The translations under genes and the position numbers were made by a program. The notes below the pieces were generated by a model. That model was given only the letters and a program-made list of their open reading frames with translations. It had not been told where the DNA came from and did not search any database. Positions 1-64,000 of a DNA stretch of 64,000 nt are shown in pieces. Origin of the DNA: Symbiodinium natans. Taxonomy: Eukaryota; Sar; Dinophyceae; Suessiales; Symbiodiniaceae. Every line of letters begins with the position of its first letter. Position 1 is the first letter of the stretch. The stretch covers positions 1,818,525-1,882,524 of the forward strand of contig CAJNDS010000001.1 in the NCBI GenBank assembly GCA_905221605.1, in the 5' to 3' direction.

Positions 1-284
1 TCAACCCTAAACCCTCAACCCCAAGCCCTAACCCTAAACCCTAAACTCCAACCCCCAAACCCAAAATCCTAAACCCCAAACCCTCTCAAGCCTAAACCCT
101 CAATCCCAAACAATGAACCCTAAACCTAAATCCGTCAACCCCAAAACCCAAACCCTAACCCTGACCCTTAAACCCTAAACCCTACGTGACCCTTAAACCC
201 AAGACCCTGAACCCTAAACCCTAACCCTTCAACCCCAAACCCTAAACCCTAAACCCTAAAGCCTAAACCCTAAACCCCGAACCC
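1..284. repeat. Degenerate CCCTAAA telomere-like array
   Basis: CCCTAAA units (TTTAGGG on the other strand), with many variants such as CCCCAAA, CCCTCAA and CCCTTAA. It reads as C-rich up to the light-harvesting exon at 285, after which the array turns G-rich. Nothing coding is seen. Confidence 0.95.
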
Positions 285-337
285 GTCCGCCTTGGGGTTG
301 CTAAGAGCCGCAAGGCCCGTCGGCACATCCTCGAAGC
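285..337 (-). CDS. Light-harvesting (chlorophyll a/c-binding type) protein, internal exon
   Basis: The minus strand reads FEDVPTGLAALSNPKADGF after an acceptor CCAG|GC at 338-337. Dinoflagellate and stramenopile chlorophyll a/c light-harvesting proteins carry a similar 'FADVPNGLAA' stretch between the first and second membrane helices. These proteins sit in the thylakoid membrane and pass light energy to the photosystems. The exon lies downstream, in transcription order, of the helix-1 exon at 1062-1144, as expected for one gene. The 3' limit is uncertain and the rest of the gene would lie left of the window. The flanking introns are telomere-like arrays. Confidence 0.6.
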
Positions 338-604
338 CTGGAATCCTCCAAGTTTAGGGTTTGGGGTTTAGGGTTTGGGGTTGAGGGTTTCTGGCTTGGG
401 GATGAGGGTTAAGGGTTTGTTTGTGGATCAGGGTTTCAGGTTGGGGGTTAGGGTTTGGGGTTTTGGGTTGGGGGGTTTAGGGATTAGGGCTTTGGGGTTC
501 AGACGTCTGGCTGCAGGGCCGGCCACAAGAAATTTGGGGTCTATTCCCCTAAACCCTAAACCCTAAACCCTAAACCCTTAACCCTAAACCCTAAACCCTA
601 GGGC
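338..604. repeat. TTTAGGG array turning into CCCTAAA
   Basis: G-rich degenerate units cover about 352-500. A non-repetitive stretch of about 40 bp (500-540) follows, then CCCTAAA units to 600. It lies inside the putative light-harvesting intron. Confidence 0.9.
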
Positions 605-654
605 TTAGGGCTTAGAGTACATGTGCTCGGGGTTGAGGATTTCTGGTGTCGAGT

Positions 655-914
655 CCAAGTGTCCATCGAAGCACCTATTAACCAGTTAGAACTGTGCTTC
701 TAACCCACTTCTAAGCCCCTTAACTGCCCAAAGATGCTTCTAAGTACACCTTATAACCCACTTCTAAGCTCCTTAACTGTCCGAACATGCTTATAAGTAC
801 ACCTATACGTACAGTTATACTTACTTCTAAGCTCCTTAACTGTCCGAACATGCTTATAAGTACGCTTATACGTACAGTTGTACTTGGTTAGTACGTACCA
901 CGAACCTCCAGGTA
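655..914. mobile_element. MITE-A copy, internally duplicated
   Basis: The right end, GTACCACGAACCTCCAGGTA-like, matches the terminal repeat of the MITE-A family seen at 1317, 26216, 32117, 39161 and 63490. Internally, a unit of about 60 bp containing 'CTTCTAAGCTCCTTAACTG' and 'CATGCTTATAAGTAC' is repeated about three times. No clear left terminus is seen. There are no coding signals. Confidence 0.6.
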
Positions 915-1061
915 GGGTTTACAGCTTCAGTGTCTAGGGCTTGGAGATTGGAGTTGGGGCGTCGGGGTTTAGGGTTTAGGGTTTAGGGTTTAGGGTTTGG
1001 GGTTTAGGGTTTAGGGTTTGGGGTTTAGGGTTTAGGGTTTAGGGTTTAGGGTTTAGGGATT
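915..1061. repeat. TTTAGGG array
   Basis: Units are regular from about 965 to 1055 and directly abut the light-harvesting exon. Confidence 0.95.
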
Positions 1062-1144
1062 GAAGCAGCGCCGGGTGGCTTGAAGAAAGCCGCGGCGAGG
1101 TTTCCGGTGGCCGCCATCATGGCAAATCTCCCGTGCTTGATCTC
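1062..1144 (-). CDS. Light-harvesting protein, helix-1 exon
   Basis: After an acceptor CTCAG|GAG (1146-1144) the minus strand reads EIKHGRFAMMAATG. This is the signature of the first membrane helix of light-harvesting proteins, whose Glu and His/Arg bind chlorophyll and pair with helix 3. The intron falls just before the Glu codon and the acceptor is followed by G, as is usual in dinoflagellates. The frame stays open to about 1062, but the true 3' end is unclear because no GT is present; a GA or GC donor is likely. It belongs with the exon at 285-337. Confidence 0.7.
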
Positions 1145-1316
1145 CTGAGCAGCGTCTTGAACCCTAAGCCCTAAACCCTAAACCCTAAATCCTAAACCCT
1201 AAACCCTAAACCCTAGCCCTAAACCCTAAACCCTGAACCCCAAAACCCCAAACCCTAAACTCCGCCTTCAAACCAGAGAGGCCATGTAGGGTTGAGGGGC
1301 ACAGTGTACGCTGTAC
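1145..1316. repeat. CCCTAAA array and short spacer
   Basis: C-rich units at 1160-1260 are followed by about 55 bp of unassigned sequence before MITE-A. Confidence 0.9.
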
Positions 1317-1556
1317 TGGGAGGTTCATGGTACTTCTTGGTTTAGGGTTTAGGGTTTAGGGTTTAGGGTTTAGGGTTTAGGGTTTAGGGTTTAGGGTTCA
1401 GGGTTTAGGGTTTAGGGGTACTTGTTAACCAAGTATAGCTGTACTTATCACCCCCTTATAAGCCCCTTAAGTGCCCTAATATGGTTAATGAGTACATTCA
1501 TAAGTACAGTTACAATTGGTTAATAAGTACCATGAACCTCCAAGTAGAGAGGAGGG
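1317..1556. mobile_element. MITE-A copy split by a TTTAGGG array
   Basis: The left end (GGAGGTTCATGGTAC, about 1320-1335) and right end (GTACCATGAACCTCCAAG, about 1530-1547) are inverted repeats of each other. A run of TTTAGGG units at about 1340-1418 lies inside, after which the family's interior resumes (TAACCAAGTATAGCTGTACTT...). It has no coding capacity. Confidence 0.75.
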
Positions 1557-1756
1557 GGGATTTACGAAAGTAGGGGAGCCCAATATAGAACCCCAAATCT
1601 GGGATCCCCTTAAAGTAAAGACCCCAAGTAGGTACCCCGACTGTCGGAAACCCCCCATGTAAGACGCAAAAACCTCGGGATGCGTGATGTCGGCAATGAC
1701 TCCCCAAGAAATCCGTCGACACACCGGTACCGACGCGAGAGTGCGTTTTCGGCAAA
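1557..1756. other. Unassigned island with MITE-D-like ends
   Basis: It contains 'GGGGGATTTACGAAAGTAGGGG' in its left part and 'GGAAACCCCCCATGTA' further right. A related motif, GGGGTTTACGAAAATAGGGG, recurs at about 27.3, 28.4, 37.1 and 51.5 kb. The rest (about 1680-1756) is open in several frames but matches nothing I know. Confidence 0.35.
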
Positions 1757-2196
1757 GGGTTTAGGGTTTAGGGTGCAGGGTTTAGGGTTTAGAGTGCCGT
1801 GCCGAGGTCAGAGCCGTGAAATATGCTACTAGGGTGGATGTGTATGCACTCTCACTGCTCAGGGAGTTGCACTCCTGAACCCTTGAAACACAGACCTAAC
1901 ACCCCAACACATAAACCCAAAGCACCCGCCCTCCCCCCTCAACAAGAATGTAAATACATATATAAATTCACGAGAAGGAGTCCCCACTTCAGCCCCCGTT
2001 CCCGGACAACACAAGTGAGGGCACTGTAGCGCCTTTTCTCAAGATCCATACATGGGCTCTGTCAGTAGAGCACATCCTGAAGCAACAAGGTTGATGCCAC
2101 CCTCTCTTCGAGAGAGAAAAGCGCGCGCTCATCACAGACTCCACTGCGAGTGAGTCTGCCACCATCCCCCGAAAACTTGCCAAAGCACCACAGGCA
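1757..2196 (-). other. 3' flank of the retroelement
   Basis: A short TTTAGGG run (1757-1795) is followed by about 400 bp without a convincing gene. This stretch lies downstream of the tyrosine recombinase stop and probably includes the retroelement's 3' untranslated end. No terminal repeat matching the other end (about 16.4 kb) could be found by eye. Confidence 0.4.
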
Positions 2197-3135
2197 TCAG
2201 ATTGACAATTCCTGCCAGACATGAGGCCCAAGGCTGGCAAAGCGCCGCGCCGACTGCCAAGCAGCTAATGGCACAGAGCTGCGCAACCTCAGCAGGGCGA
2301 CCTCACCGCGGCGCAAATATTCGTGCATGGAGCGCTCAGACAGCCAACGCCCTTGCAACGCAATCTCATTGAGAGGAACGCGCAGTCTGAAAAGCTCAGT
2401 GGCCCCCCCCCTGCGCAGGCCATGCGATGACCAAGAGTCACTGAAGCCCAGAGCACGAGTTGCCTTTCGCAGCCAATACTGAAGCTTCTGAAATGAAATC
2501 GGGAAGACACGATCAGCAGGAGAGTGAGGAAAAGAGCGCATCCAATACGCCAGATATTGCAAACACCAAGTGAGGACAGAAGGATGTTGAAGCAACACCT
2601 TCTGCTCCAAACCGCGCTTAGTGACACCCAAGATGACCACCAGCTGAGCCGAAGAAAGGCAGAAATCTTGGAACGTCAGATGAAGCAGTTCACTGGCACG
2701 GAAAAGACCTGTGAAGCAGAGCAGCATAACAGTGCCCACAACCGGCTGGCCCATGAGAACAAGCCACACCGCAGAGCCCAGAGCCAGCTCAGGCGGAAAA
2801 GCTGCAGCTTGGGCAGGAGGGCAGCGCAACCTCCAAACCTCAAGAACTTTCCAGGCCGTGGTGTACTTGTGCCGTGGATTGACTTTTTGCATCGCAGCAA
2901 TGACCGTGGCACCGAAAGAAATGCCGGAACTATCTTCACTGCCCTCAAACAAATCAAGAATGTACTCAGCAAGGAAAATGTCCAACTGCGCCTCCGACAA
3001 GGTGTCAGCGGCCACACCACGCGCTGCCAACTCCTCAGAGAAAGCAGCGATGGCCTGTTGATACCTATCCTTGCTGGCATGCAAGCCGGAGAGCAGGAAG
3101 CAGGCTATCCGACCACGGGCTTGGTTCAAATCCAT
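2197..3135 (-). CDS. Tyrosine recombinase of DIRS-like element
   Basis: About 312 residues from the Met at 3135; the frame is open further upstream to 3477. The catalytic set is visible: Arg in TGLFRASELLHL, His and Arg in HGLRRGGAT, Trp in GRW, and the nucleophile Tyr in MHEYLRRGE. A Lys in VTKRGL may be the beta-hairpin lysine. The enzyme would cut and rejoin DNA through a 3'-phosphotyrosine to insert the circular cDNA. The frame is uninterrupted, unlike the upstream reverse transcriptase. Its 5' end overlaps the end of the methyltransferase-like frame in another phase. Cellular or phage recombinases are alternatives, but the RT context makes DIRS much more likely. Confidence 0.85.
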   Translation of the reverse strand: MDLNQARGRIACFLLSGLHASKDRYQQAIAAFSEELAARGVAADTLSEAQLDIFLAEYILDLFEGSEDSSGISFGATVIAAMQKVNPRHKYTTAWKVLEVWRLRCPPAQAAAFPPELALGSAVWLVLMGQPVVGTVMLLCFTGLFRASELLHLTFQDFCLSSAQLVVILGVTKRGLEQKVLLQHPSVLTWCLQYLAYWMRSFPHSPADRVFPISFQKLQYWLRKATRALGFSDSWSSHGLRRGGATELFRLRVPLNEIALQGRWLSERSMHEYLRRGEVALLRLRSSVPLAAWQSARRFASLGPHVWQELSI

Positions 3136-3844
3136 TGGATGGCGGGCTCGGTGTGGTGACAGACCCGTAGGCAACAAACATTTGGGCCAAGTACTGGGAC
3201 AGCAAGTCAGGGCAAACGGCACTGCAAAAGACCTGGCGTCGGCGGGGTTGCTTGCGCACAGGAGCATGGCCCTTGGCATGCTTACAGAGGCGTGCGAGGA
3301 ATTGCCACCCAACACAGTCCAGCCTATTAACCAAAGCCTGTGACGGACCCTTAGTCGACCCTCCAAACATGCACAAGTCAAAACCGATACATTGCCCATT
3401 GATGCGCTCACATAACCATGCAACTTCAGAGGTGTTGTGCAGCGAAGGGGAAGCCTCCTGTTTGCGCCTAGGACCAAGAAGGCAAACTAAACCCCCATAG
3501 CTATGAACCCACCAAAGCACCTCTAAGCAAGCAACGGCGAGAAGACTGGCGTCATGACACTGCTGTTTTTCCTCCGCGTTTGCATGAAGCACTGGAGTCC
3601 ATGGTTTAGCAGGGTCGCGAAAAGGCCTTCGCCCTGCTCGACACCACGTGCCACCAGGTGGCCGGGCCAAGGCGCCAACAACAACCCCAGCTGTGACAAG
3701 AGCCTGCAACCACTCGAGAATCTCGCCACTACGAAGATCAAGATTAGGTTCAATGGCCGAGTGAATGTCAAGAACAATGATAGGGGCGCCATGTTCAGCA
3801 GCCAAGGCCTCAACTTGAACTTCAAACGATTTCGCAGACCGCAA
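3065..3844 (-). CDS. Cytosine methyltransferase-like domain of retroelement
   Basis: About 259 codons open between RNase H and the recombinase. 'GALARPPGGTWCRAGRRP' resembles the PC-loop region (GPPCxTWS) of C5 cytosine methyltransferase relatives, but the catalytic Cys is replaced (PPGG). 'GFDLCMFGGSTKGPSQAL' resembles the later D-x-C-x-FG block. An acidic 'LDIHSA' motif could stand for the SAM-binding region. Retrotransposons carrying cytosine methyltransferases have been reported from Symbiodinium (recalled, not checked). If the Cys is truly missing, this copy cannot methylate. The start is not defined because the domain is part of a polyprotein. Confidence 0.5.
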   Translation of the reverse strand: MRSAKSFEVQVEALAAEHGAPIIVLDIHSAIEPNLDLRSGEILEWLQALVTAGVVVGALARPPGGTWCRAGRRPFRDPAKPWTPVLHANAEEKQQCHDASLLAVACLEVLWWVHSYGGLVCLLGPRRKQEASPSLHNTSEVAWLCERINGQCIGFDLCMFGGSTKGPSQALVNRLDCVGWQFLARLCKHAKGHAPVRKQPRRRQVFCSAVCPDLLSQYLAQMFVAYGSVTTPSPPSNGFEPSPWSDSLLPALRLACQQG

Positions 3845-5246
3845 GTCTGCGCACAGGGAAAAACAAGCTTGCTATTGAGGGGCAGCCTGCGAAGCTGCCA
3901 AGAACGGCTCACAAGTGAGTGCAAGCGATCCCATGAGCTGCAAGCACAGATCCTCCTCGCAGCCGAGCTGATGATCATCCGCAGCGGTCGGGCCTGCAGG
4001 CAGTGCATGGCGGGAACGGAACTCAGTGGAGTACACACGACTGGGCGTGTCAGCAGGGTTATCGCAGGTAGGCACCCAAAAGTCAAAGGGAACAAACTGG
4101 CCAACCAACACAACAGCGCATCGACAACGACACCGACCCGAGAAGCGCTGCGTCCCTTGCCAAAGGCTGCAACTTGAGCGGCATTATCGCCGCCCTGCAA
4201 ACATCGAGACCCAAGCTCATGCTGGCGTTGCAAACGACTCTCCAACGACCATGTGGCGGCCTCAGCCTCCTCAAGCGTGATATGCTTGTAACCCCCCATG
4301 CGTGGCACCGTGTACCAGTGCAGATGCTTGGGCAACACCAGCCTCTTCATCGGGCATTTGCCCTCAGAATCAAGCTCAACTCCATGCTCTTTGTGCAAAC
4401 ATGTGTGTGGGTACTTGCAATCAGACAACCTCGCCATCTCACGCACCACGTCAAGAGACAAGCATGACCAAGCGCGACCGTGGCCACCAGGCGCAGCGTC
4501 ATAACACTCGACTCGAGGGCACCAAGGCACGTCAAGCTCGGTTTGCATATCAACAAGCAAGATGGTCGACATGAGCAACTCCGACCACGCAGCCGCATCC
4601 AAGGCACCGAAAGCACGGCGTTGAGCCCGATGGTCCTGAATCCACCGGTAAACTTGTTGAAAGGTGCTCCGCGTGCAAGAGTTAAAGCTTTGACAATAAC
4701 CATGCTTGCCAACCAACCGCTCCACAAATTGAACGCAAACACGGACTCGTCCCAGCACGTACAAAGTTGCACACACAAGACTGCAACGGCGCTGCAAGGA
4801 GGTGCCCAACCAATGCTCGTTTTGATGGAGGAACGCCCCCTGCAACTCACAAAGAGGATCATCAGCATTTCCCCTCTTCTTTGCCTTGCCGGCGACTCCC
4901 AAGTCCTCCCAACTACTCTCAACGCTGCGGACCCAAGCTCCTGCAGGGCTAGTTTCTGGGCTAGTTTCGGGCCCAACTTCGTCAACAGCCTGACAAATAT
5001 CATCCTGGATGGAGCCCCAAACCGGAAGCGCAACAGGCACAGGCCAATCAAACCTTACTCGACGGTCATCCGGCAGCTGAGCCGTTTTGGTGGCGACGTC
5101 AGTCAGCGCCTGAGCCCAACCAGCAGAAGGCCGGAATCCCATCGGAGCCGTGAGCTGAAGCGGATACAGCGTGCGACCTGCTTCAACAATGGGAGGGTGC
5201 GCCAAAAACTTGTGCCACTTAGGGCCCAAGCGCAAGTTGTGATAGT
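3845..5246 (-). pseudogene. Reverse transcriptase (palm) and RNase H part, frameshifted
   Basis: The frame resumes with RLGPKWHKFLAHPP, then APMGFRPSAGWAQALTD (RT motif near the YxDD loop) and SIQDDICQ, where QDD takes the catalytic YxDD place. RNase H follows with GGDNAAQVAAFGKGRSAS. A shift at about 4115 moves the reading to FWVPTCDNPADTPSR, matching the 'NPADxPSR' end of the RNase H region in DIRS elements. Two shifts make an active polyprotein from this copy unlikely. Confidence 0.75.
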
Positions 5247-6187
5247 ATAGTGTCGTGCATCACGCTTGAAAACAACCAGCCGCTTGCCTGGACAAGTCCG
5301 AACAGCCCTCAACTTAGGCATGTATGCAAACTGCGGCCGAAAGAGGTTGGCATCATCGATGAGGTCGTTAAGCGGACACAGCGCCGAGATAAGGCGCGTC
5401 TCTGCACCGTCTTTCGGCACCGCGAAGGCTCCTGACACCAACGGCTTGCCATGGTGTTTCCAGACATGTTTGCCAGATCGCAGCTTCTGCAGCCCAACTC
5501 TGACCATGCGCGCTACCAACTGCTGGTAGGTAGGATGTAACTTGATGAAAGGGCGCTTAAGAAGCCGCGGACGTGCTCCCGGTTCCAAAAGGAGACGCCT
5601 CGGCTCTCGAACTTGCGCTGCCAACTCAGGAAAGAAGCCTTGCAACGCCCCAGACAAATCAACTTGTCCAGCGGACTCCGGCACGCCAGCGTCCACACCC
5701 AAAGGCAGCACAGCAGAGAAGGCAGAGTACTCGCCATCTCCACTCTTCAGGTACGATTTCATGTCCTCGCTACTCAACGGCTCCACGGAGGCATTGACAT
5801 AGCGGCCAACGCGTTTGACCAACAGGGCATGTACGCGCTGCTGAGCTTTTGACGGCTCACTCAGAGAAACGCGCGAAGAGCCGAAGTAAAGGAAGTTATA
5901 GCAAGAGATCAAAAGGTTACAGTAGTCCAGCATGAGAGCGGTGATCCGCAGGCCGGGTGCACTAACAGTGCTTTGATGCCGTTGGATGAAAGGAATGGGG
6001 AAGACAGACTTCGGGGACCTATGATTACGAAGCTTAATGCGGTTACGGTTCCTGCTAGTTTGCAAAGGTCTTGCAAGTTCACTACGACCTAACTCAACAG
6101 CTTTGATGACTACTTGCAGGACTGCACCCCACGCCGGCTTTGCCGACCAAGACGATACTTCCTGCCTGAAAATCGCAGCCATCCGTT
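5247..6187 (-). pseudogene. Reverse transcriptase fingers region
   Basis: It contains SGAFAVPKDGAETRLISA and CPLNDLIDD, the first RT motifs (a 'VPK-DG..R.I' block), then VVFKRDARHY, which includes the first catalytic Asp. The expected continuation HNLRLGPKW lies in another frame. The DNA there has a repeated ACTAT, consistent with a two-base insertion near 5245-5250. The open frame extends upstream to 6455. The upstream linker contains PRRLLLEPGARPRLLKRP. Confidence 0.75.
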
Positions 6188-6528
6188 TTACTGAGTCAGG
6201 CGAAGCATACCACCTGGGAGGCCGAAGCTGTTGCCCACAACGAGCTCCAACGCCTCGGCCTTCTTCCAGTCGGAACCTGCACTCTTGGCCTTCTGAATCG
6301 CCATGATGCGCTGCGCAATCACGTCCATTGCCGTCTCTAAGTCCCCCACGTTGATCATGTCCATGATGTAGCTCAAAGTCGCCACCTCCCTGAGGGCTCA
6401 ACGGCGGCCCATTGGGACACATTGACTTTGCGGAGCTGAGAGGTCTTGGTGACACTTCCGTGTAGCAACTTCTGATGCACCATGGACAAAAAGTACGCGC
6501 TCAGAGCGCCCGGATGCTTGGCAGCGAA
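6188..6528 (-). pseudogene. Gag-like C-terminal part of DIRS element
   Basis: From the insertion point the minus strand reads AAKHPGALSAYFLSMVHQKL. After a frame change near 6400 it continues as REVATLSYIMDMINVGDL and DVIAQRIMAIQKAK. The first part is in frame with the Lys-rich ORF on the far side of the transposon, so both are halves of one gag-like region. It probably forms a nucleoprotein or packaging component. No retroviral-type zinc knuckle is seen here. Confidence 0.6.
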
Positions 6529-6660
6529 CCCAGAGGCTCCGGGTAGACTATTTACTGCCAGTATATAGTTAAGTTAAATAATGACTATAGTTAATTTTTA
6601 GGGTATAAATATTAACTCTAAAATAGACAATTTTGATGGTTAGTTTTTTGAAACTTCACT
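6529..6660. repeat. Left terminal and subterminal repeats of the transposon
   Basis: A 12-bp terminal inverted repeat is followed by AT-rich sequence with ACTATAGTT palindromes (6584-6592), mirrored at the right end. These are probable transposase-binding sites. Confidence 0.85.
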
Positions 6661-6694
6661 ACGAAAACCTCATGGCCTGTCGTTCAGTATCGTT

Positions 6695-6721
6695 GGGGGG
6701 GGGGGGGGGGGGGGGGGGGGG
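6695..6721 (+). repeat. G27 homopolymer
   Basis: 27 consecutive G between the left subterminal region and the first gene. The length is likely to vary between molecules or reads. Confidence 0.95.
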
Positions 6722-6779
6722 CGGACAAAATATTTGCACTCGCAGCCGTTTGGGCTCTGATGTTAAGCGAGACTAGCTC

Positions 6780-8292
6780 GTGGACGGTGGACGTTTTTGG
6801 GCAGCCATGGCTCAGCAGCTCTTGAAGTTTGCAGCGAGCAAACTCGAGGAGAGCTTGGAGTCCAAGGCCTTGGCTACAGCTGAAGTAGGCTCGCCAGCTG
6901 AGGCAGGCGACAAGCAGAAGGCTGAGAACGTTGAGGCAGCCGAAGAATCGCCTAAGCCTAAGCCTAAGGCGAAGGCGACTCCCAAGGCCAAGAAGGAGGC
7001 CAAAGCAAAGACTGAGCCGAAGCCGAAAGCCAAAGGCAAGGCGAAGGCTAAGGCTAAGGCGAAGGCCGAGGCCAAGGGAAAACCTGCAGCCTCCCAGGCG
7101 ACTGAGCCGGGGTTGGAAGCCGAAGAGGAAGAAGCCGAGCCAAAGAAGAGCAACAAGACAAAGCAGGCAGAGCCAGAGGAGGGCGAGACCCCAGCTTTGA
7201 AAAAGCAGAAGAGCCAGGCCGGGAACTCAGAGAACACAGACAAGGAAGAGAAGCCGGCGAAGCTGAGTGCGGCTGCTAGACTCAAGAAAAGGGCAGACGA
7301 CCTCTTGACCGAGCCAGCCGAGCAGGAGCCGGCCGACGAGGAGCTGCAGGTCTGCGAGAAAAGGGACAAAAGGAAAACGAGGTTTTTCCAGGCCAACTTG
7401 ACAAAGCTGCCGGAAAGTGTGCAAAAGTTGTTCTTGTCGCACGAGGTGTCTCGAACAGACAAGACTCGCCTGGTCAACGAGTCCGTACAGGTGAATCCCA
7501 CCACCGGAAAATGGGAATTCGCTTGCAGGCCGCCGGTGTTCCAAAGCTTGACCAGCAGCTACAGCACTATCACTGGATCCACTCGCGACAAGGCGTATCC
7601 CAAAGCCATCATGATTGGCAAATGCGCCGGGGAGGAGAATTTCCTTCGGGGACTCAGGGACGGGGATATTGAAGCCACGACTGAGAACGGCAAGCAGCTG
7701 TTCAAGTTCCGTTAGGTCTGAGACGAACCACAAGAAGGAAGCAGAGGCTGCTGCAGCCCCGGAGGCCGAGGCACACTTCTTGGCCTTCTGCGAGAACTTC
7801 AACCCGGAGTTGTTGACTGACTCTCTTGACCCGAATGGTGCTATCTTCAGCCCTCAGAATGCGAACCGAGTGCCACCTGAGCCCCAGCCTCTCTCAGCGA
7901 CCTCGGCCTGGCCTGCTGCTGCACCTGCTGAAAGCATGGCAAGCAAGCCGGCAGTGTTCCAAGGGCCTTTGGCGATCTGCGACGGTGCCGTGGATCTCAT
8001 GCCGGCCGAACCCAAGACCCTCGCCAAACTCGAGGATGCCTTGAACTGGGTTGCTTCTGCCAAGCAGGCAACGTTGAAATTGAAGAAGAACGAGGGCTCG
8101 GTGACCTACACCCACCTCAAGCAGCAGCTGGACTGTCGGTGGCTCGAGCTCTTGCCACTTCAGGCCCAGCTCGAGCATGTGAAGCTGAGCGGCAAGGCCT
8201 CGGTGAGTGGCATCAGACAAGTGATGAAGCAAGCCAGCCAATGCCTGCTGCAAGTGCAGGAGCTGATCAAAAGCATCGGTGCCTTGAACTAG
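6780..8292 (+). CDS. Transposon gene 1: Lys/Ala/Glu-rich protein, one frameshift
   Basis: The first frame (6780-7715, 311 codons) starts MDGGRFWAAMAQQLLKFAAS. It has a long low-complexity KPKAKAKAEAK region (residues about 60-110) and a globular C-terminal part ending KQLFKFR. The second frame carries on with SETNHKKEAEAAAAPEAEAH and ends QELIKSIGALN at 8292. One extra T in CGTTAGG near 7712 would account for the break, so I treat both as one gene. The basic tail-like region suggests nucleic-acid or chromatin contact. No enzyme domain was recognised. Whether the shift is real or a base-call error is open. Confidence 0.6.
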
Positions 8293-8483
8293 GACTGCTC
8301 CATCGAGCGAAGCGATTTCGAATCGCAGTTCCGGCCTTGATCGTTCCCATCAGATCGGGCTGCAGCTGGAATCCCAGCTGAACTTTTCTCAGAAAGAAAA
8401 TTCGCAATGCAACAACTACATGGGCTGGGGCTTCTGTAGCAGCGAAAACAGAGCAGAGTCTTCCTGAAGCGAGCTTCTTTCAA

Positions 8484-8650
8484 GGTTTAGGAGGTTTAGG
8501 GGTGGAGGGGGTTTAGGGGGTCTAGGGGTTTAGGGGTTAGGGGTTTTAGGATGTTTAAGGGTTTAGGGGTTTGGGGTTTAGGATGTTTAAGGGTTTAGGG
8601 GGTTTAGGGGGTTTAGGGGGTTTAGGGGGTTTAGGGGGTTTGGGAGCAGG
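8484..8650. repeat. TTTAGGGG array inside the transposon
   Basis: Irregular TTTAGGGG/TTTAGGGGG units sit between genes 1 and 2. The gap from 8293 to 9179 also has TTTAGGG remnants (8770-8840) and three copies of 'CCAGACCACTCC' (8920-9025). No separate gene is recognised. Confidence 0.85.
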
Positions 8651-9179
8651 GTCGTGGAGCATGCTTTTTTCGGCAAGCTGTGTCGTTGACTGTGTGTGCT
8701 GCAGCCGCGAAAGCTCAAGGAGCAAAGGTGGGACCTGTATGGTCCTGGGAGCCCCGAGGCCTGCAGGGGCTTAGGTCAGGTTTAGGGTTAGAGGCTTAAG
8801 GTTGAAGGGCTGAGGGCTTCGAGGGCTTATAGGTTTAGAAACCCAAGCCAGCCAAAACAGACAACCTCAAAGTTAAAAAACCATCACGGGAGGCTTGGTG
8901 GCTAAGGTCGCAGCACCCTCACCAGACCACTCCTCTTTAGAGGAGGTTTGGCGGTGAGGGGTTTGCTGTTGATCTTGGCCAGACCACTCCCAGACCTGGA
9001 CACCTCGACCAGACCACTCCTTTTCGGGAGGCTTGGCGGCGAGGCTCCAGGAGAAAACGGCGAAGCCCCATACCCGAGCCAGCCCAAAAAAAAACTGAAG
9101 CCCCCCCCAAAGCCGTCTTCTGTGCAGGTGCCTTTCGCCGCCGTGCTGGTCGAGGTCCCGATCACCACGAAGCTGGTCG

Positions 9180-9905
9180 GTGGTTTCGAGCCCTGAACAT
9201 ATGCCCCCTCCCAGCAGGAGCCCCTTCTCTCCTATCCCTCAGAGGGAAAGGGAGAGGGGTGGTCGGCACACGGAGGAGCCGATCCCTGTCCGGGAGACAT
9301 CTGTAGACAGTGAAGACACGAGCAGGCGGAGCCAACGAGGAGTAGACCTCCCAGACAGGGCCTGCTCCGTTGCCAGCGAGCAGGAGGAAGAGGACAAGCA
9401 GAAGCAGGCTTTGCTTGGAAAGAAGCTCGAGGTTGCCAAGGAAGATCTGCAGAAGCAGAAGGCCGGGGAGGGTGGTAAAGATGATGAGAGTGGCAGCGAC
9501 CACCTGATCACCCACATCCCGTCGGAGATCCAGCCCGCCCAGAGGGCCAGCTCCGACGGGCTTTTTTGCCCCCTATGGGGCAAAAGTGGATGCCGGAAGT
9601 GGCTGAGCTCGGCCCGGGCATTCAAGCAACACCTCTGCAGCAAGCATGACATCCCCCGCGACCAGGCAGCTCGTGTTGCTGACGGGCAGTGGAAAAATCT
9701 GCCCAGCCGCTCCGAGGCCTCGCAAGAGCCCCACCGTCGCAACCGCCCCAATGTGAGCCTGGTGCCTCGGGATGAGAGGAACCCCAAGGTTCCCCGATCG
9801 GAGCCCTCTGAGGGCAGCCAGGCCAGCTCCTCCCAGCAGGATGCTGGGATCCAGCTGCTTCGCCAGATGTGGGCTGATGTGGCCGATCGAGTTCTCAAGA
9901 AGTGA
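9180..9905 (+). CDS. Transposon gene 2: Ser/Arg-rich protein with a zinc-finger-like segment
   Basis: About 241 codons, read from MVSSPEHMPPPSRS. Residues 1-60 are Pro/Ser/Arg-rich. Residues 65-100 are a charged, probably helical segment (EQEEEDKQKQALLGKKLEVA). GLFCPLWGKSGC followed by FKQHLCSKH gives Cys-x6-Cys...His-x4-His spacing, like a divergent C2H2 finger. The C-terminus ends QMWADVADRVLKK. It could be a DNA-binding accessory protein for transposition. The frame is open a little upstream, so the start is uncertain. Confidence 0.5.
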   Translation: MVSSPEHMPPPSRSPFSPIPQRERERGGRHTEEPIPVRETSVDSEDTSRRSQRGVDLPDRACSVASEQEEEDKQKQALLGKKLEVAKEDLQKQKAGEGGKDDESGSDHLITHIPSEIQPAQRASSDGLFCPLWGKSGCRKWLSSARAFKQHLCSKHDIPRDQAARVADGQWKNLPSRSEASQEPHRRNRPNVSLVPRDERNPKVPRSEPSEGSQASSSQQDAGIQLLRQMWADVADRVLKK

Positions 9906-10612
9906 AGGCTCTGGGCTCAGGAGTCACTGAAAGCCGAGAAATCAGTCTGCAGACTGAAAGCTCAGGGCTCAGTCGATCGCTGAAAGCTCAAGCAAAGAGG
10001 GGTCAGGGTTCAAGCTCGGGCTGGGCTCCAGAAGGGTTGCAAAACCAGGATAATAGTACACTCAAGCTAAGGCCCTCAAAAAAAATTTGCAAACCCTCTG
10101 TGGAAGCCGCCAAAGCACAGCGATGCAGCACCACGACTCCAAAAAAACTCTGTCCGAAAGGTTTGGGGCTTGGGGTTTAAAGGTTTAGGGTTAGGGGTTT
10201 AGGGTTTGGGGTTAGGGAGGGCTTGGGGTTTAAGAATTTAGGGTTTAGGGTTTAGGGATTAGGGTTTAGGGTTTTGGGTTTTGGGTTGAGGATTTTGGGT
10301 TCAGGGTTTTGGGTTTAGGGGGTTTGGGGTTTAGGGTCTATTAGGGTCTAGGCTTTTGGGGTTAGGGAGGGCTTAAGGTTTAAGGGTTTCGGCTCTCGGG
10401 TTTAGGGTTTGGGGTTAGGGTTGGGGAGGGCTTAAGGTTTAAGGGTTTAGGGGGTTTGGGGTGAGGGATTGAAGAGCTTGGGCTTGACCCACCCAGCTAC
10501 CTCTACCGCCCAACCCAGTCCCCCCACCCCCCCCCCCCCACCACCCCTTTTGAAATTTTAACAGTTTTTTCATTTTTTTTATCGGGGTCCCCAGCCCCAC
10601 TACCCAAACAGC
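9906..10612. other. Non-coding spacer with degenerate TTTAGGG
   Basis: Telomere-like degenerate repeat at 10160-10480 is followed by C- and T-rich tracts (10518-10580). No gene is seen. Confidence 0.7.
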
Positions 10613-10970
10613 GGAAGTTTAGCAGAAGTTTCACGGAAACTTCCACGGAACTTCCGTGGAAACTTCCACCCACGAGCGGAAGTTCCATGGAAGTTTCCAC
10701 TGTGTCAGCGGAAGTTTCCATGGAACTTCCACTCACCAGGGGAAGTTTCCACGAAACTTCCTGTCATCGGTGGAAGTTTCCAGTAAACTTCCAGTCCTCG
10801 GTGGAAGTTCCAGAAAACTTCCACCAATGACTGGAAGTTTACTGGAAACTTCCACATCTTCGGCGGAAATTTCCAGGAAACTTCCACCTTTGAAGTGGAA
10901 GTTCCACGGAAGTTTCCGGGAAACTTCCACTGAAAAACGGAAGTTTCCCGGAAACTTCCGTGAAACTTCC
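10613..10970. repeat. 31-bp periodic array of GGAAGTTTCC palindromes
   Basis: About ten copies of a roughly 21-bp palindrome (GGAAGTTTCC-n-GGAAACTTCC and variants) are separated by about 10 bp of non-conserved spacer. Units start at 10678, 10710, 10741, 10772, 10803, 10833, 10865 and 10897, with looser copies on either side. The symmetric sequence opens reading frames on both strands that should not be taken as proteins. Confidence 0.9.
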
Positions 10971-11103
10971 ATTTTTCTTTGTTCGGATTTTGAAAAACCA
11001 GAGCCCCCACAGCAAAAACCCCAAGGCAAATTTTGCGAAATCGCAAACGAACCGGGAAAAAAAACGCCCATAACAAGAAACTTTTGAAAACTAAAGCTGA
11101 AAA

Positions 11104-11261
11104 TTCCACTGTTTAGGGTTTTGGGTTTAGGGTTTAGGGTCTTGGGTTTTGGGTTTTGGGGCTAGGGAGGGCTTAGAGTTTAAGGGTTTCGGGCTTCGGG
11201 TTGCCGGTCAGGGTTTAGGGTCTAGGGTCTAGGGTCTAGGGTCTAGGGTCTAGGGTTTAGG

Positions 11262-11334
<73 letters not shown>

Positions 11335-11713
11335 CAGTAGTAGTAGTAGTACTACTACTACTACTACTACTACTAGTAGTAGCTGTAGAAATAATAATAG
11401 TAGTAGTCGTCGTCGTAGTAGTAGTCGTCCCTAAACCCCTAGCCTCCTAAGCCCCTAAACCCCTAAAGCCCTAAAGCCCTAAACCCGTAAACCTAAAGCC
11501 CTAAACCCCTAAACCCCTAAACCCCCAAGCCCTGAAACTTCAAACCCCCAAACTCCTAAACCCCGACCCGCGCCCCAAAACATCCTAAATCCCCTAAGCT
11601 CCAAAACCACCCAATCCCCAAAGCGCGCAAACCCCTGAACCCCGTTACTGACACCCCGAAACTCCTAAGCCCCCCGAGCCCCAAACCTTCTAAACCCGGA
11701 TTGGGTCGTCCAG

Positions 11714-11745
<32 letters not shown>

Positions 11746-11780
11746 GGTCGTGGTCGTCCTGGTCGTCGTGGTCGTCCTGG
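11104..11780. repeat. Telomere-like, TAG and GTC microsatellites
   Basis: TTTAGGG and TCTAGGG units (11110-11262) are followed by (GTA)n to about 11350, then its inversion (CTA)n to 11374, which could fold back. Degenerate CCCTAAA follows at 11430-11700 and (GTC)n at 11705-11780. It lies inside the transposon upstream of the transposase-like gene. Confidence 0.9.
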
Positions 11781-11894
11781 GTGCTGGTCGTCGTCGCAAT
11801 CGTTGTTCGCTCTTGTCGCAGCCGCAGCTGCAGGCTTACAGCTGGAAAGTTGCAATGGCTTCTAGCAGCAGTTCACCTAGGCTCGCGACGGGCC

Positions 11895-13627
11895 ATGGAA
11901 GAAGCCGTGCAAGGAGGCTCTCGACAAGGTGCAAGGCAGACCACTGCCGCTTTGCACGTGGATGAGGAGGAATCAGAGCTGGCTGTGCATCTGTACCGAC
12001 AGTTCCTTTGGGGTCATCAGAGCTTGTCGCACGTCCGCACAACAGCCAGACTGGCTTCGAATGAATTGAGGCTCAAGAAGGCCACTGTTCCTAAGCAGCT
12101 CTCCACCTTGGCAGGTTTAGGAGGCAACACCGACTTGACCCATAATCTCTGGAGAGATTTGGAACGACGAGTGCAGACGCCTTTTCTTCAACCGAGGTAT
12201 GAGATGCTGCCTCTGAATCCCAGGCCAGGTAAGATCCCTTTCTTTGATCCGGTGCAGACTTTCGAAAGCCTGAGGACTCGACGTCCGGATGCCTTCAGAG
12301 AACTCTGCCTTCCCTCTGTTGCTGAGCTGCAGCAATTCTGGCAGCAGTGTGGGCGCCATCCGGCTCTGGTCCACCACCCAGTAACAAAGATTCCCGATTA
12401 CCAGGCTCGAGCTGTGCCTCTCGTGCTGCATGGAGACGGGGTCCCGATTACCGCCATTGGTGCCAGTCAGAAGAGTTGTGCCTTCTTGAGTTGGCGATCT
12501 CTCTTATGTGAGAGACAAGCTAGCAAGTGCCAACACCACCTTATTGCTGCGATCTGGTGCGACCAAATCATCAAGAGCTGCGGAGAGGACACTGTGCAGA
12601 GCCTTTGGGCTCTTCTGTGCCAGAGTCTCGATGATTGCCTTGATGAGGCACGAGCCACTCCAGACCCTTCCCCGTGCTGGCTTTCGCCACAGGGGATTTG
12701 GAGTGGTTCAGCATGGCTCATGGGCTTCCTCGCTGGAATTCCCTGAGACCATGCGGCCTCTGCTCTGTTGGCAGACAGTCAATGTTTGCCTTCAAGCAGG
12801 TGGCCCGGGTCGGGGTAGACCCGTGGCATGTGCCGAGAAATGGAGTCCACCGCCTCCTACGGAGGACTCTTTGCCAGGCCTCCATCTTTCCAGACCTCAT
12901 GCACACAAAGCACCTCGGAGTAGACCAGAGGATATGCGGAAGTGTCATCTGGCTCCTGATTCACAAGGTCGTGGAGGGCGATGTTGCAGCCAACCGCCTC
13001 CAGCTGGTCGAAGAGCTACACAGGGCCCATCAAGGACATGGCGACAGGCCTCCGGGGAGACTCACACCAGGAATGTACTTGGGCAAAATCTCCGACGAGG
13101 GCTGCCGGGAAAACTACCCATGCCTCAGGACCAAAGCAGCCGAAACCAAGGCGACCTTGGCAGCACTCAAGATCGTCTGGGCAAGCCACATGGATCCTCA
13201 GAACCAGCTGCACATCCTCACCAATCTGGTGCTGGAGCTGAGCTTCTTCTTGGATACAGAGGTGTCCTCTTGCAAGGAATGGCATCCCAGCAAGTCCGAG
13301 AGCGATGAGTGGGTTGTGGCTGGAATCAGTCTCTGTCAGTGTGTCACGAAGCTCACGAAAGAGTATCTCAAGCTTGGGCGATGTCTCTTCCTGGTGACGT
13401 TTAAGTTTCACTGGATGATCCACTGTCTACACTTCTCCGAGTTCATGAACCCGAAGCACGTGTGGGCATACAGCGGAGAAGACTATATGAGCCGCTGCAA
13501 AACACTGCTGAAGAGCTGCCTCAATGGCAGGAAGCAGTTGCCAGCCCTGCAGAGATTTGGTCGCCAGTATGCTAGAGCCATTTGTGTCGAAATAGACAAA
13601 GAGTTTCACAGACCCCTCTTTGTGTGA
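11895..13627 (+). CDS. Transposase-like protein, one frameshift
   Basis: The first frame gives residues from MEEAVQGGSRQGARQ through VPLVLHGDGVPITAIG. The second continues from AFATGDLEWF through LPRWNSLRPCGLCSVGRQS and PDLMHTKHLGVDQ to the stop at 13627. Conserved Asp in HGDG and GDLEW, a Cys pair in PCGLC and the H-x-x-H-LG block resemble a transposase family that is common in dinoflagellate genomes (from memory). I take the Asp residues as candidates for a DDE-type metal site. The break lies near 12665. The terminal inverted repeats and short target duplication support transposase. No third acidic residue is firmly placed. Confidence 0.65.
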
Positions 13628-13791
13628 CCTGCAGTCATGCAGTTCCAAAAAGCGTCACTGTCCGGCCTGAAGTCTCATGTTCGAGTCTGTAGGACTTCCT
13701 GCCCATGTTACTTGTCTGCTGCTTCTTATTTTTTGCTCAAGAGCACTTCCCAGCTGCCCGGGTGCTTTTAACTTCTGCAGATCTGCAAGCC

Positions 13792-14830
13792 ATGGAGATC
13801 GCCGCCCGAACCCGGTTGAAAGTGCTGGACACAGTTACTGTTTCCAAGTTGCAGGAGGGGATAGAGCAGGGCCTCCTGCAAATGGGCCATCGTAGTCTGG
13901 AGACCATGGGCAATGGCTTGGAAAGCATGACCTGGAAGACATCCATCACAGGCCACCTTGCACAAGTCTGTGCGATGGAGGGCCTACTGACCTCTCTTCT
14001 ACAGATTTGCTCCAACGGGCTTTTGCCCCACAAGATGCTGGAAACTGCTTTGCTCAGCTGCCACCACGACAAAAAGTTCGAGATGAGCCGACCAGCCAAT
14101 GCCACAGGGCCCAATTGGCAGGAGGCTTGCATCAGGTATCTCATGCTCCGCCTCCGAATGATCACAGCAAAGGTTCGAGACATTGCTGTCGATGAGAAAG
14201 AGCGAGCGAAGATGCTGAAGAAGACCTCTGTGCAGCAGAGAAACTGCATCTTGAAACTTTGCCGGATTATCAATCCTGGGCTTGAAGCCAAGCCCCAAGG
14301 CAGCCCCCCCGGAGCCCTTAAAGGACACGTCTGAAGATGAAAAGGAGATTGAGAGAAACTTCAAGCTTCTGCAAGACTCAAGCTTGGGGTTGGCACTGCC
14401 TGCCCCGAGCTCGTCTGCTTCGTCAGCTTTGGCGCCTGCCCCCAGCTCGCCTGCAGAGCCTCCTACTTTGCCAGGCTTCCTGGACCGAGCCAACAAGCGA
14501 GCTCTCGAAGCAGCTTTGGCCTGCAGCCCGCTTAAGCCCATGTCGAAAAAGGCTCGGTTGGAGGCTGTGTCTGCAGCTACAGCTAAGAAGAAACCGGCGG
14601 CTGCCCTCAGGAAACCTGCAGCTGCACCAGCCGCCACACCAGCCGAGGAAGCCGTGCCAGCCGAGGAGGCTGCAGTACTGCAGGAAGACGGCATCCTTCT
14701 CGAGAGGTATGGCTGCAGCAAATGCAGGTCCTTGCTTGGAGGATGTGGCCGCTGCAAGAGGTTCGCTGCTCTGGGAAAGAATGGATACTTTGTCACATCC
14801 CAAGGCCACATTGCTCAGAAGAAGCAGTGA
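13792..14830 (+). CDS. Transposon gene 4: helical protein with Cys-rich tail
   Basis: It reads from MEIAARTRLKVLDTVTVSK as a mostly helical protein. At a run of seven C (14304-14310) the frame is lost; with six C it would continue as PPEPLKDTSEDEKE. The second part has an Ala/Pro-rich linker (KKPAAALRKPAAAPAATP) and ends with YGCSKCRSLLGGCGRCKRF, a four-Cys cluster that may bind zinc. Similar 'GCSKCR...GC..C' tails are frequent on dinoflagellate mobile-element proteins (from memory). It lies 165 bp after the transposase-like gene in the same direction. Confidence 0.55.
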
Positions 14831-14934
14831 TCGCCATCGGTACTCTGAGCTTCGAGACACCATTTTTTGCAAACAGTCTGTGGAAAAAAGCTGCAAGCGA
14901 TCATGTCTTTCATAGTTGTCTTCGATATGTCCGG

Positions 14935-15089
14935 AGTAAATTTCAGGGTTAATTTTGAAGTTTTGGAGTTAATTTTTAACTATAGTTAAAAGTTAATTTT
15001 TTTAACTATTTTAGGAATTAGTATTAATTTTAACTATTAGTTAATATTTAACTATATAGTCTGTAAATAGTCTAGCTGGAGCCTCTGGG
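14935..15089. repeat. Right terminal and subterminal repeats of the transposon
   Basis: AT-rich sequence with repeated TTAACTATAGTTAA-like palindromes, then the inverted blocks and the terminal GGAGCCTCTGGG. It mirrors 6529-6660. Confidence 0.85.
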
Positions 15090-16378
15090 AAGGTTAGGAG
15101 CTCTCCACGCGCCTTGAACCTTTGTGCTTCCAATCGGCGAAGCTCCTCCGGCTTCACGCGCTTGGTCTTGCCTTCCTGGCGCCACCGAAGGAAGTCCTCG
15201 CTTGCTGACGAGCTGCTGCTTCCAGACCGGCTTCGCCCAGAGCTGCTGCTGGAGCTCCCTCGTTTCTTCTTCTTGCTCTTCTTGCTCTTGTCCTTCTTTT
15301 TCTTCTTCTTGGCTTTCTTGTCCGTCTCCCCTTTTGCTCGGCCGATCTCCAACTTGATGCCCTCCATCAGCCGCGCCAGCTCGTCTGGCGTGGTCTGCGG
15401 CTCCGGAGCGTTGAAGCCGAGAGCCCCTGCAGCCCCGGGGTTTGCCACCCCCCCTGCGACCACTCCAGCGTTGCCGCCCACAGGCAGCAAGCCGGCCCCT
15501 GCTCCCATGGAAGTCACCGGATACATCAAAGTGGGGAGAGCTGCCGCTGGCTGACCTGCAGCGATGTGCCCCGGTGCCAAGCCATCTTGCACAACTCGAG
15601 CCGCAATTTGCCTGGCCTCTTCCATCAAGCCAGGAAACTCGGCCAGTCCACACGTCCACTTGACATGTGCCGCGGGAGGTACACATATCCAATTGACCGT
15701 ATGATCTGGCACGCCGGCTGGCGGTACGCGGACATGTGCCGGGCTGGCTACAGGGATGACATGGTTGCCAGCCGCCAACCTGACCACGACCCACGCCCAG
15801 CTGCTTCCATCGGCCGTAGTGGTCAGCCCAACATGCTCGGCGTGCTGTGGCACGCTGGCACAAATCAGGATCTGAGCACGAACTGTCCAACGACATTGGG
15901 CGCCACACCAGCAGGCACCATTGCGCCTGCTCCTGCCGCTCCAGCTGCCGCCATTGCTGTAGCTGTGCGTCGACTCCGATGTGATGATGTTTGAGCGGTT
16001 CCTGGTATCACCCAGGGTTCGCGCCACTTTCCCTTCTTGAAAGGAGTTGTTGTCCAAACAACTCGATCCCTCCCCCAGGTGAGCCAGCAATGCCCCACTG
16101 CACACGTGACGAGTGTGATCACCAGTGTATAGCAACAGACCCAATGAAAGGAGGAAGCCACTGATCCAGCGACACTGCCCACAGACCCTTTCAGCGTAGC
16201 GCATGCACCAATTATCCCAGTCCAGAGATGTTGGGCAGCAAGACCGACGGCCCCCAGTATCGTGTGAATCAAATGAAAGAGATAGGAAAGAGCGACCAAA
16301 ATCACCGTTGCATGCGTCTTCTCTAAATGCATGCTGGCTCGGATGGGGACTTGAGCGAAAAATGGCCCGGCATGTCAA
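15090..16378 (-). CDS. Gag-like N-terminal part of DIRS element
   Basis: A long open minus-strand frame is truncated by the transposon at 15089. Its C-terminal third is PDELARLMEGIKLEIGRAK, then a run of lysines, a Ser-rich block (GSSSSSSGRSRSG), and RRLEAQRFKARGELLTF up to the insertion. The basic and serine-rich composition suggests RNA or DNA binding. The protein start is uncertain; the most upstream Met is at 16378, but the first 150 residues look poorly coding. Confidence 0.6.
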
Positions 16379-16734
16379 TTAGACAGAGCCTGGGCTTCAA
16401 TGTTGACTGACCCTTTCGCAAAACAAGCAGGAAAACCTTAGACCATGAATACATAAAACAAACCAAATGCGTATACATATATATATATATATATAAGAAA
16501 TATATATATATATGTATATATAATTTATATATATATATACACATATATATGTATATATATAATTTATATATATATATATTATTTATTTATTGATTTACAA
16601 CGCAAAACATACTAACAAACCCCCGAAACGCAAAAGCCTCGCAAGTGCACCGCTCTCTGCGTGAAGGGCTCTGCAGCTCGCAGGTGCTTGAATCCCGTGG
16701 AGTCGCCCGGGAACGTCATCAGGCCTTGGGTGAC
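16379..16734. other. Retroelement 5' flank and AT microsatellite
   Basis: (TA)n-rich tract at about 16475-16580, then about 150 bp of unassigned sequence. No gene seen. Confidence 0.6.
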
Positions 16735-16965
16735 CCTTTGGGGTTTCAAGGTTTAGGGTCTATAGGGTTTATAGGGTTTATAGGGTTTAGGGTTTGGGGT
16801 TTAGGGTTTAGGGTTTAGGGTTGTGGGTTTGGTGTTAAGGGTTTAGGGTTTGGGGTTTAGGGTTTAGGGGGTTGAGGGTTTGGGGCTTAGGGCAGTTTAG
16901 GGTTCGGAGTCTAGGGTTAGGGGTTGAGGGTTGGGGCTTGCGGATTAGGGTTTGGGGATTCGGAG
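16735..16965. repeat. Degenerate TTTAGGG array
   Basis: G-rich units with many variants. Confidence 0.9.
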
Positions 16966-17317
16966 TAGTGCCGGGCTCAGGGTTCAGATCTGAGCATTCC
17001 AGGACATGCTAGTCTGTATTCAAGGTGCTTTACAAGGCGATCTACCTCGGATGGCTGTGAGTGGACCTAGCCTAGGAAGAAGAGGCTACCCTTTTTCGAT
17101 TTGAGGGGATTATATGGGAACCCCAACCCTTTAAAAAGGCAAAAACAAGGCCTACTCCCGGTCCTAGACCCTAAACCTAAACCCTAAACCCTAAACCTAG
17201 GCGTTCTTGCTTTGTGATGCTGCTTTTTGGCAAACAAAAACGACACCACATCGCAATGCACGAGTCGTCTCTTGCGTTTTTGAACCCTGAGTCCAAGGAG
17301 GCAACCAGAGGGTCCGG
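16966..17317. other. Two non-repetitive islands and short CCCTAAA run
   Basis: The island at 16985-17100 has a plus-strand AG|G acceptor (CCAG|GAC) and a GTGAGT donor, giving DMLVCIQGALQGDLPRMA as a possible exon. The island at 17200-17315 is open on both strands. Neither matches a family I know. Confidence 0.25.
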
Positions 17318-17455
17318 CTTAGGGTTTAGGGTTTAGGGTTTAGGGTTTAGGGTTTAGGGTTTAGGGTTTAGGGTTTAGGGTTTAGGGTTTAGGGTTTAGG
17401 GTTTCGGGTTTAGGGTTTAGGGCTTAGGGCTTAGGGCTTAGGGTTTGGGGTTTAG
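17318..17455. repeat. TTTAGGG array
   Basis: Nearly perfect 7-bp units that become TTAGGGC-like at the end. Confidence 0.95.
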
Positions 17456-18349
17456 TGTTTTTACCCGGAGGTACTTCATCTACTCATGCTTGGCGCCCAA
17501 GCACTCCCCTGTATAAGGCACACCTAAACCCCATAAAGTCTGAGGCAAAGCTTCAGCCATATCCCTAAGCCTAAGATACCCTGAAGCCTAAACCCTAAAC
17601 CCTAAACCCCAAACCCTAAACCCTAAACAACCCTAAACCCTAAACCCTGAGCTGCTTCTCAGGAGCCACTCTTCGAGAAGCCAAGGGGGTCAAAGAAGTT
17701 GAGGGGCCTGGTCCTGGGCATTTGTCAGAGGACCCAAAACCTCGGATTTTTTGAACAAAATCCTTCTGCTCTTTCCAACCCCAAAAACCTCAAAACCGAA
17801 CCCTAAACAGAAAACTCATTCTGAAACACCAAAATACCAAAAACTCGTCGTGTATCAAGAGGGGGGTGCCCATTTTGGGAAACTCTCATATGGCTGGGCT
17901 AAGGGTGTGAGACACTTTGGGCACCGTCCGTTGCAGCGCGTTCAGGATTTGCGGGCCTTCTAGCTTTGCGGTTTCAAGGCTTAGGGTTAGGGTAGGTTTA
18001 GGGTTTAGGGTTTAGGACTAAGGGTCTATGGGCTTGAGGGCTTAGGGTGAGGGTAGGTTTAGGGTTTAGGGTTTTAGGGTTTCGGGTTCTAGGGTTTCGG
18101 GTTTTAGGGTTTCGGGCTTAGGGTTTAGGGCTTAGGGTTTAGGGTGTAGGGTTCAGGGCTGGAGGTCGGAGGGCCGAAGTACTCATCAGCCACGAAGCAA
18201 CAGGTTGCTAGACTCAGGCAGCTTGAAGAAGGGGTGAGGACTACAGTGAGAAGGAGGTCACACCCCAAAACTGGAAACTTAAACCCGAACCCGACATTTT
18301 TTACAAAGCCCACTCCCCAAACCCTACACCCTACACCCCAAAATCTAGA
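17456..18349. other. Mosaic of islands and short arrays
   Basis: Islands at 17460-17575, 17645-17960 and 18150-18260 alternate with CCCTAAA and TTTAGGG runs. The last reads ATKQQVARLRQLEEGVRTTV on the plus strand, a possible coiled-coil exon; the minus strand is also open. No firm gene. Confidence 0.3.
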
Positions 18350-18600
18350 CCCTGAACCCCAAAACCCCAAAACCCCAAAACTCCAAAACTCCAAAACCCC
18401 AACACCCCAAAACCCCAAAACCCCAAAACCCCAAAACCCCAAAACCCCAAAACCCCAAAACCCCAAAACCCCAAAATCCCAAAACCCCAAAACCCCAAAA
18501 CCCCAAAACCCCAAAACCCCAAAACCCCAAAACCCCTAAACCCCTAAACCCCTAAACCCCTAAACCCTAAACCCTAAACCCTAAACCCTAAACCCTAAAC
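18350..18600. repeat. CCCCAAAA (TTTTGGGG) array grading into CCCTAAA
   Basis: About 22 units of an 8-bp CCCCAAAA repeat (18355-18530), then CCCCTAAA, then CCCTAAA. TTTTGGGG is the telomere repeat of some ciliates, but here it appears to be a local variant of the 7-bp unit. Confidence 0.95.
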
Positions 18601-19099
18601 CCACACCCCAAACCCTAAAACCTGCACCCTAAACCCCAAACCCCGAACCATGAGTTGCTGTGCTGCCGGCAGGCACGCCCGGCTGCTCCTCAAGCACCAG
18701 GGGGGCCTCCGGTGCATCCTGGGCTTAGGGCTGAGGGTTTTTTGGGTTTAGATGTCTGCGTTTCGGGTTTCGGGTTTAGGGCTTGGGGTTTAGGGCTTAG
18801 GGCTTGGGGTTTAGGGCTTAGGGCTTAGGGCTTCGGGCTGAGGGCTTAGGGCTGAGGGCTTAGGGCTTGGGACACGGTTTTGCAGCGTTTCGGGTTAGGG
18901 TTTACAGTTAAGGGGTAAGTTTTAGGGTTTGACCCACCCCCCCAACCCCACCCCCACGTCTCCCCACCCCCCGACGAGTTTTAGGGCTGAGGGTTAAGGA
19001 TAGAGTTTTAGGGCTGAGGGTTAAGGATACCCTTGAGGGGGTCTTAGTGGGTGCTAGTACATGTAGGGTGAAAGGTTTAGAAACCCCTAGACCACTTAC
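18601..19099. other. Degenerate arrays with one GC-rich island
   Basis: The island at 18645-18725 is open in several frames. The rest is TTTAGGG/CTTAGGG remnants and C-rich tracts. Confidence 0.4.
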
Positions 19100-19150
19100 C
19101 AGGAGAAGCTGCAAAGCGGAAGCGGCCCTCGTCATCCGTCGTGAGCACGC
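19100..19150 (-). CDS. Internal exon, carboxypeptidase-regulatory-like strand
   Basis: A 51-nt exon with acceptor ACAG|G and canonical donor GTAAGT. It reads VLTTDDEGRFRFAASP. 'TDxEGRFRF' is the typical beta-hairpin of carboxypeptidase-regulatory/CnaB-like folds, which are extracellular or surface modules. Its 5' phase (two bases) fits the exon at 19494-19532, which ends with one base; the joined codon is TGC. Confidence 0.5.
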
Positions 19151-19236
19151 CTGTCAGGGTTCAGGGTCTGTAGGGCTCTAGGCTTAGGGCTTAGGGCTAG
19201 GGGTTCAAGCACGGGACACAGACTCCTCGCGCACCG

Positions 19237-19302
19237 GAAGGAAGGAAGGAAAGGAAAGGAAAGGAAAGGGAAGGGAAGGAAAGGAAAGGAAAGGAAAGGA
19301 AG
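19237..19302 (+). repeat. GGAAA microsatellite
   Basis: Purine-only tract of GGAAG/GGAAA units. Confidence 0.95.
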
Positions 19303-19339
19303 GGTCGAAGCTTACAGGTTTACGGGGTTTAGAGCTACA

Positions 19340-19493
19340 GGGATTAGGGTTTAGGGCTTAGGGTTTGAGGTTTAGGGTTTAGGGTTTAGAGTTTAGGGTT
19401 TAGGGTTTAGGGTTTAGGGTTTAGGGTTTAGGGTTTAGGGTTTAGGGTTTAGGGTTTAGGGTTTAGGGTTTAGGGTTTAGGGTTTGGGGGTAC
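19340..19493. repeat. TTTAGGG array
   Basis: Nearly perfect units at about 19376-19485. The array lies in the intron between two phase-compatible exons on the minus strand. Confidence 0.95.
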
Positions 19494-19532
19494 ATGTCGT
19501 ATGCGCGCTAGCTCGGGAGCTCTCCAGGATGC
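19494..19532 (-). CDS. Internal exon, 39 nt
   Basis: Acceptor GCAG|GC at 19534-19532 and donor GT at 19493. It reads ILESSRASAHT between split codons. It is kept because its end phase matches the next exon at 19100-19150. No family is recognised. Confidence 0.35.
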
Positions 19533-19557
19533 CTGCAACTTTGTATTCTCGAAGGTT

Positions 19558-20010
19558 CCTAAACCCTAAACCCTAAACCCTAAACCCTAAACCCTAAACC
19601 CTAAACCCTAAACCCTAAACCCTAAACCCTAAACCCTAAACCCTAAACCGGTTTGGGGTCTTTGAAAACCCTCTTCAGGCCAGAAACCCAAAACCCTCAA
19701 CCTTCGGGGAACGAATTGACTGCACTGAAATTCTCCTTCCCCCCCCCCCCCCCCCCACCAACTCTATGCTCTATGCCCGAGCATGGCCCCGACTCTAAAT
19801 AGGGTTTAGGGTTTTGGGTCTAGGGTTTAGGGTTTAGGGTTTAGCATGGCCTCGACCCTAAATCCTTAAACTTCGGGCTTTGGGGGTTTAGGGTTAAGGC
19901 TGTTCAGGGTTTAGGGTTTAGGGTTTAGGGTCTAGGGTTTAGGGTTTAGGGTTTAGGGTTTAGGGTTTAGGGTTTAGGGTTTAGGGTTTAGGGTTTAGGG
20001 TTTAGGTTCA
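19558..20010. repeat. CCCTAAA array, spacer, TTTAGGG array
   Basis: C-rich units at 19558-19648 and G-rich units at 19800-20008. Between them are about 130 unassigned bases and a C-run at about 19739-19757. Confidence 0.9.
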
Positions 20011-20223
20011 TGGCCGAAACCCTAAGCTTCTGTCACCCGAAACACAGCACCCGATCTGAGGGTGTAGGGGGTTGGTGGCCGAAACCCAAAACTCTTGGAC
20101 CCCAAACACCTAAACCCAAGCTTAGGGTTATAGGGTTTAGGGTTTGGGGTTTAGGGTTTGCGGTTTAGGGCTTAGGGTTTAGGGTTTAGGACTTAGGGTT
20201 TGCGGTTTAGGGCTTAGGGTTTC

Positions 20224-20292
20224 TGGAGCTTCGGAACTGCAGCGAAAAAGTAGCCCTCTCCGTCCGGCCTGCGCGCGCCACCTTCTGCTGAC
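20224..20292 (-). CDS. Internal exon resembling a second regulatory-like strand
   Basis: After acceptor TTCAG|G the strand reads SAEGGARRPDGEGYFFAAVP. 'PDGEGYFFA' is like the 'TDDEGRFRFAA' of the exon at 19100-19150, so the gene may hold tandem copies of this beta-fold. The 3' border is unclear, with a GA donor possible. Confidence 0.35.
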
Positions 20293-20435
20293 CTGAAAGT
20301 GGAGGGATTTAGGGTTGGGGTTTAGGGTTTCGGGTTTAGGGTTTAGGGTTTCGGGTTTAGGGTTTAGGATTTGGGGTTTGGGGTTTGGGGGTTAGGGTTT
20401 ATCATATAGGGCTGATAATGATCAGAATAGGGAAT

Positions 20436-20523
20436 AGGGTTTGGGGGTTTATTCTGGTATAGTATAATTATATATGGACCATAAATGAAGGAATACTATT
20501 AGTATTCATTCCGACCCCTATGT
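20436..20523. mobile_element. MITE-E copy
   Basis: A short AT-rich element running from GGGGGTTTATTCT to ATTCCGACCCCTAT. The inverse of this sequence recurs at 63655-63727. Confidence 0.5.
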
Positions 20524-20871
20524 TATGGGGTTTAGAAATGCACAGGGTCTATCTCGGGCTTCTACAGGGCTTTCCTATATTCAAGGAGGGCTTATGTGGG
20601 GCGTCTACAGGGCCTAGGGTCTACACAGGGTTTAGAGGTCAGGGTGCAAACCCGCACTCACATCCCTAAAATGGCCCCTGGGTTCCTACACCCCAAAACC
20701 CCCTAAGCCTGAGCCCAAATCCTAAAACCTAAGCACCCACCCCACCCCTGCGAACCCTAAACCCCAAACCCCAAACCCCAAACCCTAAACCCTAAACCCC
20801 AAAACCCCCCTTACCCTAAACCCTGAACCCTGAACCCAAAACCCCAAAACCCCAAAAAACCTCACAGAAAA
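20524..20871. other. Degenerate sequence, then CCCTAAA array
   Basis: Unassigned G-rich text to about 20690, then CCCTAAA and CCCCAAA variants. No gene. Confidence 0.5.
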
Positions 20872-20965
20872 CGACCAAGCGGCGGCCGCGGGCCGCGGCT
20901 GCGCCCAGCGCCAGGACGCCCGCCGCCGCCACGGTGGTGGCGGCCTCGGTGTTCGGTGATTCGGG
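20872..20965 (-). CDS. Possible exon with a hydrophobic segment
   Basis: The minus strand reads PNTEAATTVAAAGVLALGAA followed by AARGRRLVV. This is an Ala-rich hydrophobic stretch with a basic end, as in a membrane helix or targeting leader. Splice sites are not clear. A similar Ala-rich exon lies at 23060. Confidence 0.3.
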
Positions 20966-21592
20966 GGGAGGGTTTAGGGGTTAGGATTCTAGGATCTAGG
21001 ATCTAGGGTCTAGGGTCTAGGGTCTAGGGTTTGGGGTTTAGGGGTTTCGAAACCCCCCCTAACCAAACAAGCCCCAAGCGGCTCCGGAGGAGGCGCCCTG
21101 CACCTGCGCCCGGCCCTGACCGCGGAGAGAGGCCGAGACCTCGGGTTTGGGTTTAGGGTTTAGGGTTTAATTAGGGTTTGGGGTTTAGGGTTTAGGGTTT
21201 AGGGTTTGGGGTTTGGGTTTTAGGGTTTAGGGTTTAGGTTTTAGGGTTTAGGGAATTCTTTTGCTTGTTGCTTTGCGGGGCGGAGGTTAGCGTTTGGGAG
21301 TTTGGGAGATTCGGCTTTACAGCCTCTGGGGGTTCCCACAAGCCTCGGCCCGAATAAGGCCCTCCATGGACCCGGAAGCCCCCCCAAGAATGCGAAACCG
21401 AAAACCCTAAACCCCGAGCCCTGAACACTAAACCCCAAACCCTAAACCCCAAACCCTAAACCCTAAACCCCAAACCCTAAACCCTAAACCCCAAACCCTA
21501 AACCCCAAACCTTAAACCCCAAACCCTAAACCCTAAACCCCAAACCCTAAACCCCAAACCCTAAACCCCAAACCCTAAACCCCAAAGCCCCT
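20966..21592. repeat. TTTAGGG then CCCTAAA/CCCCAAA arrays
   Basis: GATCTAGG and TCTAGGG variants (20990-21050), GC-rich island (21060-21140), TTTAGGG array (21140-21250), unassigned island (21250-21395), then alternating CCCTAAA and CCCCAAA units to 21590. Confidence 0.85.
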
Positions 21593-21690
21593 CTCAGACA
21601 TCGGTGCCGCCGCGCTGCCGCACGTTCCGCGGACGCCGGGGCAGCGGTGAAGGCCTCCGGAGAGCTCGAGCTTTCGGCTGCCGGGTTGGA
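21593..21690 (-). CDS. Possible exon, Ser/Ala-rich
   Basis: The minus strand is open with AAESSSSPEAFTAAPASAER and could follow a GGCAG acceptor. Composition is the only support. Confidence 0.2.
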
Positions 21691-21960
21691 CAGGGTTTAG
21701 GGTTTAGGGTTTAGGGTTTAGGGTTTAGGGTAGGGTTTAGGGTGTAGGGTGTAGGGTTTAGGGTTTAGGGTTTAGGGTTTAGGGTTTAGGGTTTAGGGTT
21801 TAGGGTTTAGGGTTTAGGGTTTAGGGTTTAGGGTGTAGGGTTTAGGGTTTAGGGTTTCGGGTTTCGGGTTTCGGGTTTAGGGTTTAGGGCTTAGGGCTTA
21901 GGGATTAGGGTTTAGGGTTTAGGGTTTTTTAGGGTTTTTTAGGGTTTAGGGTTTAGGGGC
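21691..21960. repeat. TTTAGGG array
   Basis: About 35 units with TGTAGGG, TTCGGG and CTTAGGG variants. Confidence 0.95.
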
Positions 21961-22439
21961 CGGCGTTAAAAGGTTCAGGGTTTAGGTTGGCCAGTGAGGG
22001 GCAGTATGAAAGCCTAACTATTTGCTTAATCAGTATTAACGCCTCCCCCCGTCCCCCACTCCCCTTCTGTTGAGTAGAAAGTCTGCCCGTTTGAACATGT
22101 GTGGTGCATTGCATGTGGGAATCAAGTGTAATTTGCTGTGATGACTGGAGGGTTTCAGGTTTTGGAGCTGTAGACCTTAGTACAGCCCCGAAAACCCTAC
22201 ACCCTAAACCCAAACCCCAAAACCCTTCAAACCTTTGAAGCCCTCAAAGCCCATACCAAGCCCTAACCCTTGGAGGCCCAAACCACCCAAACCCAAAACC
22301 CCAAAGTCCCGGATGCCCAAAACCTCAGGTTTAGGATTTAGGGTAGGGGGTGTAATGTGGTATCCTGATTAGTGTGGACCCCTTCAATAATGAAAAGTTT
22401 TCAAAAAACAATTCAGGGGATGCCCCCCCCCCCACTTTA

Positions 22440-22905
22440 ATGAAAAGTTTTTCGCCCGAGGTCCTCTGCTCAGGAAAGCCATTTTGTGAGCTGCCTTTGC
22501 TGCTGCGAAGACCTCATACCTGAGTCGCTTCTGAGGGTCGCAGTCCAGGCAACCTGACTGCCACCTGCACCTCGGGCAGCTCCAACTGCAGAACTCTGAG
22601 AACTGCAGCCGGCTTCAGGTCCTTCCACATGAATTAAACTTGGCCGTGAGTGCAGCTGAAGTGGTGTGGTCCTTCAGCTTGCTGAGCCTTTCCTCAGCCT
22701 TCTGGCGGTTCGCTGCGGCCTGATCCTGCTGTTTCTGAGCCTTCTCCATCTGACTCCGAGCATCCTCCTCCACAGCCTCCTTCGCTGAGGCAAGCTTGTT
22801 TGTCAGGTACACGAGCCTCACTTTCCATGTTTGCGAGCCCTCCTCAGGCCACACTGAGGGCCATTCCCCTCTCCTGAGTCTGAGCTCCTTCTCCATCCAC
22901 TGAAG
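22440..22905 (-). CDS. Coiled-coil exon, possible frameshift
   Basis: After a TTCAG|T acceptor near 22905 the minus strand is open for about 95 codons. It includes WKVRLVYLTNKLASAKEAVE and KAQKQQDQAAANRQKAEERL, a charged heptad-like helix. It stops at 22615. The adjacent frame continues with DLKPAAVLRVLQLELPEVQV and meets a GTATGAG donor after RPSEATQ (about 22530). A one-base difference near 22620 would fuse the two, so this is either a frameshifted copy or a base error. The family is unknown. Confidence 0.4.
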
Positions 22906-23059
22906 GAGGTAGAAGAGGGTTTCAGGTTTAGAGTGTAGGGTTTAGGGTTTAGGGTCTAGAATTTAGGGTTTAGGGTTTAGGGTGTAGGGTTAATGGCTTA
23001 GGGTTTAGGGTTTAGGGGGTTTAGGGTCAAAGCCTTAAAAACCCTCAAACCCTACAACC

Positions 23060-23130
23060 CCTCATCGAGCAGGGCGGCAGGGGCGACGTAGAGGGCCGCA
23101 GCGGCGGCGCCGGCAGCAATGGCGACGCAC
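23060..23130 (-). CDS. Possible exon with Ala-rich membrane segment
   Basis: Acceptor CCCCAG|G (23132-23130) is followed by CVAIAAGAAAAALYVAPAAL and LDE, a probable membrane helix or lumenal targeting segment. The donor is unclear (GA or GT possible). Confidence 0.35.
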
Positions 23131-23400
23131 CTGGGGAGATGGGGTTTAGGGTTTAGGGTTTAGGGTTTTGGGTTTAGGGTTTAGGGTTTGGGGTTTAGGG
23201 TTTGGGGTTTGGGGTTTGGGGTTTGGGGTATGTGGCTGACAGGGGAATGGAGTTAAATGGTAGTTAAGGGTTTGGGTTCGGGGCTCAGGGCTTCGGGCTT
23301 TTGGGGCTGTTGGTTAGACCCCCCATCCGGCTGCTTCAAGCGCCAACACTCTCTACATGAAGGGCACACCCCTGACACAGTACGACTGCGGGGCGTCCCG
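23131..23400. other. TTTAGGG/TTTGGGG array and island
   Basis: Array at 23140-23230. The island at 23320-23415 is open on the plus strand (MKGTPLTQYDCGASRSYN, then stop) but unassigned. Confidence 0.4.
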
Positions 23401-24660
23401 AAGTTACAATTGAGGGCCTAAACCCTAAACCCCGAACACCCTAACCCCTAAACGCTAAACCCCTCAACCCAAAACCCTGACCCCTACACCCCTAAACGCA
23501 CCCAAAACCCTAACCCCTAAACCCTCAACCCTAAACCCTAAACCCTTACCCCCAAACCCTAAACCCTAAACCCCCCAAACCCTGGAAACCCGAGAAACCC
23601 TCCCCTTAAACCTTAAACCCTGAGGGCCGAACCTGGACACGGAATATATAACCCTAAACCCTAAACCCTAAACCCTAAACCCTAACCCTAAACCCTAAAC
23701 CCTAAACCCTAAACCCTAAACCCTAAACCCTAAACCCTAAACCCTAAACCCTAAACCCCCAAATCCCAAACCCCAAACCCCAAACCCTAAACCCCAAACC
23801 CTAAACCCTAAACCCCAAACCCCAACCCCTAAACCCCTAAACCCTAAACCCTAAACCCTAAACCCTAAACCCTAAACCCTAAACCCCTAAACCCTAAACC
23901 CTAAACCCTAGAAACCCTCTAAACCCTGAGGGCCGAACCTGGACATGGACTATATAAACCCTAAACCCTAAACCCTAAACCCTAAACCCTCAAACCCTCA
24001 AACCTAAACCCTAAACCCTAAACCCTAAACCCTAAACCCTAAACCCTAAACCCTAAACCCTAAGGGCCGAACCTGGACATGGTGGACTTGGGCGGCAAAG
24101 TGCTCGGAAGGATGATAGGAGGGACGCCGGTCTGAGCCCGTCTGAGCCAAGGGCAGCAGTCGGTTTAGGGTTTAGGGTTTAGGGTTTAGGGTTTAGGGTT
24201 TAGGGTTTAGGGTTTAGGGTTTAGGGTTTAGGGTTTAGGGTTTAGGGTTTAGGGTTTAGGGTTTAGGTAGGGTTTAGGGTTTAGGGTTTAGGGTTTAGGG
24301 TTTAGGGTTTAGGGTTTAGGGTTTAGGGTTTAGGGTTTAGGGTTTAGGGTTTAGGGTTTAGGGTTTAGGGTTTAGGGTTTAGAATCCTCGAGCCATGCAG
24401 CCCTCTCAGCCTTATCCCTAACAACCTCAAAACCCTAACCCCCGACATGAATCCTAAACCCTAAAACCCTAAACCCCAACCCTCTTTACCCCTCCAAACC
24501 CTCAACACTAACCCAACCCCCTACATGAGCCCCAAACCCTAGAACCCTAAACTCTTAGACCCTAAACCCTAAAACCCTAAACCCTAAACCCTAAACCCTA
24601 AACCCTTAAACCCTAGACCCAAAACCTCCAACCCTAAACCCTAACCCCTGACTTTTCACC
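23400..24660. repeat. Long CCCTAAA and TTTAGGG arrays with a triplicated tag
   Basis: CCCTAAA units to 24060 contain three copies of AGGGCCGAACCTGGACA (about 23625, 23929 and 24062). An island at 24075-24160 is followed by nearly perfect TTTAGGG units (24163-24382) and then degenerate CCCTAAA to 24650. Confidence 0.95.
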
Positions 24661-24663
24661 AAG

Positions 24664-24762
24664 CTCAATGTCTGCACGGGCTGGATTGCTCATCGAAGGA
24701 TCGGTAGGGTCCCACAACATGCTCCGTCAGGAACATGCAGAGCCTGAGCTTGAGGTTGACAG
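24664..24762 (-). CDS. Possible terminal exon
   Basis: The minus strand reads LKLRLCMFLTEHVVGPYRSF and DEQSSPCRH, then stop. It is amphipathic and coding-like, but no family is recognised and no acceptor is certain. Confidence 0.25.
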
Positions 24763-25098
24763 GGTTTAGGGTGTAGGGTGTACTGTTTACGGTTTAGGGT
24801 TTAGGGGTCTAGGGCTTGGTTTCCTGAAATCCTCCACGTCTGAAATATTTAGCCGAAACATCCTCAATGCCCTAGATGCACTAACGTAGCCCTGATGCCC
24901 TGCCCTGGCAGCTCTTTCACGGGCTTCGGTGCCAGGGCATCCAACACGGGCTTAGGGTTGAGGGTCTAGGGGTTAGTGTTGAGGTTTGGGGCTTGGAGCT
25001 TGCGTATGTTCCGGTTCCTGCTTCGCCAGAATGCCACCTACCCTCAATCCTTAACCCTTATAAACCCTGAACCATGAACCCTGAACCCTGAACCTTAA
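24763..25098. other. Degenerate telomere-like sequence
   Basis: Includes a small hairpin, GCCCTGGCAGC...GTGCCAGGGC, at about 24900-24938. No gene. Confidence 0.4.
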
Positions 25099-25207
25099 CC
25101 TACTGTTTGCTTAAGAACCCCCCAAAAAAACTCAAAAATAAATCTTCCCTATAAGGGTAATCAGCATTATCTATTTCTCTTTTCGGGGGTTTCTTAAGCA
25201 AATAGTA
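25099..25207. mobile_element. MITE-C copy
   Basis: CTACTGTTTGCTTAAGAACC at the left and GGTTTCTTAAGCAAATAGTAG at the right are inverted repeats. Single ends of the same kind lie at about 55242 and 60221. It is about 109 bp with an AT-rich interior. Confidence 0.7.
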
Positions 25208-25800
25208 GAACCCCCCCCCCCCCCCCCTGCAACCATGCAAGCGGCCAGGGTGGTACGCTGCTGCGGCAGCGCGGTGTCAGATCCTCCCGGCGAGTCGCCA
25301 CAAACTCCTCGGCACCTGCTTGGAAAAACGGAACGGCAGACAGAAAACTTCATCTGGACTGTTCCTCGAACCTCTTGACAACTACAACCAAGGTTAGATG
25401 CTTTCAAAGAACCAAAGATCAGGTCTAGCGAGTCTAGTTATAAGCATCGGGGTTCGGGGGTGTTAGGGTTTAGTCAGAAAGGTTCAAACTTACACTTCCC
25501 CCCCCATTCCCCCCCCACCCCCCCGCAGCCCCACCTTCCCCCGAAACCCCTCACCCTCGGATGACCCAAGCTAGGGGATGAGTTTAGGTTTTGGGGTTAA
25601 GGGCTTCAGGAGTTTTGGCTCAAGAACTCCCGGGCCTCTTAGCTTAGCCTGTCTGCATGGAACCCCGACGCCCTAAACCACTGAAGATGGAACCCTGAAC
25701 CCTAAACGGTTGAAGATGGAACTCAACACTCTGACGAATGGAACACTAGACCAGTGAAGCTGGAACCCTAACCCTAAACCCTAAACCCTGAACCCTAAGC
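25208..25800. other. Unassigned island and degenerate arrays
   Basis: A C-run (25208-25226) is followed by about 200 bp open on both strands (plus: MQAARVVRCCGSAVSDPPG), then C-rich tracts and degenerate repeats. No firm gene. Confidence 0.3.
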
Positions 25801-25806
25801 CCCTAA

Positions 25807-25945
25807 ACCTTTCAGGGTTGAGTGCCGGCGCTGTGAGACCTGCCGCCAGAAGGTCTGGCTTTGCTTGCGACGATCGGCTGAAACATGGTGCGGCTGGTAC
25901 GGTTGGCGCCGAGCAATGACATCGCCACTGGGTTGCTTCTTCACT
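25807..25945 (+). CDS. Possible terminal exon, Cys-rich
   Basis: After TTTCAG|G the plus strand reads VECRRCETCRQKVWLCLRRS and ends PLGCFFT, stop. Closely spaced Cys residues suggest a metal site. There is no family match. Confidence 0.25.
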
Positions 25946-26215
25946 TGAACCCTACACCCTAAACCCTAAACCCTAAACCCTAAACCCTAAACCATAACAC
26001 TGGTGCGTGGTTGGGGCTGAACCCTAAACCCTAGAGGATGGAGCCCGAAACCCTTCAACCCTAGGAGATAGAACCCGAAACCCTGAACCCTTAACCCTAA
26101 ACCCTTCACCCTAAACCCTTAACCCTGAACCCTAAACCCTAAAACCCTGAACCCTGGAAGATCCCCTCTGCTTTGGGTTTTTCAGCCGGAAGGCGAAGCC
26201 CTAGGACGAACAGGC

Positions 26216-26391
26216 ACCTACTTGGAGGTTCGCGGTACTTCTTAGCCAATTAGGACTGTGCTTACCACCCACTTATAAGGGTTTAGGGTTTAGGGTTTAG
26301 GGCTTAGGGATAATGACCGACTCATAAGCCCCTTAAGTGCCCTAACATGGCTATAGTATCATTGGTTCATACGTAACATGAACCTCCAAAT
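26216..26391. mobile_element. MITE-A copy with internal TTTAGGG
   Basis: The left end CTACTTGGAGGTTCGCGGTAC and right end ACATGAACCTCCAA are inverted repeats. A short TTTAGGG run (26278-26310) interrupts the interior after CACTTATAAG. Confidence 0.75.
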
Positions 26392-27590
26392 AGGACTGGG
26401 AGACTCAAACCACGAAGCAGCAACAAAGGCGCGAAGGGCTGCGAACGTAGAAAAAGAATCCGTGTGGTTCTGCCCACACACATGTGTACTTCACTATGAA
26501 ACTATATGTACCCATGTATCTATATTATATATATATATGCATATATATGCTTATTTATTTATCATTTTTTAATATAACTTGTTTATCTAGAGTTTGCGGA
26601 CACTGCTTCTGTATGTATACACACAACTTAAACTAATAGTTGTATCTATGTGTATGAATACCTATATGTGTACACATTAGTTTCATCAAAGTTCTCACGC
26701 GCACATTCACCCCGATCCCAAAGTTATGGGGTTCTTCAGGGGGGGGAGGTTCATGGGGGGGGTAGGTACCTAGGGAACCTTAGGGAACCTTCGGGAGCCT
26801 TAGGGAGTAGTAGGGAGTATTAGGGAACCTTGGGTTCCATACCCCCTTTGAACCCCCCTCCCTTAAGAACTCCACAAAGCCAAACATCGTGCAGCGGAGT
26901 GCCTCGTCGGACTCGAGCCACCCAGCCGCCCTCCTCCTTCGAGTTCCGGGTTGAGGATGCAGGGTGTAGGGTTTACTAGTTCATGGTTGGGATAGTGTTA
27001 AAAATTGAAAATTCCATTCCGTTATTGAGTTCAAGTACCCTTAAAAATGTAAAATGTGCCCCACTGTGACAAAGTATAGGGTTTAGGGTTCAGGGTGTAA
27101 TTTTGGTGTTTGAGGTTGGAAAGGGGGAGGGGGAAGAACGATGTGGGACTGAGGGGGGGGCCAAGGGTAGACAGGCAGGAGCTGCTGGTATGATGAGCTA
27201 TGTCTGCTACCGGCCATGAGAATTTCGAGAGTCGTATCCGCATTTCGCAAGAAAAACCTCGTTGATGACTACACCCTAACTAGGGGCTTACGATACTACG
27301 GGTACCTTTATTGGGGTCCCTCTTATTGGGGTCCCCTATTTTCGTAAACCCCTACATACTACGTGCACGTGAGGCCCCGATTTACGAGCCGAATCATCGA
27401 ATCCGCAGCGAATCGCAGGAGTCCAGTAAATGCTACTCAAACTCCGCGTTCAACCACGTGAAAGAGATTTAGACATATATGGGGTTCCCGAAATTAGGGA
27501 TACCTTATTGGGGTGCTTAATATAAGGGGATCCCACAATTTGATGGTCTACATTAAGGATCACTTATTTCCGCAAACCCCCATATATCCC
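26392..27590. other. AT-rich and unassigned region with MITE-D-like pieces
   Basis: An AT-rich tract (26515-26690), AGGGAACCTT repeats (26770-26830), an island at 26880-26960 (minus: KEEGGWVARVRRGTPLHDVW), and palindromic 'GGGGTCCCCTATTTTCGTAAACCCC'-type motifs at 27300-27350 and 27480-27590. No confirmed gene. Confidence 0.35.
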
Positions 27591-28110
27591 TAAACCCTAA
27601 ACCCTAAACCCTAAACCCTGAAGCTTGAAGAAAAGCACAGAACTCTTGAGGAGACGGGCAGAAGAGGGCACCACTGGGCTTCCCAGTTTTCCCGAAGCCC
27701 CAAATCCTAAACCCTAAACCTTAGCAACCCTGAACCCCGAAACTTATGACCCCTGAACCCTGAACCCCAAACCCTAGGTCCTAAACCATAGACCTTAGTA
27801 GCCCTAAACCCTAAACCCTAAACCCTAAACCCTAAACCCTAAACCCTAAAACGCTCGGGAAAGCCTGCGTCTTCAGCCGCTGGAAGAGGCCCGCTGAGGG
27901 TGCCATGAAGGCCTTTCTGGATTAGGGTTAGGGTTTAGCGTTTAGGGTTTAGGGTTTAGGGTTTAGGGTTTAGGGTTTAGGGTTTAGGGTTTAGGGTTTA
28001 GGGTTTAGGGTTTAGGGTTTAGGGTTTAGGGTTTAGGGTTTAGGGTTTAGGGTTTAGGGTTGGTTGCAGTCTTGGCTTAGGGTCGTAGGGCTGGGGTTTT
28101 CGGGGATTTT
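27591..28110. repeat. CCCTAAA and TTTAGGG arrays with two islands
   Basis: The islands at 27620-27700 and 27850-27925 are open on both strands. A nearly perfect TTTAGGG array covers 27930-28060. Confidence 0.85.
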
Positions 28111-28250
28111 GGGGTCTTGGGAGGGCTGGTCGTCATGATGAGGAGCTGCGTCCCGTGCTGCGCGCGGCCACCCGACTCGCTCAGTATGCGGTCGACAGCG
28201 GCAGTCAGAGGCTGAAGCAGGCGGATCTTGATGTCCAGATGCTCAAGGGT
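28110..28250. other. Coding-like island, strand uncertain
   Basis: Open for more than 40 codons on both strands. The minus strand reads HLDIKIRLLQPLTAAVDRIL; the plus strand reads RPVLRAATRLAQYAVDSGSQ. One is probably an exon, but I cannot decide which. Confidence 0.3.
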
Positions 28251-29184
28251 GTAGGGTTTAGGGCTTAGGACAAAACCCTAAACCCTAAACCCTAAACTTT
28301 GGCTTAAGCAGCTTTTGGGGCTGCCCCAGAACCGTGGAAGGTGGATCGGGGCCCCCTGCCCTGTTTTGGGGTTTACGAAAATAGGGGACCCCGAAAATAG
28401 ACCACCAAACAGTAGGGTTGAGGGTTTATCGTTTAGGGTTCAGGGTATAGGGTATGGGGTTTAGGGTTTAGAGTTTGGGATTTAGGGTTTGGGGTTTGGG
28501 GTTTAGGGTGTAGGGTTTAAGGTTCCCTTTCAACAAGGACGCCAATAAGGTACCCCTCATTTCGGAAAGCGCCTTTTTGGTTTAGGTGCACTGTCAATTC
28601 CATGAAAAGGGGGAACAGCCTACTAAGCCCGAACATCAAGGGACTAAAGGAGGGAGCCCCTTTAAATAAGGGACCTTAGGGATTCTTTTGGGGTGATTTA
28701 GGGGGTACTTAGGTACATAGGGACCTTTCAAGGTATATAGAGGGGTTACATAGGGGAAGATCCCTCTAGGGGTCCCTCTTAGGTACACAGAAGCTATCGA
28801 TGCCTGTACCTGATAGACCCAACCGCAGAATCCCAAACCAGGAAGGGGCACAGGCTTCTGCCTTGTGAACCCCCCATAAACCCTGAACCCTGAACTCTAC
28901 GCTCTGAACCCTGAACACCTAAACCCTCGAGGAAGTGGGGGGAAGGCAGGCACCAGGTTTTGGGCTGAGGGCTTAGGGTTCAGGGTTTCAGGGAACCCTA
29001 AACCCTAAACCCTAAACCTTAAACCCTAAACCCTAAACCCTAAACCCTAAACCCTATGTAAGAGGGTTTAAGGGTCCACTGTGCGACTCCTGCCGGGCTA
29101 CGGTGAAGTTGGCTGCAGGTGCGAAGCGCCAGCTGGGTGGACAGATCCACAGAGCCTGACCATGCAGTAGGCGGTTTAGGGCCT
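28251..29184. other. Degenerate arrays and unassigned islands
   Basis: MITE-D-like motif at 28370-28410. Region 28560-28860 has repeated 'AGGTACATAGGG'-like text. The island at 29065-29175 has a minus-strand TCAG|G acceptor followed by SVDLSTQLALRTCSQLHRSP. Confidence 0.3.
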
Positions 29185-29985
29185 GAGGGTTTAGGGTTTA
29201 GGGTTTAGGGTTTAGGGTTTAGGGTTTAGGGTTTAGGGTTTAGGGTTTAGGGTTTAGGGTTTAGGGTTTAGGGTTTAGGGTACCTTAGGGAAATGTGGGA
29301 CGCGCTGGGGGGGCTGGGGGGGGGGGGGGGTGCAAGGGAAGTTTGGGGAACTTTGATTCCCCCTCCCTTGAAGGACCCTAAACCCTAAACCTCAAAGCCA
29401 TGAGGGTTCAGGCTTGGGCTTTGTAGGGCTTAGGTTTCAAAGGTGAACTCAGAAAGTCTGCAAAAGCAACCTCGACCCTAAACCCTAAAGCCCCTAAACC
29501 TCCACACCCTAAAACCTAAACCCCAAACCCTAAACAACAAACCACAAGCCCCAAACCCCAAGCCCTAAACTCTCAACCCCAAACCCCAGACCATGCAAAC
29601 CCTAAACCGTAAAACCTTAATTCCAAAAAATCCTAGACCCTATACTAAACCCAAAAACATGAATCCGTAAACCCTACATCCTAAACCCCAAATCCCAAAC
29701 CCTACTAAAACCCCTCATGAAACCCCTGCACCCACAAACTCAAAACCCTAAAAACCCCAAACCCTGAACCCTAAGCCCTCAACCCAAAACCCCAAACGGC
29801 AAACCCTAAACCCTAATTAAACCCTCAACCACAAAACCCCAGACCCCAAACCCCAAACCCTAAACCCTAGCCCTAAACCCTAAACCCTCAAGCTGAACTT
29901 TGGCGCACCGGGAGGAGCCCGGAAGACGCGAAGAACGCTGAAGTTCGGTGCCTGAGGAGAGGGGAGCTCCCGCGCCCTGATTGGG
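29185..29985. repeat. TTTAGGG array, G-run and degenerate CCCTAAA
   Basis: Nearly perfect units at 29185-29280, a G-rich run near 29310-29330, and strongly diverged CCCTAAA/CCCCAAA text at 29470-29890. Confidence 0.85.
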
Positions 29986-30400
29986 TTTAGGGTTTAGGGT
30001 TTAGGGTTTAGGGTTTAGGGTTTAGGGTTTAGGCTTTAGGCTTTAGGCTTTAGGCTTTAGGCTTTAGGCTTTAGGCTTTAGGCTTTAGGCTTTAGGCTTT
30101 AGGCTTTAGGCTTTGGGCTTTGGGCTTTGGGCTTTGGGCTTTGGGCTTTCGGCTTTCGGCTTTAGGCGTTAGGCTTAGGCTTTAGGCTTTCGGCGTTAGG
30201 CTTTAGGCTTTAGGCTTTCGGCTTTCGGCTTTCGGCTTTCGGCTTTCGGCTTTCGGCTTTCAGCTTTAGGCTTTAGGCTCTAGGCTCTAGGCTCTAGGCT
30301 CTAGGCTCTAGGCTCTAGGCTCTAGGCTCTAGGCTTTAGGCTTTAGGCTTTAGGCTTTAGGCTTTGGGCTTTGGGCTCTGGGCTCTAGGCTTTTAGGGCT
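29986..30400. repeat. TTTAGGC/TTTCGGC/TCTAGGC variant array
   Basis: TTTAGGG units switch at about 30031 to GGCTTTA, then blocks of GGCTTTG, GGCTT TC and GGCTCTA types, each locally homogeneous over 5-10 copies. Confidence 0.95.
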
Positions 30401-31214
30401 TAGGGCTCAGGGTTTTAAGGTTTGGGGCTAAGGGTTTAGGCTTTAGGGTTTAGGGCTCAGGGTGCAGGTTGAGGGTTGAGGGTTGAGGGTTTAGGGTTCA
30501 GGGTTCAGGGTTTAGGGTTTAGGGTTTGGGGTTTAGGGTTTCGGGTTTGGGGTTTGGGGTTTCGGGTTTCGGGTTTCGGGTCTTTTAGGGCTGAGGGTTC
30601 AGGGCTTCAGGGCTTCAGGGCTTCGGGGATTTAAATAGCGTTTCACGTTTTTAGGGTTTGGGGTGCACGCATGGGGCTTGGATGTCTAACTAGGGCCATG
30701 GCGGCCCCCCAAAGACCTCCACCAAACCCTACCAAACCCTAACAAACCCTAGCAAACCCTAACCAAACCCAAACAAACCCTGAGCCCTAAACCCTAAACC
30801 CTAAGCCCTAACCCCTGGCCCCAACACCCTCATATAAGCACTGTCTGGCCCGCAAAAAATACCAGCGATTGGTCGCCCCTTGCGGGACGGGACCACGGGC
30901 GGGGGAAGCCCAGACGCCCGGATCCAGAGCCGTCCGATCTAAGAAGTCCTCTTGCGGAATGCTTCCGCCGGATGGCCGGTGATTTGAACACCTTAAGCCC
31001 CCAGCAAGTGCACCAAAGCAGGAATATTGGGATAACAACCCTGGGCAGCCCGAAGAAGCTACGGCGAACCCCTCCGCTCCGCAACAGGCGCCTGGGTCCC
31101 AAAGTCGTCCCCTAACGTGGGGCGGGACGAGGGACGAGGGGCATGTCCTGACGAATCTGTCGCCGCCATCCCTAAACCCTAAGCACGAAAGCCGAAGCCC
31201 TAAGCCCGGAACCC
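30401..31214. other. Degenerate arrays and an unassigned 350-bp region
   Basis: Arrays to about 30800. Positions 30840-31170 are GC-rich and open in parts on both strands (plus: KYQRLVAPCGTGPRAGEAQT). No recognised gene. Confidence 0.3.
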
Positions 31215-31345
31215 TCAGTAAACCCTAAACCCTAAACCCTAAACCCTAAACCCTAAACCCTAAACCCTAAACCCTAAACCCTAAACCCTAAACCCTAAAC
31301 CCTAAACCCTAAACCCTACCCCCTGAACCCTACCCCCTGAACCCA
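31215..31345. repeat. CCCTAAA array
   Basis: Nearly perfect C-rich units. Confidence 0.95.
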
Positions 31346-31354
31346 AAACCCATG

Positions 31355-31432
31355 TCAGAAGAGGCGCGTGTAGAGCTGTGAGAGGTCCACCTGACCGGCC
31401 AGGAGATCGCGTCCCGGGACTCTTGAGTCGTT
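31355..31432 (-). CDS. Possible terminal exon
   Basis: The minus strand reads RVPGRDLLAGQVDLSQLYTR then LF and stop at 31355. The composition is coding-like. The acceptor is not defined and the family is unknown. Confidence 0.3.
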   Translation of the reverse strand, partial: NDSRVPGRDLLAGQVDLSQLYTRLF

Positions 31433-31670
31433 TTGGGTTTTTTTTTTGCGAGGAGAAAACAAGAACCATGTTGCCGGGGCGACAGGGGGCCCTTAGTTAC
31501 AAGTACAATCCCTACACCGGGCTACAAGCCCTGGCTTAGGAAGTCTCCAAAATCCTCAACCCTAAACCCCTTAGGAAGTCTCCTAGGAAACGCGTGACAA
31601 AGCCTAGACCCTAAGCTCAAGGGAGTCATGCGCGGACCCCTGAGAACGTTTAGGGTTTAGGGTTCAGGGC

Positions 31671-31772
31671 TACTCCTAACACGGCCCTTATATTCCTTTC
31701 GATGATCTTCAACCGGGGTCCAAGGTAGAGTCCCATGATAGAGGCGAACTGGGACTCGCAATACGCGGCCAT
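31671..31772 (-). CDS. Possible first exon
   Basis: From an ATG at 31772 the minus strand reads MAAYCESQFASIMGLYLGPR then LKIIERNIRAVLG. It looks like a globular helix, and the plus strand lacks a comparable frame. The family is unknown. Confidence 0.3.
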
Positions 31773-32116
31773 TCATCAACCCTAAACCCTAAACCCTAAA
31801 CCGTAAACCCTGAACCCTAAACCCTAAACCCTAAACCCCAAACCCTAAACCCTAAACCCTTAACCCTAAACCCTAAACCCTAAGAGAGGATGATGCTGCC
31901 CGCTTACCTCCAAAGGGTTATCTCGGGTCGGGCTGCCCTAATCCTGAAACCCTTTCCCCGAGGCGAAGCTAGGGTGGGTAGTAGAAGATCTCCTACCCCG
32001 TAAAGGGGTTTTTCGGGGCTTAGGTTTTGGGGGTTTAGGGCGCAGGGCTTGGGGTTTAGGGGGCCGTCGCATCAGGGGCAAAGAGAGAGAAGACCCTAAC
32101 TGAGGAAGTGGAAATG
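31773..32116. other. CCCTAAA array and unassigned island
   Basis: Array at 31780-31882. The island at 31883-32030 has a plus frame MMLPAYLQRVISGRAALILK, unassigned. Confidence 0.35.
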
Positions 32117-32229
32117 GAATTTCTGCTTGGAGGTTCAAGGTACTTATATCCCCAATTATGACTGTACTTCCAAGCCCCCTAATTAAGTCCTACGTAGGTT
32201 GTAAGTAGACTCATAGTGAACCTCCAAGT
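32117..32229. mobile_element. MITE-A, complete copy
   Basis: TGCTTGGAGGTTCAAGGTAC at the left and GTGAACCTCCAAGTA at the right are inverted repeats enclosing 113 bp with no telomere-like insert. This is the best reference copy of the family. Confidence 0.8.
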
Positions 32230-32679
32230 ATAAGCCTAAACCCTAAACCGTAAACCCTAAACCCTCAGAAGTCTAAACCATCAAGTACCCGCGGCACCTG
32301 GTAGTTTAGCAAGGCTGTGGAGTTCGTGTCCTGCACGCGCGTCGGGAGGAGGGGCGGGGGTGGGGGCGGGGGAACTGGTGGAGTGAGGTTTCGGATGCGG
32401 GTTGCGGTTTAGGCTTGAGGGTTTAGGGCTCAGGGTTTAGGATTGAAGTTAAACCCTCAACCCAAGCCTTTAAAACACCAACGCCAGCAACCCCAATGCC
32501 TGATTTGTTGTGGGTTTAGGGTTTAGGGTTTAGGGCTTAGGGCTTAGGGCTTAGGGTTTAGGGTCCTCAAGCACAAGACCCAAGACTGCAAGTGAAAGGA
32601 TCCCACCATTCACCATTTCCAAAACCCCTGCAGCCCAAAATTGTAAGACTGGGCTAAGTTACCACAACAGGGATATGTG
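32230..32679. other. Short arrays and GC-rich island
   Basis: The island at 32290-32390 (minus: TRVQDTNSTALLNYQ before a possible GT donor) has a G-rich tract at 32340-32370. The rest is degenerate repeat. Confidence 0.3.
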
Positions 32680-33024
32680 CTAACGCATCTCCTGAAGAAG
32701 CCCAATGGTGCTCCCTTCCTTGCTCGTGGCGAACTCATCCAGCCGTTCGAGCTGAGCACCAATGACGACGGCAGAGTGCTCGACTTTCTGCCCCGAAACC
32801 TGACCCTCGGTCGCGTGAGTGACCTCCGCAGGGATAGGTAAGACGTGAGTTTCTCCCTCAGAGCACTCCCTTGCTCCCGACAGAAGTAAAACAGGCCCTG
32901 CCAAGTTGCTGGTGACTGAAGATAAGCTCCTTAACCAGAACACACTCGAGGATGAAGACCTCCTACGTTGCCTAGACCCAGGTGCGTAAACCTTACTCAC
33001 GCAAACAGATGCAAACAGACACAA
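32680..33024 (-). CDS. Possible terminal exon, about 60-115 codons
   Basis: The open minus frame ends at 32680 with IGAQLERLDEFATSKEGSTI and GLLQEMR, stop. The 3' 60 codons (from PIPAEVTHATEGQVSGQ) look coding and polar; the 5' half is Ser/Arg-rich and may be intron. No domain was recognised. Confidence 0.35.
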   Translation of the reverse strand: MCLFASVCVSKVYAPGSRQRRRSSSSSVFWLRSLSSVTSNLAGPVLLLSGARECSEGETHVLPIPAEVTHATEGQVSGQKVEHSAVVIGAQLERLDEFATSKEGSTIGLLQEMR

Positions 33025-33084
33025 TTCGACCTTAGTCCCTGATAGCCCGCAGCAACCTCGTAACTTACAACCCTAAGTAGACCT

Positions 33085-33450
33085 TGATACTACCCCGACA
33101 CCCGACACCCGCATACCCTAACAAGCCTAGCAACCCCAAGGACCCCAAGGACCCTAAGGACCCTAGCAAACCCAGCAACCCTAGTAACCCTAGCAACCCC
33201 AACAACCCTAGCAACCCTAACAACCCCCAATTAGCAACCCTAGCAACCCTAAACCCTGGCAACCCCAAACCCTAGCATGCCTAAACCCTTAACCTTCAAC
33301 CCCAAACCCGAAACCCCAAACCCTAAACCCCCTTCCCCCCCCCTTCCCCCCCCTTCCCCCCCCCTTCCCCCCCTTCCCCCCCCCCCTTCCCCCCCCTTCC
33401 CCCCCCCCCCCCCCCCTTCCCCCCCCCCCTCCCCCCCCCTTCCCCCACCC
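33085..33450. repeat. CCCTAGCAA minisatellite and CCCCCTT tract
   Basis: 33120-33280 is made of AACCCTAG/CAACCCC units. 33330-33446 is a pure pyrimidine tract of CCCCCTT-type units. Frames across both strands here are low-complexity artefacts. Confidence 0.95.
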
Positions 33451-33505
33451 CGGTCCATCACTTGGATCGAGTCAGCAAGGAAGCCGAAAAGATCGAGCCC
33501 TGAGC
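33451..33505 (-). CDS. Possible short exon
   Basis: Acceptor GTCAG|GC is followed by SGLDLFGFLADSIQVMDR, then a G-rich possible donor. The family is unknown. Confidence 0.3.
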
Positions 33506-33539
33506 CTGACGGGATATTGCACGTCATCGGGGTTCAGGG

Positions 33540-34186
33540 TTTGGAACTCAGGGCTTAGGGTTAGGGTTTAGGGTTTGGGTTTAGGGTTTAGGGTTAGGGT
33601 TTAGGGTTTAGGGTTTAGGGTTTAGGGTTTAGGGTTTTTAGGGTTTAGGGTTAGGTTTAGGGTTTAGGGTTCAGGGGTTAGGGGTTAGGTTTAGGGTTTA
33701 GGGTTTAGGGTTTAGGGTTTAGGGTTTAGGGTTTAGGGTTTAGGGTTTAGGGTTTAGGGTTTAGGGTTTAGGGTTTAGGGTTTACAGCCGGGGTTCAGGG
33801 TTTGGATTTCAGGGCTTGGGTTTACGCCTGGCCGGGAAGAGCGCAAACAGAATAGGGGCCCTATTAAGGACGATGGTTTAGGGTTTAGGGTTTAAGATTG
33901 AAGGTTTAGGGTTCAGGGTTTACAGCCTAGGGCGTAGGGTTTAGGTTTGGGGTGTGAGGATTAGGGCTTGGCAAGTGCGGCCTAGGGCTTAGGGTTTAGG
34001 GTTACGATCCTTTAAAAACAGAAGAAGGGAGCATAAAGAATGTCTCAAAGGCCTACCTAGACCTAGACCCTCTGGAGCCCTGAAACCCGAAACCACCGAA
34101 ACCCTCAACCCTCAACCCTCAACCCTAAACCCTAGACCCTAGACCCTAGACCCTACATCCTAAACCCCAAACCCTCAACCCTAAAC
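33540..34186. repeat. TTTAGGG arrays with islands
   Basis: Nearly perfect at 33590-33645 and 33690-33785, with frequent single-base slips (TTAGGG). The islands at 33800-33870 and 34010-34090 are unassigned. Confidence 0.85.
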
Positions 34187-34259
34187 CGCCCGAAGGTGCA
34201 GGCGCGCACCCAAGAATTGGTGGTTCGGCACGCTGCCCTCCATGCGCAGGTTGGAGAAC
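34187..34259 (-). CDS. Internal exon with telomere-repeat donor
   Basis: Acceptor CCCAG|G (34261-34259); reads FSNLRMEGSVPNHQFLGARL then HLRA, ending in phase 0. The donor is the GT of GTTTAGGG (34186-34185), i.e. the first unit of the adjoining array. The size (73 nt), AG|G rule and phase are all consistent with a spliced exon. The protein family is not recognised. Confidence 0.45.
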
Positions 34260-35059
34260 CTGGGCGGCTGCTCCCCCTGTCCCCAATAAGCCTTTAAGGG
34301 TTTAGGGTTTAAGGCTGATGGGGTTTGCATTTTAAGGTTCTCAAGGTTTGGGGCTTAGGGTTTAGGAGGGGTCAGCTTTAGGGGTTTGAGGTTTAGGGGT
34401 TTGGGGTTTGGGGTTTAGGGTTTAGGGTTCAGGGTTTGGGGTTTGGGGTTTCGGGTTTAGGAGCTTGACATGAGGGGAACCTTAAGTTGTCGGTGACGTC
34501 CTTCTTCAGGGGAGCTTTACAGTAAGCGTTTTGGGGCGCCCAAGGAACTCAATCAAACTCAAGCCACCAGAACATCATGAGATCCAATCATCGAATCTGA
34601 ACCCTATCTTGACTACCCCAACCTCTACCCTAAACCCTAAACCCTAAACCCTAAACCCTAAACCCTAAACCCTAAACCCTAAACCCTAAACCCTAAACCC
34701 TAAGCCCATAACCTGAAAAACAAGATCCCCGCAAGGGCTGGCTTTAGTTTCTCCGCCTCCTTGGAAGTACTTGAGCTCCTGAGGGGGTCTTGGCTTGCGG
34801 AGTTCTCCGGGGTTTGCAAATGGCCCCAAATCCTAAACCCCAAACCCCAAACCCCAAACCCCAAACCCTGAACCCTAAACCCTAAACCCCACATGTGGAG
34901 CAACCCTGTTTGGAGCTTTGCCTCGAGCAACCTGTAAGAGAGCCGCCCGTCAGTGATTGGATTTCCCGTTTTCTCAAGCTGGTTTAGGGTTTAGGGTTTA
35001 GGGTTTAGGGTTTAGGGTTTAGGGTTTAGGGTTTAGGGTTTAGGAACCCTAAACCCTTA
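34260..35059. other. Arrays and unassigned islands
   Basis: TTTAGGG/TTTGGGG array at 34300-34460 and CCCTAAA array at 34628-34703. The islands at 34465-34615 and 34705-34825 are open on both strands. TTTAGGG array at 34982-35045. Confidence 0.4.
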
Positions 35060-35170
35060 GCCCTGTTTCGTCCCCAAGGTTTTGGGCCAGTTCTGAGGTT
35101 GATGTGGTGGGCTTCGAGGCGGATCACAGCAGGGGCTTCGGGATGTGGAGTTTGGGAGTTGATGTTACCT
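35060..35170 (+). CDS. Possible exon with kinase-like motif
   Basis: The plus strand reads VVGFEADHSRGFGMWSLGVD. 'MWSLGV' resembles subdomain IX of protein kinases (DxWSLGV), but the Asp is replaced and no other kinase motif is nearby. Weak. Confidence 0.15.
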
Positions 35171-36091
35171 AAACCCTAAACCCTAAGCCCTAAGCCCTAA
35201 ACCCTAAGCCCTAAACCCTAAACCCTAAACCCTAAACCCTAAGCCCTAAACCCTAAACCCTAAACCCTAAACCCTAAAGCCGCGGAAGGAATGAAGGTTA
35301 GGGTTTGGGGAGGGTTTAGGATGAGCCACCAGCCAGGAACCCAAAACAAGGCAGGCAGCATTGCGAACGCCGGATACGTGCGCGTACCTGAACACTGCAA
35401 AGCACAGCGGCCCACATTCAGACTCACACCAGCCCACATCATGAATAATATCTGTCTGTTCGATTCGGTCTAGGTTTCGGAATCAAGCCCTAAAGTCTAA
35501 ACCACCACGCACCGGTGCTCATTCAGCAATGCAATAGCAATCTAGCCCGAGGCTCCCACAGTAACCAAGGAATGCGAAGGTGTCGTGTCTTTGGTACACT
35601 AAGCCCTCTAAACCCTAAAGACGTGATGAGAACCCGAGGTCCTAAACTGGGTGTCCTAGTCCCGTTTGCTCTAAACCCCGCAAAACCCTGCAAGCTCCAA
35701 AGCCTAAGCCATTTAGGGGCGGGCCATATTGGCGGTAAACAAGGGAACCCAAAAACCACAACCTCATACAACCTTCGGGTAGCTCTTGAACATGGCTACC
35801 TGGCCCATCCCAGACCCCCGGGAATAGCAGAACCGAATAGTACCAAGTTATTGACCCAATGCCACTATTAGGTCTTTCTTAGGAAGCCTTAGGGGATCTA
35901 CTTGTGGAATCCTCGCAAGGGTCTGGGAAGGCTTTCTGCAAGACCCCCCGCCTGCTAAGCCATGAAATTCAGGGGTTGCAGAGTCGTGTGAATCCGGGCC
36001 GAGGTAAGGGCCCAACCCCCTAAACCCTAAACCCTAAACCCTAAACCCTAAACCCTAAACCCTAAACCCTAAACCCTAAACCCGAAACCAC
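35171..36091. other. CCCTAAA arrays and unassigned sequence
   Basis: Arrays at 35165-35278 and 36020-36083. 35290-35870 is open in long stretches on both strands (one plus-strand frame of 118 codons from 35515) but composition does not convince me of a gene. Confidence 0.35.
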
Positions 36092-36168
36092 CTGTAACTC
36101 CCGGCCTAGGTATGGGCCCAAGCCCAGGAAGCAGACCGCCAGCACGGTGAACCAGGAGGCCTTGGCGA
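36092..36168 (-). CDS. Internal exon encoding a membrane helix
   Basis: Acceptor ACAAG|TC and donor GTGGTT; 77 nt reading AKASWFTVLAVCFLGLGPYL then GRELQ, ending in phase 0. WFTVLAVCFLGLGPYLG is a probable membrane helix. The family is unknown. Confidence 0.4.
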
Positions 36169-37148
36169 CTTGTTAGGGTTTGGGGTTTGGGGTTTAGGGT
36201 TTAGGGTTTAGGGTTTGGGGTTTAGGGTTAAAGGTTTAGGGTTTAGGGTTTGGGGTGTGGGGTTTAGGGTTCAGGGTTTAGGCTTTCACGGTGAAGGGAA
36301 CCTAAGGCCTATGAAAAAAAAGAAGAATGAAGCTCGAACCATGGGACTTTAGGAGCAGGGGGGGGGTTCAGGTTGCAGGTCTTAGGGTTTCCACATCATG
36401 CTTCTTACCTCAAGCAAGAGCCCATTGTAGCGACTCTGGGCAAGCTATGCCTAAACCCTAAACCCTAAACCCTAAGCCCTAAACCCTAAACCCTACACCC
36501 TAAACCCTAAACCCCTGCACCCCATCGAAGTAAGTCCTAAGTCAGGGTTTAGGGTTCAGGGTTTAGGGTATTTGGTGTAGGGTTTAGGCCCTCAACCAAC
36601 CATGAACCGCGGGGAGGACAGGGGAACCCGAAATTACTCAACCCTCAACCCGCGACAAGGTCCAAAGGCCACAACTCAGAACCCTTTAAAACAGGTAGGG
36701 GACCATTCTATGGGACCGTGCAACTCTCCTCGAATAAATTGTAGCTAAGCAATACGACAAAAAGGCAGAATTACAACTAAGCTCTTGAACTAAGGACTTG
36801 AGCTCTTCTCTGTGCAACATTTTCGTAAACCTAAACCCTAAACCCTAAACCCTAAACCCTAAACCCTAAACCCTAAACCCTAAACCCTAAACCCCCGCAC
36901 CATCCTAAAGTCATCTCTGTCATCCTCGGCCCTGCAAAATGGCGCGCCGCGCGCACCGTCTAGCCCCAAGAGAGATCTAGGTATAAAGAGGGCACCCGTT
37001 GTGGTCTAAAGGGGCTTGTACGGGTATGTCCCAGCACCCCGTTTATACCCCAAAGAGAGAATCCTTCTGAAGGGACCCCAAAAGGGTACCCCTATTTTCG
37101 GAAACCGAATAAGTAGGAAACCTAAACCCCAGAAAAGGAAATAAGGGC
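36169..37148. other. Arrays and unassigned islands
   Basis: TTTAGGG array at 36175-36280. The island at 36400-36450 has a minus-strand GTAAGA donor after a 27-nt stretch flanked by CCAG. CCCTAAA arrays at 36450-36515 and 36835-36893. MITE-D-like sequence at 37060-37110. Confidence 0.35.
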
Positions 37149-37388
37149 CTACTCGGGGTCGTAGCAATGCTTCCTGAGCAGGGGTTTGCAGCGGACCAGG
37201 TATCGATCGATTGTCCGAACTGCAGACAGGCTTGGTGAGACTTGCCGGCTTAGTCTAGCGATCTTGCCGATGAAGTCTTCGTCCGTCTCGCAGTCGCACA
37301 CAGCTGGGTTGAGAATCCAGGGGTGACCCGCATGAAGTTGCGTGCGAGTCTCCTCCACGGTGTGGTACAAGTAGTGGATCTTTGGCCG
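37149..37388 (-). CDS. Terminal exon, about 78 codons
   Basis: After a TTTAG acceptor near 37389 the minus strand reads RPKIHYLYHTVEETRTQLHA, then CDCETDEDFIGKIARLSRQV and ends KHCYDPE, stop. It has globular composition with charged and hydrophobic residues mixed and no competing plus frame. I do not recognise the family with certainty. It would be the C-terminus of a minus-strand gene. Confidence 0.45.
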   Translation of the reverse strand, partial: RPKIHYLYHTVEETRTQLHAGHPWILNPAVCDCETDEDFIGKIARLSRQVSPSLSAVRTIDRYLVRCKPLLRKHCYDPE

Positions 37389-37499
37389 CTAAACATCGAA
37401 AACGGCATCGACCAGCACATTCCGCCATCTCTCCCCTCAAGCCTGAAAGTCCCTGAAGACTAGGGTTTCGGGTTTCGGGATTACCGGGTAGGGTCCAGG

Positions 37500-37745
37500 T
37501 TTGTTAGGGTTTACGGTTTAGGGTTTAGGGTTTAGGGTTTAGGGTTTAGGGTTTAGGGTTTAGGGTTTAGGGTTTAGGGTTTAGGGTTTAGGGTTTAGGG
37601 TTTAGGGTTTCAGGGTTTAGGGTCTAGGGTTTAGGGTTTAGGGCTTAGGGTTTAGGGTTTAGGGTTTCAGGGTTTAGGGTCTAGGGTTTAGGGTCTAGGG
37701 CTTAGGGTTTAGGGTTTAGGGTTTAGGGTTTAGGGTTTAGGGTTT
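37500..37745. repeat. TTTAGGG array
   Basis: About 33 units with occasional TCTAGGG and TTCAGGG variants. Confidence 0.95.
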
Positions 37746-38659
37746 AGGTATACAGCTGGCTCGAGACACCTCCCGAGTTTCCCGGCACTGCTGCGAACAG
37801 GGGGCCGGCCCTGCGTAGCACAAAGGGTTTGGGGTTTAGGGTTTAGGGGTTTAGGGGTTTAGGGCTTAGGGCTTAGGGTTTAAAGTTTAGGGTCTAGGGT
37901 TTAAGTAGGGTTTAGGGTACACATTGTTGGGCTGCAGTCTCAAAAGAGCAGGGGACCAAATCCAAACATGAAATGGCGCCATACGGGCAAAGACGGCAAT
38001 TTTCAACTCTCTGAACATGAAGTTATGCCGTTGGCTCTTTGAATGCGCCCATAGGTCAAGTGATGGAATCGAATGGGCCCATAGGTCAAGTGATGGAATC
38101 CTTACAGTCAGGAATCTGGTTTAGGTGGGCACGAACCAGTAACCCAACGTTCCTTTAGCGCGTCTTATGAAAGCCTCCCCTCTGGAGCTCTAATTGTAAC
38201 CCGAAAGGTTTCGCAAAACCCCTGGCAGGACCTGGCAAGTAAATTTCCCTTCATTGCTCCAAACTCAACCAAGAGGAGTCCAAGTCAATAAAGCCGGATG
38301 TGCTTTACGGAGCCCCAGCAATGCATAAACAAGATTAAACAAGACCCAAAAGAGGTTTTGCGTTAGGGTTTAGGCAGTTTAGGGTTTAGGGTTTAGAGTT
38401 TAGGGCTCGGGTTTAGGGTTTTAGGGTTTTCGGGTTTTCGGGCTTTAGGGTTTTAGGGTTTTAGGGTTTTAGGGTCTTAAGGTCTTAGGGTTTTAGGGTT
38501 TGAGGGTTTCAGGGTTTTAGGGTTTGAGGGTTTTAGGGTTTTAGGGGTTCAGGGTTTCATGTCATTTTTCTGGGTTCCTTCAGCGAATTCCTTGTTTCTG
38601 GCACCTTCTAGATGCGACGCCCAAACTGGCCCCAAATTCCAAGGCTGCAAGCCTGGGTT
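37746..38659. other. Non-coding region with 28-bp direct duplication
   Basis: The island at 37750-37820 is open on the minus strand (AGPLFAAVPGNSGGVSSQLY after GCAG|G). 37920-38360 is unique, moderately AT-rich, and contains two tandem copies of ATGGGCCCATAGGTCAAGTG-type sequence (38045-38100). 38360-38555 is TTTTAGGG-like. Confidence 0.4.
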
Positions 38660-39067
38660 TAGGGTTTAGAGGGTAGGGTCTGGGGTTTAGGGTTTAGGGT
38701 TTAGGGTCTAGGGTTTAGGGTTTAGGGTTTAGGGTTTAGGGTTTAGGGTTTAGGGTTTAGGGTTTAGGGTTAGGTTTAGGGTTTAGGGTTTAGGGTTTAG
38801 GGTTTAGGGTTTAGGGTTTAGGGTTTAGGGTTTAGGGTTTAGGGTTTAGGGTTTAGGGTTTAGGGTTTAGGGTTCAGGGTCAGGGTTCAGGGTTCAGGGT
38901 TCAGGGTTCAGGGTTCAGGGTTCAGGGTTCAGGGTTCAGGGTTCAGGGTTCAGGGTTTAGGGTTTAGGGTTTAGGGTTTAGGGTTTAGGGTTTAGGGTTT
39001 AGGGTTTAGGGTTTAGGGTTTAGGGTTTAGGGTTTAGGGTTTAGGGTTTAGGGTTTAGGGTTTAGGG
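38660..39067. repeat. TTTAGGG array with a TTCAGGG block
   Basis: About 58 units. A central block (38872-38955) is homogeneous TTCAGGG, flanked by TTTAGGG. Confidence 0.95.
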
Positions 39068-39160
39068 TGGACCATTCGGGGCTTTTGGCGGTTCAGGGTC
39101 ATCTTCAGAGATCTGCGGCTCGAAACCCCAACAGCAACGGTTTGCGAAAAGAAGCGGCCC

Positions 39161-39265
39161 CTACTTGGAGGTTCATGGCACTTACTAACCAAGTATAACT
39201 GTACTTCTAACCCACTTATAAGCCCCTTGAGGGCCTTAATACGGTATTATAAGTTATAAGTACAG
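39161..39265. mobile_element. MITE-A, right end lost
   Basis: CTACTTGGAGGTTCATGGCA at the left, family interior to TATAAGTACAG, then unrelated sequence. Confidence 0.7.
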
Positions 39266-40384
39266 ACCCCCGAATGGCAGGACCCCTGGTCCCACTTTAT
39301 AGGGACTGCTGCGGATTAAAAGGAGCTTAAGACCATCAATACTTACCAACTAAACCCTAAACCTGAATTTCGGAAACCCCAGCATAGCAAACCCTGGCCT
39401 TCTCCGACGAGCCGGGGCCACAGAGGCACAGCAGGAGCCAGAGAGCGCAGACCTGCTCCCCTAAACCCTAAACCCTAAACCCTAAACCCTAAACCCTAAA
39501 CCCTAAACCCTAAACCCTAAACCCTGAACCCTGAACCCTGAACCCTGAACCCTGAACGTTTAGGCTCTCGCGCCTGGAGCCCAGAGACATCCTAACAGGC
39601 CTAAAGTTTTTGAAGCTACAGAACCCGAAACCCCTAAACCCTAAAACCCTAAACCCTAAACCACAAACCCTAAACCCTAAACCCCAAACCCTTCACCCGG
39701 CAAAGGCTTCGCCGAAAAGTAGGTTTTCTGGATTGCGCCCTAGAAAAATCCAAAACCCTACCTAAACCCTAAACCCTAAGCACCTAACCTACACAACCTA
39801 CGCTGTTGGGGATCTCACAAAATGAACGACCTTGGGACCGGGTGGTTTGCATCATTGGGGTGGAGAGAACCCTTGAAAACCCCGAATCCCAAGTTAGGGT
39901 TTAGGGTTTAGGGTTTAGGGTTTAGGGTTTAGGGTTTAGGGTTTAGGGTTTAGGGTTTAGGGTTTAGGGTTTAGGGTTTAGGGTTTAGGGCTTAGGGTTT
40001 AGAGTTTAGGGTTTAGGGTCTAGGGTTAAGAAGCCCAAGCTGCACTTGGTTTTAGTGATCTAGGCCTTTTGGGTTTACAGGGCTTAGGGGTTTGGATTTT
40101 GAGATTAGGGTGTTTAGGGCTTGGAGTTTAGGATATGGGGTTGAGAGTTTGGGGGGTTCAGGCGTTTCAGTTTAGGGTTTTGAGTGTCTGAGTCTGGTTT
40201 AGAGCTTAGGGTTGAGGGCTTAGGTCACATCAAGCATCTGGAGTTTACTGGCTGAGGGTTTCAGGACATGGGAATGTTGATGGAGAGCTCAACCCTAAAC
40301 CCTAAACCCCAAACCGCACCCCCCAAACCCCAAACCCTAAACCCTAAACCCTAAACCCTAAACCCTAAACCCTAAACCCAAAAC
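39266..40384. repeat. CCCTAAA and TTTAGGG arrays with islands
   Basis: Arrays at 39465-39555, 39640-39690, 39895-40025 and 40290-40384. The island at 39400-39460 reads VCALWLLLCLCGPGSS on the minus strand (signal-like); the island at 39790-39890 is unassigned. Confidence 0.75.
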
Positions 40385-40451
40385 CCATGACAAGCGTGCC
40401 AGCAACGCCACGGCGCACCAAAAGATGGCGCCGTTGTACAGGTCGTACGGC
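40385..40451 (-). CDS. Internal exon encoding a membrane helix
   Basis: Acceptor CCCAG|G (40453-40451) and donor GT at 40384-40383. 67 nt read PYDLYNGAIFWCAVALLARL then SW, ending in phase 0. NGAIFWCAVALLARLSW is a likely membrane segment. It may belong with other minus-strand exons nearby, but linkage is not proven. Confidence 0.45.
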
Positions 40452-41465
40452 CTGGGACCGAAAGTCCAGACGAGGGAACCAAAAACCCTTGCTTTAACCC
40501 CTATAGGGTTTAGGGTTTAGGGTTTAGGTTTTAGGGTTGAGGGTTTAGGGCTACCCCCTCTCTAGGGGGTCTCTATGGTCATGTCTTGCTCAGGGTGTCA
40601 AGGCACCAAAAGTGCCCAGAAATCCGCTCAAGGCCACAGTTTAGGAAGCTTAGCGTTGACTTCTGCTGCGGGCTGTGGCGGTGGTCTAGGCTTCAGGGCC
40701 TGCAACGAGACCCTGACTGCCTCCAAACCCAAAACCCTAAATCCTATATAAACCCTAATTAAACCCAAAACCCTAAACCCTGAACCTAAACCCCAGACCC
40801 TAAGCCCTTAAACCGTAAGCTCACTGGAGCACGAGAAGGCTTCTCTTGGAGTTTAGGTTGTCGGGCTCTGGAGGACACTCTCTCTATCCATGCACACCCC
40901 AATTGAAATTCCAAACTAAATCCCAGGCGGCGGCTAACCGGTTTAGGGTTTTAGGGTTTTAGGGTTTTAGGGTTTAGGGTTTAGGGTTTAGGGTTTAGGG
41001 TTTAGGGTTTAGGGTTTAGGGTTTAGGGTTTAGGGTTTAGGGTTTAGGGTTTAGGGTTTAGGGTTTAGGATTTAAACCTGCGGCTGGGTTTACTAGGCGC
41101 ACATATGGAACTGACTGCAACCCGAAAAGCGAGGAACGACCACAAACATCCAGCCGCTAGGCTACCGCACCCCCGGGCCCCCAAGTCCCTGAACCTTAAC
41201 CCCGAAACCCTATGTTTATCCTGAACCCTGACCCCGAACCCCTAAACCCTAACCTCTGAACCTCTGAACCTCTGAACCCTAAACCCTACACCCTAAACCC
41301 TAAACCCCCCTAAACCCTAAACCCTAAACCCTAAACCCTAAACCCTAAACCCTAAACCCTAAACCCTAAACCCTAAACCCTAAACCCTAAACCCTAAACC
41401 CTAAACCCTAAAGCTAAACCAGTAACCCTAAACCCTAAACCCGAAACCCTAAACCCTGAAAACAG
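40452..41465. other. Arrays and unassigned islands
   Basis: Island at 40600-40735, open in two plus frames. TTTAGGG array at 40945-41068. Island at 41070-41200, unassigned. CCCTAAA array at 41290-41415. Confidence 0.4.
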
Positions 41466-41551
41466 AAGCGCGCCAGGCCCACGGGTACTCGAAGGGCGCG
41501 TCGCTCCCGTCGCCCTCCATCAGCCACCTCGACCAGCTGCCTGTGTGCCAG
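41466..41551 (+). CDS. Internal exon with canonical donor
   Basis: Acceptor AACAG|AA and donor GTGAGT. 86 nt read ARQAHGYSKGASLPSPSISH then LDQLPVCQ, ending in phase 0. It is left-flanked by CCCTAAA and right-flanked by TTTAGGG. The Ser/Pro-rich sequence is not assigned to a family. Confidence 0.45.
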
Positions 41552-42619
41552 GTGAGTTTCGGGCTTAGGGTTTAGGGTTTAGGGTTGAGGGTTTAGGGTT
41601 TAGGGTTTACGGTTGGTGCTGATTACGCGCAAGGGTTTGCGGGCAGCCAGGGGGCTCAGGGGATTACGGATTTCGGGCCTCGGGTCTACTAATTCTAATA
41701 TTTGGGAAAGGTGCGGGTGACACCCCCACCCCCCCCCCCCCCCCCCCCGCCCCAATCCTTGCAAACCCGAAGCCCGAGAGGCAAGGAAGAGAAACTAAGG
41801 GGGGAAAACCCTAAACCCTAAACCCCAAAGCCTAACCCCTAAACCCTAAACCCTAACCCCTAAACCCTAAACCCTCACCCCTAAACCCTAACCCCTAAAC
41901 CCTAAAGGCGGGGAGCATTCGGCTATAAATGAGTGAGGAGATCGGGGTTTAGGGTTTAGGGTTTAGGGTGTAGGGTTTAGGGTTTAGGGTGTAGGGTTTT
42001 AGGGTTTAGGGTTTAGGGTGTAGGGTGCAGGGTTTAGGGTTTAGGGTTTAGGGTTTAGGGTTTAGGGTTTAGGGTTTAGGGTTTAGGGTTTAGGGTTTAG
42101 GGTATAGGGTTTAGGGTTTAGGGTTTAGGGTTTAGGGTTTAGGGTTTAGGGTTTAGGGTTTAGGGTTTAGGGTTTAGGGTTTAGGGTTTAGGGTTGCTGG
42201 AAGTCGGGACAGCAATTGCTCCCACGTGGTTTGCAAGCTGGATTGTGCGAATGCCGCTTTCAGCTAGGCCGGCTAATTATCCCCTAAACCGTCAAACCCC
42301 TAAACCCTTAAACCCCTAAACCCTAATCCCTAAACCCAAACCCTAAACCCTAAACCCTAAACCCTCAAACCCCTCAACCCTAAACCCAAACCCTAAACCG
42401 TGCTGCCTGAAGCGTCAGCCGCCGCTGAGGCCGCTACCAGGAGCCCCGGGAGCGCGAGCCTCCGGGCGGTTTTGGGTTTGGGGTTTAGGGTTAAGGTTTA
42501 GGGTTTAGGGTTGAGGGTTTAGGGTTAAGGTTTAGGGTTTAGGAACCCTAACCCTAAACCCTAAACACCTAAAACCTTAAACCCTAAACACCTACAACCC
42601 CGAAACCCTAACCCCCCTC
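41552..42619. repeat. TTTAGGG and CCCTAAA arrays, C-run, islands
   Basis: C-run at 41728-41748, CCCTAAA/CCCCTAA at 41808-41905, long TTTAGGG at 41945-42195. The island at 42195-42285 (minus: KAAFAQSSLQTTWEQLLSRL) and the island at 42400-42470 are both coding-like but ambiguous. Confidence 0.8.
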
Positions 42620-42703
42620 CCCCTCCCCCCCGGCCACAGCAGCCGGCTCAGCTCGGGTGCTGCGCTCGTAGCCAGGCGGCACAACGCGGCCAGGGCTTCG
42701 GGC
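42620..42703 (-). CDS. MLLE-domain protein, exon after the MLLE motif
   Basis: Acceptor TTGAG|G (42705-42703). It reads PEALAALCRLATSAAPELSR then LLWP. Its one-base 5' phase completes the codon begun by the MLLE exon (AA+G = Lys), giving ARGAKPEALAAL across the junction. This resembles the last helix of MLLE domains ('KVxEALxVL'). The 3' border is in a G-rich run. Confidence 0.5.
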
Positions 42704-42956
42704 CTCAAGGGAAGAGGCCACAGGGTGGAGGGTGGTAGGGTGGTAGGGTTTAGGGTGGTGGGGTTAGGATTTTCGGGTTTAGGGTTTGGGGTTTAGGGGG
42801 GTAGGAAGGGTGGCAGAGTTTAGGTTGGGTAGGGCTGAGGGGTACAAGAACTTGCACTTCTTCCCATCCATGGCATCTGCACCACCCCCTTCGGCACTGG
42901 AGGTGCTCCTAAACCCTAAACCCTAAACCCTAAACCCTAAACCCTAAACCCTAAAC
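42704..42956. repeat. Intron of the MLLE gene, mixed repeat
   Basis: On the minus strand it begins GTTTAGGGTTTAGGG (42956 downward) and then runs through an island (42840-42910) and degenerate repeat to the acceptor at 42704. Confidence 0.6.
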
Positions 42957-43060
42957 TTTGCGCCCCGGGCATGCTCATCTGCCAGCAGTGGTCTCAGCTC
43001 CGCAACGGTCAGTTCTAACAGCATTCCGGTCAACTTCCTGACTAACTCGAGGTCCGCGTA
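42957..43060 (-). CDS. MLLE (PABC-like) domain exon
   Basis: Acceptor GGCAG|T (43062-43060). The minus strand reads YADLELVRKLTGMLLELTVA, then ELRPLLADEHARGA. 'KLTGMLLEL...EL..LL' is the core of the MLLE domain of cytoplasmic poly(A)-binding protein and some HECT ubiquitin ligases, which binds PAM2 peptides of translation and decay factors. The exon is 104 nt and ends in phase 2. The donor GT (42956-42955) is the first two bases of a GTTTAGGG unit. Next exon 42620-42703, previous candidate 43110-43190. No RNA-recognition motif was found in the window, so a full PABP is not shown. Confidence 0.65.
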
Positions 43061-43109
43061 CTGCCCTAAACCCTAAACCCCATCCCCTAAACCCTAAACA
43101 CCCTAAACC

Positions 43110-43190
43110 CTAAACCCGTGTGCCCATCGAGGCGTGCTCCCTCTTTGTGCGGAAGCGTTCCCCAACTTCCACCTTCCCAGGGTGGTAGGG
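43110..43190 (-). CDS. Possible exon before the MLLE exon
   Basis: After GGAAG|G the strand reads VEVGERFRTKREHASMGTR and ends before GTTTAGG in phase 0, which fits the phase-0 start of the MLLE exon. 'GERF' could match the 'LGERLFP' of MLLE domains. Other frames are open. Confidence 0.35.
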   Translation of the reverse strand, partial: PYHPGKVEVGERFRTKREHASMGTRV

Positions 43191-44596
43191 TGGTAGGGCT
43201 TAGGGTGGTAGGGTTGGGCTTCGGGTTTAGTGTTTAGGGTTTGGAGTGGGTTTAGGGTTTAGGGTTTAGAGTGGGTCTAGGGTTTAGGGTTTAGGTTTTA
43301 GGGTTTAGGTGTTCGGGTTTAAGATTTAGGGTTTACGCTTGGGAGTTTTCGGGTTTTAGGTGGTAGGGTCTAGGGCTTCGGGTAAGCCATGGCCCCTTCA
43401 ACCCAGGAACCCAAAACCGCAAAGCCTAAAGCTTAGGAGAAAGGAGTAGGGGGACCCTTGGGGATATAGACCCTCTGAATAAGATCACAGCTTAAGAGAG
43501 CCAGAAGAGTGTTAAGAAATGTTAAGTAGGGGTACCCTTTGAAGGGACCCCCTTATCCTACCTAGGAAGTAGCCTAAACCCTAAACCCTAAACCCTAAAC
43601 CCTAAACCCCAAACCCTAAACCCTAAACCCTAAACCCTAAACCCCACATGCTGAGAGTTCTCCAACTCAGTGGCTGAGGCCCCGCCGGCGGTGTCGCGGC
43701 ATAGGGATCTTACAACTTGAGGGCTGAAGGTTCGAGATACAGTTTAGGGTTTAGGGTTTAGGGTTTAGGGTTTAGGGTTTAGGGTTTAGGGTTTAGGGTT
43801 TAGGGTTTAGGGTTTAGGGTTTAGGGTTTAGGGTTTAGGGTTTAGGGTTTAGGTTTGGGATTCGAGGATAGGGGCTTAGGGTTTACGGCTTAGGGTTTAG
43901 GGCTTATGTGGGTTGGGAGTTCCCTAGCTTGCACCTCCCCCCTCTCCGCGTGGATCCTTATGAAACCCTGAAGGCTACCCGAAACCTAACCCTAAAACCC
44001 ATACCTCCTGAGGCTCCAGACAGCTCCATCCTGGCGGGAAGGCTAGCTTTTTGAGAGCAAACCAGGGCTTTAAGTTTAGGGTTCGGGTTTAGGGTTTAGG
44101 GCCGTTTAGGGTTTACATCTGAGGGTTTCGGGATCTCCGCCTACATACTGCTTGCAGAACAAGGCGATTCTCTAACCTGTGGTCCTTGCTGGGTAGTTTA
44201 GGATGGGGGTCGTTTACGGTTGGCTCTACACCCCTTACCCTCAGCTGGAATCTTTTTCTGGAGGTGCTCCAAACAAGGCCTAAACCTTAACCCTAAACCC
44301 TAAACCCTAAACCCTAAACCCTGAACCCTAAACCCTAAACCCTAAACCCTAAACCCTAAACCCTAAACCCTAAACCCTAAACCCTAAACCCTAAACCCCC
44401 ACCCCGCCCCGCCCCGGCCCCCCAGCCCCCATTGATAACTGAAGGGGCTCTGGATCCCCTGGGTGGTGGTGATAAGATAGTGGTTCAGGGTTTAGGGTTT
44501 AGGGTTTAGGGTTGAGGGTTTAGGGTTTAGGGTTTAGGGTTTAGGGTTTAGGGTTTAGGGTTTAGGGTTTAGGGTTTACGGTTTAGGGTGTAGGAG
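43191..44596. repeat. Arrays with unassigned islands
   Basis: Degenerate G-rich (43190-43385), CCCTAAA (43573-43645), TTTAGGG (43743-43855), CCCTAAA (44283-44400), TTTAGGG (44485-44590). The islands at 43390-43570, 43645-43740, 43900-44275 and 44400-44480 have no confirmed coding. Confidence 0.8.
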
Positions 44597-44704
44597 GTTA
44601 AAGAAGAGATCGATCGGCTCAGCCAGTTACACGCAAGGTTTTCAGGGTTTCGGATTCCTTTCAAGGAGCGACAAGCAAATTGCTGCTTGAAGGATGCCCC
44701 CTGA
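44597..44704 (+). CDS. Possible terminal exon
   Basis: After AGGAG|G the plus strand reads VKEEIDRLSQLHARFSGFRI, then PFKERQANCCLKDAP and stop. An amphipathic helix at the start supports coding. The family is unknown. Confidence 0.3.
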   Translation, partial: VKEEIDRLSQLHARFSGFRIPFKERQANCCLKDAP

Positions 44705-45069
44705 AGTACGCCTAACCTATCTCCGAAGCCCTCAGCCCTGAACAGTGAACCCTAAACCCTAAACCCTAAACCCTAAACCCTAAACCCTAAACCCTAATCT
44801 GCTAATCTTGGAATGTCTGAAGGAGCAAACCCGGCATGGGTTGCCACAAGGTGCGCAGATGATCTTCAAGATGGGAGGTTAGGATTTAGGCTTTAGGGTT
44901 TAGGGTTCAGGGTTTGGGGTTTAGGGTTTAGGGTTTAGGGTTCAGGGTTTGGGGTTTAGGATTTAGGGTGCGCGTCTCCTATTCCTGTTCCTTGTGGCGG
45001 GGGGGGGGGGGGGGGGGGGTATAAAGGGGCAAAGGGGAACAAAAGACACTTGGTGCACATGAGGGGCAA
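44705..45069. other. Arrays, island and G22 run
   Basis: The island at 44798-44880 is open on the plus strand (LLILECLKEQTRHGLPQGAQ, then stop at 44878). A run of about 22 G lies at 44998-45019, before the ankyrin gene's 3' end. Confidence 0.4.
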
Positions 45070-47037
45070 TTACCCCGGCTTGCCGCGGTTTAGGAAAAAA
45101 GGCCATATGTGTGAGCTCAATTTCTTTTGCCCGTCCACACGACGCCTCTTCGTATCTAGCAGCTGCACAACGGAAGCATGACCGCCCGCATTTGCCAGCG
45201 CGAGCGCTGTCGCGCCAGCGTCGTTCACGACATTCTTGTCAGCACCAGCGTCCAGTAGCAAACGCACCGTTTCCTGTACTCCCCTTAGAACCTTACTAAA
45301 AATGATATTTGTAATATCCTCTTGGGTTTATAAACAAAAACACAAAATATTTTCCAAGGGGGATATAGCTTCATCATGGCCTCTGCCCGATGCGTGCATA
45401 AGAGCCGTGAAGCCGCAAGTGCTCGTGCAGTTCACGTCGGCCGCCGCGCCCAACAGCAGCTGCACCACTTCAGTGCGATCTTCTGCGGAGGCGATCACCA
45501 GAGGTGTCCGGCCACGGTGGTCGCCCTGGTTCTTGTCCGTACCCTCATCTAGCAGGAGCTGCACAATTGGGGCATGGCCTTTGCCGGATGCGATCATCAG
45601 AGCCGTCCAGCCATCATGATCCCCTAAGCTCACATCGGCCCGAGAGCCCAGCAGCAACGCAGCAACCTCGACGTTGCAGCGGGTAGCAGCGGCCACAAGA
45701 GCTGTGGTACCATTGCCTTACCTCTCCTATGGCCACGGCTTAACTGTCTTCGTTCCTACTAAGGAAACGAAGGAAACCCAAAAAAGAGTTCACGCCAAAG
45801 AAGGAAACCCCGAAAAAGTCTATCAAGCTCAGCTATTGGCTGAAGGAAGCCTATACTGACCTTGGAACCCTAGCAAAACTCAAAAAAAATAGCTGGCTCT
45901 TCGGAATTTTAAAGTGCCCAACAATTAGTTTAAAAAAAAAAAAACATTTCCAAGCATCCCTAAGAAGTTGCTGTTCGACAGGCTTGTGTCAGCCCTGGCC
46001 TCCAGCAGCAAACGCACGCCCTCGGCAAATCCCCCCACCGATGCGAGGATGAGCGCGGTGTCGCCCTGGTTGCCCGCGATGTTCGTGTCGACTCCTTCGT
46101 AACCACATGGGGGTTTTACGGGGTTAGGGGCGTACCTTCCTGAATTTCCGTATATGATAAGGGAAGCCTACTGTTTTGGGGGTCTGCTTTGTAGGTGTCC
46201 CTGAGGTTTTTTTGCAAACTCCCATGTACGGGTACCCTTTTTTGGGGGGTTCGTTGCTTGACAAGGGAACCCAGAACTTCGTGTCGGCTCCTTAGCAGCC
46301 CAGAAAACCACATCATAGTAAGGGTAACCTTTGCTCGGTTGGTCGCTTCATGCTCCCAAGACTCGGGCATCCAACAACAAACGCATGGCCTCAACATGGC
46401 CGCGCTGAGATGAGGCGAGCAGGGGTCTGTTGAGGATCCGGTTCGTGCCGACAGTTGTGTTTTCCAGATTTGGGTCCAGGGGGGCCTGCAGCAGACTTTC
46501 GAGCTGCGCGAGGTCAGGGAGGAGAGCAGCCTGGAGGAGCTGATCCTTCTGCGATTCCGAGGCATCGGCGAAGAGGGACGAAATGGACCCCTAAAAGGGC
46601 TGATGGCTCACATACCTTAATGGGAATTGCAGCTTAGTATGGGGTACATGACCCCAAAGTTGGGGGGTTCATGTGGTCCCCAAGGGACGAGTTGCAAGTC
46701 CATGCCGGCTGTGAGCACGGCGTCGTCCTGGAGACACGCGCCCTTGTGCAGAATCCTCTGCCGGAATCGAGGTGGAAAGCCGCGGAGCTTCTGCAAGTTG
46801 CCTTGGTAAGAACCCTAAACCCTAAACCCTAAACCCTGAACCCTGAACCCTGAACCCTAAACCCTAAACCCTACACCCTAAACCCTACCTAAACCCTAAA
46901 CCCTAAACCCTAAACCCTAAACCCTAAACCCTAAACCCTAAACCCTCCAAGTTGCGCTTCAAGACCCCCACATCGCTTGACTCCTCCACGGGCAACGTGG
47001 CCAGCTCTGCGCCCGAGACCGCACGAAGATGCAGCAT
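45070..47037 (-). CDS. Ubiquitin-like/ankyrin-repeat protein, complete six-exon gene
   Basis: Exons on the minus strand: 46956-47037, 46689-46801, 46365-46590, 45972-46094, 45373-45716 and 45070-45273, together 1092 nt or 363 codons plus stop, with all phases agreeing. The N-terminus MLHLRAVSGAELATLPVEES with RFRQRILHKGACLQDDAVL looks like a ubiquitin-like fold. Seven ankyrin repeats of about 33 residues follow (e.g. GWTALMIASGKGHAPIVQLL), then a basic tail (DTKRRRVDGQ). Ankyrin repeats bind proteins; the partner is unknown. Introns use GC-AG, GT-AG, GA-AG, GC-AG and GA-AG. Intron 1 is telomere-like repeat, and intron 3 carries MITE-D-like text. Genes of this layout are abundant in Symbiodiniaceae. 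No frameshift or premature stop is seen. Confidence 0.85.
46802..46955 (-). repeat. Ankyrin intron 1: TTTAGGG array with 8-bp direct repeats
   Basis: On the minus strand the intron starts GCAACTTGGAGGG and continues as TTTAGGG-type units. It ends CCAAG, and exon 2 starts GCAACTTG. GCAACTTG therefore occurs at 46955-46948 and again at 46801-46794. Cutting at GC...AG restores KRNLQKLRGF across the junction. Confidence 0.85.
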
Positions 47038-47054
47038 CTTCGAGGAACCAGATT

Positions 47055-47770
47055 AAAGGTTTAGGGTTTGAGGGTTTAGGGTTTGGGGTTTAGGGTTTGG
47101 GGTTTGGGGTTTAGGGTTTAGGGTTTGGGGTTAAGGGTTTGGGGTCTGGGGTTTGGGGTTTAGGGTTTGGGGTTTAGGGTTTAGGGTTTGGGGTTAAAGG
47201 TTTGGGGTTTAGGGTTTGGGGTTTGGGGTTTGGGGTTTGGGGTTTAGGGTGCCAACATGCGGCATCGTCCGAGAGGACCCACAAAGCCCAGAAAGGTTGA
47301 GGTCAGAGCTAGGATGCTTCATGTGGCTTAGGGTTTAGGGCTGTTGCGGTTTAGGGTTCAGGGCTCAGGGTTTAGGGTTCAGGGCTCAGGGTTTAGGGTT
47401 AGGGTTTAGGGTTTAGGGTTTAGGGTTTAGGGTTTAGGGTTTAGGGTTTAGGGTTTAGGGTTTAGGGTTTAGGGTTTAGGGTTTAGGGTTTAGGGTTTTA
47501 GAGTTTAGGGTTTAGGGTTTAGGGTTTAGGGTTTAGGGTTTAGGGTTTAGGGTTTAGGGTTTAGGGTTTAGGGTTTAGGGTTTAGGGTTTAGAGCTTCGG
47601 GTCTAGGGTCTCGGGTTTAGGGTGGGGGCCGCCTGAGCCCAGCGGCGCTAAATCAAAGGTGCAGGAGGGCGGGACATGGAGGGTTTAGGGTGTAGGGTTT
47701 AGGGTTTAGGGTTTAGGGTTTAGGGTTTAGGGTTTAGGGTTTAGGGTTTAGGGTTTAGGGTAAAAAGTCC
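47055..47770. repeat. TTTAGGG/TTTGGGG arrays
   Basis: Mixed TTTGGGG and TTTAGGG (47058-47248), an island at 47250-47325 (minus: SSDLNLSGLCGSSRTMPHVG), and nearly perfect TTTAGGG at 47395-47590 and 47695-47760. Confidence 0.9.
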
Positions 47771-48897
47771 GGAGACTCCAAAAGGCTCGGGGGAAACCGA
47801 AGCCCGATGGCCCCAGAGCCCTAAACCCTAAACCCCTAGACCCCAGGCCCTAGACCCTAAGCCCTGAACCCGAATGAAACCCTAAACCCTAAAACCCTAA
47901 ACCGTAAACCCTGAACCTTAAACCCTCAAGAGTCAACCCCAGAACCCCAGAACTCCGCCAGGAGGGCTTAACACCCCTAAACCCTAAACCCTAAACCCCA
48001 AACTCTAAACCCTAAACCCCAAACCCTAAACCCCGAACCCCAAACCCCAAACCCTAACCCTAAACCCCAGTTAGGATAAGGGGGAACATCCCAAGTCGGG
48101 GACCCTCAACCCTAAACCCCAAACCCTAAACCCCAAACCCTAAACCCTAAATCCTAAACCCCAAACCCTAAAACCCAAGCCCTAAACCCTAAACCCCAAA
48201 CCCTAAACCCTAAACCCTAAACCCCGCCGGGAGGGCGCGTAGAGGGCCAGGCAGCTGGCGCTGAAGGGGTAGAAGGACGCCGGAGGGAGCGGCCTCGGTT
48301 GAGGGTTTAGGGTTCAGGGTCTATTTTTAGGGTTTAGGGTTGAGGGTTGAGGGTTTAGGGTCTATCGTTAGGGTCTATCGTTAGGGTTTAGGGTTTAGGG
48401 TTTAGGGTTTAGGGTTTAGGGTTTAGGGTTTAGGGTTTAGGGTTTAGGGTTTAGGGTTTAGGGTTTAGGGTTTAGGGTTTAGGGTTTAGGGTTTAGGGTT
48501 TAGGGTTTAGGGTCTATCTCACGTGGTTTGGTGGGTGCGTCTGGGTAGGAGTCTTAGGGTTTGGGCTTGTGAGGCGATTCGCCCTAAACCCGAGTTGGCG
48601 CCGCAATGTTTCAATTTACCCAATCTCAGTATGGTTTAGGGTTTACTGTGGTAGGTTTGAAAACCCTATAAAGTTAAATTCGTATTGCTTTATAAGGATT
48701 AAAATTCTAAATGGGGGATTAAGCGCAATTAAAACTCACAAAATTATGTTCAAACCTACCCCCGTTTAGGGTGATCTTGCCACCCTCAAACCCTAAACCC
48801 TAAACCCTAAACCCCAAACCCTAAACCCTAAACCCTAAACCCCAAACCCTAAACCCTAAACCCTAAATTAACCCTAAACCCTAAACCCTAAACCCTC
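47771..48897. repeat. Degenerate CCCTAAA, TTTAGGG array, islands
   Basis: C-rich to 48225. Island at 48225-48295 (minus: PPASFYPFSASCLALYAPSR). Nearly perfect TTTAGGG at 48380-48510. Island at 48520-48780, AT-richer, no gene found. CCCTAAA at 48787-48895. Confidence 0.85.
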
Positions 48898-48963
48898 CTT
48901 GATCAAGTTCGAGACTCTTGGTATGTTCCACCGCCCCCCATCTTCCAGAAGGACTACGCAGGG
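48898..48963 (+). CDS. Internal exon with GTAGGT donor
   Basis: The plus strand reads LLDQVRDSWYVPPPPIFQKD then YAG, followed by GTAGGTG. Aromatic and Pro-rich sequence in one frame and a good donor support it. The acceptor lies in the CCCTAAA array and is not defined. Confidence 0.35.
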
Positions 48964-49169
48964 GTAGGTGTGAATATAGTTTTTTGCGCTGACTACCCTT
49001 AACTCCCCATATAGTCCTTCTAAACCCAAAATAAACCCTAAACCCTAAACCCCAAACCTCGCCCAGTATACCAAAACCCTCGGCTCCACACGAATTCGTA
49101 GGCGCTTGACCCCGCAGATCCTCGAATAAGCCTACGGATCCTGGCAGATCCTGGATTGAATCTCTACAT

Positions 49170-49432
49170 TCAATCTCCTTTGGGGCCTCGGCCGATTCGG
49201 CGGCGCTTGTTCATCATCTTCATCTGTTCCTGCATCTTGCGCAACTCTCTGTCCACCTCCGCTTCTTGTTGCTCCGCTGCCTCCGCCTGGCCAGTAAGAC
49301 GCGATTCAACGTTCCGCAGACCCGTCTCCAGCTCCTGCAGCCGGCCAGCCTGGTGCCGCCGTGTGGCGATCACTTGACTCAGGTCGCGTTTGAAGCCTGT
49401 CACCTCCTTTTGCAAGTCGTCGGTGCGCTCTT
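49170..49432 (-). CDS. Coiled-coil terminal exon
   Basis: After CAAAG|A the minus strand reads LQKEVTGFKRDLSQVIATRR, RLQELETGLRNVESRLTGQA, DRELRKMQEQMKMMNKRRRI and ends RGPKGD, stop. About 87 codons of heptad-patterned helix with a basic end. Probably the C-terminus of a longer coiled-coil protein whose upstream exons would lie above 49.5 kb. No specific family. Confidence 0.5.
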
Positions 49433-50482
49433 TGGAGGGTTTAGGGTTTCGGGCTTAGGGCTCGGGGGGGCACAAACCCAAAACTCCTTAGGGATGCCCC
49501 ACTGAAGCCGGCAACCCAACACACCCGACAGGATCTTGACCGACACTTCGGAGAGGAAGTCAAGCGAACACCCCACAAAAAACCTGGGTTGGCCCTCTTG
49601 TTTAGGGTTGGGTTTAGGGTTAAACCTGATCCTCTTTTGAACCTAGAAAGGGAACAACCCGAGTTAAATGCTACACCCAAAACTCACAACCCTCAACCTT
49701 CTACCCTAAACCCAGCGAAACCCTAAACCCCACCCCCTAAACCCTAAACCCTAAACCTTAAACCCCAAACCCTAAAACCCTCAACCCTCAACCCTAAACT
49801 CCAAACCCTAAAGCCCTCAACCCTAACCCCCGCTCTCCTGCAGAACTTGCAGCCCCTAAACCCTAAACCATAAACCCTATAAAAAACCGGAAACCCGGAA
49901 ACCCGAAAGCTCGGCACAGGCGACTCAGGGAGGGGCAGGGCCAGCATCAAGTGAAACACCGCGCCTTGAGACGGCCCCAATCCCTAGCCCTAAACCCTAA
50001 ACCCTAAACCCTAAACCTTCAACCCTAAACCCTAAACCCTAAACCTTGAGAGGGGGGCTGCGGTCTTTTGGTTCAGGGCTTAGGGTTTGACGGGCGTAGA
50101 GATCATGGAGTTTAGGGGTTCTCGGGGTTGTAGGCGGTTTAGGGTCCAACTAGGGTTTAGGGTTTAGGGTTTAGGGTTTAGGGTTTAGGGTTTAGGGTTT
50201 AGGGTTTAGGGTTTAGGGTTTAGGGTTTAGAGTTTAGGCTTTGGGGTTTAGGGTTGAGGGTTGGAGGCTTTGATGCTTTGAGGCTTTGAGGCTTTGAGGC
50301 TTTGAGAATTTGTGGGCTTCGGGTTTTGGGATTAGTTGCGGGGGAGGCCTGTGTGGAACCCGGCCGGAGGTCTCAAACTTAGGGTTTAGGGCCAGCGAAC
50401 GAGGTGTAGCGAGCAAGTCTCAGAGTTCAGGGTTCAGAGTTCAGGGTTTGGGGTTTAGGGTTTAGGGTGTAGGGTTTCGGGT
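49433..50482. other. Degenerate arrays and islands
   Basis: C-rich at 49680-49860, island at 49890-49985, CCCTAAA at 49990-50050, TTTAGGG at 50155-50235, a GAGGCTTT minisatellite at 50265-50305, then TTTAGGG remnants. Confidence 0.5.
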
Positions 50483-50578
50483 GAGTGCGACTTTCCCCTC
50501 AGCCATGTGAGTAAAGACCAGCGCCGGTTTGACAGGGGCCAGTGGATTCAGCATGTGGCAGTGCCCCTAGAACCCTAA
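50483..50578 (+). CDS. Possible terminal exon
   Basis: The plus strand reads ECDFPLSHVSKDQRRFDRGQ then WIQHVAVPLEP and stop. An AG acceptor at 50501 (CCTCAG) is also possible. The composition is convincing; the family is unknown. Confidence 0.3.
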   Translation, partial: ECDFPLSHVSKDQRRFDRGQWIQHVAVPLEP

Positions 50579-50689
50579 ACCCTAAACCCTAAACCCTAAA
50601 CCCTAGACCCTAGACCCTAAACCCCTTCATCCAAAACAAAAGTTCTAAGCTTCCCCTCCGAAGCCACAGTGTGGGGTCAGGCTTTCGGC

Positions 50690-50780
50690 TTTCGGCTTTC
50701 GGCTTTCGGCTTTCGGCTTTCGGCTTTCGGCTTTAGGCCTTTAGGCTTTTAGGCCTTTAGGCCTTTAGGCCTTTAGGGCT
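50690..50780 (+). repeat. CTTTCGG and CTTTAGG variant array
   Basis: Homogeneous TTTCGGC units followed by CCTTTAGG units, like the block at 30.0-30.4 kb. Confidence 0.95.
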
Positions 50781-50859
50781 TCGGGCTGCAGAGCTTAGGG
50801 CTTAGGCCTCAGGGCTCAAGGGAATTCAGGCTGCAGTTCTCCGCTACGGGAGTCTTGCC

Positions 50860-51385
50860 ACAATGAAGTCCCGAAACCCTAAACCCTAAGTTTGTTGGGG
50901 TTGATGGTTTAGGGTCTGGGGCGTTGAAGTTTCCCCAAAAAGCAAGCCCAGTGTACAAGAAATTGGCAGTCTTGCTGCAAGGGCTCTGCAACTGGGGTCT
51001 TTGGCACAGGAGGTGGGGGCGGTGGGGGCATCATCGCCGCCAGGGGCGGGGTCTCGGCCTCAGCCAGCTCTTTGTCCGAGAATCTCGCCGCCGCTTCTTC
51101 TGGTTGGGCTTCTTCCTCTTCTTCTCAGTTGGAATCTGCGTCTCATTTCCGGCCCACTTGTACGTATCAGAACGCAAACAAGCCAACGCAGGCAAGTTTC
51201 CCCCGCAGGTGGCATGTCGCGGCGCACGTGGTGGCGGAGGAGACAGTGCATGCTCCAACTTCTTCAGCTTCTTCAACAGCCCTAAGAAGGAACTCCGTCC
51301 GGTACTAAGCACGGGTGTCGACTGCTCCGTGGCCAGCCTTCCACGGCTCCAACTGGGGGTTTCCGAACTTAGGGGTACCTTATGA
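50860..51385. other. Coding-like island, strand uncertain
   Basis: Open on both strands for more than 90 codons. The minus strand gives EEEEAQPEEAAARFSDKELA and PPPPPPVPKTPVAEP in one frame; a plus frame from 50924 has a hydrophobic FFWLGFFLFFSVGICVSF segment. I favour the minus strand because the acidic/proline pattern is typical of dinoflagellate proteins, but this is not decisive. Confidence 0.3.
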
Positions 51386-52055
51386 ACTAGGGTTTAGGGT
51401 TTGGGGTTTAGGGTTTAGGGTTTAGGGTCTAGGGTCTAGTGTCTAGGGTCTAGGGCTTGGGTCCTTCTTATCTATTTTCGTAAACCCCATGTACGACTGG
51501 CATACCCAGGTTGCCTCGAAACGCATTCCCGAAACCGCTCCCCCAAGATGGCCTTGGGGAGCTTCCGGTTTGGGGTGTAGGGTTTAGGGTTTAGGGTTTA
51601 GGGTTTAGGGTCTAGGGTCTAGGGTCTAGGGTCTAGGGTCTAGGGTCTAGGGTCTAGGGTCTAGGGTCTAGGGTCTAGGGTCTAGGGTTTAGGGTTTAGG
51701 GTTTAGGGTTTAGGGTTTAGGGTTTAGGGTTTAGGGTTTAGGGTTTAGGGTTTAGGGTTTAGGGTCCGGCTCCACTGTGCTGTGGTTGTGAGTTGGTTTT
51801 GGGTTTAGGATCTTAGGGCTTAGGGTTTCTATTTTTAGGGTTTAGGGTTTTACGGGTTTGGAGTTTAATTGAAGGTTTAAGGATTTGGTTCAGGGTTTAG
51901 GGTTGTAGGGTTTGGGCTCTTAGGGCTCAGGGTTTTGGGGTTTAGGCGGGAAGCAAACCCTAAACCTTAAACCCTAAACCCTAAACCCTAAACCCTAAAC
52001 CCTAAACCCTAAACCCTAAACCCTAAACCCTAAACCCTAGGGCGGGGGGGGGGGG
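51386..52055. repeat. TTTAGGG with a TCTAGGG block; CCCTAAA
   Basis: 51608-51690 is about 12 homogeneous TCTAGGG units between TTTAGGG blocks. The island at 51470-51570 (minus: KLPKAILGERFRECVSRQ) is unassigned. CCCTAAA at 51955-52038. Confidence 0.9.
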
Positions 52056-52138
52056 GCGAGCTTTGTGGGCTCTCAAGGCCCAGGAGCCTGGCCCCAGCAA
52101 ACAACAGGCAAACCCTCTGAACCTACGGGTTTCCTGCG
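52056..52138 (+). CDS. Possible exon with GTATGG donor
   Basis: The plus strand reads ASFVGSQGPGAWPQQTTGKP then SEPTGFLR before GTATGG. The 5' side is a G-run. Weak. Confidence 0.25.
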
Positions 52139-53028
52139 GTATGGCTTAAAAAGGACTAGAATTAGGGGGGGGGGGGGGGGGATTGAGGGAAATAACCCTA
52201 AAATTGATGCTCGAACCTATCCCGGTTTGGGGTTTAGGGTCAAACTAGACCCGCAAAACCTCAACCCTCGTGGATCTGCTCGGGATGGGGCCCAAAGCCA
52301 CTCCCGCACGTCGGCAAAAGCCTGAAGGGTCTCTTTCGGGAAACTTCAGGGGCTTTAGGGGCTTTAGGGAAACTTTGGAAACTTTAAGGGCTTTTAGGGG
52401 CTGTAGGGGCTTTAGGTGTAAAGATTTCAGGGTTGGGGTTTGGGAAAAGAGGTCGACGCATTTAAGGGCTAATTGATTCGGAGGCTTTTGGGTGTACACT
52501 ACAAGAGCCGCGAGCCTGCACAATTAACCCTACATCTTTGCTTAAGTATATCTGTACATATATATATATACACACATACCTATATGGTTTAACGCACGAA
52601 ATACCCGTTCAAGCTCCACAAGCCCCGATACCCTAAAGCCTGAACCTTAAGCCCTGAACCCTAAACCCAGCACGGAGCTTGAGGGTTTAGGGCCTTCGGA
52701 TCACCAGGTCCTCATCCCTCCCCCAAGATCAGACAAACCCTAAAGCCGTCCCAACTCAATAAGAACAATAAGACATAATGATCATGAGAAGAAGAAGAAG
52801 AAGAAGAAGAACAATAAGCACTATAGTAACAAGAAAAATGAGTAAACAATAATGTCTGAGCCCGCAACCCCGGGAAAAAACTTTAGAGTCTAGGGCCCTA
52901 AACCCTAAACCTAAACCCTAAACCCTGAACCCTAAACCCTAAAACCTGAACCCTAAACCCTGAACCCTAAACCTAAACCATAAACCATAAACGTGAACTT
53001 AAGCTTAAACTTAAACCCTGAACCCTGG
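52139..53028. other. Mixed low-complexity region
   Basis: G-run at about 52166-52182, GGGGCTTTA-like minisatellite (52348-52415), TA-rich at 52555-52575, (AAG)n at 52790-52812, then degenerate CCCTAAA. No gene. Confidence 0.5.
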
Positions 53029-53124
53029 TCACTTGAGGCAGCGGCCGCGCAGCTTGCCCGGGCTGCCAGGCGGCCCAGCGGCCGCCAGCAGTGCGGGCAG
53101 GACCACCTCCACAGCCGAAGTTGC
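53029..53124 (-). CDS. Possible terminal exon
   Basis: The minus strand reads ATSAVEVVLPALLAAAGPPG then SPGKLRGRCLK and stop. It could follow the exon at 53867-53951 on the same strand. The acceptor is not clear. Confidence 0.3.
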   Translation of the reverse strand, partial: ATSAVEVVLPALLAAAGPPGSPGKLRGRCLK

Positions 53125-53866
53125 ACGTTTAGTGTTTAGGGTTTAGGGTTTAGGGTTTAGGGTTTAGGGTTTAGGGTTTAGGTAGTGTTTATGGGTTTTT
53201 AGGTCGTGTAGGGAGTTTAGGGTTTAGGAGTTTAGGGTTTTACCTGCTTGGGGAGTTTAGGGTTTAGGGGTTGGGGCTTCGCGTTTCCACCCCCTTGTCC
53301 TCGGAAGCTGCTGCTCTCTTTCGATTTCGTTGTTGGGAATTTAGGGTTTAGGGTTTAGGGTTTGGGGTTTGGGGTTTGGGGTTTCGGGTTTAGGGTCTGG
53401 GTGTAGGGTTTAGGGTCGAGGGTTTAGGGTTTAGGGCTTGCTTGCGTGGGGTATCGTAAACTTAGGACGAGGACCCCCCCAAATGCCAAAGAACACGGCA
53501 ACCCAATCTAAGCCCTAAGCCCTTCGCACCCACGCCCTAGTCCCCAAACCCTACTAAGCCCTCAACCCAAACTTAAACCTTAAACCTCACCCTACTTCGT
53601 AACCCTAAAGCCTAAAAACTACTAAACCCCTAGCCCGAAACCCTGCTAAACCCTAAACCCTAAACCCCAAACCCCTAAACCCTATAAAGCCTAAAGCCTA
53701 AAACCTAAACCGTAAACCCGAAAACCTAAGCCCTGAACCCGAAAACCTAAACCCTAAACCCTAAACCCTACACCCTAAACCCTCAGCCCTAAACCCTAAA
53801 CCCTAAACCCTAAACCCTAAACCCTAAACCCTAAACCCTAAACCCTAAACCCTAAACCCTAAACCC
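53125..53866. repeat. TTTAGGG then CCCTAAA arrays
   Basis: G-rich to about 53445, small islands at 53270-53335 and 53450-53515, degenerate C-rich 53520-53740, nearly perfect CCCTAAA to 53865. Confidence 0.9.
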
Positions 53867-53951
53867 CTCTCCCCTCCAGAAGGCCGAAAAGCCTCGAAGG
53901 TGGCAGCGGCCGTCGGGGCAGTCTGCAGCGCGAAGGCAGCTGCCGAGCTGC
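53867..53951 (-). CDS. Possible internal exon, Ala-rich
   Basis: Acceptor AGCAG|G (53953-53951) is followed by SSAAAFALQTAPTAAATFEA then FRPSGGERG, ending just before GTTTAGGG. This would be another array-provided donor. An Ala-rich plus frame is also open. Confidence 0.3.
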
Positions 53952-54240
53952 CTGCTTAGAGTTTAGGGTTTAGGGTTTAGGGTTTAGGGTTTAGGGTTTA
54001 GGGTTGAGGGTTTAGGGTTTAGGGTTTGGGGTTTGGGGTTTAGGGTTTAGGGTTTTGGGCTTAGGGCTTAGGGCTTAGGTTTTAGGGCTTGGGGTTTAGG
54101 GTTTAGAGCACGAAGGCTTCTTGAACATGGTCCTCTGGGTTTTTGGGCTTCGGCTCATTTAAGGCTTCTGGGGTTTTGAGTCTAGGGCATCTGATTTAGG
54201 GCATTTCATGTACTTAGTGTATTTAGGCTTCAACCATACG
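53952..54240. repeat. TTTAGGG array and degenerate sequence
   Basis: Array at 53958-54105 with TTTGGGG and CTTAGGG variants, then unassigned text. Confidence 0.8.
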
Positions 54241-54267
54241 TCATCCTAATAAAACAAAAGTCTGAGA

Positions 54268-54369
54268 AAACGTGATGCTTCGAACTGTGACCAACCAGAA
54301 TAGGAAGAAATGCGACGTCTGTACTGACATGCAAAAGCCGACAGCATGCAACTACCGGGAATGGAAATT
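54268..54369 (+). CDS. Possible small ORF or terminal exon
   Basis: The plus strand reads MLRTVTNQNRKKCDVCTDMQ then KPTACNYREWKFK and stop. Three Cys in a short span suggest a metal site. It lies in about 350 bp (54235-54590) of unique, less GC-rich sequence. Confidence 0.25.
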
Positions 54370-54594
54370 CAAGTGAGCACCATTAACAAAAGAGCGAAAA
54401 CTAGCAAGCACATCCAGTAGCAACTTCTGCGGGAATTTTCTACTGTGTCAGGCTTGTTCGGCATTTGTTCTGGTGTCATCGTTGCGCTTTGCTTTGCTTT
54501 CTTATGTCAACAAAACGAATAATGAGCCAGCTGTTGCGGACTGCTCCTCGGGTTTAGCTTGCAGGAATATATTGACTAACTTAGGGTTTAGTTT

Positions 54595-54686
54595 GGGATG
54601 TTCCCCTTATACTAGCAGTCCTTAATAGGGATTGTAGTACCCCCTAGTACAATCCCTATTAGGGACTGTTAGTATAGGGGGAAAAT
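54595..54686. mobile_element. MITE-B copy
   Basis: A nearly complete palindrome of 92 bp: GGGATGTTCCCCTTATACTA on the left mirrors TAGTATAGGGGGAAAATC on the right, and AATAGGGATTGTA mirrors TACAATCCCTATT. A second copy is at 59560-59656. Confidence 0.8.
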
Positions 54687-54833
54687 CTAAACCCTAAACC
54701 CTAAACCCTAAACCCTAAACCCTAAACCCTAAACCCTAAACCCTAAACCCTAAACCCTAAACCCTAAACCCTAAGCCACCCTACACTCTAAGCAAAGTCT
54801 ACGGCTTAAGGCATTTCGTCGCTTAAGGACCAC
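54687..54833. repeat. CCCTAAA array and short spacer
   Basis: Nearly perfect units at 54690-54775, directly abutting MITE-B. Confidence 0.95.
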
Positions 54834-54892
54834 CTAGCCCAAGACGAAGAACGCTACTTTCCGGTGGGCCTTGCAGCCAGGCCGGCCCGTAC
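54834..54892 (-). CDS. Possible internal exon
   Basis: Acceptor GGCAG|G (54894-54892) is followed by YGPAWLQGPPESSVLRLGL and donor GTGGTC. AG|G and one clear frame support it. The family is unknown. Confidence 0.35.
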
Positions 54893-55627
54893 CTGCCACC
54901 CTAAACCCTAAACCCTAAACCCGAAATCCTAGCCCTAAACCCTAAACCCTAAACCCGAAACCCTCAAGTGCAAGAGGCTGCAGAAGAGTAGGAGACTCCC
55001 TGGCCTGCGGCCCTACAGCTGGGGCTCAGTTCCCTTAAACCCTAAACCCTAAACCCTAAACCCCAAACCCTAAACCCCAAATCCTAAACCCCAAACCCCA
55101 AACCCTAGAGCCCAAATCTTAAGCCCTAACTAAAGGGCTGGGCGCCTGGGCCCTGACACACCCGCACCCTCAAACCTCAGCCCCCGGAAACACCCCCGGA
55201 ACCCCAAGCCCTAAACCTGGAACCTTTAAACTCCACCCTAAACTACTATTTTCTTAAGAACCCTAAAGAAATGAAAGACACTAATCCCTGCTTACCCTTA
55301 ATACGGAAGAACAAAAAATTGGGGGGGAGGGGGGGGTCGTAAGCAATTCGTGGTAAAAATGAGGCGACATGTCTGCTCGCCTTCCGCCCCCCGGACACTG
55401 CACGCGATGCTCTGACTCTAGCTCATCCCAAATTACCGTTGAGCATGGTAGGTCCCGCATCAAAGCAGCAGTGAGCATCTGAAGTACGAATTGCAGGAGG
55501 GTCCGCAGTATCGAGGCTGTTGAATTTCGAGAGGTTCACGGGCACTTGTACGGACTCGATTCCCTGGTTGAGCGTGCTCAGAGCTGGTATAGAACTCTCC
55601 CTAAACCCTAAACCCTAAAGCCCTAAA
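54893..55627. other. CCCTAAA arrays and islands
   Basis: Arrays at 54898-54960 and 55035-55130. MITE-C end at 55242-55262. Island at 55340-55600 open on the minus strand (LNQGIESVQVPVNLSKFNSL), unassigned. Confidence 0.4.
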
Positions 55628-55749
55628 AAGCACGCCCTGGCTATTTTCATGGGGCGCACGGTTTCAGGGGCCACTTTTGACCTTCTTCGATGTTCCCTTT
55701 GCCTGTTCCTCAAGGCTTATGAAAGAGCACAGCGAGGAAAAAGTTATGG
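55628..55749 (+). CDS. Possible exon, 40 codons
   Basis: The plus strand reads KHALAIFMGRTVSGATFDLL, RCSLCLFLKAYERAQRGKSY and meets GTATAG. Mixed hydrophobic and charged composition is protein-like. The acceptor is not defined; it may share a plus-strand gene with 56307-56369. Confidence 0.35.
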
Positions 55750-56306
55750 GTATAGTACTTACGGTCTAGGGTTTAGGGTTTAAAGCCCAAAGAACTCATG
55801 GGCGACCTTACATTGTTAGGCTGCTAGGAGAAAGAAGTGGTGAATCTCAAAGGCCGCAAAATGAAAGCAGAGCCTTAGGGTAGACTCCATGGCCTTAATT
55901 TGAAGCCCTAAGCCCTAAACCCTAAGCCATAAATCCCAAGCCCTCCAACCGTAAACGCCTAAAAATACCCCACAACCTGAAAGTCACTAAGAACCTAAAA
56001 ACTAAAGCCCTAAAAACACCACGAAGAAAAACCTAACAGCCATGCACATAACTGAAAACCTAAAACCCGCTTACTTAACCCTGAAAACCCAAACAAACCC
56101 TTCGCCAACCGGCCCAGGAAACCCCAAACCCTAGCCCTAACCCTCCTGGACCCCAAACCCTAAACCCTGAACCCTGAACCCTGAACCCTAAACCCTAAAC
56201 CCTAAACCCTAAACCCTAAACCCTAAACCCTAAACCCTAAACCCTAAACCCTAAACCCTAAACCCTAAACCCTAAACCCTAAACCCTTAGCTAACCGGGC
56301 CCCCAG
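55750..56306. repeat. Degenerate sequence and CCCTAAA array
   Basis: Island at 55790-55890, degenerate C-rich to 56160, nearly perfect CCCTAAA at 56190-56287. Confidence 0.85.
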
Positions 56307-56369
56307 GCGCACTGCGCCAGCATCGTGGCAGTGACTGACGAGGCGCAAGACACCTGGGAAAACCAGCAG
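56307..56369 (+). CDS. Internal exon, 63 nt
   Basis: Acceptor CCCCAG|G and donor GTTCAG. It reads AHCASIVAVTDEAQDTWENQ then Q, phase 0 at both ends. Good splice context and composition; the family is unknown. Confidence 0.4.
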
Positions 56370-56421
56370 GTTCAGCAGTTTAGGGTTTAGGGTTTGGGGT
56401 TTAGGGTTTGGGGTTTGGGGT

Positions 56422-56453
<32 letters not shown>

Positions 56454-56484
56454 GGTTCAGGGTTCAGGGTTCAGGGTTTGGGGT

Positions 56485-56551
<67 letters not shown>

Positions 56552-56596
56552 GGTTTGGGGTTGAGGGTTGAGGGTTGAGGGTTGAGGGTTTGGGGT

Positions 56597-56628
<32 letters not shown>

Positions 56629-56924
56629 GGTTTAGGGCTAGAGTTTAGGGTTTAGGGTTTAGGGTTTTAGGATTCAGGGTTTAGGGCTTAGGGTTTCGGG
56701 TTTAGGGCTTGTTTAGAGTTTAGGGTGTAGCGGTTAGGCTTTAGGGTGTAGGGCGGTTTCGGGTCTGGGTTTAGGGTTTCTATGTTTCGGGGTTTTGGCT
56801 TTTGGAGGGTTTTTTGTGTCTCAGGGGCTTAGGGTTTTAGGGTTGTGGGGCTTGAGGTTCGGGGTTTAGGGGAAAGGTTGTAGGGTGTGGGTTCTGGGGG
56901 TTTGGGTCGATTAAGCGTCTGTAC
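56370..56924. repeat. TTGAGGG variant array
   Basis: TTTAGGG/TTTGGGG at 56380-56420 turns into homogeneous TTGAGGG units (56420-56630), interrupted by a TTCAGGG block (56455-56475), then degenerate G-rich text. Confidence 0.95.
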
Positions 56925-57243
56925 CTGCTCCATCGTGGGGGTCGCAGCAAAAAGGACGGGGATGGTGACCTCTCGGTGAGGGACACTCAGCCTTGCCATA
57001 AAGTCACTGGTGTGCCTCTCGGCCTCCGCTTTTGTCCCCTGCTTCACGGCGTAACTGCAAATGATCACAGCAGTCTCTGCCCGCTCTCGAAGCAGCCGTC
57101 CCACTGCACTGCTCCACCTGCCTCCGCAGCTCCAAGGGAGCTGTCTTGGTTGGCTCCAAGAGGTGAACAGCAGTGTTGCTCGCTGGCTTGCGACTAGTTC
57201 TTGCAGAATGGTTTTCTCAAAGCCGGTGGTGTAATTACAAAAG
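56925..57243 (-). CDS. Internal exon, about 106 codons
   Basis: After AATCAG (57246-57244) the minus strand reads FCNYTTGFEKTILQELVASQ, RATLLFTSWSQPRQLPWSCG, AVGRLLRERAETAVIICSYA and VPHREVTIPVLFAATPTMEQ, then donor GTACAG (56924-56919). This is one of the longest unbroken exons in the mosaic and has clear alpha/beta character (AVIICSY, IPVLFAATP). I do not recognise the family. Confidence 0.5.
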
Positions 57244-57514
57244 CTGATTCGTGAACCTCTTAACGATCTTATGCTTTCTTTCATGTGCAAAGCAGGAAAG
57301 GAGACAAGCATGCAACGGCTTCCAGGTTTCGGGGTTTAGGGGTGAGGGGTGTTTGAGGGCTTGCGGGGTTTCCTGGAGTTTATACGGGTTGTTAGAGAGG
57401 CCCAGGGGGCTTAGGGTTGCTTGGGGTTCTAAACCCTAAACCCGAATCCCTAAACCCCCCCCCCCCCAAACCCCAGAACCACGCAAACCCTAAACCCTAA
57501 ACCCTAAACCCTAG

Positions 57515-57585
57515 GCCCTGAAACCGCGAAGGAGCTGCAAAAGCTGAGAGTCCAGCTCGCACATCGAACCAGTCTGAGTTCCTGA
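57515..57585 (+). CDS. Possible terminal exon, coiled-coil
   Basis: After CTAG|G the plus strand reads PETAKELQKLRVQLAHRTSL then SS and stop. Helical, weak evidence. Confidence 0.3.
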
Positions 57586-58700
57586 TGGATCGGAGCTGCT
57601 GGCAATGCTTCTAGGGGCTTCATGCTTGCCCAGGCCCTTCAAGGGATTTGAGGAATTTAGGGGTTTTTAGGGGTTCTAGGGTTTTTTGGGATTTTGGGGA
57701 TACGAGTGATTATTTTTGGGGATTCTAGGGATTCTAGGAATATTAGGGATTTTCGGGATTCCAGGGATTAGGGCTTAGGGCTTAGGATCCTTTTTCTCGT
57801 GCTGGTTAGCGCGTGTCGGGTTAAGGGTGCAAGGTTTAGGGCAGATGCTCGCGAAAACCCTACATCCAGGCTCACATTTGGGCCATTATCTGTGGTGCCT
57901 ATATACTCTTTGTATATGTATGTATGTATGCATGTATATATATATATATGTATGTATATGTATATGTACATATATATATATATACTGCGGCATTTATGGG
58001 TAGTTCTCTAAATTACCTCGTAAAAGGGTGCGTACTGTATGGGGACCCAACAGGGGACCCTACCACAGCCCCGAAACCCTAAACCTACACGCCGTTACAT
58101 CTGTAAACCCTAAACCCTAAACCCCAAACCCTAAACCCTAAAGATTCCGATCTGCTCATGCCAGAGTCCCATACTTTAAACCTGCGTGTTTTCGGCTTAG
58201 GGCTTGTAAGGGCTTAAGGGCTTAGGGGCTTAAGGGCTTAAGGGCTTAAGGGCTTAGGGCTTAAGCCCTAGGGCTTAAGGCATAGGGCTTAGGGCTTAGG
58301 ATTTAGGGCATAGGGCTTTTCGGTGTTGCGGGATTGACATCCGAGATGCAGCTTGTGCAGCGCCGAGACTGCGTAGAGGACGACCTTGTCGGGAGGGCTC
58401 CAGCAGACATCTCTCGCTGCTCTTGTACACGCAAGCTGAACTCCAAAACCTTGCACCTGAAACCCAAAACCTTAAAACCCGAAACCCTAAGCCCTGATCC
58501 TTAAACCCTACGTAAGCCCTGAACATGATTCCTAAACCCTAAACCCTGAACCTTAAACCCTAAACCCTAAACCCTAAACCCTAAACCCTAAACCCTAAAC
58601 CCTAAACAAGGGTTGAGGACTACATGGTGCACCATCGGGTTCAGGGTTCATGGAAGGGCTCCGGGGTGAAACGAACCTGAAACCGGAACCTCAGTCTTGG
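57586..58700. other. Low-complexity and unassigned region
   Basis: GGGATTCTA-like minisatellite (57650-57770), (TA/TG)n at 57910-57985, CTTAAGGG-type repeats (58195-58320), an island at 58320-58450 open on both strands, CCCTAAA at 58530-58610, and an island at 58615-58690 (plus: RVEDYMVHHRVQGSWKGSGV). Confidence 0.45.
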
Positions 58701-58992
58701 TGGTTTGGGGTTTAGGGTTTAGGGTTTAGGGTTTCGGGTTTAGGGTTTAGGGTTTAGGGTTTCGGGCTTAGGGTTTAGGGTTTAAGGTTTTATTTGGCAG
58801 GGCTTACGGTTTGGGGGTTTGGTTCAGGTCTTGGGGTTTAGGGTTTGGCGATATTGGGGGTTTAGGGTTCTGCAATCGGGGCTTGGAGTTTTGGGGTTTA
58901 AGGTTTAGGGTTTGGGGTTTGGGGTTTAGGGTTTAGGGTTTGGGGTTTAGGGTTTAGGGTTTGGGGTTTGGGGTTTGGGGTTTGGGGCCTAC
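58701..58992. repeat. TTTAGGG/TTTGGGG array
   Basis: Mixed units, ending in a homogeneous TTTGGGG block at 58960-58988. Confidence 0.95.
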
Positions 58993-59066
58993 CCAGAAGC
59001 ACGAGACCCATGCGAGAAAGCGGTGTATGGCCGCTCCCAGACGACGGGCGAAGTCTGCTGAGGCAC
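58993..59066 (-). CDS. Internal exon with GTAGGC donor
   Basis: Acceptor CGCAAG|G and donor GTAGGC. 74 nt read ASADFARRLGAAIHRFLAWV then SCFW, ending in phase 0. An amphipathic to hydrophobic helix. Two plus frames are also open, so support rests on the splice sites. Confidence 0.4.
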
Positions 59067-59104
59067 CTTGCGCAGACTTCAGGCTTATAAGTTAGGATGT
59101 TTGA

Positions 59105-59559
59105 GGTTTAGGGTTTCGGGTTTAGGGTTTAGGGTCTAGGGTCTAGGGTCTAGGGTCTAGGGTCTAGGGTCTAGGGTTTAGGGTTTAGGGTTTAGGGTTT
59201 AGGGTTTAGGGTTTAGGGTTTAGGGTTTAGGGTTTAGGGTTTAGGGTTTAGGGTTTAGGGTTTAGGGTTTAGGGTTTAGGTTAGGGTTTAGGGTTTAGGG
59301 TTTAGGGTTTAGGGTTTAGGGTTTAGGGTTTAGGGTTTAGGGTTTAGGGTTTAGGGTTTAGGGTTTAGGGTTTAGGGTTTAGGGTTTAGGGTTTAGGGTT
59401 TAGGGTTTAGGGTTTAGGGTTTAGGGTTTAGGGTTTAGGGTTTAGGGTTTAGGGTTTAGGGTTTAGGGTTTAGGGTTTAGGGTTTAGGGTTTAGGGTTTA
59501 GGGTTTAGGGCTAGGGTTTAGGGTTTAGGGTTTAGGGATAGGGTTTAGGGTTTAGGGTT
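59105..59559 (+). repeat. Longest TTTAGGG array of the window
   Basis: About 64 units over 455 bp with very few variants (a TCTAGGG block at 59128-59170). Confidence 0.98.
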
Positions 59560-59656
59560 GGGATGTTCCACCTTATACTAACAGTCCTTCGCAGTGAGTA
59601 CAGTACACCCTATGATAATCCCCAGTAAGGACTGTTAGTATGAGGGGGAACATCCC
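59560..59656. mobile_element. MITE-B copy
   Basis: GGGATGTTCCACCTTATACT and GTATGAGGGGGAACATCCC are inverted ends around ACTAACAGTCC...GGACTGTTAGT. It directly abuts the longest TTTAGGG array. 97 bp. Confidence 0.85.
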
Positions 59657-60392
59657 ACGGCCAAAGGATCAAGAACCCCCCCACCCTCCTTGCAGGCTCT
59701 TACTATCGGATGCTTGGGTTTAGGGTTTAGGGTTTAGGCTTTAGGGTTTAGGGTTTAAGGTTTAGGGTTTAGGGTTTCGGGTTTCGGGTTTCGGGTGTCG
59801 GGTTTCGGGTTTCGGGTTTCGGGTTTAGGGTTCTAGTGGCCAGGGGCTTGCAGGGCCGGGAGTTGGAGGTTTGATCAGATTTGGGGGGCCAGGGTGATGG
59901 GTGAAGGATGGTTTAGCGTGCAGTGTGTCTGGTTCACTGACAAAGAGTGAAGCGGATTGCGAAATTGTTTTTGGCTTCTTGGCAGGACATGTTCCCTGAA
60001 AGATGTGCACCGAGTGGTACATCGCCACGTGCCGCATCAGAAAAGCAACGCGCAGCAAGACCCAAACCCTCAACCCTAAATCACAAAATCTACCCGAAAC
60101 CCCGATAATCCCTGAAAACACCCTAATACCTTAAATCCCCAGAATTCTCTAAAACCCTCCCTAACATCCCCAAAGATCCCCAAACCGCACGAGCCCGGTT
60201 AGCCATTCAACCGCCAGTGCTACTATTTGCTTAAGAACCACGAAAGAACAAACAAATAACAAATCCCTAGAAGGGTTTAGGGCTTAGGGGTTTAGGGTTT
60301 AGGGTTTGGGGTTTAGGGTTTGGGGTGTAGGGTTTAGAGGCTCGGGGTTTAGGGGTTCGGGGTTTGGGGCTTGGGGTTTAGGGGTTTGGGGT
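59657..60392. other. Variant arrays and unassigned island
   Basis: TTTCGGG block at 59775-59822. Positions 59840-60120 are unique and open on the minus strand in parts (VLLRVAFLMRHVAMYHSVHI). MITE-C end at 60221-60245. TTTAGGG remnants follow. Confidence 0.4.
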
Positions 60393-60470
60393 TCAGCGCA
60401 GGGCGTCACTAAGCCCCGAGCGCGGCGTGGAGAGGGCGGCCACGACAATGGCTGCGTTGATGATCAAATC
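60393..60470 (-). CDS. Terminal exon with hydrophobic helix
   Basis: Acceptor GCCAG|G (60472-60470). It reads DLIINAAIVVAALSTPRSGL then SDALR and stop, 78 nt in phase 0. The C-terminus of a minus-strand gene; LIINAAIVVAAL could be a membrane or buried helix. No family. Confidence 0.4.
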   Translation of the reverse strand, partial: DLIINAAIVVAALSTPRSGLSDALR

Positions 60471-60964
60471 CTGGCTTGAAGGCTTTAGGGCTTAGGGTTT
60501 AGGGTTTAAGGTTTAGGGCTTAGGGTTTAGTGTTTAAGGTTTAGGGTTTAGGGTTTAGGGTTTAGGGTTTAGGGTTTAGGGTTTAGGGTTTAGGGTTTAG
60601 GGTTTAGGGTTTAAGGGCTTAGTGGCTTAGGGGGGGGTTGCTGATGCTTCTTGCGCCTGATTAAGATCATTTAAGGGGGGGAACTGAGGGGGTCGTAGGG
60701 ACCCTAAACCCCAAACCCCAAACCCTAAACCCTAAACCCTAAACCCTAAGGGGTTTTCACTTGGCTTTTTGCAAGCACTGTGAGAGGGCCCCAAAAGCCA
60801 CCTAAACCGAAAATCCCAGAGAGCACCCCGCGAAAAAAGGTACTCTCAACCCTAAACCCTCAACCCTAAACCCTAAATCCTAAACCCTAAACCCTAAACC
60901 CTAAACTTCCCTTAACCGCACATTCTCCTTATAACCTGAAGCAGCCCTCGGGTGCGCCAATTAT
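60471..60964. repeat. TTTAGGG and CCCTAAA arrays, islands
   Basis: TTTAGGG at 60480-60612, CCCTAAA at 60705-60748 and 60845-60905. Short unassigned islands between. Confidence 0.9.
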
Positions 60965-61139
60965 CCGAACGCCCTAAAAACCCTAAAAACCCTAAAAACC
61001 CTAAAAACCCTAAAAACCCAAAAAAACCCTAGAACACCCTTAAAACCCTAAAAACCCTAAAACCCTAAAAACCCTGAAAACCCTAAAAACCCTAAAAACC
61101 CTAAAACACCCTTAAAACCCTTGAAAACCCTAAAAACCC

Positions 61140-61232
<93 letters not shown>
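60965..61232. repeat. CCCTAAAA array ending in A90
   Basis: AAAAACCCTA units (60970-61142) run into 90 consecutive A (61143-61232). It may be a slippage product rather than a retroposed poly(A) tail, since no gene precedes it. Confidence 0.95.
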
Positions 61233-61235
<3 letters not shown>

Positions 61236-61804
61236 AAAAACCCTGACAAACCCCGAAGCCCTCAATCCTACACAACCCCCCTAAACACGAGTTGGAAAAC
61301 ACATCCGAAGAGGCCCAAAGGGCCTGCCCTAAACCCTAAACCCTAAACCCTAAACCCCAAACCCTAAACCCTAAACCCTAAACCCTAAACCCTAAACCCT
61401 AAAGCCCAAACCCCCAAACCCTAAGAGGCCAAAGGGCCTGCATGATGTGGTTCGACCGTGACCCGCAGAGCCAAAGGTACCTTTCAACGGAAGTAGGTTA
61501 TTAGGATCTTAAAGTCTGGCGTTAGGGTTTAGGGGTTTAGGGGTTTAGGGGTTTAGGGTTTAGGGTTTAGGGTTTAGGGTTTAGGGTTTAGGGTTTAGGG
61601 TTTAGGGTTTAGGGTTTATTGTTTAGGGTTTAGGGTTTAGGGTTTAGGGTTTAGGGTTTAGGGTTTAGGGTTTAGGGTTTAGGGTTTAGGGTTTAGGGTT
61701 TAGGGTTTAGGGTTTAGGGTTTAGGGTTTAGGGTTTAGGGCTTAGCGATAGGGTTTCGGGTTTAGGGTCTGGGGTCGTATGGGTTTAGGGGCTTAGGGGT
61801 GTAG
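61233..61804. repeat. CCCTAAA then TTTAGGG array, one island
   Basis: C-rich at 61328-61420. The island at 61425-61525 is open on the plus strand (ACMMWFDRDPQSQR before GTACC). Nearly perfect TTTAGGG at 61550-61740. Confidence 0.9.
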
Positions 61805-61977
61805 GACTTCAAAGTGACGGCCTTTGTCAACAAGACCTGCGAAAAGAGATGTATGAGGTCCTGAGGAGTTTGGGTTCAGACTTTGTGCGGATAGCCCGCA
61901 CCGCCCCACGCCCACCCTCGCCGTCGACTTCCAACAGTACAAGCTCGGCCATAATGAAGACGTGCAAAAAACCCTAA
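61805..61977 (+). CDS. Possible terminal exon, 57 codons
   Basis: After GTAG|G the plus strand reads LQSDGLCQQDLRKEMYEVLR, SLGSDFVRIARTAPRPPSPS and ends AIMKTCKKP, stop. A helical start and Ser/Pro-rich end in one unbroken frame. The stop lies in the first unit of the following CCCTAAA run, which weakens the call. Confidence 0.35.
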
Positions 61978-62291
61978 CCCCTAAACCCTAAAGGTTTGCT
62001 ACCCTCGACTAGGTTCCCACAAGGCAAGGAGAAAACATCTTTGCTGGATGGGGCCAAACAGCAACAAGAAAGCCACAGAGGACAAGGAAAGAAAGGGTGT
62101 ACCTCTGGGATCTGATTGTACTTTCTCAACCCCTAAACCCCTAAACCCCTAAACCCCTAAACCCCTAAACCCCTAAACCCCTAAACCCCTAAACCCCTAA
62201 ACCCCTAAACCCCTAAACCCCTAAACCCCTAAACCCCTAAACCCTAAACCCTAAACCCTAAACCTAAACCCTAAACCCTAGACCCCCAGAA
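61978..62291. repeat. Island, then CCCCTAAA array
   Basis: The island at 61992-62120 is open on the plus strand (GKEKTSLLDGAKQQQESHRG). 62130-62240 is about 15 homogeneous CCCCTAAA (8-bp) units. Confidence 0.9.
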
Positions 62292-62362
62292 TCTCGCCCG
62301 AGGCTCCCACAGACCACTGCTAGCGGCTGCAAGTGGCAGCAACGAAGCCGCCTGCGTGTTCA
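62292..62362 (+). CDS. Possible exon, ankyrin-like
   Basis: Acceptor CCCAG|A is followed by NLARGSHRPLLAAASGSNEA then ACVF. 'RPLLAAASGSNEA' resembles the start of an ankyrin repeat. A related 20-bp stretch occurs near 35540. Weak. Confidence 0.25.
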
Positions 62363-63294
62363 GGGTTTAGGGTTTAGGGTTTAGGGTTTAGGGATTAGGA
62401 TTTAGGGTTTAGGGTTTAGGGTTTAGGGCTTAGGGTTTAGGGTTTAGGGTTTAGGGTTTTGGGCTTAGGGCTTAGGGTTTAGGGGTGTAGGGTTTCGCGT
62501 TTAGTAGGGCTTGGGGTTTGGGATTAGAGCGGGCATTTGGGGTTTAGGGTCGCGAGCTTAGGGTCTGTAGCTGCATAAGGGCCCTGAAAACTCTACAAGT
62601 ACAAAAACCGGCATGTTTTCAGTCTCGTAGAAAACTCCCACCCGCAAAGTGTGACCTTCTGCATTATGTTGAGTGTAGCTTCCCACATGGTGATTTTGGC
62701 CAGGGGTTTTCGGAGAACTGCCCTAAGCCCTATAAACCCTAAAGCCTGGACCCTGAGCCAAAAAAACCCTAAGCCCCAAACCGTACCCCTCACGCCCACC
62801 AGCAAAAAAAAGCTAAGACCTAAACCCTAGGTAGACCCCAAACCCCTAAACCCCTAAACCCCTAAACCCCAAACCCTAAACCCCAAACCCTAAACCCTAA
62901 ACCCTAAACCCTAAACCCGAAACCCTAAACCCTAAACCCTAAACTCAAAGACACCCGGAGTGGAGTCCTGGCCCGGCAAGAGTGCTGCAGGAAGCGTCGC
63001 GGCAAGGGCTATCACGGGCAGCGGCCTCTCCGGTCGGTTCGGGAGGGTTTGGGGTTAAGGGGTTTAGGGTTTAGGGTTTAGGGTTTAGGGGTTCAGGGGT
63101 TCAGGGGTTCAGGGGTTTAGGGTTCAGGGGTTCAGGGGTTCGGGGGTTCAGGGGTTCAGGGGTTCAGGGGTTCAGGGGTTCCGGGGTTCAGGGGTTCAGG
63201 GGTTCAGGGTTTAGGGAAGTTTAGGGTTTAGGGTTTAGGGTTTAGGGTTTAGGGTTTAGGGTTTAGGGTTTAGGGTTTAGTGTAACCCCAAAAG
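62363..63294. repeat. TTTAGGG, CCCTAAA and TTCAGGGG arrays, two islands
   Basis: TTTAGGG at 62366-62540. Island at 62585-62720, open on both strands. CCCTAAA at 62840-62943. Island at 62945-63045 (minus: RPLPVIALAATLPAALLPGQ). 63085-63210 is mostly homogeneous TTCAGGGG. TTTAGGG at 63222-63280. Confidence 0.9.
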
Positions 63295-63390
63295 ATACCC
63301 TCATTTAGAGAGCTTCTCTGTCCTCTCCTCAAAGTCCTTAAGCTGCGAAAATGGCGCGCGAAGCCTTCCGCCAAGTCCCCAGGCATTGGG
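63295..63390 (-). CDS. Possible terminal exon
   Basis: The minus strand reads NAWGLGGRLRAPFSQLKDFE then ERTEKLSK and stop near 63320. Helical and charged. The acceptor is not defined. Confidence 0.3.
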
Positions 63391-63489
63391 GTTCAAGGTT
63401 TTGGGTTTAGGGTTTAGGATTTAGGATTTAGGATTTAGGATTTAGGATTTAGGGTGGGTTTAGGGTGGAGGGTTTAGGGTTTAGGGTCT

Positions 63490-63602
63490 ATTAACCAAAC
63501 TACAACTGTACTTCTCACCCACATATACGCCCCTGAAGTGCCCTAATGTGGTTATAAGTACAGTTACAAGTACAGTTATAATTGGTACCATGAACCTCCA
63601 AG
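63490..63602. mobile_element. MITE-A, left end replaced by TTTAGGG
   Basis: The family interior (ACTGTACTTCTCACCCACAT) and right end GGTACCATGAACCTCCAAG are present. The left terminus is missing and TTTAGGG repeat abuts the break. Confidence 0.75.
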
Positions 63603-63654
63603 CACTCAAGGCAAGGAGGTCTGCCCGCCCGCATTTCCTCTTCATTTGCGTACT

Positions 63655-63727
63655 ATAGGGGTCGGAATCATTACGAATAGTCTTCCCTTATGGCCCCTTT
63701 ATGAAATCTACTAGAATAACCCCCCAA
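63655..63727. mobile_element. MITE-E copy, inverted
   Basis: TATAGGGGTCGGAAT at the left to TAGAATAACCCCCCAAG at the right. It matches the reverse complement of 20436-20523 over most of its length. Confidence 0.5.
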
Positions 63728-63751
63728 GACCCTGTTCTTCTAATTCTTCAG

Positions 63752-63870
63752 GCCGCTATATGATCGTCTTGTCTTTGACGCCGCATTCTGCTCCCTCATC
63801 AGCCGCTCCCTCTCGGCTTGGCGCTCGCTGCGATCTGCTCATCCTCGCCAACCAAGCTGCTCAAGTGTTC
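63752..63870 (+). CDS. Possible internal exon
   Basis: Acceptor CTTCAG|G with a preceding pyrimidine tract. The plus strand reads PLYDRLVFDAAFCSLISRSL then SAWRSLRSAHPRQPS. 'LYDRLvFD...LI.RSL' faintly recalls the myosin motor 'LYxRLFDWLV..IN.SL' block with one extra residue. Myosin is only a suggestion. Confidence 0.35.
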
Positions 63871-64000
63871 GCCGCCCTAAACCCTGAACCCTAAATCCTA
63901 ATCCCTAAGCCCTCAACCCTCAACCCTAAAGCCTAAAGCCTAAAGCCTAAAGCCTAAACCCTAAACCCTAAACCCTAAACCCTAAACCCTAAACCCTAAA
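63871..64000. repeat. CCCTAAA array at window end
   Basis: CCTAAAG variants (63928-63955) then nearly perfect CCCTAAA to the edge. Confidence 0.95.

What the first reader, a model, noticed from the sequence alone, without database searches (positions are those of the whole stretch)
16735..64000. Telomere-like repeat as genome-scale intron and spacer filler
Over about 47 kb, almost every gap between short unique islands is TTTAGGG or CCCTAAA repeat. Several islands are exons with recognisable domains (MLLE, ankyrin, and light-harvesting in the first 1.2 kb). The repeat unit GGGTTTAGGG itself contains GT and AG|G, so arrays carry usable splice signals. A genome that uses telomere-type repeat as splice-competent filler would be a new kind of intron architecture.
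Basis: partly seen in the sequence, partly recalled or inferred. Interest (0 to 1): 0.88.

Follow-up and report, generated by a model that had tools for sequence, protein, structure and literature searches.

The report
Telomere repeats inserted as new introns
A large algal genome, probably that of a dinoflagellate, is peppered with short blocks of telomere repeat that look pasted into broken DNA, and where they landed inside genes they appear to be spliced out as new introns.

Summary
Telomere-type arrays fill 44% of 16735-64000 and, by a calibrated sample, about 12-14% of a 759-Mb assembly. They lie inside introns of genes recognised by homology: in PRP8, 6 of 12 bounded introns hold arrays, and splicing two of them out gives a conserved domain (PRO8NT, 6.6e-21).

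The arrays behave as insertions. Some are flanked by duplicated target DNA of variable length, 8-32 bp (abutting, score >=10: 12 of 437 arrays, 4 of 5000 control pairs), mostly around the purest arrays (12 of 145; 1 of 145 in each other third). One splits PRP8 coding sequence; one makes a 154-bp, 88%-telomeric intron in the window.

Best reading: staggered breaks repaired with telomeric filler, probably by telomerase, which creates introns.

Unexplained: exon-sized islands are preferentially flanked CCCTAAA...TTTAGGG (117 against 68 expected; genome-wide 83,227 against 35,412).

No transcripts were available; the organism is inferred.

The parts
16735..64000 (.). array-rich stretch: short islands, many exon-like, between telomere-type arrays of both orientations
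   Evidence: HMM mask: 44.1% covered; shuffles 0, 0, 26 bases
1072..1144 (-). light-harvesting protein exon (first of two in the window)
   Evidence: PF00504 1.6e-05 on the frame 1049-1177; ends placed by eye
338..1071 (-). intron of the light-harvesting gene, GC-AG, with three arrays (352-499, 547-600, 913-1061; 351 of 734 bp) and part of a MITE-like repeat
   Evidence: sequence, arrays; exons joined match PF00504 at 9.6e-06, 26.6 bits, little more than the first exon's frame alone, 25.9 bits
285..337 (-). light-harvesting exon 2; 3' end approximate
   Evidence: sequence; acceptor ATTCCAG|GC
46956..47037 (-). first coding exon of a ubiquitin-like/ankyrin gene, from ATG to donor
   Evidence: joined protein matches PF00240 at 1.9e-04, 21.6 bits, under the cut-off of 25.4
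46802..46955 (-). 154-bp GC-AG intron, 136 bp telomeric (TTTAGGG in sense), between two copies of GCAACTTG
45331..45717 (-). ankyrin-repeat exon of the same gene region
   Evidence: PF00023 3.9e-24
42947..43072 (-). frame with an MLLE domain piece
   Evidence: PF00658 4e-05, under the cut-off
1339..1417 (+). array inserted in a MITE-like repeat (1315-1545) with a target duplication of about 10 bp
26278..26309 (+). array inserted in another copy of the repeat (26220-26389), duplication of about 13 bp with two differences
19800..19844 (+). array between 18-bp copies (2 mismatches) that abut it exactly
23650..24063 (-). two arrays (23650-23927, 23955-24063) separated and flanked by three copies of GGGCCGAACCTGGACAYGG
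36018..36089 (-). array between 29-bp copies with 5 mismatches
61327..61424 (-). array between exact 12-bp copies

Best explanation
The arrays are interstitial telomeric insertions made at staggered DNA breaks. A break with offset ends is filled with (TTTAGGG)n, most likely by telomerase extending a 3' end, and then sealed; filling the offset duplicates some 8-32 bp of the target. Where the target is coding sequence, the duplication leaves an intact copy of the exon edge on each side, so the spliceosome can cut in or near the left copy and rejoin at the right copy (G[T/C/A]...AG|G), and the insert becomes a new intron. Repeated over time this laid down about a million arrays (estimate); older ones decay, so duplications are visible mainly around pure arrays. 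Shown: insertion with duplication in a subset, position in introns, frames that rejoin. Inferred: telomerase as the polymerase, actual splicing, extension of the mechanism from the subset to the bulk.
For: Abutting flanking repeats, score >=10: 12 of 437 arrays against 4 of 5000 control pairs; without the abutting condition 16 of 437 against 11 of 5000; an earlier run gave 27 of 404 against 32 of 3000 at score >=8. Lengths 8-32 bp. Purest third of arrays 12 of 145 with a duplication, other thirds 1 and 1 of 145; medians of purity 0.73 against 0.49, p = 6e-4. Copies of one MITE-like repeat with and without an array. PRP8 intron I5: a 69-bp CCCTAAA array between two 25-bp copies of coding sequence (2 differences by eye; 22 bp with 1), frame restored, spliced domain PRO8NT 6.6e-21 (single exons were not scanned as a control). 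Ankyrin intron with 8-bp copies. G-strand start of arrays biased to AGGG/GGG (61 and 77 of 309, other phases 29-37).
Against: Clear duplications mark only a few per cent of arrays; for the rest insertion is an extrapolation. Phases at the other array end are biased too, so telomerase priming is only hinted. No excess of direct repeats between neighbouring exon-like islands (5 of 104 at >=7 against 3.6% of controls). Duplications do not flank +- or -+ array pairs. The orientation rule around exon-sized islands is not predicted by random single insertions. No transcripts, no second strain, no raw reads.
Confidence: 0.63

Rival explanations
1. The arrays are, or were carried by, a mobile element: an introner, or a truncated retroelement with a telomere-like tail, that inserts with a target duplication.
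For: Dinoflagellate genomes carry introners with target duplications and inverted repeats (passages of PMC9860276 and PMC7789003). Variable duplication length would also suit target-primed reverse transcription (recall). A PRP8 intron without array (I12) also has a short direct repeat at its ends.
Against: No shared non-telomeric sequence at array ends: base composition outside the ends is nearly flat apart from telomere-like decay, and islands form no single family (161 weak pairs among 430 islands). Duplications of 8-32 bp differ from the 3-9 bp reported for introners.
Confidence: 0.17
2. The arrays grew in place from short telomere-like words by slippage or unequal exchange and were not inserted.
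For: The MITE-like repeat itself contains CCCTAA; at least one locus (23650-24063) looks like a tandem duplication of array plus flank.
Against: Growth in place does not duplicate unrelated flanking DNA; duplications exceed controls and go with purity. PRP8 coding sequence at I5 had no telomere-like word to grow from.
Confidence: 0.1
3. Assembly artefact.
For: Raw reads could not be inspected.
Against: Arrays are short (95% under 273 bp, longest 682), differ in sequence, lie in long contigs without N in the 18 sampled stretches, have diverged flanking copies, and sit where reading frames rejoin.
Confidence: 0.03
4. One reading: the repeat is used as splice-competent filler because it carries GT and AG|G.
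For: Introns can be up to 88% repeat. Exon-sized islands have a preferred array orientation, so splicing may select among arrays.
Against: In the eight introns placed, donors and acceptors lie outside the arrays. The preferred orientation puts CCCTAAA, which has no AG, before the acceptor.
Confidence: 0.07

Closest known systems
Short interstitial telomeric sequences inserted at double-strand breaks in primates and rodents (PMC2246262; passages seen)
   Same: Telomere repeat inserted at a break, with target duplication in part of the cases (6 of 130 rodent loci, 4 of 25 primate loci)
   Different: There about 150 loci were studied across four genomes; here an estimated million arrays make about an eighth of the genome, and some split exons and act as introns
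Introner elements of dinoflagellates and other algae (PMC9860276 and PMC7789003; passages seen)
   Same: New introns at duplicated target sites, the donor often taken from the duplicated target; inverted repeats near both intron ends in some
   Different: Introners are sequence families with duplications of 3-9 bp (3-5 nt in Amoebophrya); here the insert is telomere repeat with duplications of 8-32 bp and no family body
Intron gain by double-strand break repair (Drosophila study PMC3296678, passages seen; the Daphnia work of 2009 is recalled only)
   Same: Same proposed route: filler placed at a break, flanked by direct repeats, becomes an intron
   Different: In Drosophila direct repeats at gained introns (19 of 77) were not above the random set (26 of 100); here the filler is one defined repeat and the excess of duplications is clear
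Telomere repeats in dinoflagellate chromosomes (Karenia FISH, PMC6395649; passages seen)
   Same: Same repeat, TTTAGGG
   Different: Interstitial signals were rare there; FISH would probably not show arrays of about 100 bp

Membership tests
Interstitial telomeric sequence (short type) | tandem telomere repeat away from chromosome ends | tested here: met
   178 arrays within a window at 1.8 Mb of a 3.4-Mb contig
Interstitial telomeric sequence (short type) | insertion at a break, shown by an empty orthologous site | tested here: inconclusive
   empty sites seen only between copies of a dispersed repeat within this genome; no second species
Intron gain by repair of staggered breaks | direct repeats at intron ends formed from the target | tested here: met
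   PRP8 I5, 25 bp; ankyrin intron, 8 bp; seen in these two of eight placed array introns, not in all
Intron gain by repair of staggered breaks | the intron is spliced from mRNA | not testable with these tools
   no transcripts; frames rejoin
Introner element | families of similar intron sequences with a common body | tested here: not met
   no common body beyond the repeat itself
Introner element | short target duplication, 3-9 bp | tested here: not met
   8-32 bp, 16 of the 18 abutting cases with score >=8 longer than 9 bp; the cut at score 8 excludes duplications shorter than 8
Dinoflagellate nuclear genome | tandem, multi-unit light-harvesting genes; GC/GA as well as GT donors with AG|G | tested here: met
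   at least 168 PF00504 matches, many in tandem in one long frame; splice sites
Dinoflagellate nuclear genome | spliced leader | tested here: inconclusive
   whole-genome search did not complete; no relic with up to 3 changes in the stretches held

The most novel reading that the evidence does not exclude
Telomerase itself is a genome-wide intron maker in this lineage: it extends staggered breaks in genes, the duplicated target supplies the splice sites, and splicing then filters orientation, so that introns keep TTTAGGG near the donor and CCCTAAA near the acceptor. The two ends of such introns are complementary and could pair, looping the intron out. This would be a route of intron gain that needs no transposon.
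Probability: 0.4. Interest if true: 0.92.

Novelty: new variant of a known kind. Interest (0 to 1): 0.8.

Why it matters
Where new introns come from is an old question. This genome offers a marked source, the telomere repeat, whose insertions can be recognised, roughly aged by purity and tested for target duplication. It would join two fields, repair of broken DNA by telomere addition and the birth of introns, and would show that telomeric insertion, studied so far at some 150 mammalian loci, can make up about an eighth of a genome.

Tried and rejected
Element with a common body: no family found. Paired arrays as one insertion event: no duplications around +- pairs (1.5% at score >=8, control 1.8%) or -+ pairs (2.1%, 1.6%); -- pairs showed 6.0% against 1.7%, of 67 pairs, led by the tandem at 23650-24063. 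Direct repeats between neighbouring exon-like islands: no clear excess. AGG counts at island ends did not separate strands. The reversed-sequence control is poor, since the reversed repeat still matches the model in part (2,234 and 1,369 bases in two of three stretches); I used Markov shuffles. My first sites for PRP8 introns I3, I4 and I12 gave odd dinucleotides or a broken frame and are not used as splice evidence. Rfam at gathering threshold found nothing in the window. Library searches listed no paper whose title or abstract start describes telomere-repeat introns; that covers the held open-licence library only, and only listings were read apart from the papers cited.
Full report
What was checked. 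The window is bases 1818525-1882524 of a 3.4-Mb contig in an unnamed assembly of 759,417,921 bases in 2,543 contigs. A repeat HMM finds 178 telomere-type arrays in the window; they cover 44.1% of 16735-64000, in both orientations. Three Markov shuffles gave 0, 0 and 26 bases. The exact word (TTTAGGG)3 occurs about 2.37 million times in the genome against 74 for the reversed control. I sampled 18 stretches (179 kb, places chosen by me). They hold 13.7% telomere-type sequence (bootstrap 7-21%), from 0 to 41% per stretch. Their word density (3.44 per kb) is close to the genome's (3.12), which gives a calibrated estimate of 12.4% of the genome and about 1.3 arrays per kb, roughly a million arrays.

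Where the arrays lie. Genes can be recognised between them: light-harvesting, ankyrin, MLLE. The best test was PRP8 on contig C1079, found with PF08083. With a human PRP8 stretch from memory as guide I could bound 12 introns. Six hold arrays: I0 (two arrays, 181 of 516 bp), I1 31%, I5 72%, I6 38%, I8 51%, I10 48%; six hold none (I2, I3, I4, I9, I11, I12). I7 has two arrays, but its ends were not fixed and it is not counted. Exact splice sites of I3, I4 and I12 are not settled. Splicing I5 and I6 gives a 50-residue stretch that matches PRO8NT at 6.6e-21; splicing I8 to I11 gives an unbroken PRP8-like protein. I0 and I1 were joined by eye. In the window the ankyrin gene has a 154-bp intron of which 136 bp are telomeric. 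Its joined exons match the ubiquitin family at 1.9e-4, under the curated cut-off, while the unspliced reading gives no match. Joining the two light-harvesting exons hardly raises the score (26.6 against 25.9 bits), so that join is weakly supported.

What the arrays are. Comparing copies of a MITE-like repeat of about 142 bp shows copies with and without an array, and the interrupted ones duplicate part of the target: about 10 bp at window 1339-1417, about 13 bp at 26278-26309, 26-35 bp in L046. A blind test compared 40 bp on each side of single arrays: 437 of 483 arrays could be tested, the rest having a short neighbouring island or lying near the end of a stretch. With repeats abutting the array and score >=10, 12 of 437 arrays against 4 of 5000 control pairs (flanks of different arrays of the same orientation) show a duplication; without the geometry condition 16 of 437 against 11 of 5000. 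One of the twelve, in L034, is C-rich and doubtful, and two come from one tandem at 23650-24063. In the 18 abutting cases with score >=8 the lengths run from 8 to 32 bp. When arrays are ranked by purity, the purest third has 12 of 145 with a duplication (score >=9), the other thirds 1 of 145 each (435 of 437 arrays fall in thirds). This is what insertion followed by decay predicts. PRP8 intron I5 is the clearest case in a gene: the 25 bp CCTCCTTTTGACGACGAGGAGCCAC, the array, then CCCCCTTTTGATGACGAGGAGCCAC, with donor and acceptor at the same point of the two copies.

How it most likely works. Shown: in a subset, arrays are inserted and targets duplicated; arrays sit in introns; reading frames rejoin across them. 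Inferred: a staggered break is filled with telomere repeat, probably by telomerase, and the same holds for the bulk of arrays. The G-strand start of arrays is biased to the A or first G of AGGG (61 and 77 of 309, other phases 29-37), but the other end is biased too (11 to 48 of 228 per phase), so this is only a hint. The mammalian literature describes the same process with duplication in a minority of cases, 6 of 130 and 4 of 25 (PMC2246262, passages). In coding sequence the duplication can provide the splice sites, as in introners (PMC9860276, passages).

What does not fit yet. Islands of 50-160 bp are flanked CCCTAAA...TTTAGGG 117 times; permuting orientations within each stretch gives 68.1 with standard deviation 5.7, highest 87 of 2000 permutations (this set includes four small pieces fetched because they hold the repeat). 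Genome-wide, with a gap of 80-110, this order occurs 83,227 times and the opposite 35,412 times, counted as start positions, so runs count more than once. These islands carry a coding signal (112 islands, paired p = 5.5e-09), the other classes little or none (p = 0.059, 0.059, 0.33), so they are enriched in exons. In sense direction the rule reads: donor side TTTAGGG, acceptor side CCCTAAA. In introns placed by homology it is only a tendency: by my own tally, eight array positions agree, four disagree and three are undecided. Selection for splicing (no AG in CCCTAAA before the acceptor; G-runs after the donor, the latter from recall), pairing of the two intron ends (in I0, 42 of 178 predicted pairs join the two arrays, no shuffled control) or the geometry of repair could each contribute. 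Repair of both ends in one event is not supported, since duplications do not flank +- pairs, although head-to-head junctions with gaps of 10 or less exist (7 +- against 0 -+).

What organism. Inferred dinoflagellate: at least 168 light-harvesting matches, with 150 of 824 candidates scored, many in tandem or in single multi-unit frames; GC and GA donors with AG|G; the TTTAGGG repeat, reported for dinoflagellate telomeres (PMC11453091 and PMC11508785, passages). The spliced-leader search did not complete, and no relic was found in the stretches I hold.

Verdict. I file it as a new variant of known kinds (interstitial telomeric insertion; intron gain at breaks), on a scale for which my library searches listed no precedent.

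Noticed in passing
window 2197-3486 (-): 429-aa frame with a Phage_integrase domain (PF00589, 7.1e-08) in the array-poor part at 2-16 kb: a tyrosine-recombinase-type mobile element.
   Followed up: no
window 10659-10971: Tandem palindromic repeat of about 31 and 63 bp around GGAAACTTCC / GGAAGTTTCC.
   Followed up: no
window 673-913, 1315-1545, 26220-26389, 32126-32169, 39163-39265, 63489-63602; L046 7125-7265, 8033-8249: Dispersed MITE-like repeat of about 142 bp with near-palindromic ends (ACTTGGAGGTTCATGGTACTTATTAACC), some copies split by arrays.
   Followed up: partly
L043 (C400:100001-110000): G+C only 0.346 against about 0.48-0.55 in the other sampled stretches; 779-aa frame without Pfam match, no tRNA. 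Another replicon or a contaminant?
   Followed up: partly
C657, C102, C1881 and others: Light-harvesting genes in tandem and in long single frames (906, 1,065 and 3,482 aa), which look like polyproteins.
   Followed up: no
L032, L036, L037, L039, L049: Five of 18 sampled stretches hold no array at all, and some have very long frames (2,082 aa in L036, no Pfam match); L041, almost array-free, has a copia-type reverse transcriptase frame (PF07727, 6.1e-11). Arrays seem to avoid such stretches.
   Followed up: partly
window 19800-20025: The motif CATGGCC...CCCTAA occurs three times around two neighbouring arrays: repeated insertion at one motif, or duplication of array plus target.
   Followed up: no
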